The notes under the pieces: model-generated
Database searches by the model: none
What the model was told of the DNA's origin: nothing
What the model saw: the letters and a program-made list of their open reading frames with translations, nothing else
Program-made: the position numbers and the translations under genes
Shown here: one piece after another, positions 1-40,933 of the stretch
Position numbering within the stretch: position 1 is the stretch's first letter
Layout: each line of letters opens with the position of its first letter
Virus record (IMG/VR): IMGVR_UViG_3300025904_000006
Span: 1-40,933 of that record
Direction: 5' to 3' (one strand)
DNA from: a virus
DNA: 40,933 nucleotides

Positions 1-23
1 GCCGCCCGGCGGACAGCCCATGG

Positions 24-97
24 GGCGGAGTAGCTCAGCTGGTTAGAGCAGCGGAATCATAATCCGCGTGTCGGGGGTTCAAGTCCCTCCTCCGCTA
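24..97 (+). tRNA. tRNA-Met (CAT anticodon)
   Basis: A full cloverleaf is visible. The 7-bp acceptor stem pairs GGCGGAG (24-30) with CTCCGCT (90-96), closing with a G-U pair. The D arm is TAGCTCAGCTGGTTAGAGCA, the anticodon stem GCGGA/TCCGC encloses loop ATCATAA (anticodon CAT), and the T loop is GGTTCAAGTCC. The A at 97 is the discriminator base. The following bases are CCG rather than CCA, so the 3' CCA is not fully encoded here. CAT could also be an Ile2 tRNA, but the body resembles sphingomonad elongator tRNA-Met. Confidence 0.93.
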
Positions 98-100
98 CCG
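70..100. other. probable attL core at tRNA 3' end
   Basis: P4-type integrases commonly recombine at the 3' end of a tRNA gene, and the integrase gene starts 226 bases downstream of this one and reads away from it. The tRNA ends in ACCG instead of ACCA, consistent with a phage-supplied 3' end. The exact core cannot be set because the matching attR copy is not in the window. Inference from position. Confidence 0.5.
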
Positions 101-119
101 GGAGGCCCTTTTGGCCTCC
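101..119 (+). terminator. hairpin just after tRNA
   Basis: A perfect 7-bp inverted repeat, GGAGGCC (101-107) and GGCCTCC (113-119), encloses the loop CTTTT. There is no strong T-run after the stem, but its position right behind the tRNA suggests a transcript end or processing signal. Confidence 0.55.
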
Positions 120-252
120 GCTATCATCCCTTCTCATACGCTCAATACATCGAAAAAACCGTAGTTTTCTGCGGCTTTGAACGCTATTTTCGGTTTATCA
201 TACTGTGCATAGGTTCTTATCCAATCTCCCCATGAGTGATGTAAAAATCTGG

Positions 253-310
253 TTTTGACAGCATCGAGTTTACAACACCGGATTTTACAGCACGGAAATT
301 TTACAACAGG
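253..310 (+). repeat. four short direct repeats upstream of integrase
   Basis: Copies of TTT(T)ACARCA lie at 253-263 (TTTTGACAGCA), 269-279, 283-293 and 299-310, spaced about 14 to 16 bases apart, one to one and a half helical turns. They sit between the likely att core and the integrase start. Integrase arm-type sites or Xis sites are the obvious candidates; this role is inference. A TTGACA at 255-260 could also be a -35 box, but no good -10 follows at normal spacing. Confidence 0.4.
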
Positions 311-322
311 GGAGATAGGCAC

Positions 323-1540
323 ATGCCTCTCACTGATATGCAAATGCGCAAGGCCGAGACTCGCGATAAACCTTATACATTGAGCGACGGGGGCGGCCTC
401 CGAGCACTGGTATCGACCAGTGGCAGCAAGACCTGGCAGTTCCTCTACCGATTCGATGGTCAGCAGCGAACGCTCGTCCTCGGCAAGTACCCCGACATGC
501 CGCTCGCCAAGGCACGTACGGCGCGCGACGTGGCTAAGGGCTTAATCGCGAACGGAACCGACCCGGCAGGCGGAATCGGGAAGCCGAGTAAGCGGAAACT
601 CGATGCGGGCGAACGCACCTTCCGCCAGGTGGCTGAGGAGTTCCACCAAATCTGGCAGAGCGGCAAGAATAAGGCCCACATCGATCGCGTCTGGGCGCGG
701 CTGGAACGTGATGCGTTTCCCTTAATCGGCGATCGGCCGCTGACTGACATCAAACCCGCCGAGATCGTGGCGATGATCCGCTTAGTCGAGGATCGCGGCG
801 CCCTCGATGTGTCGCGCCGGTTGAAGCAAAAATGCGGCGAGGTGTTCGGCTATGCGATCGCTATGGGCTATGCGGAATCCGACCCAACTGCTCGCGTGAA
901 TAAGGCATTGCGGCCGAAGCCGAAGGTCGAGCACATGCCGCGCGTCCCAGTGAAGGACATGCCGAAGCTGCTGCGCGCCATCGACGGTTACCGAATAAGC
1001 GATATGGCACGACTGGGGATGCAGTACACCTTACTCACTGCCACCCGTACCGGGGAGGTGCGCGAAGCGCAGTGGTCGGAGATCGAGGGCGACATCTGGC
1101 GGATACCCGGGTCACGCATGAAGATGGGTCGCGAGCACATCGTTCCGCTTAGTCGGCAGACACTCGAACTGCTGAAGGAGATCGAAACGCATAAGCGCAA
1201 CGAGTATCTGTTCCCCGGCCCCCGGCGACCGATGATGAACTCCAACTTCATGATAAACGCCCTGTATGATTTGGACATGCGCGGCGTGCAGACCGTCCAC
1301 GGATTCAGGAGCCTGTTCAGCACCTACCTAAATGAGAGCGGCCAATTCAATCGGGATTGGATTGAGCTTCAATTAGCCCACGCCGAAGAGGATGAGATTC
1401 GCGCGAGCTACAACGCCGCCGAGTACCTACCGCAACGTGTGAAAATGATGCAGTGGTGGGCCGACGAGTTGGACCGGATGCGCGGCAAACCGGTCGCCTC
1501 TGAAAACGCCGACGATTTCGACGAGTTGTTGCGTCACTGA
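323..1540 (+). CDS. int: P4-type tyrosine integrase
   Basis: Site-specific recombinase, 405 residues, expected to integrate and excise the prophage at the adjacent tRNA. The N-terminal part (about 10-85) is the DUF4102-like arm-binding domain of P4 integrases (TLSDGGGLRALV, then LGKYPDMPLAKAR). The central core-binding domain follows, then the catalytic domain with Arg242 (TATRTGE), Lys267, the HGFR box (His326, Arg329), LAH (353) and the nucleophile Tyr363 (RASYN). The ATG is preceded by GGGGAGA. The C-terminus is acidic (DDFDELL), a motif shared with three other proteins here. An operator-like palindrome overlaps the stop codon. Confidence 0.96.
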   Translation: MPLTDMQMRKAETRDKPYTLSDGGGLRALVSTSGSKTWQFLYRFDGQQRTLVLGKYPDMPLAKARTARDVAKGLIANGTDPAGGIGKPSKRKLDAGERTFRQVAEEFHQIWQSGKNKAHIDRVWARLERDAFPLIGDRPLTDIKPAEIVAMIRLVEDRGALDVSRRLKQKCGEVFGYAIAMGYAESDPTARVNKALRPKPKVEHMPRVPVKDMPKLLRAIDGYRISDMARLGMQYTLLTATRTGEVREAQWSEIEGDIWRIPGSRMKMGREHIVPLSRQTLELLKEIETHKRNEYLFPGPRRPMMNSNFMINALYDLDMRGVQTVHGFRSLFSTYLNESGQFNRDWIELQLAHAEEDEIRASYNAAEYLPQRVKMMQWWADELDRMRGKPVASENADDFDELLRH

Positions 1541-1571
1541 TAACGTGATTGCATTTCACGTGTTAGTTGAT
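1533..1571. promoter_or_regulatory. operator-like palindrome pair upstream of alpA-like gene
   Basis: Two copies of the 17-bp motif shared across the prophage: GTCACTGATAACGTGAT at 1533-1549 and TTCACGTGTTAGTTGAT at 1555-1571, with starts 22 bp apart. The first overlaps the integrase stop codon. They lie 34 to 72 bases before the AlpA-like start and could control that gene or int/xis balance. The regulator is unknown. Confidence 0.6.
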
Positions 1572-1604
1572 TATGTGATTCTCCATGACCGAGCATGGAG
1601 TAGT

Positions 1605-1802
1605 ATGATGGCACCGGACGTTGAATTTTGGCCCATGAAGGTAGTGGTTCAGAAGGTCGGTTTGAGCCAGGCGGAAGTGTACCGCCGGGTAGCCGAGGGC
1701 CGGTTCCCCAGGTCACGAGGCTACGCTGACGGGGGCGTGCGCCGCTTCTGGGTGTCGACCGAAGTGCAAGCCTGGCAGCAGTCGATCCTCGACGCGCAGT
1801 AA
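1605..1802 (+). CDS. AlpA-family small DNA-binding protein (putative excisionase)
   Basis: A 65-residue protein. After a short lead it shows the AlpA/MerR-like winged helix pattern: VVQKVGLSQAEVYRRVAEG, then FPRSRGYADGGVRRFW and an acidic/aromatic tail (EVQAWQQSILDAQ). AlpA-like proteins next to P4 integrases act as excisionases or activators of integrase. The frame is open from 1545, but GGAG at 1597-1600 favours ATG 1605 or 1608. Downstream of int on the same strand, it sits under a pair of operator-like sites. A directionality role is inferred from family and position. Confidence 0.8.
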   Translation: MMAPDVEFWPMKVVVQKVGLSQAEVYRRVAEGRFPRSRGYADGGVRRFWVSTEVQAWQQSILDAQ

Positions 1803-1870
1803 CCCGTCACCCCATCGCCGAACACCCATTTACGGGCCGCTCGCTACCAAGCCGGCGGCCCGAAATTGTT

Positions 1871-2149
1871 TTAAGGATGCTCGTCTGTTTCGCCGGCCCA
1901 ATAGGCGCGAACGCGATCCTTCAGCGAGCGACCCTTGGCGGTTTTAGTGTCGGTGACGATCTTGCGATCGGCCGCCTTCTGCGCTGCAATCTGCCGCCGT
2001 TTCTGGTTGGAAATGTGGCAGCGACCTTTGTGCTGCGCTTTGCCCATGTTGAACTTGCGCGCTGCCAGGTCATCGCGCGTAGCGCCCCTGTCTGCCCGCT
2101 TCCGGGTCAGAGGCTGTAAGTTATCCCAGTCGATACGCTGACGGTCCAT
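1871..2149 (-). CDS. small basic protein, unknown function
   Basis: Leftward gene of 92 residues, rich in Arg, Lys, Gln and Asp, with no membrane segment. It starts MDRQRIDWDNLQPLTRKR and contains a Lys/Arg/Gln helix (NQKRRQIAAQKAADRK) that could bind nucleic acid. A strong ribosome site (AGGGAGGTG on the minus strand, 2151-2159) is spaced correctly before the ATG, so I take it as real even though rightward frames also exist. A 12-bp hairpin lies just upstream in its predicted leader, and an operator-like palindrome plus TTGACA further up. Family not recognised. Confidence 0.7.
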   Translation of the reverse strand: MDRQRIDWDNLQPLTRKRADRGATRDDLAARKFNMGKAQHKGRCHISNQKRRQIAAQKAADRKIVTDTKTAKGRSLKDRVRAYWAGETDEHP

Positions 2150-2170
2150 CGGACACCTCCCTAAACTAAG

Positions 2171-2206
2171 AAACCCCGGCAGCCGGGGAGGTAACTGCCG
2201 GGGTTT
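2171..2206. terminator. 12-bp perfect inverted repeat in leader of leftward gene
   Basis: AAACCCCGGCAG (2171-2182) pairs perfectly with CTGCCGGGGTTT (2195-2206) across a 12-base loop. No T-run follows on either strand beyond the three in the stem. On the minus strand it falls in the predicted 5' leader, about 10 bases before the ribosome site of the 1871-2149 gene, so it could be an attenuator as well as a terminator. Confidence 0.55.
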
Positions 2207-2246
2207 CAGGCCGAAGGAGGCAGGGGGAACCTCAACCTCAGCGAAT

Positions 2247-2281
2247 AATCACGTTTTGCGTGATTCGCAGTGTCTTGTCAA
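2247..2281 (-). promoter_or_regulatory. leftward promoter with perfect palindromic operator
   Basis: AATCACG (2247-2253), TTTTG, CGTGATT (2259-2265) is a perfect 7-bp palindrome and the best copy of the shared motif. Reading leftward, a TTGACA -35 box lies at 2281-2276. A 17-base spacer would put the -10 (CAAAAC, weak) inside the palindrome. This suggests repression of the 1871-2149 gene by occlusion of the -10 region. The rest of the interval 2150-2558 holds only the hairpins and operator sites listed here. Confidence 0.55.
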
Positions 2282-2294
2282 CACCGCATTGAAA

Positions 2295-2326
2295 AGCCCG
2301 GCAGCCGGTTACGCGGTTGTCGGGCT
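2295..2326. terminator. 9-bp GC-rich hairpin
   Basis: AGCCCGGCA (2295-2303) pairs with TGTCGGGCT (2318-2326), with one G-U, across a 14-base loop. Four A residues precede it, so on the minus strand it ends in TTTT, which would make it a leftward terminator. It would protect the 1871-2149 gene from leftward readthrough. Confidence 0.45.
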
Positions 2327-2479
2327 AACCTATTCGATAGTAGTGAGGGTGGATCGCTATCATCAGCCGTTCATACGGGAAAACTTACGCATCGCCGCCT
2401 CCTACTCCGGTTTCCAGGGGTGGCGGGGATTGGCCGCCGGGAGCATGGTTGCCTCCATCATGTGAGTCGGTATCTCTGA

Positions 2480-2543
2480 TGACAGTGTGACCCTGTCAGC
2501 GGTTGACCGCAACTATTAAGTGATTTATCACGTCTTAGTTGAA
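2480..2543. promoter_or_regulatory. methyltransferase control region: three palindromes
   Basis: TGACAG (2480-2485) and CTGTCA (2493-2498) form an unrelated palindrome. Two copies of the shared motif follow, CGCAACTATTAAGTGAT (2508-2524) and ATCACGTCTTAGTTGAA (2527-2543), with starts 19 bp apart. A TTGACC at 2503-2508, 17 bases before TATCAC (2526-2531), could be a promoter overlapping both sites. The methyltransferase starts at 2559. Confidence 0.55.
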
Positions 2544-2558
2544 TCAGTGGGGTGACCG

Positions 2559-3829
<1,271 letters not shown>

Positions 3830-3833
<4 letters not shown>

Positions 3834-4585
3834 GCGACGATTTCGACGACTTCCTGGAGCCACCGAAACGTCGCGTCGGCCGCCCAACAAACGCAGAACG
3901 CGAAGCCCGTCGCGCGGCGGCGGAGCAGGATATGCAGCATCAGGCCGAACTGCGGAAGGCGGCAACCGGTCACCACGCACTGACGCGCGTCGATTTCGGG
4001 ACGCCGGTGCCGCAGCAGTTCCTGGCAGATGTGCTGCACATGGACCCGGCCACCGTGAAGAAGCGGCTGCGGCGCTGCAAGCCCGCCGCGGTCATCAGCA
4101 ACCGGCCCGTCTGGTACTTCCACGAGGCGATACAGTTCCTCGTGAAGCCGAAGATGAATGCCGAGGAGTTTGCTCGCTCCCTGAATAAGGCTGACCTGCC
4201 GCCGGAGATCAACGTCGCATTCTGGAACGCTCAGCGGCAGCGGGTGAAGTACAAGATCGAGGCGCAGGAAGCCTGGGAAACCGAGGACGTGCTGAAGGTT
4301 CTCGGCGAAGTGGCGATGACCCTGAAGGACAGCCTGACGATGGTTGTCGAGGAACTGCGCAACCGGGCGAAGCTGACCGACGAGCAGACGCAGATCGTGT
4401 CTGAGTGCGTCGACGAAATCCGCACCGAGATCCGCGCGAAACTGGTCGAACTGCCGCAGCGATCGGCCACCGGGTCGATGCACGCCAAGCCGCTGTTCGG
4501 GGTCAGCGATGACATCGATACCACGCCGGATGTCGGCGAGGATTCCGGTTGGTGGGACGCTGGTGATGAGGGGGATGATGAATGA
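3830..4585 (+). CDS. terminase small subunit (DUF1441/Nu1-like)
   Basis: A 251-residue protein in the TerS position directly before TerL. It would bind the packaging site and recruit the large subunit to the procapsid. Basic region KRRVGRPTNAEREARRAAAEQ (about 13-33) is followed by a helix-turn-helix-like segment (QFLADVLHMDPATVKKRLRR, about 62-81), as in DUF1441/Nu1 proteins, and a helical middle. The acidic tail may contact TerL. The start (GTG 3830) overlaps the methyltransferase stop. It opens with DDFDDFL, nearly repeating the methyltransferase C-terminus. Lambda Nu1 is 181 residues, so this one is longer. Confidence 0.8.
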
Positions 4586-4797
4586 GCACGCTCGGCACTG
4601 AAGTCGATTTCCGTGGCGCGAAGCGGGAAGTCGAGTTTGAGTACGAAGGTGACGGCATCATCATCTGGTGGTTCACCTACGACGGCGGGGATAGCGGCCA
4701 GAGTGATGCCACCGAAGCCGAGCATAGCGACATTTACCAGCAGCTATGGGCCTACCTCGAAGACTGGTGGGCCGGGCAGGACGATTACCCCGCATGA
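4582..4797 (+). CDS. small acidic protein between terminase subunits
   Basis: A 71-residue, strongly acidic protein (EFEYEGDGIIIWWFTYDGGDSG, then YLEDWWAGQDDYPA) with many Trp and Tyr and no membrane segment. It overlaps both neighbours by ATGA, so translation is coupled to TerS and TerL. I do not recognise the family. Its place suggests a packaging accessory factor, but nothing in the sequence proves that. Confidence 0.7.
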   Translation: MSTLGTEVDFRGAKREVEFEYEGDGIIIWWFTYDGGDSGQSDATEAEHSDIYQQLWAYLEDWWAGQDDYPA

Positions 4798-7001
4798 ACG
4801 CCCCCGCCAAACGGATGCTGGTCAAGGACCGGCCACCCAGTTACCTGACGCTCGAAGACCTGGTGGCCGCGGCTACCATCGCCATCGCGCCACCGGAGCG
4901 GCTGACCGTCAGCGAGGCGGCGCGCAAATACGTCCGGATCAAGGAGAAGAACTACTCCGGCCCGTGGTCGAGCGACAAAACGCCCTACATGGTCGAGCCG
5001 CAAGACGTGCTGACCAGTCTCGATTATACGGGCATGGCGTTCATCGGGCCGGCGCGTACCGGTAAGTCGCAGACCTGGTTGAACTGGCTGGCCTACAGCG
5101 CGAAATGCGACCCGGCTGATATGATGCTGGTGCAGATGTCACAGGGTCGCGCCCGTGAGTTTTCGCTGTCCGACCTGCGCAAGATGTTCCGGGCGTCGCC
5201 GGAGGTGGCCGCTGAGTTGGTCCCCGGTCGCGCCAACGACAACGTCTACGACAAGACCTTCATCAGCGGTATGCGCGCGACGATCGTCCACCCGTCGATC
5301 AACGAGTTTTCCGGTAAAACGTCGGGCCGCAACTGGGCGATGGACTATGATCGCCTCCCGTCGTCGATCGACGGCGAAGGCGACGCCTGGACCCTATTGG
5401 CGAAGCGCGGCGAAACGCTCGGCCGTTACGCCATGACCGTGATCGAAACGTCACCCGGCTTCCCGGTGACCGACGCGAAGTGGATCGCCGAGTCGCCGCA
5501 TGAGGCGCCGCCCTGTGAAGGTGGCCTGTCGATCTACAACAGCGGCACCCGCGCTCGCTGGCAATGGGGTTGCCTGCAGTGCAACCACAAATTCGAGGCC
5601 GAGTTTAGCATGTTCGTCTATCCCGACAGCCGGGATTTCCGCGAAGCTGCTGAAGCTGTTCTCCTCCCCTGCCCGTCATGCGGTTACCCGATGACGCCTG
5701 ACATGCAGCACGAACTGAACCTCGGCGGCCGCTGGATCAAGGAAGGTGAAATCTGGCATCCGGATGGCTCGGTCACCGGGCAGCCGCGCCGCTCGGACGT
5801 GGCATCATTCTGGCTGAAGGGTCCGGCCGCAGGGTTTAACACCTGGCCGAAGCTGGTGCTCGCGTACCTCAATGCCAAGGAAGATTACGACAAGACCGGC
5901 AGCGAGGAGAAGTTGAAGGCGGTGACCAACACCAGCCTCGGGTTGCCGTACACCTCGAAGGCGCTCGAAACCGGTCGCCTGCCCGACGAGTTGAAGAAGC
6001 GCGCCAAGCCGTACAACGTCCGCGGCGAAGTTCCGATGGCGATGGCGAACGGAGGCTTCCTTCTCACCACCATCGACGTGCAGGCCGGCGGTCGCCCCGC
6101 GTTCGTCGTCCACACCTTCGGCATCGCGCCGGTGCAGATGGCCGGCGGCGCGTGGTCGGTCGATATCTACCACGTTGACATGTGGAAGATTACCAAGTCG
6201 CGCCGCAAGGATGAAGACGGTGACACGGCGCTCATAGATCCGGCCGCGTTCAAAGAGGACTGGCACATCCTCATCGACGAGGTAATCGAACGCGATTACC
6301 CGCTCGGCGACGGTTCCGGTCGCACGATGCGCGCGAAACTGGTTGCCTGCGACTCGGGCGGTGCTGCCAGTGCGACCGCTGCCAGGCTGAACAAGGCACT
6401 GGACGGCCCCGTCGTGTCGGTGACCTCCAACGCCTATGATTTCTGGCGCTACCTCAGGCTGACCGACGGCCGCGGCTACCAGAATGTGTTCCACCTGCTG
6501 AAGGGTGAACCGAGCCGCACCGCGCCGCCGCTGCACATGACGCTGCCGGACGCGCAGCAGAAGGACAAGTGGGCGATCGCGCGCGGCGACGTTCCGGTGT
6601 GGGCGGTGAACTCCAACCCGGTGAAGGACCAGGCGTCGAACATGCTCGGTCGCACGGAACCGGGTGGCCAGATTCACTTCCCACAGTGGTTCGATGAAGA
6701 CGGGCGACCGGAGGACATCGACTGGCTGTTCAAGCAGCTCACCGCCGAAGTCCGGTTGCCGCAGGGATGGCAGAACCTTGCGAGGCGTAAGAACGAAGCC
6801 TTCGATTTGCTCAGCTACGCCGTGGCGTTTCTCAGCCATCGTGACATCCGCATCACCAGCATTGCATGGGACAGTCCGCCGTCCTGGGCTGCCGAGTGGG
6901 ATCGCAACGACCACGTGCGCAGCCCCGAAGGTGAGTTGCAGGTTGCGGCGCGACAGGAAGAACGGAAGTCGCTGTCGCAACTGGGTGAGGGTTTGGCGTA
7001 A
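4794..7001 (+). CDS. terminase large subunit (lambda gpA type)
   Basis: A 735-residue ATPase-nuclease that cuts and pumps phage DNA into procapsids. The Walker A motif GPARTGKS is at residues 85-92, and a Walker B-like WAMDYDRLP follows around 183. A zinc-ribbon pattern CLQC (260-263) and CPSC (293-296) is typical of the gpA family. The C-terminal nuclease domain shows TTIDVQAGG and LVACDSGG, likely holding metal-binding aspartates. The frame opens upstream, but ATG 4794 forms an ATGA overlap with the preceding gene and begins the conserved region. Lambda gpA has 641 residues. Confidence 0.95.
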   Translation: MNAPAKRMLVKDRPPSYLTLEDLVAAATIAIAPPERLTVSEAARKYVRIKEKNYSGPWSSDKTPYMVEPQDVLTSLDYTGMAFIGPARTGKSQTWLNWLAYSAKCDPADMMLVQMSQGRAREFSLSDLRKMFRASPEVAAELVPGRANDNVYDKTFISGMRATIVHPSINEFSGKTSGRNWAMDYDRLPSSIDGEGDAWTLLAKRGETLGRYAMTVIETSPGFPVTDAKWIAESPHEAPPCEGGLSIYNSGTRARWQWGCLQCNHKFEAEFSMFVYPDSRDFREAAEAVLLPCPSCGYPMTPDMQHELNLGGRWIKEGEIWHPDGSVTGQPRRSDVASFWLKGPAAGFNTWPKLVLAYLNAKEDYDKTGSEEKLKAVTNTSLGLPYTSKALETGRLPDELKKRAKPYNVRGEVPMAMANGGFLLTTIDVQAGGRPAFVVHTFGIAPVQMAGGAWSVDIYHVDMWKITKSRRKDEDGDTALIDPAAFKEDWHILIDEVIERDYPLGDGSGRTMRAKLVACDSGGAASATAARLNKALDGPVVSVTSNAYDFWRYLRLTDGRGYQNVFHLLKGEPSRTAPPLHMTLPDAQQKDKWAIARGDVPVWAVNSNPVKDQASNMLGRTEPGGQIHFPQWFDEDGRPEDIDWLFKQLTAEVRLPQGWQNLARRKNEAFDLLSYAVAFLSHRDIRITSIAWDSPPSWAAEWDRNDHVRSPEGELQVAARQEERKSLSQLGEGLA

Positions 7002-7019
7002 AATAATTTCAACTCGCTG

Positions 7020-7085
7020 TTGACAAACCCTCAACCGCCCTGCTACAGAATCACGCACTAGTTGCATATCCACGTGTTACGTGAT
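7020..7085 (+). promoter_or_regulatory. promoter with two tandem operators before gpW
   Basis: TTGACA (7020-7025), an 18-base spacer and TACAGA (7044-7049) make a sigma70-like promoter. Immediately downstream lie two copies of the shared motif, ATCACGCACTAGTTGCA (7050-7066) and TCCACGTGTTACGTGAT (7069-7085), 19 bp apart as at 2508/2527. The operators would cover the transcription start. The gpW start at 7098 has no clear ribosome site because the operators occupy the leader. Confidence 0.65.
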
Positions 7086-7097
7086 AACTCACGTGGC

Positions 7098-7322
7098 ATG
7101 GCAACCCTTGCTGAACGTCTCGTAGAGGCCGAAAACGCGTATCACGATCTTCAGATCGGGAAATCCGCGCGCGTCTACGTCGACAGCAACGGGGAACGGG
7201 TCGAGTACACGGTCGCGAACCGGGCCGAACTCCAGAAATATATCCAGTCACTCAACTCGTTGATCGCGGCAGAAGCCGGCACCCCGCTGCCGAGTGGCCC
7301 AATGCGGCCGTTCCTGCTGTGA
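7098..7322 (+). CDS. head-tail joining protein gpW-like
   Basis: A 74-residue protein matching lambda gpW in size, place and pattern: an N-terminal helix (LAERLVEAENAYHDLQIG), a beta hairpin (ARVYVDSNGERVEYTV) and a second helix (RAELQKYIQSLNSLI). gpW plugs the portal after packaging and builds the site for tail attachment. The frame opens at 7062, but the domain begins at ATG 7098. It overlaps the portal start by GTGA. Confidence 0.88.
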   Translation: MATLAERLVEAENAYHDLQIGKSARVYVDSNGERVEYTVANRAELQKYIQSLNSLIAAEAGTPLPSGPMRPFLL

Positions 7323-9049
7323 CGGATGACTTCGACGCCCTGCTGAGCGATGGTCTCCCCCTGCCGTCGCGCACCGCAGCGCCCGGCGGTTCGGTGACGG
7401 TCCCCGCCGCGCCGTCGGGCGATATGGCGATGGGCGCATTTGAAGGCGCTGACCGGCTCGACAGCCAGATTTCACTGTGGTCGCCGCCGGTCCAGTCGGT
7501 GGATGCCGACGTTCTCCCCGAAAAGCAGACGATCGACGCGCGCTCGCGCGACATGATGCGGAACGACGCCTTTGTGCAGGGCGGCGGCAATCTGCACAAG
7601 GACAACATCGTCGGTGCCCACTACCTGCTGAACGCGCGCCCCGCATCGAAGACCATCTTCGGCAACCAGGACGACCGGTGGGAGGAAGAGTTCCAAGAGG
7701 AAGTCGAGGAGAAGTGGGAACTCTACTCCGACTCCCCTGACTGCTGGGTCGACGCGGCCCGGATGAATAATTTCACCGGCCAGATTCGCATGGCGACCGG
7801 CATCCATCTGATGGCTGGTGAGGTGCTGGCCACCGTCGAGTGGCTGCCGCAGGACTTCGGGCCATACAACACCGCCATCCAGATGGTCGAACTCGACCGG
7901 CTCTGTACGCGGCAGGATGCGCCGTCGTCGATGATGGACCCGAACGTGCGTGCCGGTGTCCGGTTCAACAGCCGCGGCGCTCCGACAGCGTACCAGATCC
8001 GCACCGCTCAGGTGAACGACTTCGGGCCAGTGCCTTTCCAGATGGCCACCTGGAAGGAAATCGACATCCGAAAGCCGTGGGGCCGGATGCAGGTCATCCA
8101 CCTGTTCGAGACCCTGCGGCCGGAACAGACTCGCGGCGTCACCGAGATGGCGGCCGCGCTGAAGGCGATGAAGATCACGCACACCTGGCGTGACATCAAC
8201 GTCCAGCACGCTCTGACGCAGGCGCTCTACGCAGCGTCGATTACGTCCGACCTGCCGAGCGAGCAGGTGTTCGCACAGCTTGGCGGCGGTCAAGCGACTC
8301 CTGAAGCCGTGTCGGCGGCAGTGACGAATTACGCTGAAGGTTTCCTGTCGAGCGTGGCGGGTTACGTCGGTAAATCGCGCGGCCTGCAAATTGACGGCGT
8401 CCGGATTCCGCACTTGTTCCCCGGCACGAAGCTGGACCTGCTGTCGCCGGGCAAGGGTGGCCCGCTCGGCACCGAGTTCGAGCAGTCGCTGCTGCGCTAC
8501 ATCGCATCGGCGATGGGTGTTTCCTACGAACAGCTCAGCCGCGACTACACGAAGACGAACTACTCCTCGGCGCGTGCCGCGATGACCGAGACGTGGAAGT
8601 TCATGCAGGCGCGCAAGAAGCTGATCGCCGATCGCTTCGCCACGATCATCTACCGGCTGTGGTTGGAAGAGGCGATCAACGCCGGCAAAATCGAGACCGC
8701 CAAGGGCATCGCCATCTACGATCAGCCGCGCACCGGGCAACGCTATGGCCGGCTGAACACCGCGTTCGACGCGCTGTCGCGCTGCGAGTGGATCGGCGCA
8801 TCCCGTGGTCAGATCGACGAAGGCAAGGAAACGCAGGCTGCGGTGATGCGGATCACCAACGGCCTGTCCACCGCCGAAGACGAACTCGCCCGTCTCGGGA
8901 AGGACTGGCGCAAGGTCTACCGCCAACTGAAGCGGGAAGCCGAGATGCGCAAGGCGCTCGGCCTCATCTTCATGCCGTCCGAACTGGCGGCACAGGAAGC
9001 CGATCTCGCGGCCACCAACGACTCCAACAAAGAGGATGCGGCCGCATGA
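7319..9049 (+). CDS. portal protein (lambda gpB type)
   Basis: A 576-residue portal that forms the dodecameric ring at the capsid vertex for DNA entry and exit. It follows TerL and gpW and precedes the protease, as in lambda. Family-like segments include RSRDMMRNDAFVQGGGNLHKDN (about 79-100), the clip/stem region with VNDFGPVPFQMATWKEIDI, and YEQLSRDYTKTNYSSARAA. Start is GTG at 7319, overlapping the gpW stop. The N-terminus carries the recurring acidic motif DDFDALL at residues 3-9. Confidence 0.94.
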   Translation: MTDDFDALLSDGLPLPSRTAAPGGSVTVPAAPSGDMAMGAFEGADRLDSQISLWSPPVQSVDADVLPEKQTIDARSRDMMRNDAFVQGGGNLHKDNIVGAHYLLNARPASKTIFGNQDDRWEEEFQEEVEEKWELYSDSPDCWVDAARMNNFTGQIRMATGIHLMAGEVLATVEWLPQDFGPYNTAIQMVELDRLCTRQDAPSSMMDPNVRAGVRFNSRGAPTAYQIRTAQVNDFGPVPFQMATWKEIDIRKPWGRMQVIHLFETLRPEQTRGVTEMAAALKAMKITHTWRDINVQHALTQALYAASITSDLPSEQVFAQLGGGQATPEAVSAAVTNYAEGFLSSVAGYVGKSRGLQIDGVRIPHLFPGTKLDLLSPGKGGPLGTEFEQSLLRYIASAMGVSYEQLSRDYTKTNYSSARAAMTETWKFMQARKKLIADRFATIIYRLWLEEAINAGKIETAKGIAIYDQPRTGQRYGRLNTAFDALSRCEWIGASRGQIDEGKETQAAVMRITNGLSTAEDELARLGKDWRKVYRQLKREAEMRKALGLIFMPSELAAQEADLAATNDSNKEDAAA

Positions 9050-10368
9050 CGACGAACCCCCTCGCCGCCCGCTTCGCCGGTGAACCCGCCCTGATTGAAC
9101 GCTCAATGGGTGAGCGGTTCGAGTCCTGCCTGATGCAGGCGGCCGCGTCTGCCGACTTCGAGCAGATGATGGCCGAACGCGCCGATGCTGGCGACGACTT
9201 CTGGCCTCAGCCGGATTCCTGGCAGGCGCGCTACCGTCCCTACGTCGTCAAGGATGGCGTTCTGCATATCCCGGTCAAGGGTGTCCTGCTGCACGACTTC
9301 CCTTACGCGCTCGGCGATTGGGCGACCGGCTACGATTACGTCTGGCAGGCATTCAAGCGTGGCTGCGGTGATTACGTCACCGGCACCATCAAGGGCATCG
9401 CGCTGGTGTGCGATACACCCGGCGGCATGGTCGCAGGCTGCTTCGACACCGTCGACCGCATGGTGGCGCTGAAGGAGCAGGTTGGCGTTCCGGTGCGCGG
9501 CTTCGCGCATGAGATGGCCTATTCCGCCGGCTACGCGATCATCTCCGTTGCCGATCACATCGCAGTCAGCCGCACCGGCGGCGTCGGTTCGATCGGCGTG
9601 GTTACCAGTCACCTCGATGCCAGCGGCGCCTACGAGAAGATGGGGCTGAAGATCACCTTCATCTTCGCAGGCAAGCACAAGGTCGACGGCAACGCCACCG
9701 AACCGCTGCCCGATGACGTGAAGGCGCGCATCCAGACGCGGATCGACGAACTCTACGATGTCTTCGTGTCCGCCGTGGCACGGAACCGAGGCATGGACGA
9801 ACAGGCCGTTCGGGACACCGAAGCCCTGACGTTCACCGCCACGCAAGCAACGTCCAACGGCCTCGCCGACAGCATCGGCAGCCTGGAAGACGCCATGTCC
9901 GCATTCGCGGGCTTCCTGGACGACCCGTCCAACAACAACGGAGAAGAAGCAATGGCTGATGCCAATGCCTCGGCGGTCGACCAGGCCGCCCTTGACGCTG
10001 CGCGCGAAGAAGGTCGCGTGGCAGGTCACGCCGCCGGTCTGACCGAAGGTGCGACCACGATGCAGGAGCGCATCGGCGCCATCCTGTCGAGCGAAGAAGC
10101 CGAGGGCCGCGAAGATCTCGCGAAGCACTTTGCCTTCAAGAGCAACATGAGCGCCGAAGACGCCGTGGCCGCACTCGCTGCTGCGCCGGCTGCCGCCGCT
10201 CCCGCAGCCGAGACGCCGGCCAACTCCTTCGAGACGGCCATGTCGCGCGGCAACCCTGAAGTTGGCGCCGAAGCGCGCAGCGAAGGTGGCGACGATGAAG
10301 GTGACGATGTCGCCTCGCTTCGCGCGCTCGCTGCAAACGTCGGTCTCCGCGGCTTCGCGAAGAAGTAA
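9046..10368 (+). CDS. S49-family head maturation protease with C-terminal scaffold
   Basis: A 440-residue protein that cleaves procapsid proteins, equivalent to lambda gpC. The S49 (SppA-like) core covers roughly 60-270, with nucleophile Ser160 in MAYSAGYA and the catalytic Lys in GKHKVDGN (Lys212). The C-terminal 138 residues are Ala/Glu-rich and helical, like a scaffold, and have their own in-frame start at 9952. The frame is open from 8593, but ATG 9046 overlaps the portal stop and begins the family-like N-terminus. Confidence 0.93.
   Translation: MTTNPLAARFAGEPALIERSMGERFESCLMQAAASADFEQMMAERADAGDDFWPQPDSWQARYRPYVVKDGVLHIPVKGVLLHDFPYALGDWATGYDYVWQAFKRGCGDYVTGTIKGIALVCDTPGGMVAGCFDTVDRMVALKEQVGVPVRGFAHEMAYSAGYAIISVADHIAVSRTGGVGSIGVVTSHLDASGAYEKMGLKITFIFAGKHKVDGNATEPLPDDVKARIQTRIDELYDVFVSAVARNRGMDEQAVRDTEALTFTATQATSNGLADSIGSLEDAMSAFAGFLDDPSNNNGEEAMADANASAVDQAALDAAREEGRVAGHAAGLTEGATTMQERIGAILSSEEAEGREDLAKHFAFKSNMSAEDAVAALAAAPAAAAPAAETPANSFETAMSRGNPEVGAEARSEGGDDEGDDVASLRALAANVGLRGFAKK
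9952..10368 (+). CDS. nested in-frame scaffold protein (Nu3-like)
   Basis: An internal ATG in the protease frame is preceded by GGAGAAG (9940-9946) at good spacing, just after a poly-Asn/Glu linker. The product would be 138 residues, Ala/Glu/Asp-rich and predicted helical, ending in LRALAANVGLRGFAKK. In lambda the scaffold Nu3 is made in the same way from within gene C. Translation from this start is inferred. Confidence 0.7.
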   Translation: MADANASAVDQAALDAAREEGRVAGHAAGLTEGATTMQERIGAILSSEEAEGREDLAKHFAFKSNMSAEDAVAALAAAPAAAAPAAETPANSFETAMSRGNPEVGAEARSEGGDDEGDDVASLRALAANVGLRGFAKK

Positions 10369-10383
10369 GAAGGAAACCAGGAC

Positions 10384-10851
10384 ATGGCAAACATCAACAC
10401 GTCCTACAAGAACGCGGCCGCCCACGGCGTTCCCGCCTTCGAGGTGATGGACAGCTACATCGACAGTAACCTTGTTGCGGGCGCTGAACCTGCCATCCAG
10501 CAGCCCCGTCGCATCCTGCTCGGTGACTCGCTGACGCTGGCACAGTTCACCGTGGTCGGCCTGTCGGGCGGCAAGCTGGTCAAGGCGACCTACAACGCCA
10601 CGCTCGCTTCGGCCGTTGTGCCGATCGGCGTCCTCGTCCACGCGGCCACTTCGGGTGCATCCAACAGCACCATCTACGGTGAAGTGCTGCCGACCGGCTG
10701 CTTCAACGCGGGTTCGGACGACAGCGGCACCGACAGCCCCCTCGTCTGGGACACCAGCTTCGACACGCTGGCGAAGAAGACGACCTGGGAAGGCGTGGTC
10801 GGTAATCCGGACCTGATCTTCCGCAGCCGTCTTGGCGCGAACGCCGCCTAA
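10384..10851 (+). CDS. head decoration protein gpD-like
   Basis: A 155-residue protein between protease/scaffold and major capsid, the exact position of lambda gpD. The segment PRRILLGDSLTLAQFTVVGLSGGKLV and the later IGVLVHAATSGASN are typical of the HDPD family, which trimerises on expanded capsids to stabilise them. It is longer than lambda gpD (110 residues). The ribosome site AAGGAAA precedes ATG 10384. Confidence 0.88.
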   Translation: MANINTSYKNAAAHGVPAFEVMDSYIDSNLVAGAEPAIQQPRRILLGDSLTLAQFTVVGLSGGKLVKATYNATLASAVVPIGVLVHAATSGASNSTIYGEVLPTGCFNAGSDDSGTDSPLVWDTSFDTLAKKTTWEGVVGNPDLIFRSRLGANAA

Positions 10852-10879
10852 CCCGCCGCATCTCTGAAAGGAACGAGAA

Positions 10880-11959
10880 ATGGCAAATCCGTATGAGCTG
10901 TGGCAGACTCACAAGCTGCTCGGCGTGTTCCGCGACTCCCGTCCGGAGACGTGGTATTTCGGCCAGTACTTCACGAACCAGATGCGCTCGACCGACGAGT
11001 GGATCGACTTCGAGAAGCTGCCCGTCCGCAGCCGCCGCCTGGCTCCCTTCGTCAAGCCGATGGGCCGCGGTCACGGCGTCTTCACCGACAAGGTGAACGG
11101 TTACCGGTTCAAGCCGGCGAACATCGTGGTCGAAGACAGTGTCGATCCGCTGCGTCCGCTGACCTTCCAGCCCGGTATCGACTCCTCGATGCTGCACCCC
11201 AGCCAGATCTCCCCGATGCAGCGTCTCGCGCTCATCAAGATGGAGATGATGGGCGAGTTCCTGACGGCCGTCGAACGCCGCTGGGAATGGATGCGCGCCA
11301 AGGCGATCATCGATGGCGCCGTCACCATCGCGTACAAGGACGGTCAGTCGGTTTCGGTCGACTTCCAGCGCGCAGCCGGTCACACGGAAGTCCTCGGCTC
11401 CGGTTTCCGCTTCGGCGAATCGGGCGTGTCCATCCTCGACAAGGTCAAGGAAGTCATGGACACCATGAACGACGCCGAGTTCGGCGGCTTCCCGACCCGC
11501 TGGACGATGGGTGGCGATGTCGCCAACGTCGTGCGCGACGATGCCGAGATCAAGGAGCACCTGGATCTGAACATCAAGGGCGGCGTCCACAACGTCGACC
11601 GTGGCCTGATGCCGTCGGGCAAGGTGTTCAAGTTCGGCGAGCTGGCGATCGGCGGCGGTTCCGGCCAGAAGATCGAACTGTGGGTCAACAACGAGACCTA
11701 CACCAACGAGAGCGGCACCCAGACCCGTTACCTCGGCGCCAAGGAGTCGGTGTTCACCTCGACCCCAGAAGCGATCAACGGTTATGAGTGCTTCGGCCGC
11801 ATCGTCGACCAGGACGCCAACTATGAGGCGATCCCGATCTTCCCGAAGAACTTCCAGACCGGCGAGCGCGTCAAGGTCGAGAACCTGTCGGCTGAATCGG
11901 CTCCGTTGTTCGTGCCGATCAACCCGAACGCGACCTACAAGCTGACGCCGCTGGCGTAA
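10880..11959 (+). CDS. major capsid protein (lambda gpE type)
   Basis: A 359-residue HK97-fold coat protein of the gpE family. Characteristic features are the start MANPYELWQTHKLLGVF, the aromatic loop TWYFGQYFTNQMRSTDEWIDF, and C-terminal FGRIVDQDANYEAIPIFPK and AESAPLFVPINPNATYKL. A strong ribosome site (AAAGGAACGAG) precedes the ATG, fitting high expression. A hairpin follows the gene. Confidence 0.95.
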   Translation: MANPYELWQTHKLLGVFRDSRPETWYFGQYFTNQMRSTDEWIDFEKLPVRSRRLAPFVKPMGRGHGVFTDKVNGYRFKPANIVVEDSVDPLRPLTFQPGIDSSMLHPSQISPMQRLALIKMEMMGEFLTAVERRWEWMRAKAIIDGAVTIAYKDGQSVSVDFQRAAGHTEVLGSGFRFGESGVSILDKVKEVMDTMNDAEFGGFPTRWTMGGDVANVVRDDAEIKEHLDLNIKGGVHNVDRGLMPSGKVFKFGELAIGGGSGQKIELWVNNETYTNESGTQTRYLGAKESVFTSTPEAINGYECFGRIVDQDANYEAIPIFPKNFQTGERVKVENLSAESAPLFVPINPNATYKLTPLA

Positions 11960-11970
11960 TTTGTCCCCGG

Positions 11971-11996
11971 TTCGGTGGGCCACTGTGTCCACCGAA
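11971..11996 (+). terminator. hairpin after major capsid gene
   Basis: TTCGGTGG (11971-11978) pairs perfectly with CCACCGAA (11989-11996) over a 10-base loop. There is no T-run, so it may act as a partial terminator or an mRNA-stabilising hairpin that lowers expression of genes after the capsid. Confidence 0.5.
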
Positions 11997-12012
11997 TCAA
12001 CTAATAGGTGAC
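11996..12012. promoter_or_regulatory. operator-like motif before 12015 gene
   Basis: ATCAACTAATAGGTGAC matches the shared 17-bp motif at 10 or more of its conserved positions. Its right half contains AGGTGA, which also serves as the ribosome site for ATG 12015, so this copy could be coincidental. Confidence 0.4.
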
Positions 12013-12014
12013 CA

Positions 12015-12278
12015 ATGACCGAAAAAGTTGAAACCGCGAAGCCCGCCGCGAAGGCACCCAAGGCTGAAGCTCCCGTGGCAGCGCCCGCGGCCGTCAAGCC
12101 GGTTGTGGCCGTGTGCCGCATCAACGGCAGCATCCTGCCTGGCACCATCTTCCGCCCTGCGGACGAAGGCCAGCGCAAGGAACTGTTCGACCTGAAGGCG
12201 GTCGAAGAGCCGACGGATGCTGACATCGCGCTGTTCGAGAAGCAGTCCGCCCCGGCGGCCGGCGAGGACTTCGCGTAA
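12015..12278 (+). CDS. small Ala/Pro/Lys-rich protein in the gpFI position
   Basis: An 87-residue protein. The N-terminal third is low-complexity Ala/Pro/Lys, followed by a short folded part (VVAVCRINGSILPGTIFRPADEG) and an acidic tail. It lies directly behind the major capsid gene, where lambda has FI, but I see no sequence likeness to FI. The IFRPADE segment is of a kind seen in small phage head-tail proteins. Function unknown. Confidence 0.7.
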   Translation: MTEKVETAKPAAKAPKAEAPVAAPAAVKPVVAVCRINGSILPGTIFRPADEGQRKELFDLKAVEEPTDADIALFEKQSAPAAGEDFA

Positions 12279-12281
12279 GCC

Positions 12282-12656
12282 ATGCGCCGCTTGCGCGACA
12301 TCAAGCGGCATATGCGCGGGAGCCTGCATCAGGAGATGTCGGTTCCCGCGCTCTATATTCCCGCGCCATCTGCGACCCCGGTGGAAGTCACCGTGCGGGT
12401 CTGGCGGAAGCGCGAAGACCCGGCAACGGGTGAACTGCAGTCGATGCCCGGCGCGGCCCAGATGATGGTCAGCGAAGACCGGCTGCGGTTCGACCTCAGC
12501 GAGATTCCCACGATCCGCCGCAACGCGATCGTCTCCGTGGAAGCGGGCGAAGCGTACCGGGTCGACCACGTCTACCCCGAAGATCTCGGCTACCAGACCG
12601 CACGGGTTGTCCCGCTGTCGGCGGATGAGGCTTCCGGCCTCCCGGTGGCGGCATGA
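12282..12656 (+). CDS. head-tail connector, gpFII-like
   Basis: A 124-residue protein in the FII position. The C-terminal half (VSEDRLRFDLSEIPTIRR, VSVEAGEAYRVDHVYPED) resembles the gpFII pattern in which a low-complexity or basic lead precedes a beta barrel. gpFII joins gpW on the capsid side to the tail terminator. Assignment rests on position, size and a loose pattern. Starts three bases after the preceding stop. Confidence 0.6.
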   Translation: MRRLRDIKRHMRGSLHQEMSVPALYIPAPSATPVEVTVRVWRKREDPATGELQSMPGAAQMMVSEDRLRFDLSEIPTIRRNAIVSVEAGEAYRVDHVYPEDLGYQTARVVPLSADEASGLPVAA

Positions 12657-13273
12657 GCGGTGAAACCTACATCGTCGCGATGGAAGGGGTAGCAGCCACG
12701 GCTACCCTGGACACGATGGCCGGTGACGTGAAGCGCGCTGCGATGCGCGCCGTCAACTATGCTGCCGGTAAGGCGCAGACCCGTGGCCGGAAGAAGATCG
12801 CCGCGCAGGTCAACCTTCCCTACGCCTATCTCGCCGGGATGGATAGCAGCGGACGCGCTCGGCTCGGCATCACGAAGAAGGCGTCGATCGATGATCCGGA
12901 AGCGGTCATCACAGGCAGGCATCGGCCGACCAGCCTGGCGCGGTTCATGACATCGAACACCAAGCAGGGAGTCACCGTCCAGGTGAAGCCCGGCGTCGCC
13001 ACGCGCAGCAAGCGGATGTTCGTCATCCGGCTGCCGCAGGGCAAGACGTTGACGGAAACCAAGGCGAACCTGGGACTGGCGATCCGGCTGCGTCCCGGCG
13101 AGCAGGTTGAGAACAAGAAGCAGATGGTCGCGATGGGTCGCGGTCTCTACCTCCTCTATGGAGTCAGTGTCGACCAAGTCTATTCCGACGTTGCTGCGGA
13201 TGACACGGTTGACGCCTCGGCTGATCTGGAGCGCGAGTTCTTGCGCCTGATGAAGCTAGGGGACGCGATATGA
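12653..13273 (+). CDS. minor tail protein gpZ-like
   Basis: A 206-residue protein of the GPZ family (prophage minor tail protein Z), which works at the head-proximal tail end. Typical parts are AAMRAVNYAAGKAQTRGRKKI, with many basic residues, and SLARFMTSNTKQGVTVQVKPG in the middle. ATGA overlap with the preceding gene and with the HNH gene behind. Confidence 0.8.
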   Translation: MSGETYIVAMEGVAATATLDTMAGDVKRAAMRAVNYAAGKAQTRGRKKIAAQVNLPYAYLAGMDSSGRARLGITKKASIDDPEAVITGRHRPTSLARFMTSNTKQGVTVQVKPGVATRSKRMFVIRLPQGKTLTETKANLGLAIRLRPGEQVENKKQMVAMGRGLYLLYGVSVDQVYSDVAADDTVDASADLEREFLRLMKLGDAI

Positions 13274-13869
13274 GCGACTTCAGCAACGCAGTGCAGCGCT
13301 GCCGTCCTCACCGTGAATTGGCTCGCCGGGCAGGTGAAGCCTACTACTTCACCGGTTGCCCCTGCAAACACGGTCACATTGCGAAGCGTCACACGGTTGA
13401 CGCGTCTTGTGTCGAATGTCGCTGGGTATTCAAGGAGGCCTACCGCGAGGAGGCCGCGCAGTACGCCCGCGACCGTCGCGCATCGATGACGCCCGAAGAA
13501 AAGGCTGAGCACGATGCGCGGCAGGCTGAGTATCGTCGAAACGAGCGACTACGCAATCCGGAGGGGGTTCGCGCCCGCGAGCGCGTCCACGGTCGCCTGA
13601 AGCGCCAGCGGTATCCTGAGCGCAAGCTGGCCGAGACCCGCGCTCGCCAAGCGGCAAGAATCCAACGCACTCCCTCATGGGCCGACCTACGGGTGATTCG
13701 CGACTTCTACGAGAATTGTCCGGAAGGTCACGAGGTTGACCATATCGTCCCGCTGCGCGGCAGGACTGTCTCCGGGCTGCATGTCATCGAGAACCTTCAG
13801 TACCTGCCGAAGCAGGACAATCGCCTGAAGGGTAATCGGTTCGACGAAGAATGGCAGGAGGCCGCCTGA
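13270..13869 (+). CDS. free-standing HNH endonuclease
   Basis: A 199-residue protein with an N-terminal zinc-binding pattern (GCPCKHGHIAKR, then SCVEC, residues 29-50), a long Arg/Glu-rich helical middle and a C-terminal HNH nuclease. The nuclease shows EVDHIVPL with His158, Asn175 in IENLQYLP and Asn184 in QDNRLKGNRF. It is inserted in the tail operon between gpZ-like and gpU-like genes, overlapping both neighbours by a few bases. Such genes are usually homing-type mobile nucleases, though some assist packaging. A homing role is inferred. Confidence 0.88.
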   Translation: MSDFSNAVQRCRPHRELARRAGEAYYFTGCPCKHGHIAKRHTVDASCVECRWVFKEAYREEAAQYARDRRASMTPEEKAEHDARQAEYRRNERLRNPEGVRARERVHGRLKRQRYPERKLAETRARQAARIQRTPSWADLRVIRDFYENCPEGHEVDHIVPLRGRTVSGLHVIENLQYLPKQDNRLKGNRFDEEWQEAA

Positions 13870-14036
13870 TGCCCCGCAACATCGATTCCGGCTTCGTCCA
13901 ACTGGGTTGGTTCGACCTCACCGCCGAGGATGCGCTGGACTTCGACCTGCCGCAGGCTGTCCGCACCAACTATGAGGTGTTCGTCGTCGGCTTCTGGGGC
14001 TTCGGAATCACTCTCTGCGTGAGGGTCAAACCGTGA
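13869..14036 (+). CDS. small hypothetical protein
   Basis: A 55-residue protein starting at ATG 13869 (TGATG overlap with the HNH stop) and ending in a GTGA overlap with the next gene. It reads GWFDLTAEDALDFDLPQAV, then a hydrophobic stretch (VFVVGFWGFGITLCVRV). Only the tight coupling supports it as a gene; no family recognised. Confidence 0.5.
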   Translation: MPRNIDSGFVQLGWFDLTAEDALDFDLPQAVRTNYEVFVVGFWGFGITLCVRVKP

Positions 14037-14593
14037 CCGACTATCCTGAAACCCTGCCCTTCAAGCTGCGCGCCATGCGTGCCGTGACCGCTGCACTGAA
14101 GGAAGTCACGCCGGATAACGGCTACGTCTGCGACCTGGCGGACTTCGACCCCGGCGACGGTGCCATGATGGAGCGCGTCTACCGCGGCCGCGACACCTTC
14201 GGACCCGGCGACCCGGAGACCATGGTGTCAGTGCTCGAAGGCGTCGAACCCGGTGAGGATGTCGCCGAGGCGCCGGTCAACACGCCGATCGCCGGTTACT
14301 GGTGGTCGATCCTCGTGCAAGGCTGGGTGCCTGATGACCGGGATCACCCGACCGACCCTGCTTATCTGCTGCTGGCTGATGTGCGGCAACGCTTGATCGC
14401 TGAGAAGTCGCGCAAGCTGCCCGGTAGCCATCAGCCAGATCCCTTCGGCCTCGGGCCGGGAAAAAATCGCGTGGAGGACATTCGGGTTGGCCCCGGCGTC
14501 GTCCGCCCACCCGATAGGTTGTCCGACAAGGCGTGGTTCTGGTTACGACTGGAACTGCGAATCGTCGACAACGCCGCCGACCCCTACGCCTAA
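14033..14593 (+). CDS. tail terminator, gpU-like
   Basis: A 186-residue protein in the gpU slot between gpZ-like and tail tube genes. It begins with a helix (PFKLRAMRAVTAALKEV), has the hydrophobic strand ITGYWWSILVQGW-like segment (about 85-97) and the helix AYLLLADVRQRLIAEK, and ends with the strand FWLRLELRIV, compatible with the gpU alpha/beta fold. Tail terminators cap the tube and join it to the head. Start is GTG 14033. The call is mainly positional. Confidence 0.6.
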   Translation: MTDYPETLPFKLRAMRAVTAALKEVTPDNGYVCDLADFDPGDGAMMERVYRGRDTFGPGDPETMVSVLEGVEPGEDVAEAPVNTPIAGYWWSILVQGWVPDDRDHPTDPAYLLLADVRQRLIAEKSRKLPGSHQPDPFGLGPGKNRVEDIRVGPGVVRPPDRLSDKAWFWLRLELRIVDNAADPYA

Positions 14594-14626
14594 TTGCTTT
14601 GGGCGCAGAGTCACGTTATACGTGCT
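14594..14626 (+). promoter_or_regulatory. operator and possible promoter before tail tube
   Basis: GTCACGTTATACGTGCT (14610-14626) is a good copy of the shared motif. TTGCTT (14594-14599) with a 17-base spacer to TATACG (14617-14622) could be a promoter whose -10 lies inside the operator. A second half-site (TTCACA, 14627) follows. Confidence 0.5.
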
Positions 14627-14646
14627 TTCACAAGTAAGGAGTGAAA

Positions 14647-15426
14647 ATGGCACTCAATTTGGGCAATCAGACGCTGGGGCGCGGCGAGCTGCACTTCAGC
14701 CTGTTCGCGTCCGGCAGCCACACCCCCGCCGGCTTTCGTTACCTGGGCAACAGTCCGTCCTTCAGCCTGACCATCGACCAGGAAAAGCTGGACCACTTCA
14801 ACAGCGACCGTGGCGTCCGCGTGAAGGACAAGTCGGTCATCCTGCAGGTCGATTACAGCGGCGCACTGACGCTGGACGACATCAACGTCCAGAACCTGGC
14901 GCTGTTCTTCTTCGGCTCGCAGAGCGTGCTGGCGCAGACCTCGGCGACGGGACAGACGCAGACCTTTACCAGCGTGGAACAGGGCTTCGGCTACCAGCTT
15001 GGCATTTCGACCAACAACCCGACCGGCGTTCGCAGCATCTCCAACGTGACCGTTGAGGTGTCCTCAGTCGCCAAGACGCTTGGCACCGACTACACGGTCG
15101 ATGCTGACCGCGGCATCATCTACGTCGTCGAAGGCGGCGGCATCGCCGATGGCGCGAGCATCGCGGTTGACTATGACCGTGCAGCCGTCAGCCGGAAGCA
15201 GGTCATCTCGGGCACCACGCAGCTTGAAGGCGCGCTGCGCTTCATCTCGTACAATCCGGACGGCGAGAAGAACGATTACTATTTCCCCTATGTTCGTCTC
15301 GGCCCGAACGGCGACTTTGAACTGAAGTCGGACGAGTGGCAGCAGCTTCCGCTCACCGTCGAGATCCTGCGGGACACGGCGTACAGCAAGGAAGCGATCT
15401 ACATCGACGGGCAGCCGTACACCTAA
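14647..15426 (+). CDS. major tail tube protein
   Basis: A 259-residue protein in the gpV position. Pattern: N-terminal GNQTLGRGELHFSLF, beta-rich tube core (SFSLTIDQEKLDHFNSDRG), and a long C-terminal beta domain (DYTVDADRGIIYVVEGG; PYVRLGPNGDFELK). Tube proteins stack as hexamers around the tape measure. AAGGAG (14636-14641) supports ATG 14647. It follows an operator-like site, so it may start its own transcript. Confidence 0.85.
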   Translation: MALNLGNQTLGRGELHFSLFASGSHTPAGFRYLGNSPSFSLTIDQEKLDHFNSDRGVRVKDKSVILQVDYSGALTLDDINVQNLALFFFGSQSVLAQTSATGQTQTFTSVEQGFGYQLGISTNNPTGVRSISNVTVEVSSVAKTLGTDYTVDADRGIIYVVEGGGIADGASIAVDYDRAAVSRKQVISGTTQLEGALRFISYNPDGEKNDYYFPYVRLGPNGDFELKSDEWQQLPLTVEILRDTAYSKEAIYIDGQPYT

Positions 15427-15444
15427 GAAGGAGCCATAGGGACC

Positions 15445-15948
15445 ATGGCTACTGGCCTCCGACATATCGTAAAATCGCAGGCAGAAGTGTCGCTCGCCGA
15501 TGGACAGAAGTTCACGGTGAGCGCGCTTTCTCCCAACCACATCTTCGGCCTCTATCATCGCCATCGCGGCGAACTCGGCAGCCTCTACGACGCCATCACC
15601 GGCGGCGCGAAGGATGCGGAGACGATTGCGGCGTTCATCGTCCACCTGTCCAACAATGCTCCGATGCTGCTGGCCGAGATCATCGCCCTGGCAGCCGGCG
15701 CCAACCCGTTCGACGAGTCACCCATCGACCCCGAGAACCCGGATGGCGTGAACGCGTGGCAGGCTGAGATTGCGGTGGCCGCCGGGCTGCCGTTCCCCGT
15801 GCAGACGGACGCGCTGAACAAGATTGGCGAGTTGACCTTCACCTCGGAGATGCCGCCGGGAAAGTTTCTAAGCGTCCTGCTCGAAATGATGCGGGGCGCG
15901 CGAACGGTGGTGATGCAGCCAGCTTCGGAGATTTCTACCGAGGCATGA
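15445..15948 (+). CDS. tail assembly chaperone gpG-like
   Basis: A 167-residue protein between tail tube and tape measure, the position of lambda gpG. These chaperones bind the tape measure during tube assembly. Sequence: ADGQKFTVSALSPNHIFGL near the start, then helices (ETIAAFIVHLSNNAPMLLAEIIALAAG). It contains a GGGAAAG slippery heptamer at codons 138-140, identical to the lambda G/T site, so a fraction should be extended into the next frame. Confidence 0.85.
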   Translation: MATGLRHIVKSQAEVSLADGQKFTVSALSPNHIFGLYHRHRGELGSLYDAITGGAKDAETIAAFIVHLSNNAPMLLAEIIALAAGANPFDESPIDPENPDGVNAWQAEIAVAAGLPFPVQTDALNKIGELTFTSEMPPGKFLSVLLEMMRGARTVVMQPASEISTEA

Positions 15949-16175
15949 TGCGGCAGGTCAGCCTGCTGCTGGCAAACGGTCACCCGGATGCCGCTGACTA
16001 TCCCCTCCCGAGGGTGTTCGATGAGGCCGAGTTCGTGGTGGAACGGAAGAACGGCGAATTTGCGACGATGGCGATCGTCATCCAGCAGGCCACTTCCACC
16101 ACGGGCATGAACGCTACGCCGAAGGTCTTCGCCGCCTTCAAGAAGTTCATCAAGGGGCTGACCGGAGACGAATAG
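15445..16175 (+). CDS. frameshifted tail chaperone gpGT-like
   Basis: A -1 ribosomal slip at G-GGA-AAG (15858-15864) fuses the first 140 codons of the gpG-like gene to the -1 frame, which is open from the heptamer through to 16175. The product would be about 243 residues. The T part contains DFYRGMMRQVSLLLANGHPD and VFDEAEFVVERKNGEFATM. The 76-codon frame at 15945-16175 also has its own ATG, but no ribosome site needed for independent expression is evident. The mechanism is established for lambda G/GT; use here is inferred. Confidence 0.82.
15858..15864 (+). other. -1 frameshift slippery site GGGAAAG
   Basis: The heptamer lies in the correct register (G GGA AAG) in the gpG-like frame, and the -1 frame stays open downstream. 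Same heptamer as in lambda. Confidence 0.85.
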
Positions 16176-16176
16176 C

Positions 16177-19100
16177 GTGTCGAGCCGCAACAGTGATGTC
16201 AGCCTCGTAATTAAGGCCCGCGACGAGGCCACCAAGACACTCGATGCCGTCAACGGCGCGATGAATAAGCTGTTCGGCCTGCAAGGCCAGGTGGCAGATA
16301 GCGCGTCAGAAACCTCCGGCAATCTCGGCCAGTTGGCGACCGTTCTTGGGACACTGGATAAAGCATACGCCGCACTGACCGGCGGTGCTGAACGTGCTGA
16401 GACCAGTTTCAACCGGCAGCGCGCAGCCATCGCCGGACAGCGCGATGAACTTCGCGCGCTACAGGCGCAGGCCACCTCGGCGCAGGCTGCGCTGCAGCGG
16501 CTTAACGGTGCCGACGCCATCGTCAGCGCCGGTCGCGATCAGTCCGGTCGCCTGGCGCAGATCAAGACGGTGCAGGCCGAATATGACCGTCTGAGCACCC
16601 AGATCGAAAAACTGGCCCGGTCGATCGCCACGCAGGAATCCGGGCTGAACAGCAGCACGTCGTCGCTGCAGAAGGTCGCCAGCACAGCCAACGCGGTCGA
16701 AGCCGCCGTGGCCGCGGCTCGCCGGGAAATCGAACTCCAGAGCCGCGCGCTGCGGGAGCAGACGGCAGCGGCGCAGACCGCAGCGAACGTGCAGCGAGTC
16801 ACCGGCACCGGTCGCACCGCCGCCACCGATAACGGCGCGACGTTCGAGGCGCTGGCGAACCGCGAGATCCAGCTTCAGGAACAGCGCGCTCGTGCCGCAC
16901 GTGATGCGGCCGCTGCCGTCGCCGAGTCCGTGCGGAAGTCTGTCGGCATCGGCAGCGGTCGGGCAACCGATAACGGTGCCACGTTCTCTGCGCTCGCCTC
17001 CCGTGAAGAGGCTGCGGCGCTGAAGGAAGCGGCGATCGCGCATAAGCTGTTCGAGGACCGCGTCCGCCAGGGCACGGCCGCGATGGCGGAAGCCGAACGC
17101 GAAGAACAGGCGATGGCAGCGGCCGCCGCGCAGTTGCGGGCACAGCTTGACCCGGTCGCGAATTTGGAAGCGCGCCTCGCTACCGAACAGGCGAAGCTGA
17201 ACGCGCTGTTCAAGAGCGGGAAGATTTCGGCCGACGAACTGTCCGCCGGCATGAAGCTGCTGCGCGCCCAGACTGACGGTGCCATCGGTGCGCTGAACGG
17301 GAAGAACGGTCTCGACAGCCGTGGTCGCCCGTCGCTGTTCGGCCTGAAGCCGTATGAACTGACCAACCTCGGCTACCAGGTCAACGACGTCGTGACGCAG
17401 CTCGCGTCCGGCACCTCGTTGACGCAGACGCTGGCGCAGCAGGGTGGCCAGTTGCTGCAACTGTTCCCACGGGTCGGGTCGGCCATCGTGGCGGCGCTGT
17501 CGAATCCGATCCTGCTCGGCACCGCTGCGATCTTCGGCACGCTGGCGCTGGGTATCTCGCGTGCCGCCGATGAAGCCGAGAAGCTGCGGTCGTTCGGCGC
17601 GATCCTTTCCGCCGGCGCCGACGGGGCACAGTACGCCGCGAAGGAACTGGTCGAGGCCACCAAGGCGCTGGATAATTACGGCCTGTCCGCCGAGAACGCG
17701 GTGAAGGTCGTCCGCCTCCTGATGAAGGATGGCTTCAACGAGGATCAGATTGTCCGGTTCGGCACCGCCGCGCAGGACATGGCAACACTGCTCGGTGTCG
17801 ACGTGGTCGATGCTGCCAAGCAACTGTCCAGCGGACTCAACGGTAATTTCGACGACCTTCAGAAGCTGAATAAGGCGTTCAGCGATGCCGGTGTGGCGGG
17901 CGGCCTGTTCACCGCGGCGCAGTTGCAGCAGATCAAGGCCAGCTTCGATGCCGGTCGCGCAGATGAGGCTCGCGGCCGTGCGCTCGACATCCTGACCGGC
18001 AAGCTGGACAAGGCTGCCCGCGACATGGAAGGTCCATGGGCGCGATCTGCGCGGAACTTCGGGGAAGCCTGGAATAAGGCGCTCGACTGGCTGGCCGACA
18101 GCTACTGGGTCAAGTGGGCCGAAAACTGGATCAAGATCGTCGGTGACGTGGCGGAAGCTGCGAGTGACGCCGCGAACAGTCTGAACAGCCTCCCGTCGCC
18201 CGGCGCCCGCAACGGCGAAGTCGGTGCGAACGGTGTACCGTTCTTCGATGCCAGTGTCCCGCAGACCAGCGGCGGGCAACAGGCCGCTGCGACTCCGGTG
18301 TCGAACGCACAACTGGATGCCGATCGACGGTTGCGTGAGGAGGCCGAGAAACGCGCCGCCCTGGAAGGGCAGATTACCAGTCAGCGGCAGATTAACCTCC
18401 GGCTTGCCGAGCGGGAGAAGGCGCTGCGCACTCAACTGGATGCCGCTGACAGCCAGTTTAAGAATGCCACCCAGGCGGCGAAGAATGACTATGTCCGTGC
18501 AGAACTGGATCGGGAGCGGGTTGATCTCAACAAGCAGCTTACCGCCTATCTGAAGCAGCAGGCCGATGCGGCCGAACGCGCGCAGAAGGCCGCGATGGCG
18601 TTCCCGGCGCAGGCTGCCGCGCTGTTGAAGCAGTTTGAGGGTTTCTCGTCTAAGGCGTATTGGGACAAGAATGCCTTCCGCGTCGGCTTCGGCTCGGACA
18701 CGATCACGCGCGCCGATGGCACCGTGCAGCAGGTCACCCGCAACACGACAACAACCCGTGACGACGCGACCCGTGACCTGGAACGGCGCATCACCGAGTT
18801 CTCGAACGTCGTCAAGCAGCAGGTCGGCAGCGAGCGCTTCGGCCAGTTCTCTGCGTCGCAGCAGGCGGCGTTGACATCGATCGCCTATAACTACGGCAGC
18901 CTGCCCGAACGCATCATGAAGGCGGTGAAGTCGGGAACCAGCGAGCAGATCGCCGCTGCCGTTCGCGGTCTGGCCGGCGACAATGGTGGCATCAATTCCC
19001 GGCGTCGCAACCTGGAAGCCGATCTGCTGGGTGCACCGAACCTGGCGGTCAACCAAGGGTCGCAGCAGGTGGCCGCCGACCTGCAGGCGAAACAGGACAA

Positions 19101-20274
19101 GTTCAACGACGCGTTGGCTGAAGAGGCGGCGCTTCGGCAGACGAACATCAATAATGCCAACGCGATGCGCGGCCTCAGCGGCGAGGCGCTGATCGATGCG
19201 CAGCGTGAAGCTGAAGTGCAGAAGGCGATCACCGACGCCAAGGCGAAGGCTGCCCGTGACAACCTGACGTTCAGCAAGGACCAGGAAGAATCGCTGCGTC
19301 GTCAGGTGCAGTTGGAGTTCGAGGCGACCAAGGGCATCGAGGCACGCGCGAAGGCTCGCCGCGACGCGATCGACAACCCCGTGGCGGATCTCCAGTCGCA
19401 GCGGGATGCCATTCAGTCGCAGATGGATTTTCTACGCGGCCAGGGTGCGGGGTCGGAGGCAGACTCACTGCAGCCGATGCTTGACGCGGTAAACGCCAAG
19501 CTGAAAGAGGCGATCGCGAACGCCATCGCGTTTTATGAGGCGTTGAAGCCTGGTGATGACCCACTCCTCGACACCCAGTCGAAGATCGACGCCATTATCA
19601 CCCGCCTGCAGACGGCACAGGCGGCGACCACGGCGTGGATCAACGTGCTCGGCGTGTCCGGTCAGCAGATCGCGCAGGTATTTGCCAGCCAGGCCACTAC
19701 CGCCTTAAACAAGTTCGCGCAGGCAGTGGCAGAAGGGAAGAACGTCTTCAGTTCGCTGAAAGACGCCTTCCTGACGTTCGCCGCGCAGTTCCTGCAGCAG
19801 ATCGCGCAGATGATCATGCAGGCGATCATCTTCAACATCGTGGCCAGTTTCCTGCGCGCGGGTGGCGCGTCTGCCGGCGGCGGTGGAGGCGGTTTCGGTT
19901 CGCCGAGTAGTCTCGCGCCATCGGGAACCTACATCGCGCATACCGGCGGCATTATCGGGCGCACTGCGCTGCTGTCGAAGCCGATCGCCCCCACTTGGGC
20001 AGCGAACGCAACGCGCTACCACACCGGCGGCATCGCTGGGCTGCGTCCCGACGAGGTGCCGACGATTCTACAGAAGGGCGAAGAGGTTCTGACTGGCGAC
20101 GATCCCCGTCACCGGCTGAACGGCGGCGCCGCACCCAACGTCAACCTGAAGGTCATCAACACCCTGGATGCCAGCGACATGCTGTCGGAAGCGCTGTCGT
20201 CGCCCGGCGGGTCGCAGGCGCTGTTTAACCACATCCGCGCCAACAAGCGCGCCTTCCGCGAGGCAACCACCTGA
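16177..20274 (+). CDS. tape measure protein with embedded lysozyme-like domain
   Basis: A 1365-residue tail length tape measure. Residues 1-400 are largely coiled coil (Ala/Gln/Glu/Arg-rich). Around 405-480 lies a hydrophobic stretch (GSAIVAALSNPILLGTAAIFGTLAL), typical of tape measures. About residues 807-955 form a GH24/T4-lysozyme-like domain: LLKQFEGFSSKAYWD with catalytic-type Glu821, RVGFGSDT, and QQAALTSIAYNYGSLP. More coiled coil follows, then a Gly-rich C-terminus with YIAHTGGIIGR and YHTGGIAGLRPDEVPTILQ. The lysozyme domain probably opens peptidoglycan locally during DNA entry. Start GTG 16177. Confidence 0.92.
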   Translation: MSSRNSDVSLVIKARDEATKTLDAVNGAMNKLFGLQGQVADSASETSGNLGQLATVLGTLDKAYAALTGGAERAETSFNRQRAAIAGQRDELRALQAQATSAQAALQRLNGADAIVSAGRDQSGRLAQIKTVQAEYDRLSTQIEKLARSIATQESGLNSSTSSLQKVASTANAVEAAVAAARREIELQSRALREQTAAAQTAANVQRVTGTGRTAATDNGATFEALANREIQLQEQRARAARDAAAAVAESVRKSVGIGSGRATDNGATFSALASREEAAALKEAAIAHKLFEDRVRQGTAAMAEAEREEQAMAAAAAQLRAQLDPVANLEARLATEQAKLNALFKSGKISADELSAGMKLLRAQTDGAIGALNGKNGLDSRGRPSLFGLKPYELTNLGYQVNDVVTQLASGTSLTQTLAQQGGQLLQLFPRVGSAIVAALSNPILLGTAAIFGTLALGISRAADEAEKLRSFGAILSAGADGAQYAAKELVEATKALDNYGLSAENAVKVVRLLMKDGFNEDQIVRFGTAAQDMATLLGVDVVDAAKQLSSGLNGNFDDLQKLNKAFSDAGVAGGLFTAAQLQQIKASFDAGRADEARGRALDILTGKLDKAARDMEGPWARSARNFGEAWNKALDWLADSYWVKWAENWIKIVGDVAEAASDAANSLNSLPSPGARNGEVGANGVPFFDASVPQTSGGQQAAATPVSNAQLDADRRLREEAEKRAALEGQITSQRQINLRLAEREKALRTQLDAADSQFKNATQAAKNDYVRAELDRERVDLNKQLTAYLKQQADAAERAQKAAMAFPAQAAALLKQFEGFSSKAYWDKNAFRVGFGSDTITRADGTVQQVTRNTTTTRDDATRDLERRITEFSNVVKQQVGSERFGQFSASQQAALTSIAYNYGSLPERIMKAVKSGTSEQIAAAVRGLAGDNGGINSRRRNLEADLLGAPNLAVNQGSQQVAADLQAKQDKFNDALAEEAALRQTNINNANAMRGLSGEALIDAQREAEVQKAITDAKAKAARDNLTFSKDQEESLRRQVQLEFEATKGIEARAKARRDAIDNPVADLQSQRDAIQSQMDFLRGQGAGSEADSLQPMLDAVNAKLKEAIANAIAFYEALKPGDDPLLDTQSKIDAIITRLQTAQAATTAWINVLGVSGQQIAQVFASQATTALNKFAQAVAEGKNVFSSLKDAFLTFAAQFLQQIAQMIMQAIIFNIVASFLRAGGASAGGGGGGFGSPSSLAPSGTYIAHTGGIIGRTALLSKPIAPTWAANATRYHTGGIAGLRPDEVPTILQKGEEVLTGDDPRHRLNGGAAPNVNLKVINTLDASDMLSEALSSPGGSQALFNHIRANKRAFREATT

Positions 20275-21482
20275 TGCTGCCCGATATCGCCGACGCGCGG
20301 GTCTGGACGTTCCCGCCGAACTGGTCGGCTCGACCGACCGAGCGCTACGAGTTCAAGACCGACATCTTCACGAGTCGCTCCGGTCGCGAGCAGCGCCGCG
20401 CCCTGCGAGATCAGCCGCGTAGGTCGCACCGCTACCAGGTCACGGCAGCCGGTGACGACTTCCGCGCGCTGAACCTGTTCCTGCGCACCGGGCAGAACCA
20501 GCCCGTCGCCGCGCCGGAGTGGACCCGCTACGCTTATCTGGCGGCCGACGTAGCCGCGACGGCTACCACATTGACGTTCGCCGCGACGCCGGACTGGATG
20601 GTCGTCGGTCGCGCGGTCATGTTGCTGACGGACTCAGTGTATCATGTCGCGGTCATCGAGGCGGTCACGTCGACCACGGTGACGATCGACACGCCGCTGA
20701 CGGATGCCTGGCCGACCGGCAGCCGGGTGTACGCCGCGCTGCTGGTGCTGCTCAACGAGACGATGCAGGGTTCACACCTAACCAACGGTGTGACCCGCAA
20801 ATCGTTGATGTTATCGGTGTTTCCGGGTTCCGAGCCTGCGATCGACGACGGCAGCGCGGTGACCACGTTCAACGGTCGCGAGGTGTTCACGCACACGCCG
20901 AACTGGTCGAGCGACGTGTCAATGGATCATAGCTGGGCGGTGGAGACGGTCGACTTCGGTCGCGGTCGTATTCAAGATTTCCGGCCGGTCGCCTTCCCGG
21001 CGAGTCTGAGGAAGGCGACCTATCTCCATCGAACGGCTGCCGATATCCAGGCAATCACGCAGTTCTTCTGCCGGCAGCAGGGTCGCCGGGGTGCGTTCTA
21101 CGCGCCCACCTGTGACGATGACCTGAAGCTGGAAGCGACGGCGAGCGCGGGCGGCACCACGCTGACCGTCTCGGCGGGGCGATCGACATCGCTGCTGATC
21201 CCAGGTGCCGGCGGTTACGAGGACGCCGAGGAAGCGATATGCATCCGACTGGTCGACGGGACGCAGTATTACCGGCTGATCACAGGAGTCAGCGGATCGG
21301 GTGCAACGCGGGTGGCGACCTGCTCGGGTGGCACGTGGCCGGTCGACCTATCCAGTGCGAACGTCAGCGGAATCTCCTGGATGCCGCTCTGCCGCTTCGC
21401 CGCCGACATCCTTGAAATCACATGGCTGAGTGATGCCGTTGGCCAGACGCAACTCGCCATTCAAAGCATCATGACGGAGTAA
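20274..21482 (+). CDS. minor tail/tail-tip protein
   Basis: A 402-residue protein right after the tape measure, in the gpM slot, with TGATG overlap. The N-terminus (ARVWTFPPNWSARPTERYEF), the repeated beta segments (TATTLTFAATPDW; GTTLTVSAGR) and the C-terminal WMPLCRFAADILEITWLSD are of the distal tail / DUF2460-like type found in GC-rich alphaproteobacterial siphophages. It probably caps the tube and binds the hub. Exact family not certain. Confidence 0.65.
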   Translation: MLPDIADARVWTFPPNWSARPTERYEFKTDIFTSRSGREQRRALRDQPRRSHRYQVTAAGDDFRALNLFLRTGQNQPVAAPEWTRYAYLAADVAATATTLTFAATPDWMVVGRAVMLLTDSVYHVAVIEAVTSTTVTIDTPLTDAWPTGSRVYAALLVLLNETMQGSHLTNGVTRKSLMLSVFPGSEPAIDDGSAVTTFNGREVFTHTPNWSSDVSMDHSWAVETVDFGRGRIQDFRPVAFPASLRKATYLHRTAADIQAITQFFCRQQGRRGAFYAPTCDDDLKLEATASAGGTTLTVSAGRSTSLLIPGAGGYEDAEEAICIRLVDGTQYYRLITGVSGSGATRVATCSGGTWPVDLSSANVSGISWMPLCRFAADILEITWLSDAVGQTQLAIQSIMTE

Positions 21483-21485
21483 GGG

Positions 21486-22334
21486 ATGACGTTCGCCAGC
21501 TATGAGTCGAGCCGTGATCTCGGGAAACCGGTCGACCTCTACTATTTCCGGTACGGCAGCGACCCGGCTGCCTATTACGCCTACACCGATGCCGACTTCC
21601 CGCTGACCGTCGACCACGGTGACGGGCCGATCACCTATGACGCCGTCCCGATCAAGCGCGGCGAGATCAGCTCCACCGGGACGCTGGACAGGACAACCCT
21701 GGAAGTCAGCACCGCCCGCGACGCTGAACTCGCTGACCTGTTTCGCGTCTACCCTCCGGCGCAGGTGGTCACGCTCATCATCCGGCAGAGCCACCTCGAC
21801 GACCCCGATGAGGAGTTCCCGGTGGTCTGGACCGGTCGCATCGTGGCGTCGTCGCGAAAGAAGGACTCCACCGTTTCCTATAGCTGTGAACCGGTTTCGA
21901 CCTCGATGCGGCGGCCGGGGTTGCGGCGTCACTACCAGTATGGATGCCCGCACGCGCTCTACGGCATACAGTGTGGCGCGAACAAGGCTGCCGCCACGGT
22001 GACCGCGACCGTGGACTCCATCAGCGGGACGGAAGTGACGCTCGATGCCGGGTGGACTGCGATCGACGCATCCAAATATCTCGGTGGCATGATCGAATAT
22101 GAGAACGCCGAGGGGGAGATTGAAATCCGGTCGATCCTGCGCGTGACCGGCGACACGCTGACCTGCAGCGGTATCCTGCGAGACCTGGCGCCGGCAGCGT
22201 CGATCAGCGTCATCCTCGGCTGCAGCCGGCAGTTGGGCGACTGCGCGGACGTTCACAACAACATCGTCAACTATGGCGGGCAACCGTGGATTCCGCTGAA
22301 GAACCCGATCGGCTTCTACAACAATTACTACTGA
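21486..22334 (+). CDS. tail-tip protein, BR0599 family (gpL-like)
   Basis: A 282-residue protein of the DUF2163/phage BR0599 type. N-terminal half: PVDLYYFRYGSDPAAYYAYT, TLEVSTARDAELADLF. C-terminal half has four spaced cysteines, YGCPHALYGIQCG and LGCSRQLGDCADVHNN, ending NYGGQPWIPLKNP. Lambda gpL and relatives hold an iron-sulfur cluster with C-terminal cysteines, so cluster binding is plausible here. It follows the 402-residue tail protein by three bases and converges with a leftward gene. Confidence 0.85.
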   Translation: MTFASYESSRDLGKPVDLYYFRYGSDPAAYYAYTDADFPLTVDHGDGPITYDAVPIKRGEISSTGTLDRTTLEVSTARDAELADLFRVYPPAQVVTLIIRQSHLDDPDEEFPVVWTGRIVASSRKKDSTVSYSCEPVSTSMRRPGLRRHYQYGCPHALYGIQCGANKAAATVTATVDSISGTEVTLDAGWTAIDASKYLGGMIEYENAEGEIEIRSILRVTGDTLTCSGILRDLAPAASISVILGCSRQLGDCADVHNNIVNYGGQPWIPLKNPIGFYNNYY

Positions 22335-22849
22335 CGCAACTCGGCCGCCAGGCGACGAGCGACGGATCGGTTGACCCGTATCCGGTCGAACTGCGGCTGG
22401 ATGTTCATCTGCGCCAGTTCGCGATGCCGGTCACCGTCGAACGGCAACCCGTCGGTCAGGAACGACCAGAGCGTTTCAGCACGATCAGTGTCGAACAGGT
22501 GGTCGAACGGGACATGCTGCCCGTCAATGCTATCAAGAGCTGCGGATGCTGAGCGATCGGGAACCGGTAACCCTCTTGCTCGCAGCGATGCGCGAACGGC
22601 GGCGATGTCGCGGTGCAGGATCAGCTTGCGCGCCGGGTGGCTGTTCAACCAGCCCACCCACCGCCAGAGGCCAGTGCAGGCGATACCCGGCGTCCGATTG
22701 GCAGCGCGGGTTGATATTATCTCATCCAGATCCTCGTAGTGCGTCTCCCACAGCGGATCATGCGCGCAGAACGTCTCCGCAGTGGTCAGCCAGTTGGCCG
22801 CCCATGTTGTGGCGCTGCGCGGTAGCCCGATGACCATGAACTGAATCAC
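22328..22849 (-). CDS. sulfotransferase-like protein on the opposite strand
   Basis: A 173-residue protein. It begins IQFMVIGLPRSATTWAANWL, the 5'-phosphosulfate loop of PAPS-dependent sulfotransferases (GxPRSGTTW). It goes on with HRDIAAVRASLRARG, which fits the 3'-phosphate-binding region. It is shorter than typical sulfotransferases (about 250-300). Start is GTG 22849 or ATG 22837; neither has a strong ribosome site. It lies antisense to the whole tail module, between the gpL-like and tail-tip genes, with an operator between it and the next gene. A lysogenic conversion or modification role is inferred. Confidence 0.7.
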   Translation of the reverse strand: MIQFMVIGLPRSATTWAANWLTTAETFCAHDPLWETHYEDLDEIISTRAANRTPGIACTGLWRWVGWLNSHPARKLILHRDIAAVRASLRARGLPVPDRSASAALDSIDGQHVPFDHLFDTDRAETLWSFLTDGLPFDGDRHRELAQMNIQPQFDRIRVNRSVARRLAAELRQ

Positions 22850-22880
22850 GCGGCAAGCCTATCAGGAGGGGGCTTCTAAA

Positions 22881-22897
22881 ATCAACTATTACGTGAT
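22881..22897. promoter_or_regulatory. operator between divergent sulfotransferase and tail-tip genes
   Basis: ATCAACTATTACGTGAT is a good copy of the shared motif, in the only non-coding gap of this stretch (22850-22943). TCTAAA (22875-22880) just before it could be a rightward -10, but no convincing -35 is present. Confidence 0.6.
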
Positions 22898-22943
22898 ACT
22901 GGACATGCAGGGGACTGTTCGGATTGCTCGGAGATAGAGACCG

Positions 22944-23171
22944 ATGGCCTTCTTCGTCGCACTAGGCATCAGCCTTGCGATCAGCATCATCTCCTATCTC
23001 ATCATGCCGAAGCCGAAGGCTCCCAAGCCCGAGGCGGCGAAGGATCTGGAAGACCCAACGGCTGAAGCCGGTCGCCCGATACCGGTCGTGTTCGGCACGA
23101 TAACGGTCAAGGGTCTCAATGTCCTGTGGTTCGGGGACAAAGGTAAGCGCACCTACAAGGTGAAGGCATGA
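22944..23171 (+). CDS. small membrane-anchored tail-tip assembly protein
   Basis: A 75-residue protein. It has an N-terminal membrane segment (FFVALGISLAISIISYLIM), a Lys/Pro-rich linker (PKPKAPKPEAAKD), then a conserved part (DPTAEAGRPIPVVFGTITVKG). I recall this type from tail-tip clusters just before the hub gene. Role in hub assembly or membrane contact is inferred. ATGA overlap with the following gene. Confidence 0.7.
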   Translation: MAFFVALGISLAISIISYLIMPKPKAPKPEAAKDLEDPTAEAGRPIPVVFGTITVKGLNVLWFGDKGKRTYKVKA

Positions 23172-23407
23172 CGGTTCCGACCGACGAAATCATCATCACC
23201 ATGGCCGATATTACCCGTGCCGGGATATGCGCTCGCGGCGCCAAAGGCTGGTTCGCCGACAACGGTTTGGATTTCCGAGACTTCCTGAAGAACGGCATCT
23301 CGGCAACGCAGATGCTGGCTGTCGGTGACGCGCATGGGGCGCTTGTTGTTGCGCGGAAGATTGGACGTGAAGGCATCATCGTAACGCCGGAGGTGCCCCG
23401 TGGGTAA
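23168..23407 (+). CDS. conserved tail-cluster protein, unknown function
   Basis: A 79-residue protein with the pattern ITRAGICARGAKGWF followed by GLDFRDFLKNGISATQML, a combination I associate with small proteins encoded directly before the hub gene in alphaproteobacterial siphophages. No known activity. Overlaps both neighbours, so translation is coupled. Confidence 0.7.
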   Translation: MTVPTDEIIITMADITRAGICARGAKGWFADNGLDFRDFLKNGISATQMLAVGDAHGALVVARKIGREGIIVTPEVPRG

Positions 23408-26171
23408 ATCCAAGCCAAAAATGGAGGTGACGGAATATTACATGTCACTTCATTTCGGCATCTGTAATGGACCGATTGACGCGCTGTTGGGAATCACCGT
23501 CAAGGAGAAGTCCGCGTGGAACGGCCATCTGTCTGATCTGGACGACATCACAATCAGCAACCCCAACTTCTTCGGCGGCGTAAAGAAGGAGGGTGGATTA
23601 GGCGGCGTCGCCACCTATCTACCCGGTCGCTCCGACCAGGTGCTTCCTGACAACCTTGCGGTGAAACTAGGTCGTACGTCGGGTGAGGATTGCCCTGGAT
23701 TTAGAGGGTTGGCGAGCCTGTTCTTCACGGGAACGGGTGCCATCACATCACCCAGTCCGTATCCGCTCCCTCTTCCTTGGGCCACGCCGACCGTGTCAGG
23801 GGGAGCAGGCTTCTACTGGACGGCAAACAGCCCCTATCTACCTGGTGTCTGGGCGACAGTCCGTCGGGCACCGGTCGGTCTGGACCCTGCGTATGCGCTT
23901 GTACCGCGCGAGGGTAATTCGTCCAAGACGCAGATGGTGCATATCAGCACCGCAGCCAACATGGCGACCAACCCAACCGACGGGCTTGAGAACGGCGTTA
24001 CCATTACCGGGTTAGATCCCGGTCTCGTGATAACACTGTCGCTTCCTGCGGGTCAAACCTACACGGCTTGGTCGACCACCGGCAACCCTAACATCAACAC
24101 CGAATTTTCCACGTGGGACGGTGCGCAGAACATCTTCTGGGTCATACCCGACGCATCGCCGGATGATGAGTTCAGTGTAGGCAGCCCCAGTACCGTTTAT
24201 GATGGTTACGAGGCCGCGCGGGTAGCCTTTAACGCGCTAGACCCTAATATAAACAACCTGACCTTCAGTGGCGCATCCTCCTACACCTTCTACATCAAGG
24301 AGCAGGACAGCGACCCCAATAGCGGCGGCCTGTCGATCCAGCTATCCTACCCCGACGTACCCGACGCCAACCCCGCCCACATGATCTTCGAGTGTCTGAC
24401 CAACACCGACTGGGGGATGGGCGCACCGTCGACGATCATCGATGTCGCCAGCTTCGAGGCGGCCGCTGTGACCCTATACGGTGAGTATTTCGGCCTCTCG
24501 ATGATGTGGACGCGACAGGCGGCCATCGAGGATTTCGTCAGTGAGATCCTGGATCACATCCAAGCCGTGCTCTACGTCGACCCAGCCACCGGGCTGCTGA
24601 CGCTGAAGCTGATCCGCGACGACTACGACGCTGAGACGCTGCCGGAATTGAACCCGGATAACTGCGATGTGACGAAGTTCGATCGCAAGCTCTGGGGCGA
24701 GATCATCAACGAGATCATCGTCACCTGGACGAACCCGGATAATGAGCAGGAAGAGACCGTCACCGCGCAGGATCTCGCGTCCATCGCGATGCAGGGTGGC
24801 AGCGTCGTTTCAGCGAGCCGAAATTACTACGGCGTCCGGTACAGCGGTTTGGCGACGAAACTGGCTCGCCGCGACCTGCGAACGGTCGGTGCGCCGCTGG
24901 CATCCTGCGAAGTCGAGATCGACCGCAGCGCCTACGCGATCCGACCGGCAGCCTGCTACAAGATGACCTGGCCGGAACACGGCCTCAACGGTGCCGTCAT
25001 GCGCGTCATGTCCGTCGATTACGGGCGACCCGGCGACATGACGATCCGCGCCGTACTGATGGAAGACGTGTTCAGCCTGGATGCCGGTGCCTATGTGGAG
25101 CCGGAAGGCAGTGGCTGGGTCGATCCGTCCAGTGCCCCGGAGCCGATCACCGAGGCACGCGTCATCACGCTGCCGACCTTCCTCGCAGCCGAGGCTGTGG
25201 CGCAGGTCGGCGGTATTGATCCCGTCTATCCGGAGGCGGTGGCCGGTATCCTGGCGACAACCGACAACACCGACACGTTCGCCTATGACCTCTACACCCA
25301 GTTGCCGCTGCCGGACGGTTCGCTGCAGTGGACCTCGGTCGGCACCAACAACATCATCGGCCGCGGCGCACTGGCGGCGGACATCGTGGCCGAAGCTGCA
25401 ACCACCAGCGTCACGGTCACCGATTTTAGCGGCCAGACGCAGCCGTCGCAGGGCGGCTTCGCTCTGATTGGCGCCGCGAGTGACGACGAAACCGTCATGG
25501 AAGTCGCGATGGTGACCGCCGTCGACACGGGCACCGGCGAGATTTCACTGGCTCGCGGTGTCATGGATACGGTGCCCCGCGCATGGCCGCTCGGCACAGC
25601 TATCTGGTTCGTCGACGGCGAGACGCTGTTCGAGGATCGTCAGGTGCGGTCCGCCGGTGAGACGGTCGAGTATAAGCTGCTCAGCCAGACCTCGCAGGGC
25701 CAACTGGCGCTGGCTGACGCGCCGACGCTCAGTGGCACGATGACTGAGCGACCGTGGTTGCCGCTGCGGCCTGCGAACGCGACCGTCAAAGGCGTCGCGT
25801 TCCAGGTTGAAGGCGACGAAATTGACGCCGACGGCGATGCGACAATTCCGGTCACGTGGTCGAATCGTAACCGGCTCACGGAAGACAGTCAGATACTGCT
25901 GTGGACGGACGCCACGGTCACACCGGAAGCGGGGCAGACGACAACCGTTCAGGTGCTCGACCCCGCTGATCGTTCGGTGGTGACGACTCATGATGGACTG
26001 ACCGGCACGGCGTTTGATCTACCGGCGTCCAGTTTTGGGTCGCTTACACTGGGAATCGTTCGCATCACGTCCGAATGCGACGGGTTTGAATCGCTTCAGG
26101 GTCACGAACTGCGGGTGCGTGTCTCGACCGGCTATGGGTTGGGCTACGGCCTCAACTACGGTGGTGCCTGA
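23400..26171 (+). CDS. tail hub / tip attachment protein
   Basis: A 923-residue central tail protein with a role comparable to lambda gpJ. N-terminus: VTEYYMSLHFGICNGPIDAL; middle: PAHMIFECLTNTDWGMGAP, IRDDYDAETLPELNPDNCDV and EIIVTWTNPDNEQEETVT; then the phage-tail_3-like region GLNGAVMRVMSVDYGRPGD. C-terminal beta-rich domains end in a Gly/Tyr-rich tail (GYGLGYGLNYGGA). About 110 residues (from PREGNSS to YPDVPDAN) look like an extra domain between two conserved blocks. Start GTG 23400. Confidence 0.85.
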   Translation: MGKSKPKMEVTEYYMSLHFGICNGPIDALLGITVKEKSAWNGHLSDLDDITISNPNFFGGVKKEGGLGGVATYLPGRSDQVLPDNLAVKLGRTSGEDCPGFRGLASLFFTGTGAITSPSPYPLPLPWATPTVSGGAGFYWTANSPYLPGVWATVRRAPVGLDPAYALVPREGNSSKTQMVHISTAANMATNPTDGLENGVTITGLDPGLVITLSLPAGQTYTAWSTTGNPNINTEFSTWDGAQNIFWVIPDASPDDEFSVGSPSTVYDGYEAARVAFNALDPNINNLTFSGASSYTFYIKEQDSDPNSGGLSIQLSYPDVPDANPAHMIFECLTNTDWGMGAPSTIIDVASFEAAAVTLYGEYFGLSMMWTRQAAIEDFVSEILDHIQAVLYVDPATGLLTLKLIRDDYDAETLPELNPDNCDVTKFDRKLWGEIINEIIVTWTNPDNEQEETVTAQDLASIAMQGGSVVSASRNYYGVRYSGLATKLARRDLRTVGAPLASCEVEIDRSAYAIRPAACYKMTWPEHGLNGAVMRVMSVDYGRPGDMTIRAVLMEDVFSLDAGAYVEPEGSGWVDPSSAPEPITEARVITLPTFLAAEAVAQVGGIDPVYPEAVAGILATTDNTDTFAYDLYTQLPLPDGSLQWTSVGTNNIIGRGALAADIVAEAATTSVTVTDFSGQTQPSQGGFALIGAASDDETVMEVAMVTAVDTGTGEISLARGVMDTVPRAWPLGTAIWFVDGETLFEDRQVRSAGETVEYKLLSQTSQGQLALADAPTLSGTMTERPWLPLRPANATVKGVAFQVEGDEIDADGDATIPVTWSNRNRLTEDSQILLWTDATVTPEAGQTTTVQVLDPADRSVVTTHDGLTGTAFDLPASSFGSLTLGIVRITSECDGFESLQGHELRVRVSTGYGLGYGLNYGGA

Positions 26172-26178
26172 CATGAGA

Positions 26179-26195
26179 ATCACTTATTACGTGCA
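26179..26195. promoter_or_regulatory. operator-like motif before tail fibre genes
   Basis: ATCACTTATTACGTGCA, a good copy of the shared motif, in the 44-base gap between the hub gene and the first fibre gene. No clear promoter boxes. Confidence 0.55.
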
Positions 26196-26215
26196 AATGA
26201 CCGGAGACATGCGAC

Positions 26216-27082
26216 ATGGCTGAACGTACATTGCCCGGTCTCGGTTTGACCGGCTTCTGGGATCTTGGTGCCGACGGGTGGAAAGATGCCAACGACGTAA
26301 ACCTTCGGCTACTGTCGGCTTTAGTGCAGCCGCGTGCGCTGGATCATGTCGGGACCACGCCTGGATCACCGACTGACGGCGACATCTACCTCTTCACTGC
26401 CGCCCACGCCACGCAACCGAACAAGATTGCAATTCGCGACGACGGGGCGTGGGTCCATGTGACGCCCGCCAGTGGTTGGCTGGTCTACGATGTGGCTGCA
26501 GGATTCTATCGGAAGTTCAGCGGGTCCGCGTGGATCGAGTTTGCGGGCTACACCGACGAGCAGGCACGCGACGCCATCGGCGCCGCACTGATCGAAGGCA
26601 CCGGCATTGATATCACGGTGAATGATGGCGGTGACACAATCACTATCACCAACACCGCACCGTCTTCTGGCTCGTACACCGACGAGCAGGCGCGTGACGC
26701 GATCGGCACCGCACTGGCGAGCAGCGGTGCGATCAATATCGCCGTGAATGACGGTAGTGACACCATCACAATCAGCCAGGGTGCGGTGACCTCCCAAGCG
26801 GGAACAAGTTACACTGCGGTATTGGGGGACGCGAACACCTACATCCGATTCTCTAATGCGTCGGCTGTGTCCTTCACGATCCCGCCAAATAGTTCCGCCG
26901 CTTTCCCGGTCGGCACCGTGATCGAAGTGGAGCAAGCTGGTGCAGGGGCGCTATCCTTCGTCGCCGGGTCGGGGGTCACACTCAACAGCCGATCCTCCGA
27001 TCTAACGCTTGCCGGTCAATATGCGGTGGCCTTCGCTAAGAAGGTCGCGACTGACACTTGGACTGTGAACGGGGATCTCTGA
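26216..27082 (+). CDS. tail fibre protein (DUF2793-like) with internal repeat
   Basis: A 288-residue protein. The first 100 residues (DANDVNLRLLSALVQPRAL, SPTDGDIYLFTAA, GWLVYDVAAGFYRKFSG) follow the DUF2793 pattern found on phage tail appendages. Two copies of a 36-residue unit follow, both starting YTDEQARDAIG and ending in DTITI, then a beta-rich C-terminal part. Probably a receptor-binding or linking fibre. First of three overlapping fibre genes. Confidence 0.8.
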   Translation: MAERTLPGLGLTGFWDLGADGWKDANDVNLRLLSALVQPRALDHVGTTPGSPTDGDIYLFTAAHATQPNKIAIRDDGAWVHVTPASGWLVYDVAAGFYRKFSGSAWIEFAGYTDEQARDAIGAALIEGTGIDITVNDGGDTITITNTAPSSGSYTDEQARDAIGTALASSGAINIAVNDGSDTITISQGAVTSQAGTSYTAVLGDANTYIRFSNASAVSFTIPPNSSAAFPVGTVIEVEQAGAGALSFVAGSGVTLNSRSSDLTLAGQYAVAFAKKVATDTWTVNGDL

Positions 27083-27972
27083 TGCCTGTTGGTTCTATCG
27101 CGGCCGCGCGGCGACGAACACCCGCCCTGTTCAGTTTCGGCCTTTCCGCCGGAAACACTGAGGTAAACATCGGTAACGGATTCATGTCAGGCGCGACATG
27201 GTCACCGACTGAGTCCGGCACAGTTACACACTTGACCGTGCTGTATGGCACAGGGCTTAATTATTCCAGCAACTTTCGCTTAGCGATATACGCAGCTTCG
27301 TCCCCAACGACATGGGGCGCGAAACTTGCGGAAACGGCATCGACCAATGGCATCAACACCAGTGAGGCGAAGAAAATCGCGTTGAGCACGCCGCTTGATG
27401 TGGTCGCCGGCCAGTTGTACGCGCTCTGCGTTCAAACGGATAATAACTTTGGCGTGCGTGCGGACAATGCTTACGCCTGTCGCTATTTTACAGACAGTTA
27501 CGCCGATGGTGCGGCGTCAACGGCCGGAGCATTAGGCTCCTTCACTGGGGCGCCTGTCATTCTCGCTACGGGCAATGTTCTGACACCGTCGTTCAGCGTC
27601 TCGCCGACGATCTCGACTGACACCGGCTTCTATGCCGAAGGCGACACAGCCACTGTGGCCTATGCGCATAACAGCCCCGGTACATCGATTCAGTGGACGC
27701 GGGACGGTGCGGCTATCAGCGGCGCCACCTCGGCCAGTTATACCTATGTTTCGGGCGATGTTGGGCATGTGGTCGCCTGCACCGTCACTGCAGTCAATGG
27801 ATCGCTCAGCGCCAATGCATCGGCCAGCGGCACGACGATCGGCACGCCCAGTTACACCACTCATACCCGCGTCCCTGCCGGTGACATGAACAGCGGCTCC
27901 GACAGCCGTCTCACGGCTGGCGACATGCAATCCGGCTCTGACCTGCGTATTTCCACGGAAAGGACCGCCTGA
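27082..27972 (+). CDS. tail fibre protein with Ig-like domain
   Basis: A 296-residue protein starting at ATG 27082 (TGATG overlap). The N-terminal part is a beta-sandwich-like sequence (SNFRLAIYAASSPTTWGAKLAE; GQLYALCVQTDN). An Ig-like domain follows (TSIQWTRDGAAISGATSASY), and the C-terminus has two copies of AGDMxSGSDxRL. Exposed Ig-like domains are common on phage tails and can bind cell-surface sugars. Overlaps the next fibre gene. Confidence 0.72.
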   Translation: MPVGSIAAARRRTPALFSFGLSAGNTEVNIGNGFMSGATWSPTESGTVTHLTVLYGTGLNYSSNFRLAIYAASSPTTWGAKLAETASTNGINTSEAKKIALSTPLDVVAGQLYALCVQTDNNFGVRADNAYACRYFTDSYADGAASTAGALGSFTGAPVILATGNVLTPSFSVSPTISTDTGFYAEGDTATVAYAHNSPGTSIQWTRDGAAISGATSASYTYVSGDVGHVVACTVTAVNGSLSANASASGTTIGTPSYTTHTRVPAGDMNSGSDSRLTAGDMQSGSDLRISTERTA

Positions 27973-28724
27973 TGGCGAACAAGAAGATCAGCGACTTTAC
28001 CGCAGCCACTACCTTGGCGGATGGCGACCTGTTTGAGTTGGAAACCGCAGGCGGCAACAGTCGCAAGATCACCAAGGCTAATCTGCTCAATCCGGGCCTA
28101 ATGCGCGGCGAGGCAGCGTGGACGAAGCCGACCCTGACCACGCTTAGCACCACTCGCGCGGGAACGGGCACGGTGGAAAATTCCACCAATGGCGTCCGGC
28201 TGCGCGCTCCGGGCACATCATCCAACAGCAATTCTCTCATCTACGCGCTACAGAGTTATTCGACCGGAGCGAGCGGGTGCCGCGCCACGGCACGTTTCCG
28301 CAGCCCAACTCCGCTCATGAATTGGGGCGCGATGGGCATGATCCTGCGCAACAGTTCTTCAGGCAATTCCCGACTTTATTGGCGGGGATATGACACTGTC
28401 CAGGGCTTCAACCGAAACACATACACGAACGACACCACTTGGGCATCGGTGACTGGTTTGGTCGCCAGTTCATTCCCCGATGAATGGTGGATGTGTATCA
28501 GAGACGATCTAACCAATCACTATATCGAAATATCGACCGATGGCCAATACTGGCAAGAGATATACCGGGAAGCCAGAACAACACACATGACGCCGGATCA
28601 GGTTGGGGTATTCCTCAATCCGAACTATGGCCAAACGTCTTCCGGGTTGAATGCGGGCATCGCCAATATCCGCAACGAAGTCTATTTGGAATGCGTTAGT
28701 TGGCTGTTCGAGACGCTGCCGTAA
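27972..28724 (+). CDS. tail fibre/spike protein
   Basis: A 250-residue protein. The N-terminus (MANKKISDFTAATTLADGD, then ELETAGGNSRKITKANLL) is a widespread attachment module of phage tail fibres. The rest looks like a lectin-type beta sandwich (RLYWRGYDTVQGFNR, DEWWMCIRDD, YWQEIYREART), likely the receptor-binding head. Last gene of the rightward structural run. Confidence 0.75.
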   Translation: MANKKISDFTAATTLADGDLFELETAGGNSRKITKANLLNPGLMRGEAAWTKPTLTTLSTTRAGTGTVENSTNGVRLRAPGTSSNSNSLIYALQSYSTGASGCRATARFRSPTPLMNWGAMGMILRNSSSGNSRLYWRGYDTVQGFNRNTYTNDTTWASVTGLVASSFPDEWWMCIRDDLTNHYIEISTDGQYWQEIYREARTTHMTPDQVGVFLNPNYGQTSSGLNAGIANIRNEVYLECVSWLFETLP

Positions 28725-28927
28725 CTTCCTGCATCTTTCATAACAACACAACGCGGGGGCGCATGTGGATTATCTCGGACCTGACGGGGGCAAGCTGGCA
28801 GCAGCATTTGGAACAGGCTGCGCAGCGGCATGGGGTTTGGGCAGATGATCCTTGTCCGCCTCCCTGCAAAAGCGGGTGGACGAACACGTATATTTGGCAA
28901 ATCACTTTAGTTATGGGCGAAATCAGT

Positions 28928-28933
28928 TATAGT
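28928..28933 (+). promoter_or_regulatory. possible promoter of PAP2 gene
   Basis: TATAGT fits a -10 box 26 bases before the PAP2 start; the -35 is poor. A half-copy of the shared motif (ATCACT, 28901) lies upstream. The AT-rich leader differs from the flanking phage DNA. Confidence 0.35.
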
Positions 28934-28958
28934 ACTCCGACCGTTAAAGGGGGAGTTT

Positions 28959-29945
28959 ATGATATCGGTAGTTGCAAATTATGCGCGCGAGTGGACCGCT
29001 GTTGAAAGGCGCACCGAGTTCGTCGACCCCCGCAGCATTCCTGCCGCGGCCACCGGAGCGATCCTGCTGTTGCTCGCGCTTGTGAGTTTCGCCGCGACGA
29101 ATTTTACTCTGATTCCTACCAGGATATATCCGGGCTTGCTGCTATATGCTTGGCTCATGCTCGGCGGGGCGATGTCCCGCAAATACGGGATGCTTCGAGT
29201 TTCGGCTTGGCTCACCAGCATCGCAACATTGACTGTAGTATCGGCTGCAGCCCTGATGCTGATGGTAGTTGCGACAGCATGGGCGGCTCCGTTCCAGGAC
29301 TCAGTTCTCATCGAAGCGGATCGGGCTATGGGCTTCAAGTGGTTGGACTTATACAACCTATTCATGGCCAACCCTGTTATGTTTGACATAAACAGTGCTC
29401 TGTATCGCCTCATTGTGCCCCTACCCTACGTTATGATGACTGTCCTGGCATTCAGCGGTGATTACCGAAGGCTGTGGGTGTTGATGCTGGCCTGGGGTGT
29501 ATGTCTGGCATTCACCATAGCGATATACCCCCTGTTCCCTGCGGTCGGACCCTATGAGTATTTTCACATTGATCAGACGACCGCTCCCAAGGCGCTTAGC
29601 GCATACCCTTGGCTGTTTGATGAAAAGATCGCAGCTATCCGAGACCATGGCCAACGAGTGGTCGATCCTAAAGACTTTATCGGTTTAGTCTCGCTGCCGA
29701 GCTTCCACATGGCTTCGGCAGTTTTGTTAGCGTGGGCGGCTCTAACTATTCGCTGGATCGGAAAACCGACAGCCGCCCTTAGCTTAGGTATGGGCCTGGC
29801 CGCGGCGATCAGCGGTAGCCACTACCTCATTGATCTAATCGCCGGCGCAGGTTTGTCGATCCTATCACTATGGATTGCGATGAGACTGACTCCGGTGAAG
29901 ACGGAGACACCTCGACGTCGCCACGGTAGCTTCTCCTGCTACTGA
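28959..29945 (+). CDS. PAP2 / inositolphosphotransferase Aur1-like membrane protein
   Basis: A 328-residue integral membrane protein with about six membrane segments (such as ATGAILLLLALVSFAA and LMLMVVATAWA). The PAP2 motifs are visible: SLPSFHMASA (about 246-255) with the first catalytic His, and SGSHYLIDLIAGAG (about 284-297) with the second His and Asp. The spread and the aromatic YPLFPAVGPYEYF loop suggest the PAP2_3/Aur1 subgroup that moves head groups or phosphate on lipids. Strong ribosome site AGGGGGAG. It looks like a cargo (moron) gene placed after the fibres; a lipid-altering or exclusion role is inferred. Confidence 0.78.
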   Translation: MISVVANYAREWTAVERRTEFVDPRSIPAAATGAILLLLALVSFAATNFTLIPTRIYPGLLLYAWLMLGGAMSRKYGMLRVSAWLTSIATLTVVSAAALMLMVVATAWAAPFQDSVLIEADRAMGFKWLDLYNLFMANPVMFDINSALYRLIVPLPYVMMTVLAFSGDYRRLWVLMLAWGVCLAFTIAIYPLFPAVGPYEYFHIDQTTAPKALSAYPWLFDEKIAAIRDHGQRVVDPKDFIGLVSLPSFHMASAVLLAWAALTIRWIGKPTAALSLGMGLAAAISGSHYLIDLIAGAGLSILSLWIAMRLTPVKTETPRRRHGSFSCY

Positions 29946-30194
29946 TTAGGCGAGGTGGCAACAGCGTTCGGGTTTAAAGATCGCAATCCGTTTCACCTCT
30001 CTGTTGCCCCGGTCCATATGGAAATGATCTAGAAATTCCCATTCGTCTTTGCGGCTGCACATCTCATACGTGCATGTTGTTTCCCGGTGCGGCGTACGCA
30101 TCCAGAACGGCTCATACTTTGGATCGCGCGGGTTGTCCCGGCTGTCACCGAACCAGTCTGGATGCAGCCAAAACGCGAGCGACTCAGTAGCCAT
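29946..30194 (-). CDS. small accessory protein, unknown
   Basis: An 82-residue protein, last gene of the leftward operon, abutting the PAP2 gene end to end. GGAGG just before ATG 30194 fixes the start inside a longer open frame. It is rich in Trp, His, Asp and Arg (FWLHPDWFGDSRDNPRDP, EFLDHFHMDRGNRE) with four cysteines. Family not recognised. Confidence 0.65.
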   Translation of the reverse strand: MATESLAFWLHPDWFGDSRDNPRDPKYEPFWMRTPHRETTCTYEMCSRKDEWEFLDHFHMDRGNREVKRIAIFKPERCCHLA

Positions 30195-30555
30195 CGCTGC
30201 CTCCATGTGGTTGCTGGTCAAACTGCCGCAGCGCTTCGGATATGCAGTTTTTGCAGAGATCCTGCCATCTGGCATCGTCATCTGGCTCAGATCCGATACG
30301 GACGACGGCCTCTACGTCAGTTTCACAGTGGTCACATTCGAGCCTAGCCCATGACGGGTTCCCTATGATGGCTGCCATGTCCCCAGCGCTGCACGTTTCC
30401 AGATCCAAAGCAGATAGCGCATCCCGCATTTGACCGAAAGTCACATTGCGGTTCCAATGCACCGGCACATCGGCTCTGACGCCACCCCATGCTTTCATGA
30501 AGCGGCTTACAGCGGTGCGTATCTCCTCGCGAATTGTCACAACCCGCATCGCCAT
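30184..30555 (-). CDS. accessory protein with paired-cysteine motifs
   Basis: A 123-residue protein with ribosome site AGGGAGG. The middle holds RLECDHCETDVEAVV, and a later DLCKNCISEA gives a CxxC...CxxC zinc-ribbon pattern. The front (REEIRTAVSRFMKAWGGVRAD) is helical. A small zinc-binding protein; target unknown. Overlaps the following gene by 11 bases. Confidence 0.68.
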   Translation of the reverse strand: MAMRVVTIREEIRTAVSRFMKAWGGVRADVPVHWNRNVTFGQMRDALSALDLETCSAGDMAAIIGNPSWARLECDHCETDVEAVVRIGSEPDDDARWQDLCKNCISEALRQFDQQPHGGSDGY

Positions 30556-30571
30556 CTCAACCTCCCTATTG

Positions 30572-30598
30572 GGTAGCGACCTCGGCTACCTATTTTTC
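30572..30598 (+). terminator. rightward terminator-like hairpin
   Basis: GGTAGC (30572-30577) and GCTACC (30585-30590) with a 7-base loop, followed by TATTTTTC. It would stop rightward transcription running antisense into the leftward operon. Confidence 0.45.
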
Positions 30599-30852
30599 TC
30601 TGGACCTTCGGCAACGATGGCCATGTTGCTGTGCTGAACGATTTTCCACCAATCATATTGGTCAGCCTCAAATCGCCTGGAAACCTCTTCGCGAAGTTCC
30701 TCAACCGTGTCAGCGGAACATTTCAGATCCTCGGTCGCCTCACCCGGATAATAGGTGTTGCCTTCATAGAGCAGAAACGCCTTAACCGGCGGCCGATTTC
30801 GTTCATCCTCGCCAAGGTCGTACTCGTAAGGATCGTACTCAACGATTGCCAT
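30586..30852 (-). CDS. small acidic accessory protein, unknown
   Basis: An 88-residue protein starting at ATG 30852 with GGAGG seven bases ahead and a TGATG overlap with the gene before. Acidic and Tyr-rich at the start (VEYDPYEYDLGEDERNRPP), then TVEELREEVSRRFEADQYDWW. No family recognised. Confidence 0.65.
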   Translation of the reverse strand: MAIVEYDPYEYDLGEDERNRPPVKAFLLYEGNTYYPGEATEDLKCSADTVEELREEVSRRFEADQYDWWKIVQHSNMAIVAEGPEKNR

Positions 30853-31046
30853 CACTCAACCTCCACCGTTGCCAGCCGCGCCGCGCTAATGTGGGTGACG
30901 GCCACGCTACCAAATAGCGGATCATCCGGATGCCGCTGACCACCCCACGATGATACAGCATCCTCCGCAAATTTCCTCAACTCAGGCATCGTCACGCCTT
31001 GCTCGACCGTTCCAACGATCGTCAGGACCACCATGGTTCGGTTCAT
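30852..31046 (-). CDS. small accessory protein, unknown
   Basis: A 64-residue protein (MVVLTIVGTVEQGVTMPEL, then AEDAVSSWGGQRHPDDPLF), alpha/beta in look. It overlaps the nucleotidyltransferase gene by ATGA and the following gene by TGATG, so it belongs to the same operon. Function unknown. Confidence 0.62.
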   Translation of the reverse strand: MNRTMVVLTIVGTVEQGVTMPELRKFAEDAVSSWGGQRHPDDPLFGSVAVTHISAARLATVEVE

Positions 31047-32014
31047 GGTTGCACCTGTTCCAGATAGAGTCTCAGCACCATCGCATCAGCCAGTGGGCGA
31101 TCGCTTGCTTCGGGCAGGATCGACACCGCACTGGTGGCCTGCACCTGCGCCACAAGCTGCTCCAGCAGTTCGGCCGTCTGCGCGTATGTCACGAAGCCCG
31201 ATTTGATGAACAGCAGTTCCTCGGCGTCCGGTCGCGGGAAGGTGATTTTACCGGTTTCGAGCAGTTCGATAGCCTGCCGCGCGACACGCACCGCATGACT
31301 GACAGCCTTCCAGTCGATGCCTTCATTCGACGCGGCAGCCCGCGCCCGTTCGCCGTAGTTCTGCCAAACCTTTTCGTACACCTTGACCGCCTCGCCGAGA
31401 GCCACCGTCTCCGGCATTTTCCGGTCGCAGCAGACGACGTGGATGCAGGCGTCCCCGCTGAGATGCGGGATGGCCTCGAACGACATATGCTCCTCAGCTT
31501 CAACTAAGGGTCGCAGCTTGGTGAACACCGTGCCAAGTTTCACATCGGGACCGTAAACGCCAACGTGATGCTCCAGTTCTGATAGGAGTCGCTTCACTGC
31601 GTTCATCCGGCTGCCCTTGATGCCGTACTTGGCAGCCTGGCGCACACAGTAACCCACAAAGCCCTTGCACTGGCGATTCAGCAATTGCGCGCCGACCCCA
31701 CGAACGGCTTCCCACAGTGGGTCGGCCTCCAACGGCGGCGCGAACAGGATCTCGGTCGCGACCGTGTCGCCCTTCATCAGCATGTCGAAGAACTTTTGCA
31801 GCGAGAACGATTGATCGTCGATCGCGTCGGCAGTGTTCTTTCCGCCCAGTTTTGACTCGACGTTACGCTGAATCACTTCTTCCGGTGACTGGAGCAAAAT
31901 CGCCCGGCCGCTCGGCAAATGTACGCCTTTGAAATCCTGGTCGGAGGATGCAGTGGCGGTGCCGTATAGGTGCGAGCCATGCTGCACCCGCACCAGTTGC
32001 CTGACAGCCTTCAT
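31043..32014 (-). CDS. RlaP-like nucleotidyltransferase
   Basis: A 323-residue protein of the polymerase-beta superfamily. Near the N-terminus it shows HGSHLYGTATASSDQDFKGV (residues 12-31), with the GS signature and the metal-binding Asp pair (25 and 27). This pattern is that of the PF10127/RlaP nucleotidyltransferases found in bacteria and large phages. A helical C-terminal part follows. It may add nucleotides to RNA, protein or a small molecule; substrate unknown. ATG 32014 makes an ATGA overlap with the HD-domain gene, so the two are co-translated. Confidence 0.82.
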   Translation of the reverse strand: MKAVRQLVRVQHGSHLYGTATASSDQDFKGVHLPSGRAILLQSPEEVIQRNVESKLGGKNTADAIDDQSFSLQKFFDMLMKGDTVATEILFAPPLEADPLWEAVRGVGAQLLNRQCKGFVGYCVRQAAKYGIKGSRMNAVKRLLSELEHHVGVYGPDVKLGTVFTKLRPLVEAEEHMSFEAIPHLSGDACIHVVCCDRKMPETVALGEAVKVYEKVWQNYGERARAAASNEGIDWKAVSHAVRVARQAIELLETGKITFPRPDAEELLFIKSGFVTYAQTAELLEQLVAQVQATSAVSILPEASDRPLADAMVLRLYLEQVQP

Positions 32015-32595
32015 CGCGGTTCCTTCCCCAACTGTTTCCACCCGCCTTCGAGAAACATCTTCGCAGCTTCCCACAGCCGCGTGTCACCCTTGTCCAGCAT
32101 CGGCAACAGCAAAGCCTTTTCCTTTAGATAGACCACAGCGAAGCCCGGATCGTGACGAACGATAGACTGCGTGTTGGAGCACAGATCAGCCAGTTTGATC
32201 GTCTGCGCGTCAGCGGGCGACACAGCGCTGTGGAGCCGGTCGATTTCCTTCCGCGCGGCCCGGTTGCCGTGTTCCGTCTTGCTAACATCGGTCAACCACG
32301 CGACTAGGTCAGCGATGCGATCACCGAACATCTGCCGCACATCAGCTTCCGTCGCCGGCGTGTCCTCAACCACGTCGTGTAGCAACGCGGCCGCAATCAT
32401 GGTAGCATCGTCGGTGACGCTGGCCACCCAATCGGCCACCTCGAAGCAGTGAACCACATACGGCTCACCGGTGTATTTGCGCTTCTGGTCGCCGTGCATC
32501 ACGGTGGCATATCGCGCGGCTTCCAGGATCAGCGAGTCGCGCGGCCATGGTTCACCGGCACCGCAGCAGCCTTCGGGGCGCAGTATCTGGGTCAT
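32011..32595 (-). CDS. HD-domain small alarmone hydrolase-like protein
   Basis: A 194-residue stand-alone HD domain resembling the (p)ppGpp hydrolase half of RelA/SpoT and MESH1. Seen: KRKYTGEPYVVHCFEVADW (His49), AALLHDVVEDTPAT (His73, Asp74, Glu77-Asp78), and TIKLADLCSNTQSI (Asp137). These match the metal-binding and catalytic positions of that family. No synthetase domain is present. If active, it could lower alarmone levels in the lysogen or infected cell. Ribosome site GGGAGG, start ATG 32595, TGATG overlap upstream. Confidence 0.85.
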   Translation of the reverse strand: MTQILRPEGCCGAGEPWPRDSLILEAARYATVMHGDQKRKYTGEPYVVHCFEVADWVASVTDDATMIAAALLHDVVEDTPATEADVRQMFGDRIADLVAWLTDVSKTEHGNRAARKEIDRLHSAVSPADAQTIKLADLCSNTQSIVRHDPGFAVVYLKEKALLLPMLDKGDTRLWEAAKMFLEGGWKQLGKEPR

Positions 32596-32792
32596 CAACG
32601 CCTCCCGTTCATTTCGATGCTGTGCAACAGGCCGAGCAGCGACGTGTTACCCGCCCACGCATTGTCGCCGAGATTGCTTTCGAGGACATCGGCGATGCGC
32701 TTCAGCGAAACCGCCATGGAGGTGGCCGCCGCCGTCAACGGGTCACGACAGTCGCGGGCTTCTTCCTCGAACTTACCTGCAAGATCGTTCAT
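32595..32792 (-). CDS. small helical accessory protein, unknown
   Basis: A 65-residue helical protein (MNDLAGKFEEEARDC, TSMAVSLKRIADVLESNLG). It overlaps both flanking genes by a few bases. No recognised family; shape is compatible with a small regulator or antidote-like protein, but nothing shows that. Confidence 0.62.
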   Translation of the reverse strand: MNDLAGKFEEEARDCRDPLTAAATSMAVSLKRIADVLESNLGDNAWAGNTSLLGLLHSIEMNGRR

Positions 32793-33136
32793 GCCGCCAC
32801 CCCGCTGAACAGCTTCGCCACCGGCGAGTCGATGAACTCCGACGCAGCGACCTTCGCCATCTCATCAGCCGGCGACCAGCGAAACTTGTCGAGTTGCACG
32901 AGCACCGGTTCGCGGGCCGCGCCGTCAGGCAGTTCCTGCTTCACCCAATAGCCGCTCAGGGTCAGCACCTGGTAGGTCGACTTCGGTGGCGCCGTCGACA
33001 CGTCACGCATCAGCACGTGCGTTTCGTTGACTGACAGCACTTCCCAGAGCGTGGTAGCGTAGGCAACTCCGCAATCCATGCCGCCGTCGACCGGCAGCAC
33101 TGTGTAATAGTGATTGGCTTCGGGTTTGTTGGTCAT
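32789..33136 (-). CDS. accessory protein, unknown
   Basis: A 115-residue protein with ribosome site GGGAG. Beta-rich first half (HYYTVLPVDGGMDCGVAYA, THVLMRDVS, TYQVLTLSGYWVKQELP) and an acidic/hydrophobic tail. Not recognised. First gene after an intra-operon hairpin. Confidence 0.65.
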   Translation of the reverse strand: MTNKPEANHYYTVLPVDGGMDCGVAYATTLWEVLSVNETHVLMRDVSTAPPKSTYQVLTLSGYWVKQELPDGAAREPVLVQLDKFRWSPADEMAKVAASEFIDSPVAKLFSGVAA

Positions 33137-33163
33137 AAGTGACTCCCGCTGATTTCATCCTCG

Positions 33164-33185
33164 CCCCGGCCACTGTTGGCCGGGG
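33164..33185 (-). terminator. 8-bp hairpin inside leftward operon
   Basis: CCCCGGCC (33164-33171) pairs perfectly with GGCCGGGG (33178-33185) across ACTGTT. No T-run. It lies between the membrane gene ending at 33196 and the gene starting at 33136, so it may split the operon into two expression levels. Confidence 0.5.
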
Positions 33186-33195
33186 TCCGGTGACG

Positions 33196-33447
33196 TCAGG
33201 CTGCGTTGCTGTGTTTGATGGCCCAACGGTAGAGCGCTCGCGCGGGGAAGTACGCGGTGGCTACGGCCAGCATTACCGGCCAAAAGATGCTGCCGAAAAT
33301 GCTGCCGATCAGGAAACCTTCGGTGACGGTGTCGCGATCATTGTACCGGCGCCGCTCCATAGCTGGCACACCGAGCAACCCAAGCACAGTCGCCGCTATG
33401 ATGACGCCGACCGCCAGCCACCCGGTAATGAACAGGATTATACCCAT
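33196..33447 (-). CDS. small membrane protein
   Basis: An 83-residue protein with two membrane segments (GIILFITGWLAVGVIIAATV and GFLIGSIFGSIFWPVMLAV) joined by a charged loop (ERRRYNDRDT). The frame extends upstream inside the SPFH gene, but GGGAGG and the TGATG overlap set the start at 33447. It probably works with the SPFH lipoprotein before it. Confidence 0.72.
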   Translation of the reverse strand: MGIILFITGWLAVGVIIAATVLGLLGVPAMERRRYNDRDTVTEGFLIGSIFGSIFWPVMLAVATAYFPARALYRWAIKHSNAA

Positions 33448-34289
33448 CACTGGCCTCCCTGGACACAGGGCGCGGCCGCCGAGCAGTAGACAGTGGAGGG
33501 CATCGAGCCGTCCCACTTCTTCACCCATTCGTAGGCGACGATCTTCTGGTTGCCAGCGATGGCGTCGCCCCGGATCTTGATGGCGGCCGCGTCTGCCTGT
33601 GCTTTGATCGTCTGCGCTTCGGCCCACGCCTTGGCTTCGGCGACGCGAGCGCGACCTTCGGCTTCCTTCGTGGCGACCGTCGCCTGTGCCGCAATCGCAG
33701 CCTGCTCATTCTGCGCCCGAGCGTTGATGCGGTTCAGGATTGCACCCGGAATGCGGACAGGGCCGGCAAAATCGAGCTGGTCGATGTGGAGACCCAGCGG
33801 CTCAAAATACTCGCGGGCAATCTTCAGCGCGTTGCCGATGAGTTGGGTCTTCTTCGGCCCGTAGATTTCCTCGACCGTCATCGTCGAAGCCGCGGTCACC
33901 AGTGAGGAGCGAACCTTGTTGCGCAGCGGCCCTGCTAGGATGCCGTCCATATCGGTGCGGTAGGTCTGGAACAGCTTGGGGGCTTTGGTGGCATCCACGC
34001 GATAGGCCACGGTGATGTCGGACTGGACGATCAACCCGTTGCGATCCTGGAAGGAGAGTTCTTCGTTCTTCTCGTCGGAGCGCTGCCAGGTATAGTTGTT
34101 CACGAAGATCGGGTACTCGTAGACGTCGACACCGATCATCGTGAAATATGTCCCGACGCCGAGGGCGCGTTCCTGGACACCCGCGTCGCTGCCGTAGCGG
34201 TTCACCTTGACGCCGACATGGCCGGGATCGACCCGCGTACATGCAGCAAGGCTGAGTGCCATCATCGAAACTGCGATAATCTTCTTCAT
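33447..34289 (-). CDS. SPFH/band-7 domain lipoprotein
   Basis: A 280-residue protein. A lipoprotein signal (MKKIIAVSMMALSLAAC, lipid-modified Cys17) is followed by a band-7 domain: VDPGHVGVKVNRYG, RNGLIVQSDITVAYRVD and LAGPLRNKVRSSLVTAAS. A long Ala/Glu/Lys coiled coil (about 185-240) comes next, as in prohibitins and HflK/C. Such proteins form membrane rings that control proteases or membrane domains. ATG 34307 in the same frame is coupled to the preceding stop, but the signal starts at 34289. Flanked by small membrane genes on both sides. Confidence 0.88.
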   Translation of the reverse strand: MKKIIAVSMMALSLAACTRVDPGHVGVKVNRYGSDAGVQERALGVGTYFTMIGVDVYEYPIFVNNYTWQRSDEKNEELSFQDRNGLIVQSDITVAYRVDATKAPKLFQTYRTDMDGILAGPLRNKVRSSLVTAASTMTVEEIYGPKKTQLIGNALKIAREYFEPLGLHIDQLDFAGPVRIPGAILNRINARAQNEQAAIAAQATVATKEAEGRARVAEAKAWAEAQTIKAQADAAAIKIRGDAIAGNQKIVAYEWVKKWDGSMPSTVYCSAAAPCVQGGQ

Positions 34290-34303
34290 GGTCCCTGTTC
34301 TCC

Positions 34304-34501
34304 TCATTCACCGCGCCAGAGCGGTGCAATTGCTTTGATGAAACGGTAGTCGAAGTAGGCAGCGGCAAACGGCAGCATCACTGCCAGGATGAGCGCACCA
34401 TCGTTCTGCGTGTTGACCAGAGCCGGCAGGATCATTCGCGCCAGCAGCAGGTTGCCGATGATCACCGCTGCGCAGACCAGCAGGATCGCACCCTTTTCCA
34501 T
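34304..34501 (-). CDS. small membrane protein, first gene of leftward operon
   Basis: A 65-residue protein with two membrane segments (GAILLVCAAVIIGNLLLA and GALILAVMLPFAAAYF). The frame opens at 34531, but AGGGAG before ATG 34501 sets the start. Promoter and operators lie directly upstream. Likely partner of the SPFH lipoprotein. Confidence 0.72.
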   Translation of the reverse strand: MEKGAILLVCAAVIIGNLLLARMILPALVNTQNDGALILAVMLPFAAAYFDYRFIKAIAPLWRGE

Positions 34502-34526
34502 TTTCGAGTCTCCCTCAGTGATCAAA

Positions 34527-34580
34527 ATCACGAATCAAGTGATTATGGAATCACCCCCAACAAGTCAACCGTTAGTTGAA
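34527..34580 (-). promoter_or_regulatory. promoter and two operators of leftward operon
   Basis: Reading leftward: TTGACT (-35, 34568-34563), 17 bases, TAATCA (34545-34540; or CATAAT at 34547-34542 with 15 bases). Operator GTCAACCGTTAGTTGAA (34564-34580) overlaps the -35, and ATCACGAATCAAGTGAT (34527-34543) overlaps the -10. Occupancy of either would block the promoter. Confidence 0.62.
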
Positions 34581-34595
34581 ACGACAGCCGTTTCA

Positions 34596-34644
34596 TTGTG
34601 GTTATGGCGATTCGATGCTAAAGAGGAATCACTTATGCCGTGAA
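34596..34644 (+). promoter_or_regulatory. rightward promoter with operator before lysis module
   Basis: TTGTGG (34596-34601), 17 bases, TAAAGA (34619-34624, preceded by TGC). The motif copy ATCACTTATGCCGTGAA (34628-34644) starts four bases after the -10, as at 7050. It would drive the 34670 gene and the lysis module. Confidence 0.58.
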
Positions 34645-34669
34645 TCGTGGCCCAAAGGAGCACCACCAA

Positions 34670-35029
34670 ATGGCTTTCACCACCAATCTTTCGCTGCCGC
34701 TGACCTTCCTCGGCATCATCCCTTTCCGCAAGGCGATCGCCGACGCGTTCAACATCATCGACGCAGCCGTCGGTGAAGTATTGACCGGCAGCAAGACCCA
34801 CGACTTCGCGAGCGTTGCCGACGGTGCGCAGGCGACGACCACGGTTACCGTCACCGGTGCCGCGCTCGGCGACTTCTGCCAGGCCTCTGTCGGTGTCAAC
34901 CAAGCCGGCGTCATCCTGCACGCTTATGTATCAGCGGCCGATACGGTCACCGTCGTCCTGCAGAACGAAACCGGTGGCGCTGTGGATCTCGCGAGCACGA
35001 CCCTCTCGGTACTGGTCCGCAAGGCGTAA
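34670..35029 (+). CDS. small phage protein before lysis genes
   Basis: A 119-residue protein (AFTTNLSLPLTFLGIIPFRKA, then GAALGDFCQASVGVNQAGVILHA), beta-rich, like small trimeric surface or tail-associated proteins. AAAGGAG (34655-34661) fixes ATG 34670. First gene of the rightward unit. Family not named with confidence. Confidence 0.6.
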   Translation: MAFTTNLSLPLTFLGIIPFRKAIADAFNIIDAAVGEVLTGSKTHDFASVADGAQATTTVTVTGAALGDFCQASVGVNQAGVILHAYVSAADTVTVVLQNETGGAVDLASTTLSVLVRKA

Positions 35030-35033
35030 GCCG

Positions 35034-35303
35034 GTGGCTCTGCTGAACATCAAGCTGTTCGACGACTGGAAGGCGACCTTCGTCAAATCCTGGTCGAACC
35101 GCATCAACGCGCTGAACGGGATCGTCCTCACGCTGCTGGCCGCATGGCCGACGGCCGCTGTGGATTTATGGAATGTGCTGCCGGCCTTCCTGCAGTCGTT
35201 CCTCCCGCAGCATTTCGCGCTGTTCATTCCGCTGGCGCTCACCGGCCTCTCGATGTGGGCGCGCGTGGTCATCCAGGAAAAGATGGCCAATGGCGGTAAA
35301 TAA
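35034..35303 (+). CDS. holin-like membrane protein
   Basis: An 89-residue protein with an amphipathic start (LLNIKLFDDWKATFVKSW) and two hydrophobic segments (NALNGIVLTLLAAWPTAA, HFALFIPLALTGLSMWARVV). This layout, directly before an endolysin gene, matches DUF7940-type holin candidates. Starts at GTG 35034, five bases after the previous stop, and overlaps the lysozyme start. Confidence 0.7.
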   Translation: MALLNIKLFDDWKATFVKSWSNRINALNGIVLTLLAAWPTAAVDLWNVLPAFLQSFLPQHFALFIPLALTGLSMWARVVIQEKMANGGK

Positions 35304-35841
35304 CCCATCCTCGCAGAAGAATGGTGGCGTCCGCGTTGCTGTTGCTGCGCTGAGCCTGTCGGTCGCGGGTTTCGCATCATGGCAGGCTCACGAAGGCTAT
35401 ACCGATCACGCCGTCATCCCGACCAAGGGCGACGTACCGACGATCGGTCACGGATCGACCCGCTACGAGGACGGCAGCAAGGTGAAGATGGGTGACACGA
35501 TCACCCGCAAGCGCGCCGCCGAACTGGCCCGCAACCTTGCTGCTGAGGATGAGCGTAAATTCGCCGCCACGTTGCCCGACGTCACGCTGACCCAAGGCGA
35601 GTATGATGTCTACATCAACTACGTCGGGCAGTTCGGGATCGGCAACTGGAACAGGTCGTCCATGCGCCGGAACCTGGTGGCGGGCAACTACGTCAAGGCG
35701 TGCGAGTCGCTGAAACTCTATCGCTTCGCCGCAGGCTATGACTGCAGCACAACGATCAACGGCAAACCGAACAAGCGGTGCTGGGGCGTATGGACCCGGC
35801 AGTTGGGGCGTTACAACTCCTGCATGGCGGCACAACCATGA
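35290..35841 (+). CDS. GH24 lysozyme (endolysin) with signal-anchor
   Basis: A 183-residue muramidase that would cut peptidoglycan at lysis. The N-terminal hydrophobic segment (VRVAVAALSLSVAGFAS, 14-30) suggests a signal-arrest-release endolysin. Catalytic Glu35 lies in HEGYTD; VPTIGHGST follows (49-57), with Thr57 in the usual place. The standard catalytic Asp is less clear: Asp48 is shifted relative to T4 lysozyme. C-terminus CWGVWTRQLGRYNSC holds cysteines. Start ATG 35290 overlaps the holin-like gene end. Confidence 0.88.
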   Translation: MAVNNPSSQKNGGVRVAVAALSLSVAGFASWQAHEGYTDHAVIPTKGDVPTIGHGSTRYEDGSKVKMGDTITRKRAAELARNLAAEDERKFAATLPDVTLTQGEYDVYINYVGQFGIGNWNRSSMRRNLVAGNYVKACESLKLYRFAAGYDCSTTINGKPNKRCWGVWTRQLGRYNSCMAAQP

Positions 35842-36251
35842 TCTCCCTGTCAGCAATCAAGTGGCAGATCGTCAGCGGCGTCGCAGGCGTAGCCCTGCTC
35901 GCGGCAACCGGCGGCCTGATCTACAGCCGCATCGAGATCCGGTATCTGCACAATGTGGTTGCCAAGCTGACCACCAAAATCAAGACGGTCGAAGCTGACC
36001 TGGCGACCGAAACCACCAACCGCGCGAACCTGGAAACGGCCATCGCCCGGCAGAATGCCGAGTGGCAGCGTCAATCCGCAGTCGCCGCAACCCGTCTCGC
36101 CACCACGCAGCAGAAACTGGAAGCCGCGCAGGCTGCCGCCCGGAAGGCGCGTGCCCGCGCAACCGCGATGCTGAGCGTACCGCTGAATGGCGATACCGTC
36201 TGCGAGCGCGTCATGGATGCCGATCGCCGGGTACTGGAGTCCTTGAAATGA
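35838..36251 (+). CDS. Rz-like inner-membrane spanin
   Basis: A 137-residue protein with one N-terminal membrane segment (WQIVSGVAGVALLAATGGLIYS) and a long periplasmic coiled coil (KLTTKIKTVEADLATETT, QQKLEAAQAAARKARARAT), the shape of an i-spanin that disrupts the outer membrane in the last lysis step. ATGA overlap with the lysozyme gene. Confidence 0.82.
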   Translation: MISLSAIKWQIVSGVAGVALLAATGGLIYSRIEIRYLHNVVAKLTTKIKTVEADLATETTNRANLETAIARQNAEWQRQSAVAATRLATTQQKLEAAQAAARKARARATAMLSVPLNGDTVCERVMDADRRVLESLK

Positions 36252-36634
36252 CCGATACGTTTTTCTGTGGCCGCGGCCCTGGTGCCGATAGCCCGTTTCA
36301 CGCTCCCTTCAACGGTGAAGCGACATGGAGTGTCCGGCCGAACGGTGATCGCACCTGCTCGTATTGTGGTTCGCTCCATCCGGACGACTTCCTGGACATC
36401 ATGCGCCGTTACGCGGCCGATGAGGAAGGTTATTCGTTCGGCCTGACCGACAAGAGCTACAAGGTCTACGCAAATCGTGGCGGCGTGCAGAACGCTTCCG
36501 AAGGCGGCATCAAGTTTTACGGTGCCCACGCAGTCTCCGAGGATCATCCTGACCGCGCGGCACATGAAGCCGCGTGGACCGCCGCAGTAGCCAAGCATCG
36601 CGCTGAAATGCGTGAGCGGTTCGGCACGTCATGA
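36248..36634 (+). CDS. unknown protein inserted between spanin genes
   Basis: A 128-residue soluble protein. The segment RTCSYCGSLHPDDFLDIM holds a CxxC pair; later parts are SFGLTDKSYKVYANRGG and IKFYGAHAVSEDHPDRAAH. It overlaps the Rz-like gene by ATGA and the Rz1-like gene by four bases. I do not know the family. Its place inside the lysis module is unusual. Confidence 0.68.
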   Translation: MTDTFFCGRGPGADSPFHAPFNGEATWSVRPNGDRTCSYCGSLHPDDFLDIMRRYAADEEGYSFGLTDKSYKVYANRGGVQNASEGGIKFYGAHAVSEDHPDRAAHEAAWTAAVAKHRAEMRERFGTS

Positions 36635-36927
36635 GGTTTCTGGCCATCATGTTCGGTGCGATGTTTGCGATCGCCCTGCTCAGCGGCTGCGGTCACACGC
36701 CGCGCCCTGAAATTCGGACGGTCACCGTCAACGTGCCGGTGCCGCAACCCTGTATCCCGGCGACGCTGGGGGACGAACCCGATTATCCCGACACCGATGC
36801 TGCACTTCGAGCCGCCGTCGATGCGGCCGAGCGCTACCTGCTGATCGCCGCCGGTCGCACGCTTCGCATCGCCCGCAACAACGAACTGGAAACCGCGGTG
36901 GCCGGTTGCCCGAAGGTAGGTCAGTGA
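36631..36927 (+). CDS. Rz1-like outer-membrane spanin lipoprotein
   Basis: A 98-residue protein with signal MRFLAIMFGAMFAIALLSGC, in which LLSGC is a lipobox. A short Pro/Val stretch (RTVTVNVPVPQPCIPATLG) follows, as in o-spanins. The C-terminal helix (AALRAAVDAAERYLLIAAG) is longer than in lambda Rz1. It would pair with the Rz-like protein across the periplasm. Confidence 0.75.
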   Translation: MRFLAIMFGAMFAIALLSGCGHTPRPEIRTVTVNVPVPQPCIPATLGDEPDYPDTDAALRAAVDAAERYLLIAAGRTLRIARNNELETAVAGCPKVGQ

Positions 36928-37286
36928 GCATCGATCAAGTGGCATACGACGCCCTCAACCTCGGCAAGCAGAATGCTCGTGACATCGAAAACCACGAGAA
37001 AGTCTGTGCCGAGCGTTATGCCGGCATCCACACTGCCATCGGCGAACTGAAAATCTCCGTGGCCACGTCGAACAAGGAGTTCCGTGGCAACTTCTGGAAG
37101 GCCGGTAGTCTGGCCTTCACCATCATTCTTGGGATGCTCGGCTTCATGCTATCTCAGCAGTTTGCCGCCGGCAACCGCGTCAACGACGACCAACAGCGCA
37201 AGATCGAACGGCTGATGCAACAGCTCGCCGATGAACGCGCCAACCCGGCAAGGGGATCGTATGAGCGACCCGAAGCACATCGATGA
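36924..37286 (+). CDS. single-pass membrane protein, unknown
   Basis: A 120-residue protein with a helical cytoplasmic start (YDALNLGKQNARDIENHEK), a membrane segment (AGSLAFTIILGMLGFMLS) and a coiled-coil tail (DDQQRKIERLMQQLADERA). GTG 36924 overlaps the preceding stop. It may be a second holin or a lysis regulator; not shown. Confidence 0.6.
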   Translation: MSIDQVAYDALNLGKQNARDIENHEKVCAERYAGIHTAIGELKISVATSNKEFRGNFWKAGSLAFTIILGMLGFMLSQQFAAGNRVNDDQQRKIERLMQQLADERANPARGSYERPEAHR

Positions 37287-38565
37287 CCGACTAAGGCAAT
37301 ACGCTACCCCGCGTCAGATCGAATTTATCGACGCAATCCGGAAGCACGGTTCACAGAGCGCCGCCGATCGCGCGTTGGGGGTCAGCCAGGGTCTTATCTC
37401 TCGATCAATGCGCGCCCTCCAAAAGGCAGCCGATCGCGCCGCTGCCCTGAAGCCCCGCGGCACGCCAGGGTTCACCGAACGCGAACTGACCACCCACTAT
37501 GATGAACATGGTAGCGTCACCGGCTCCTCATTAAAGGAAGCGCCGGCATCCGTTCACGATGAAGGCGGCGTCGGCGCTGGACCTGAACGCGACGGGCACG
37601 ACGGCTACCGGATCAAGGGTGTCTCGACCTATTTCGATGCTGCCGGCCAGCAACGCGGCCAGTGGGTTAAAACTGGCACTGATCCGGATGCACTCGACCA
37701 GGCTAAACGTGCCGCAATCGCCGCGCTCGCAGATGACCTCCGCGGTCTGGCTCCGATCACAGCCGCCCCCGTTACGACTTATGCCGATATCCTTGCAGTC
37801 TATCCGATGGGCGACCCGCACTTCGGGATGCACGCATGGGGCCGAGAGGCGGGTGAGGACTTCGACCTGCAAGAGGCTGAACGCCTAACGCTGGGCGCGA
37901 TCGACCGCCTGGTGTCGGCTGCACCGCCGGCGGCAACCGCTATCATCCTGAACCTTGGGGACTACTTCCACAACGACGACCAGACGAATCAGACACCAGC
38001 GCATCGTCATCAGCTCGACGTCGACAGCCGGTTTCCGAAGATCTTGGAAGTCGGCATCCGGGCGATGCGTCACGCCATCATCCGCATGCTGGAGAAGCAC
38101 GCGAAGGTCATCGTTCGCATGGAGCCGGGCAACCATGACCCGCATGCGACGTGGGCGCTCACCATGGCGATATCCGCCTATTTCGAAAATGAGCCACGCG
38201 TTGAGGTGAACACGTCACCCGCGAAATTCTGGTTCTATCGCTTCGGCCAGGTGCTGATCGGATCGACGCACGGCGACACGGTTAAACAGGATGCGCTGCT
38301 CGGCGTCATGGCGACCGATGCCTACCGGGAGTGGGGGCTTACACGCTTCCGCTACTGGTACACCGGACATGTGCATCATCAGGCGGTGAAGGAACTGGCC
38401 GGCGTGACATGTGAGTCGTTCCGGACACTGGCTGCCAAGGACGCATATGCCGCGTCACATGGCTACCGCGCCGGCCGTGACATGCACCTGATCGTCCACC
38501 ACAAGGATTACGGTGAGATCGAACGACACCGCTGCGATGTCGCGATGCTGGGAGCCTCAGCATGA
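37261..38565 (+). CDS. metallophosphoesterase with N-terminal helix-turn-helix
   Basis: A 434-residue protein. Residues about 15-50 look like a helix-turn-helix (QIEFIDAIRKHGSQSAADRA, then SQGLISRSMRALQ). The C-terminal domain has all calcineurin-like metallophosphoesterase motifs: MGDPHFGMH (Asp185, His187), LGDYFHND (Asp234), GNHDPH (291-293), STHGDTVK and YTGHVHHQ. Metal-dependent phosphodiesterase or phosphatase activity is expected, perhaps on DNA since a DNA-binding domain is attached. The role is inferred. The start overlaps the preceding gene; the end overlaps the interrupted gene. Confidence 0.85.
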   Translation: MSDPKHIDDRLRQYATPRQIEFIDAIRKHGSQSAADRALGVSQGLISRSMRALQKAADRAAALKPRGTPGFTERELTTHYDEHGSVTGSSLKEAPASVHDEGGVGAGPERDGHDGYRIKGVSTYFDAAGQQRGQWVKTGTDPDALDQAKRAAIAALADDLRGLAPITAAPVTTYADILAVYPMGDPHFGMHAWGREAGEDFDLQEAERLTLGAIDRLVSAAPPAATAIILNLGDYFHNDDQTNQTPAHRHQLDVDSRFPKILEVGIRAMRHAIIRMLEKHAKVIVRMEPGNHDPHATWALTMAISAYFENEPRVEVNTSPAKFWFYRFGQVLIGSTHGDTVKQDALLGVMATDAYREWGLTRFRYWYTGHVHHQAVKELAGVTCESFRTLAAKDAYAASHGYRAGRDMHLIVHHKDYGEIERHRCDVAMLGASA

Positions 38566-38800
38566 TCCGCGACGGCGTCGACCAGCGGGTCAGCGCCATC
38601 CAGGGTTGGCTGTCAATACAGGAGGCGCCGTTAGCGCGCCGAACACTGGTCGACCGTGATTTCCCTGATAGCTTCCGGGCAATTCCACGTCGCATCTTCG
38701 GGCTAACCCGTGACGGACGTGCCGTGTATGCCTGGTATCGAGCGGATGGGGATTATGCGGACCGCTGGACTGACCGCAGCGGGACGGTAGTCTTCGACTT
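38562..38800 (+). pseudogene. phage gene interrupted by IS1595 element
   Basis: The gene starts with an ATGA overlap on the metallophosphoesterase and runs 79 codons (VSAIQGWLSIQEAPLARR, then IPRRIFGLTRDGRAVYAWYR) before meeting the IS inverted repeat at 38801. The open frame continues into the IS to 39059, but that part is IS sequence. The rest of the gene would lie beyond the right end of the element, outside the window. Function unknown. Confidence 0.8.
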
Positions 38801-38826
38801 GGCGTTATTATACTTGACATACCCAC
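38801..38826 (+). repeat. left inverted repeat of IS1595 element
   Basis: 26 bp; pairs with 40908-40933. Blocks of 9 and 13 bp correspond with 2 mismatches, separated by 4 less-matched bases. It also contains the -35 box of the transposase promoter. Confidence 0.85.
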
Positions 38827-38842
38827 AACCGGAACGTAAGGT
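38814..38842 (+). promoter_or_regulatory. transposase promoter
   Basis: TTGACA (38814-38819), 17 bases, TAAGGT (38837-38842): a good sigma70 promoter whose -35 lies inside the left inverted repeat. AAAGGGA (38853-38859) is the ribosome site for ATG 38867. Confidence 0.65.
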
Positions 38843-38866
38843 GAATCCACCCAAAGGGATTGCATC

Positions 38867-39766
38867 ATGGCTTCCGCTCTTTCTGCTCCGCATTTCCACG
38901 ACGAAGAGGCAGCTTATGCCTATGTCGAGGCTCGCGTCTGGCCGCAGGGTCCAGTTTGCCCGCATTGCGGCGGCGTGGATCGGGTCGGCAAAATGGGTGG
39001 CAAGTCCACCCGTATCGGCACCTACAAATGCTACCAGTGCCGTAAGCCCTTCACCGTGAAGATCGGAACTATCTTCGAAGCCAGTCATGTGCCGATGAAT
39101 CTCTGGCTGCAAGCAATGTATCTGATCGCGGGCAGCAAGAAGGGTATTTCCAGTAATCAACTTCATCGCATCCTTGGCGTCACCCTAAAAACCGCATGGT
39201 TCATGTCTCACCGTATCCGTGAAGCGATGCGCCAAGACAATGGGCCGCTAGGTGGCCTCGGTTCGATCGTGGAGGCTGACGAAACATTCATAGGCCGCGA
39301 GCCGGGCAGTGAAGTTAAGAACGCCTATCACCACAAAATGAAAGTACTGTCGCTCGTGGAGCGCGGCTCAGGCCGCGCCCGATCCTTCATCATCAATTCA
39401 GTGAAGCACGAAGAGATCATGCCGATCATCGCGACCAACGTCCGCAAGGAAAGCTATCTGATGACCGATGAGCATCACGCCTATCGTTTGGCGATCACGC
39501 GCTTCTTCGATCATAAGGTGGTAACTCACACTGCGGGCGAATATGTGCGCGGAAAATGGCACACCAACACCATCGAGGGTTATTTCAGCATCTTCAAGCG
39601 CGGTATGCGCGGTATCTACCAGCATTGCGCCAAGAAGCATCTGCATCGCTATCTTGCAGAATTTGATTTCCGCTACAGCAACAGGGTTGCTCTGGGCTAT
39701 AACGATAGCGACCGCGCCGACGTGCTGCTGAAGGGAATTGTCGGCAAGCGGTTGAAATATGCTTGA
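38867..39766 (+). CDS. IS1595-family transposase
   Basis: A 299-residue DDE-type transposase (ISXO2-like domain). The N-terminal zinc ribbon reads CPHCGG (26-31 region) and YKCYQCRKPFTV. A helix-turn-helix region follows (SSNQLHRILGVTLKTAWFM). Catalytic signatures are VEADETFIGRE (first Asp), MTDEHHAY (second Asp) and NTIEGYFSIFKRGMRGIY, with Asn/His-Glu replacing the third Asp as in this family. Full length, no frameshift, so it may be active. Confidence 0.95.
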   Translation: MASALSAPHFHDEEAAYAYVEARVWPQGPVCPHCGGVDRVGKMGGKSTRIGTYKCYQCRKPFTVKIGTIFEASHVPMNLWLQAMYLIAGSKKGISSNQLHRILGVTLKTAWFMSHRIREAMRQDNGPLGGLGSIVEADETFIGREPGSEVKNAYHHKMKVLSLVERGSGRARSFIINSVKHEEIMPIIATNVRKESYLMTDEHHAYRLAITRFFDHKVVTHTAGEYVRGKWHTNTIEGYFSIFKRGMRGIYQHCAKKHLHRYLAEFDFRYSNRVALGYNDSDRADVLLKGIVGKRLKYA

Positions 39767-39782
39767 TTGATAGGAAACGGTG

Positions 39783-39941
39783 GTGCCGAAACAAGCGAAA
39801 ATACCGAATGCCAAAGAGCAGGGCGAACGGTTCGAAAAAGCAATTCGCGATTTAATCGCCGCTGGCGAACTCAATCCCACCGAAGCCGCCGAGCGATTCG
39901 AAAAATTGACCCGTAGGGTTCTGCCAAAAAAGACCGGCTAA
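39783..39941 (+). CDS. small protein following IS1595 transposase
   Basis: A 52-residue protein from GTG 39783 (AGGAAAC ahead), reading PKQAKIPNAKEQGERFEKA, then AAGELNPTEAAERFEKLT and a Lys-rich end. It carries two similar E-R-F-E-K helices. I recall small ORFs of this kind behind IS1595-type transposases; role unknown. Its stop overlaps the stop of the convergent protease gene. Confidence 0.65.
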   Translation: MPKQAKIPNAKEQGERFEKAIRDLIAAGELNPTEAAERFEKLTRRVLPKKTG

Positions 39942-40888
39942 CCCTTTCCGCTGTCCAGTGAGGCCGCTTCGCGCAGCGCCAATGCGGCATCGAACGCAGC
40001 GCGGGCGGCTGCTACGTCATCTTGCTCCAACAGCTTAAGTAACTCACTGGCTGGCACCACTACCCCAATCGCCAAGGGGCGGCGTCCGTCATGGATTGAG
40101 TGGTTCCAGGAACCTTGCCAAACTCCGAGCAAATGGAGCCTGGTATCCGTGACCGAAACCCCTCTCTGCTCGCCGGAATGGGTGTAGAATTCATCCACAT
40201 GGAATTCGCCGCGAACCAAAACGGGAGCGCCACTTAGCCCTTCCAAGTTCGTGAGTTCGACTAGGTAGCCATTCACATCAACGGTCTCTTTTTGGCCGGT
40301 CCAATCTTCGACCGGCACCAATTCCTCGCCACTGTTCATCGCAATCCGACCAGTGTGCACAATGGGTACGTTGCGCCGTGTCCCTTGAACCAGATGAAAC
40401 AGCCCGATCGCATAACAAAGATCGCCCGGCCCTATATGCTCTTCGGCTCGTTTAACATCATCCAATATCCAGTCGCTGCCCTTGAGCGCCTTTATCTCAT
40501 ATCCCAAGGAGCCGAACGCAAAGTTGAAAGGCTTGACCGCAAGATCAACGGTAGGATCATGAGGAACATGCCACCTGAACCACTCATGTTTATTGCCGAG
40601 CGGGTCGTGATGAATCGTGTCGGATAGGCCATTCCGCAGATTGAGCCGGAAGGAAAACGGGTCATCTCCGAGCGCCAAGGCAACATGCCTCGCTGTCACA
40701 AGGTAGGTAGTTCCCTTGTAGCCAAGCAGAAACGCCGTCCCACAGCTTTTGAAATTACCTTCGTCACCATGCCCTATGAAAAGCACGCATTTCCGAACGT
40801 CATCAGCTATCGCCATGACATTTCCCGCCATGCTTCGTAATCGGTAAGAGCGGGCAGCAAGATCGTATCCCCTATGTAACGGAAGCAT
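39938..40888 (-). CDS. trypsin-like serine protease carried by the IS element
   Basis: A 316-residue chymotrypsin-fold protein. The triad is visible: His in YLVTARHVALAL, Asp in PTVDLAVKPF, Ser in LEGLSGAPVLVRG (GLSGAP instead of GNSGGP). No signal peptide or membrane segment, so probably cytoplasmic. ATG 40888 has AGGAG nine bases ahead; later starts at 40831 and 40816 are possible. It lies wholly between the two inverted repeats. Stand-alone trypsin-like proteins of this type occur in defence islands and stress systems; a protective role is only a guess. Confidence 0.8.
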   Translation of the reverse strand: MLPLHRGYDLAARSYRLRSMAGNVMAIADDVRKCVLFIGHGDEGNFKSCGTAFLLGYKGTTYLVTARHVALALGDDPFSFRLNLRNGLSDTIHHDPLGNKHEWFRWHVPHDPTVDLAVKPFNFAFGSLGYEIKALKGSDWILDDVKRAEEHIGPGDLCYAIGLFHLVQGTRRNVPIVHTGRIAMNSGEELVPVEDWTGQKETVDVNGYLVELTNLEGLSGAPVLVRGEFHVDEFYTHSGEQRGVSVTDTRLHLLGVWQGSWNHSIHDGRRPLAIGVVVPASELLKLLEQDDVAAARAAFDAALALREAASLDSGKG

Positions 40889-40907
40889 CCTGCCTAACTC
40901 CTGCGCG

Positions 40908-40933
40908 GTGGGTATGCAATGTATAACAACGTC
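40908..40933 (-). repeat. right inverted repeat of IS1595 element
   Basis: Matches the reverse complement of 38801-38826. It ends at the last base of the window, so its outer edge is not confirmed. Confidence 0.8.

What the first reader, a model, noticed from the sequence alone, without database searches (positions are those of the whole stretch)
1533..34644. One palindromic operator motif repeated about fourteen times across the prophage
A 17-bp motif, roughly RTCAMN-TNTTA-CGTGAT with dyad symmetry, recurs at 1533, 1555, 2247 (perfect palindrome), 2508, 2527, 7050, 7069, 11996, 14610, 22881, 26179, 34527, 34564 and 34628. Nearly all copies fall in the few non-coding gaps, at the start of each module (int/xis, leftward gene, methyltransferase, head, tail, tail tip, fibres, accessory operon, lysis). 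This resembles the dispersed operators or stoperators of some temperate phages and suggests one regulator silences every module directly rather than only the early promoters.
Basis: seen in the sequence. Interest (0 to 1): 0.85.

Follow-up and report, generated by a model that had tools for sequence, protein, structure and literature searches.

The report
Repressor operators scattered through a prophage
A short mirror-image DNA sequence sits in front of nearly every gene block of this dormant virus and its relatives, most likely as the binding site of one viral repressor protein that switches off early and late genes directly while the virus is dormant.

Summary
All 14 listed sites are real (2247 is 2248), and a matrix built only from relatives recovers them plus a 15th at 7008; shuffled sequence gives almost none. 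The window is the structural half of a Casjensviridae (chi-like) provirus. Full-size relatives carry 18-25 copies, mostly in the 8-11% non-coding DNA, at the same places: before xis, gpW, the gene after the major capsid gene, tail genes, the primase-side HTH gene, the replication operon and the repressor gene. A host genome has none in 34 kb of non-coding DNA. Half-sites vary independently, so this is a DNA site for a dimer, not an RNA hairpin. Sites often overlap sigma70-like promoters and pair at 18-20 or 40-42 bp. Enrichment is present in all 13 genomes with an integrase/CI cassette and absent in 6 without. Best explanation: operators of the cassette's CI-type repressor, silencing early and late modules directly. 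That gene and the whole early half are missing from this record. No binding has been measured. The kind is known; this family's version seems undescribed.

The parts
1533..1549 (.). operator GTCACTGATAACGTGAT, overlaps int stop, 5' of xis
   Evidence: 15.7 bits on relatives-only matrix; a site lies upstream of the xis/AlpA gene in 6/6 genomes
1555..1571 (.). operator TTCACGTGTTAGTTGAT, 5' of xis, 22 bp from previous
   Evidence: 21.1 bits
2248..2264 (.). operator ATCACGTTTTGCGTGAT, 5' of leftward gene 1871-2149; overlaps TTGACA-N17-CAAAAC on minus strand
   Evidence: 21.0 bits; promoter-like score 8.5
2508..2524 (.). operator CGCAACTATTAAGTGAT, between -35 TTGACC and -10 TATCAC
   Evidence: 14.9 bits; promoter-like score 8.9
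2527..2543 (.). operator ATCACGTCTTAGTTGAA, overlaps the same -10; 5' of the C5-methyltransferase gene; 19 bp from previous
   Evidence: 20.6 bits
   Evidence: 13.1 bits; 42 bp from 7050; promoter-like score 8.4
7050..7066 (.). operator ATCACGCACTAGTTGCA, 5' of gpW
   Evidence: 11.1 bits; a site upstream of gpW in 6/6 genomes
7069..7085 (.). operator TCCACGTGTTACGTGAT, 5' of gpW, 19 bp from 7050
   Evidence: 11.1 bits
11996..12012 (.). operator ATCAACTAATAGGTGAC directly behind a hairpin after the major capsid gene; right half AGGTGA can serve as Shine-Dalgarno; ATG 2 bp on
   Evidence: 22.9 bits; same arrangement in G003, G005, G010 and G011; no promoter-like match (2.9)
14610..14626 (.). operator GTCACGTTATACGTGCT, 5' of major tail protein; holds a -10-like TATACG
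   Evidence: 15.3 bits; site in 5/6 genomes
22881..22897 (.). operator ATCAACTATTACGTGAT, 5' of tail gene 22944-23171
   Evidence: 23.6 bits; site in 5/6 genomes
26179..26195 (.). operator ATCACTTATTACGTGCA, 5' of fibre-region gene 26216-27082
   Evidence: 15.9 bits
34527..34543 (.). operator ATCACGAATCAAGTGAT over -10 TAATCA of the leftward accessory promoter
   Evidence: 19.8 bits; promoter-like score 7.3
34564..34580 (.). operator GTCAACCGTTAGTTGAA over -35 TTGACT of the same promoter
   Evidence: 19.1 bits
34628..34644 (.). operator ATCACTTATGCCGTGAA, 5' of the rightward lysis-region genes
   Evidence: 14.2 bits
323..1540 (+). tyrosine integrase (part of the lysogeny cassette)
   Evidence: phrog_1, Phage_integrase
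1605..1802 (+). AlpA-type excisionase
   Evidence: PF05930 Phage_AlpA, phrog_66

Best explanation
The 15 dyads are operators of a phage-encoded, dimeric, CI-type helix-turn-helix repressor. Its gene lies in relatives between the replicative helicase and the xis/int genes and is missing from this truncated record. Each HTH reads one 8-bp half-site, (A/T/G)TCA(A/C)(C/G/T)NN; two half-sites meet around a shared central base. In a lysogen, repressor dimers, often cooperating on pairs 18-20 or 40-42 bp apart, occupy sites at each module. Most cover the -35, spacer or -10 of a sigma70-type promoter and block initiation. A few sit without a promoter inside the late operon, for example behind the terminator-like hairpin after the major capsid gene, and would act as roadblocks to read-through transcription. 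Early, late, lysis and accessory genes are thus all silenced directly, and superinfecting relatives reading the same operators would be silenced too. Shown by computation: the sites, their conservation, phage specificity, symmetry, spacing, promoter overlap, and the link with the cassette. Inferred: that this repressor is the binder, cooperativity, repression, roadblocking, immunity.
For: Sites are far above chance, also with a matrix independent of the window. Full-size relatives hold 18-25 sites each. De novo dyad counting, with no motif given, returns the same geometry (TCAAC-N5-GTTGA, TCACG-N5-CGTGA or ACAAC-N5-GTTGT) as a top dyad in most cassette-bearing genomes from alpha-, beta- and gammaproteobacterial phages, and not in two virulent ones. 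WCAM-N7-KTGW is enriched 5-20-fold in the non-coding DNA of 13/13 cassette-bearing genomes and not in Chi, pCB2051-A, PspYZU01, Enc34, BcepNazgul or phiAxp-2; Fisher p = 4e-5, not corrected for kinship. Phages of like hosts split as expected: AH2 has it, BcepNazgul does not; AchV4 has it, phiAxp-2 does not. Operator variants follow the repressor's predicted recognition helix: Q at its second residue only in AH2 and SS2019XI, the two with mostly A instead of T at base 2; helices with E-A have 70-94% A at base 5, those with E-T or E-S 12-56%. Sites flank the repressor gene. Half-sites are statistically independent. Promoter overlap 6.57 versus 5.11 +- 0.18 with flanks shuffled. Spacing peaks 18-20 and 40-42 bp. 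Site presence is bimodal by gene family: of 34 shared families 21 never have one, while 8 have one in at least 4 genomes. Literature: RcD-cluster phages (RcPescado) form immune lysogens and carry an annotated immunity repressor (PMC8601537).
Against: No binding or expression data exist. The cassette also brings int and xis (AlpA has an HTH), so the link does not single out the CI gene. A second HTH gene next to the primase has a site upstream in 5/5 genomes and could bind the same operators. DSS3-P1 and RcPescado show weaker enrichment. Two genomes (RcPescado, AH2) have no good site directly in front of the repressor gene. AchV4 gave no stable lysogens in its authors' hands (PMC7996906). The window itself lacks the repressor. 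The sample is 13 against 6 and not corrected for kinship.
Confidence: 0.8

Rival explanations
1. The sites belong to the small (about 100 aa) HTH protein encoded beside the primase, acting like Cro or as an early/late switch, alone or sharing the operators with the CI-type repressor.
For: A site lies upstream of this gene in 5/5 relatives; the protein has a predicted HTH and AchV4_0071 was called CI-related by its authors (PMC7996906).
Against: Virulent members keep an HTH gene at this place (Chi gp3, Enc34 ORF2, LOKG_00011) yet have no dyads. In SS2019XI this protein resembles the Chi/Enc34 type while its operators are of the temperate type.
Confidence: 0.13
2. The dyads are activator sites or phage promoter elements needed to turn modules on in lytic growth.
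For: They overlap promoter-like sequences; phage late genes are often activated.
Against: Virulent relatives with the same operon order do without them. The registers vary (over -35, spacer, -10, or downstream), as blocking sites do, whereas activator sites keep a fixed distance. Some sites have no promoter.
Confidence: 0.04
3. RNA hairpins overlapping ribosome-binding sites that control translation.
For: Dyad symmetry, and a few sites lie 1-3 bp from a start codon with AGGTGA inside.
Against: Over 106 sites the two arms pair no more often than if independent, with no covariation; sites lie up to 215 bp from the start codon and in divergent gaps.
Confidence: 0.02
4. Binding sites of a host regulator or nucleoid protein.
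For: None found beyond the intergenic position.
Against: 0 hits in 34 kb of host non-coding DNA; the same geometry occurs in phages of hosts in three classes; cassette-free relatives lack it.
Confidence: 0.01

Closest known systems
Cluster A mycobacteriophage (L5-type) stoperators and immunity repressor (PMC9283540)
   Same: Many repressor sites spread over the phage genome and tied to lysogeny.
   Different: There an asymmetric site is bound by a monomer with two DNA-binding domains and elongation is stopped; here the site is symmetric with independent halves, the candidate binder is a single-HTH CI type, and many sites overlap promoters.
SPbeta repeated element SPBRE and master repressor MrpR (PMC10516654)
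   Same: A repeated 15-bp element in intergenic regions bound by one master repressor that maintains lysogeny.
   Different: MrpR is a recombinase-like protein, a monomer in solution; its binding motif came from 9 ChAP-seq peaks. Here 18-25 symmetric sites and an HTH repressor, different phage family and hosts.
Streptomyces phage phiC31 conserved inverted repeats (from memory, not checked; one search found no held paper)
   Same: Dispersed 17-bp inverted repeats, mostly intergenic, bound by the phage repressor.
   Different: Different repressor family and host; no relation detected or tested here.
Lambda/186/TP901-1 CI repressors
   Same: N-terminal HTH of lambda-CI type (PF01381 hits; structure matches to TP901-1 CI, P22 c2, lambda CI), 17-bp operators, close pairs; AH2 gp70 was matched to 186 CI by its authors (PMC3483164).
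   Different: Those act at one or two control regions and leave late genes to an activator or antiterminator (general knowledge); here about 20-25 sites cover late modules too. C-terminal domain not recognised as S24 peptidase or 186 CI C-terminal domain.

Membership tests
Casjensviridae (chi-like siphoviruses) | TerL of the family and conserved order TerS-TerL-gpW-portal-protease-decoration-major capsid-tail | tested here: met
   TerL 42-47% identical to many Casjensviridae over 93-99% of its length; same gene order as relatives and AchV4/Chi; gpW PF02831
Casjensviridae (chi-like siphoviruses) | early half with primase, polymerase, exonuclease, helicase | tested here: not met
   Absent from the 41-kb record; no shared early families found in the window; explained by a truncated record, not taken as evidence against membership
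Dispersed-operator lysogeny control (stoperator, SPBRE, CIR type) | many copies of one site, phage-specific, mainly in gaps between genes | tested here: met
Dispersed-operator lysogeny control (stoperator, SPBRE, CIR type) | sites go with the lysogeny cassette | tested here: met
   13/13 against 0/6
Dispersed-operator lysogeny control (stoperator, SPBRE, CIR type) | bound by the immunity repressor | not testable with these tools
   helix-operator covariation is indirect support
L5-type stoperators in the strict sense | asymmetric site | tested here: not met
   site symmetric with independent half-sites
L5-type stoperators in the strict sense | sites stop elongation away from promoters | tested here: inconclusive
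   promoter overlap in excess for late and other sites; the site after the major capsid gene is promoter-free in five genomes
CI-type repressor (candidate binder, in relatives) | N-terminal lambda-CI-type HTH | tested here: met
   PF01381 above or near cut-off in most, phrog_2967; structure matches
CI-type repressor (candidate binder, in relatives) | self-cleaving S24 C-terminal domain (lambda type) | tested here: not met
   no S24 or 186-type C-terminal hit in Pfam or NCBIfam

The most novel reading that the evidence does not exclude
The repressor of these phages joins a lambda-CI-type HTH to a C-terminal domain with a dead PD-(D/E)XK (Holliday-resolvase-like) fold, which oligomerises dimers bound at 20-25 dispersed, phased operator pairs so that the whole prophage is gathered and silenced as one domain, rather than promoter by promoter.
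Probability: 0.1. Interest if true: 0.8.

Novelty: new variant of a known kind. Interest (0 to 1): 0.6.

Why it matters
Casjensviridae include chi and many phages considered for therapy, and how their temperate members control lysogeny was not described in the papers found. The dyad is a simple sequence test: in this sample, genomes with the lysogeny cassette have it and cassette-free ones do not, and the operator variant predicts which phages should share immunity. It also offers a proteobacterial case of genome-wide direct silencing of late genes, so far best studied in mycobacteriophages and SPbeta.

Tried and rejected
Iterating a loose matrix on the whole window drifted to codon-like patterns and was dropped. 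RNA-hairpin reading rejected for lack of covariation. Host-factor reading rejected by host density. Chance rejected. A repressor was sought in the window and none found; the early half is absent. Search for a direct repeat marking both att ends of the window: none of 25 bp or more. Terminal inverted repeats around the IS1595 transposase not found with a simple search. The resolvase-like fold of the repressor's C-terminal domain appeared in one model but not convincingly in a second, so it is only in the novel case. Literature searches for dispersed operators in Casjensviridae found no report (the AH2, AchV4 and Rhodobacter phage papers do not mention operators or palindromes). One genome-contig scan gave only two loci.
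Full report
WHAT THE WINDOW IS. The record is a 40,933-base IMG/VR virus sequence. It starts with tRNA-Met (24-99) and an integrase (323-1540), an AlpA-type excisionase (about 1605-1802), a C5-methyltransferase, TerS and TerL, head and tail genes, a leftward accessory operon and a lysis region. TerL matches Casjensviridae (chi-like siphoviruses) over nearly its whole length. Related viral contigs with TerL 34-76% identical were fetched, five of them in full record length (65-73 kb: G003, G005, G008, G010, G011). All five have a second half of about 30-35 kb with primase, polymerase, exonuclease, helicase and two regulator genes that the window lacks. The window ends just beyond an IS1595 transposase (38867-39766), with a leftward gene on its far side and no att repeat of 25 bp or more. 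I read it as a record cut off in or near the early region, so the repressor is missing from the record, not shown to be missing from the phage.

THE SITES. All 14 listed 17-mers exist, one shifted by a base. A matrix learned only from the five relatives scores them 11.1-23.6 bits; 12 window hits reach 14 bits against 0.45 in shuffled sequence. It adds 7008-7024. The first attempt, iterating a loose matrix on the window alone, drifted into coding sequence and was discarded. The full-size relatives hold 18-25 sites of 13 bits or more, about 70-90% of them in the 8-11% of the DNA that is non-coding. In the Sphingopyxis host of G011, 400 kb gave no non-coding hit in 34 kb of non-coding DNA, against 36 per 10 kb of non-coding DNA in the prophage; a looser pattern gave 270 in 4.8 Mb against 26 in 65 kb.

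CONSERVED PLACES. Of 34 gene families shared by at least five of the six genomes, 21 never have a site upstream and eight have one in at least four genomes: excisionase 6/6, gpW 6/6, the gene after the major capsid gene 5/5, major tail protein 5/6, tail gene 22944 5/6, the primase-side HTH gene 5/5, the first gene of the replication operon 5/5, the repressor gene 4/5.

DNA SITE FOR A DIMER. Over 106 sites the two arms match each other no more often than expected if each half varied on its own. The bases at position 5 (A or C) and 6 of one arm do not predict those of the other. That argues against an RNA hairpin and for a symmetric protein dimer that accepts two kinds of half-site. Neighbouring sites are 18-20 bp apart in 13 of 35 close pairs and 40-42 bp in 8 of 35, against 1.25 expected per such bin, which suggests cooperative dimers about two and four helix turns apart.

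PROMOTERS. Promoter-like sequences overlapping the sites score 6.57 on average, against 5.11 +- 0.18 when the flanks are shuffled and the site kept. The commonest arrangement has the right arm (GTTGAC) serving as the -35 box; others place the site between -35 and -10 or over the -10. In the window, 2508/2527 lie on TTGACC-N17-TATCAC and 34564/34527 lie on the -35 and -10 of TTGACT-N17-TAATCA. The excess holds for sites inside the structural operon (6.29 against 4.68 +- 0.34) as well as for the rest (6.37 against 4.94 +- 0.20). An exception recurs: the site after the major capsid gene (11996 here; also G003, G005, G010, G011) lies directly behind a hairpin, 1-3 bp before the start codon, with the half-site AGGTGA in Shine-Dalgarno position and no good promoter. 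Such a site could only act as a roadblock or on read-through transcripts; this is inference.

WHO BINDS. In phages with a lysogeny cassette a CI-type regulator, excisionase and integrase lie between or close to helicase and TerS; in Chi, Enc34, BcepNazgul, PspYZU01, pCB2051-A and phiAxp-2 helicase and TerS are neighbours or nearly so, without integrase. The dyad is enriched 5-20-fold in non-coding DNA of 13/13 of the first group and not in the 6 of the second (Fisher p = 4e-5 without correction for kinship). In the window the cassette is seen only as int and xis. De novo counting without a given motif finds the same geometry as a top dyad in most of them (weak in RcPescado, not found in DSS3-P1). 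The operator letters follow the predicted recognition helix: Q at its second residue in AH2 and SS2019XI goes with A in place of T at base 2; helices with E-A prefer A at base 5, those with E-T or E-S mix A and C. AchV4 (Achromobacter) and N133 (Klebsiella) share the helix SHEAVRKWF and the operator TTCAAC..GTTGAA. Sites flank the regulator gene in most genomes. The regulator is a lambda-CI-type HTH protein (phrog_2967, PF01381) without a recognised S24 C-terminal domain. The rival, the small HTH protein beside the primase, has a site upstream in 5/5 genomes, but virulent phages keep an HTH gene there without any dyads. It may still share the operators as a Cro-like partner.

MECHANISM, WITH STATUS. 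Shown by computation: sites, conservation, phage specificity, independence of halves, spacing, promoter overlap, link with the cassette. Inferred: the CI-type protein binds them; it blocks promoters of early and late modules in the lysogen; a few sites act as roadblocks; shared operators give shared immunity. Not shown: any binding or expression.

COMPARISON. It works like the dispersed-operator systems of cluster A mycobacteriophages (PMC9283540), SPbeta (PMC10516654) and, from memory, phiC31 and P1. It is not an L5-type stoperator system in the strict sense, since the site is symmetric and often at promoters. I found no report of it in Casjensviridae: the AH2, AchV4 and Rhodobacter phage papers name repressor genes but not operators, and other searches were empty. 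Most subscription papers were not searchable.

LIMITS. Genes were called with a simple codon-usage script, not a standard gene finder. The comparison set is small and partly chosen by convenience. AchV4 carries the cassette but gave no stable lysogens, so the link is to the cassette, not to proven lysogeny. The structure models of the repressor are of middling confidence.

Noticed in passing
window 38565-40933: IS1595-family transposase next to the metallophosphoesterase gene near the record's right end; beyond it a leftward gene (39938-40831) without Pfam match. The whole early half of the phage is missing from the record.
   Followed up: partly
window 11960-12015 and the equivalents in G003, G005, G010, G011: Conserved hairpin right after the major capsid gene, followed within a base or so by an operator whose right half doubles as Shine-Dalgarno of the next gene.
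   Followed up: partly
L035:2435-3118, model: C-terminal domain of the CI-type repressor resembles archaeal Holliday junction resolvase Hjc (PD-(D/E)XK fold) in one AlphaFold model (E 7e-4), not reproduced convincingly in a second; no E-x-K motif seen.
   Followed up: partly
window 31043-32595: Leftward accessory operon with an RlaP-type nucleotidyltransferase next to an HD-domain protein; the operon's promoter carries two operators, so it too would be silent in a lysogen.
   Followed up: no
window 22328-22849: Putative leftward gene without a Pfam match inserted in the rightward tail operon; G003 has a leftward DnaJ-like gene at the same place, and operators lie between it and the next tail gene in both.
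   Followed up: no
window 28959-29945: PAP2-superfamily membrane phosphatase-like gene between the fibre genes and the accessory operon, possible lysogenic conversion gene.
   Followed up: no
L082:15775-16032 and orthologues: A GapR-like nucleoid protein and an ECF-sigma-like protein are encoded in the early half of the relatives; RHph_X2_30 also has an annotated GcrA-like regulator.
   Followed up: no

Follow-up and report, generated by a model that had tools for sequence, protein, structure and literature searches.

The DNA analysed here, referred to as the window, is the whole of IMG/VR record IMGVR_UViG_3300025904_000006, 40,933 bases in length. It carries an integrase gene after tRNA-Met, followed by packaging, head and tail genes, a lysozyme gene, an Rz-like gene and an IS1595 element, whose IS1595-family transposase lies at 38867-39766, close to the right end. 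A small AlpA/excisionase-like protein, judged by eye, is encoded after int at 1605-1802. No replication module, CI-like repressor or right attachment repeat (attR) was seen in the 40,933 bases, and for this reason the record is probably a prophage that is incomplete at its right end. Relatives of gene g (Table 1) occur in Novosphingobium and in Erythrobacter phages, which probably places the host in the Sphingomonadales.

Eleven minus-strand open reading frames, named a to k in order of transcription, run from 34501 to 29946 and form the leftward operon that an earlier sequence-only reading had described. That reading held that nearly all of the genes overlap, which is slightly generous: seven of the ten junctions are overlaps (b-c, 1 nt; d-e, 4; e-f, 1; f-g, 4; g-h, 4; h-i, 1; j-k, 11), and the other three are gaps of 14 nt (a-b), 59 nt (c-d) and 30 nt (i-j). 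Its description of the operon as unusual in composition stands for gene content and fails for base composition, as genes a to g (GC3 0.73-0.79) differ little from the structural genes (0.74-0.88); lower values were found in the distal genes h to k (0.56-0.65) and in the neighboring PAP2 gene (0.61). This PAP2_3-family membrane phosphatase gene (28959-29945) is convergent with the operon and ends one base before the operon's last stop codon. At the other side, opposite the operon promoter, a small gene at 34670-35029 resembles the C-terminus of tail-spike-like families (phrog_23388, 3e-13); it is conserved in three more distant relatives of the prophage (L100-L102), next to their lysis genes.

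Profile matches support the domains that had been named for b (Band_7/SPFH, with a lipobox), f (HD_4, of the RelA/SpoT hydrolase type) and g (RlaP), and genes a and c are the small membrane proteins. The zinc-ribbon protein is j, which has the two CxxC pairs without a Pfam match and has one distant relative, in Pseudomonas phage Bitten. No relative of d was found in the phage collection searched, and profile searches assigned no family to c, e, h or k.

Table 1. Genes and regulatory features of the leftward operon (window coordinates)
Feature	Position	Strand	Description
gene a	34304..34501	-	65-aa membrane hairpin, loop motif PALVN; partner of b
gene b	33447..34289	-	SPFH/Band-7 lipoprotein, 280 aa, lipobox LAAC
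gene c	33196..33447	-	83 aa, two hydrophobic segments
gene d	32789..33136	-	115 aa; 3' end conserved in L058
gene e	32595..32792	-	65 aa; L058 homologue 77% identical, longer (109 aa)
gene f	32011..32595	-	HD small alarmone hydrolase, 194 aa; module f+g
gene g	31043..32014	-	RlaP / T4 NrdC.11-type nucleotidyltransferase, 323 aa; module f+g
gene h	30852..31046	-	64 aa; 89% identical in L058, directly after e there
gene i	30586..30852	-	88 aa; relative of T4-type trna.3 (phrog_1411, 1.5e-11)
gene j	30184..30555	-	123 aa, two CxxC pairs, zinc-ribbon-like
gene k	29946..30194	-	82 aa
f+g cassette	31047..32594	-	stretch replaced by 6 nt in L058
operator	34526..34544	.	perfect AATCAC-N7-GTGATT palindrome overlapping -10 of likely operon promoter
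operon promoter	TTGACT 34568-34563; CATAAT 34547-34542	-	15-nt spacer; read from sequence

Operator control and the operon slot in related phages

The operon had been placed under the prophage operator, and the perfect palindrome that overlaps the -10 element of its likely promoter bears this out. The predicted promoter has a short spacer, 15 nt compared with a consensus of 17, and is absent from the promoter-scan list. When up to two mismatches to the 19-bp palindrome were allowed, the 40,933-base record held 8 sites compared with 1.14 expected, a number reached in none of 100 shuffles. The copies start at 223, 1532, 2247, 14006, 14609, 22880, 34526 and 34627. Those at 223, 14006, 14609, 22880 and 34627 lie just upstream of genes, whereas that at 1532 is at the end of int and that at 2247 is upstream of the structural block. 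The closest relative of the prophage, L058, shares the operator that precedes the tail gene at 22944 and has it between the same tail genes. Taken together, the sites look like a phage regulon of which the operon is a member; no protein that binds the palindrome was found in the 40,933-base record. A phage operator in this position would silence the operon in the lysogen and free it on induction or infection. This suggests that the operon acts in the lytic phase, and operator control argues against a constitutive defence of the lysogen.

L058 has one tail protein that is 96% identical to that of the prophage and a tail tip that is about 73% identical, and it carries a leftward operon in the same slot. 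There, the end of d is followed by e, and e directly by h, without f and g. The L058 junction reads AACGGGAGGCG-GTCGCT-ATGAACCGAACC, and the prophage has f and g between the same flanks, such that a cassette of about 1.55 kb stands in place of exactly 6 nt. Between h and the end of its operon L058 has different genes, with an acyltransferase-like gene where PAP2 would be; a small AlpA/excisionase-like protein, judged by eye, is also encoded inside the L058 accessory operon (L058:9233-9484). The more distant relatives share tail and lysis-side genes with the prophage; L100 has other leftward genes in the slot, and in L101 and L102 the slot is almost empty. The SPFH gene is in none of the L100, L101 and L102 records. 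None of c to k lies within 2 kb of the closest SPFH relative (L107, 76%), and the SPFH family (phrog_200) is absent from the phages with the closest HD/nucleotidyltransferase pairs.

We are therefore highly confident that the operon is a mosaic. It is an accessory ('moron') operon in a slot of variable content, with the tail-fibre genes of the prophage on one side and its lysis genes on the other, and it carries two conserved modules, f+g and a+b, among what appear to be small, fast-changing phage genes. A widespread lysogen module was also considered and rejected: across 401 genomes from the family to which Novosphingobium G001 belongs, phrog_388, the family of g, gave one strong match (E 3e-72) and 26 weak ones. 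The tail-tip protein matched 2 of the 401.

The hydrolase and nucleotidyltransferase genes

Gene f matched PF13328 (HD_4) at 1.2e-18 and Mesh1 (3nqw) at 2e-15, with the metal ligands H, HD and D and the ED pair aligned. Its product, of only 194 aa, has a RelA/SpoT-type HD domain and no synthetase domain, as expected of the Mesh1/SAH class, and on these alignments f is a predicted small alarmone hydrolase. It also shares 46% identity over 154 residues with PaSpo of Salmonella phage SSU5, including the HD, ED and KLAD residues. SSU5 PaSpo counteracts the toxSAS FaRel2 by taking off the pyrophosphate that the toxin installs on the tRNA 3'-CCA (PMC11559606), and PaSpo kept CapRel harmless during CapRel purification (PMC9712102).

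Gene g matched RlaP (PF10127) at 3e-11, with 43.8 bits compared with a curated cut-off of 23, and matched phrog_388, the T4 NrdC.11 family, over its full length at 1.8e-73. The Pol-beta motif GS...DxD is present, and G13, S14, D25 and D27 are invariant in 8 homologues. Relatives are common, with tblastn matches in 1481 phage records. A sequence search of the PDB returned nothing convincing for g, and a fold search with its predicted structure gave weak matches, the best being HalB of Hailong (E 0.019). According to a summary of the work of Burroughs and Aravind (PMC7824862), RlaP is predicted to restore nucleotides at RNA ends before ligation. A complete RlaP system would also have an RNA ligase in the same genome. 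Neither an RNA ligase (PF09414) nor HAD_SAK_2 was found in the 40,933-base record, which may be incomplete; a ligase does lie near close relatives of g in L005, G007 and G008. With no RNA ligase seen in the record, g is termed RlaP-like here, and we stop short of proposing a full RlaP system.

The HD hydrolase and nucleotidyltransferase genes are joined elsewhere. In Novosphingobium L005/L018, genes for an ATP-dependent ligase core (PF01068), the HD protein and the nucleotidyltransferase overlap in that order, and in L007 the nucleotidyltransferase is followed by the HD protein and then by a HAD_SAK_2 RNA-repair phosphatase. These two carriers are unrelated phages, and the HD-nucleotidyltransferase overlap is 4 nt in both of them as well as at f-g. 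The order of the pair in L007 is reversed relative to the operon, which speaks for a functional link and against common descent of the arrangement. (In L007, the portal protein at 12629-14539, PF06381, also has a C-terminal Acb1 anti-CBASS domain in the same frame; PF23474, 5e-28.) An HD protein was found in 7 of 16 nucleotidyltransferase-carrying virus records, namely all five with the closest nucleotidyltransferases and two of about 195 kb; by a different search method, and thus only as a rough base rate, HD-type hydrolases occur in 350 of 50,697 phage records. By DNA similarity, the linkage records group into about five related lineages, so their count is not a count of independent events. 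No HD protein was found in the other nine of the 16 records or in three further nucleotidyltransferase phages (W01-W03), and HD proteins frequently occur in phages without the nucleotidyltransferase; the pair is therefore not obligate. In G007 and G008, the nucleotidyltransferase has an RNA ligase about 1 kb away, and G015 carries the nucleotidyltransferase, HAD_SAK_2, HD and ligase.

From this linkage we infer that f+g repairs RNA ends, which may be the 3' ends of tRNAs that toxSAS immunity has damaged. The product of f would remove 3'-pyrophosphate groups from alarmones and probably also from tRNAs whose CCA ends carry a toxSAS modification; g would then restore nucleotides missing from the healed RNA end, and translation could continue during lytic growth. 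Since neither an RNA ligase nor HAD_SAK_2 was found in the record, f and g would make up only part of a repair set, unless the host supplies the missing enzymes. As no ligase was seen, the pair most likely either mends the 3' end itself or relies on a ligase of the host. We lean slightly towards a function of f+g on RNA ends, and regard a specific action against toxSAS tRNA modification as a tentative proposal. If the link between alarmone hydrolase and RNA repair is true, it places phage small alarmone hydrolases in tRNA repair and allows the idea to be tested directly against toxSAS and tRNA-cleaving immunity.

The hairpin and SPFH lipoprotein genes

Gene b matched PF01145 (Band_7) at 1.1e-21 and phrog_200 at 6e-68. 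It combines the Band_7 domain with a lipobox, the Cys17 of which is invariant in 15 homologues. A sequence search of the PDB returned nothing convincing for b; its predicted structure, a low-confidence model whose fold class is clear, matches Erlin, prohibitin, stomatin and HflKC. Relatives of b were found in 554 phage records and in at least 564 IMG/VR stretches.

The gene directly upstream of the b homologue, in the position that a has here, encodes a protein of 60-97 aa with two hydrophobic helices in almost every one of 15 diverse phages (including P1-like RCS47, P88, SSU5, Schitoviridae, Fraca and a jumbo phage). In the case of RCS47, the two-helix partner gene (L075:2284-2520) is missing from the annotated features. 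These a-type proteins share a conserved loop, P-x-L-(I/V)-(S/N), whereas just 5 of 77 other small genes of the same kind of loci encode two helices. In a stricter test, hairpin and motif were found together at 52 of 78 IMG/VR loci, compared with 1 of 1395 control positions, and in 29 of 46 IMG/VR clusters formed at 80% identity. No description of the a+b pair was found in the literature; published mentions of phage SPFH genes go no further than suggesting a role with HflKC/FtsH (PMC10269572, PMC4936722).

Many a proteins have positive charges near both ends, which suggests a periplasmic loop, on the side of the membrane where b is expected. It is moderately probable that a and b form one complex. 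Together they may build a periplasmic SPFH ring or cage, in which b would be lipid-anchored and a would sit in the inner membrane as a hairpin, probably docking to b through its conserved loop. Such an assembly might modulate a membrane target such as FtsH, a holin or a DNA-entry channel, which is speculative. Recognition of the pair would turn hundreds of phage lipoproteins labelled just 'SPFH' into an assayable two-component membrane module.

Competing explanations and known counterparts

The eleven genes had been proposed to form one undescribed system that unites a membrane ring with the breakdown of nucleotide signals and an enzyme that adds nucleotides, with separate occurrence in relatives named as the finding that would count against it. 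A single, tightly packed operon with one operator speaks for such unity. The genes do occur apart, in L058, L100-L102 and L107, and the L058 arrangement in particular largely refutes the proposal, which we reject and rate as very improbable. A scan of b to j and PAP2 with PADLOC-DB models of known anti-phage defence gave no match at E 0.01; for b to j this is another point against a single system, and a defence-island reading was dropped on this result. The operon is an ordinary accessory locus, for which a role in host takeover or counter-defence is plausible. For f+g, tight packing is itself an alternative: f may have come to lie beside g merely through the close packing of early operons and may act on free alarmones only, lowering (p)ppGpp or (p)ppApp against the stringent response or toxSAS alarmones. 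Many phages have f-like hydrolases without the nucleotidyltransferase, and HD-alarmone hydrolases of jumbo phages are predicted to target alarmone (PMC7824862), but the two genes overlap in three phages, in both orders, and lie beside RNA-repair genes in two of these. We consider it possible, at the lower end of that word, that f acts in this way.

With respect to a+b, ring and hairpin could serve as a superinfection-exclusion device that stops the DNA of other phages from entering at the inner membrane. In E. coli, an Asp that follows the lipidated Cys is an inner-membrane retention signal, and b has this Asp in five phages of enteric bacteria. This signal, the pairing of a lipoprotein with a membrane partner and the wide spread of a+b in temperate and lytic phages alike are consistent with exclusion; Thr takes the place of Asp in this prophage's copy, however, and operator control would keep a+b off in the lysogen, leaving exclusion unlikely. 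Modulation of FtsH in the manner of HflK/HflC, affecting the lysis-lysogeny choice or membrane protein turnover, agrees with the fold matches of b to HflK/C-FtsH complexes and with the proposals for other phage SPFH genes cited above. Yet a+b is common in lytic Schitoviridae and jumbo phages, which make no lysogeny choice, and b falls far below the NCBIfam hflC equivalog cut-off (18.3 compared with 134.4 bits), a result on which the identification of b as HflC was rejected. We regard the FtsH explanation, too, as improbable.

The explanation that we prefer for the whole, a mosaic, operator-controlled operon in which f+g would repair RNA ends and a+b would form a periplasmic SPFH ring or cage, has in our estimate an even chance of being right. 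It retains the operon, the enzymes and the operator of the sequence-only reading, gives up their unity and adds the pairs a+b and f+g, which had been missed. In its most specific form, a small alarmone hydrolase and an RlaP-type nucleotidyltransferase would be a portable kit that repairs tRNA 3' ends against toxSAS/CapRel-type immunity, in an operon that also holds an unnamed, widespread two-gene SPFH complex; we offer this form with considerable doubt.

Among known systems, PaSpo of SSU5 resembles f in the identity and conserved residues described above, and the toxSAS-antagonist activity of f is only predicted from them; the SSU5 genome has no nucleotidyltransferase, whereas f is paired with g. 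Like members of the phage RlaP RNA repair systems, g exceeds the RlaP cut-off and has relatives that adjoin ligases or HAD_SAK RNA-repair phosphatases. Unlike them, it has an alarmone-type HD hydrolase as its partner and no ligase in the record. The T4 NrdC.11 family is matched by g over the full length, but the T4-like copies are annotated near thioredoxin and homing endonuclease genes, whereas g is paired with the HD gene in a temperate phage. With HflK/HflC and the SPFH-NfeD pair QmcA-YbbJ (PMC2636767), b shares the SPFH fold and a small membrane partner in the same operon. NfeD proteins, of 140-150 aa, contain several hydrophobic stretches and, in addition, a soluble beta domain (PMC2636767), for which a, at 65 aa, has no room, and a was rejected as an NfeD partner. 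HflK/HflC and QmcA have their own transmembrane anchor, whereas b is a lipoprotein instead.
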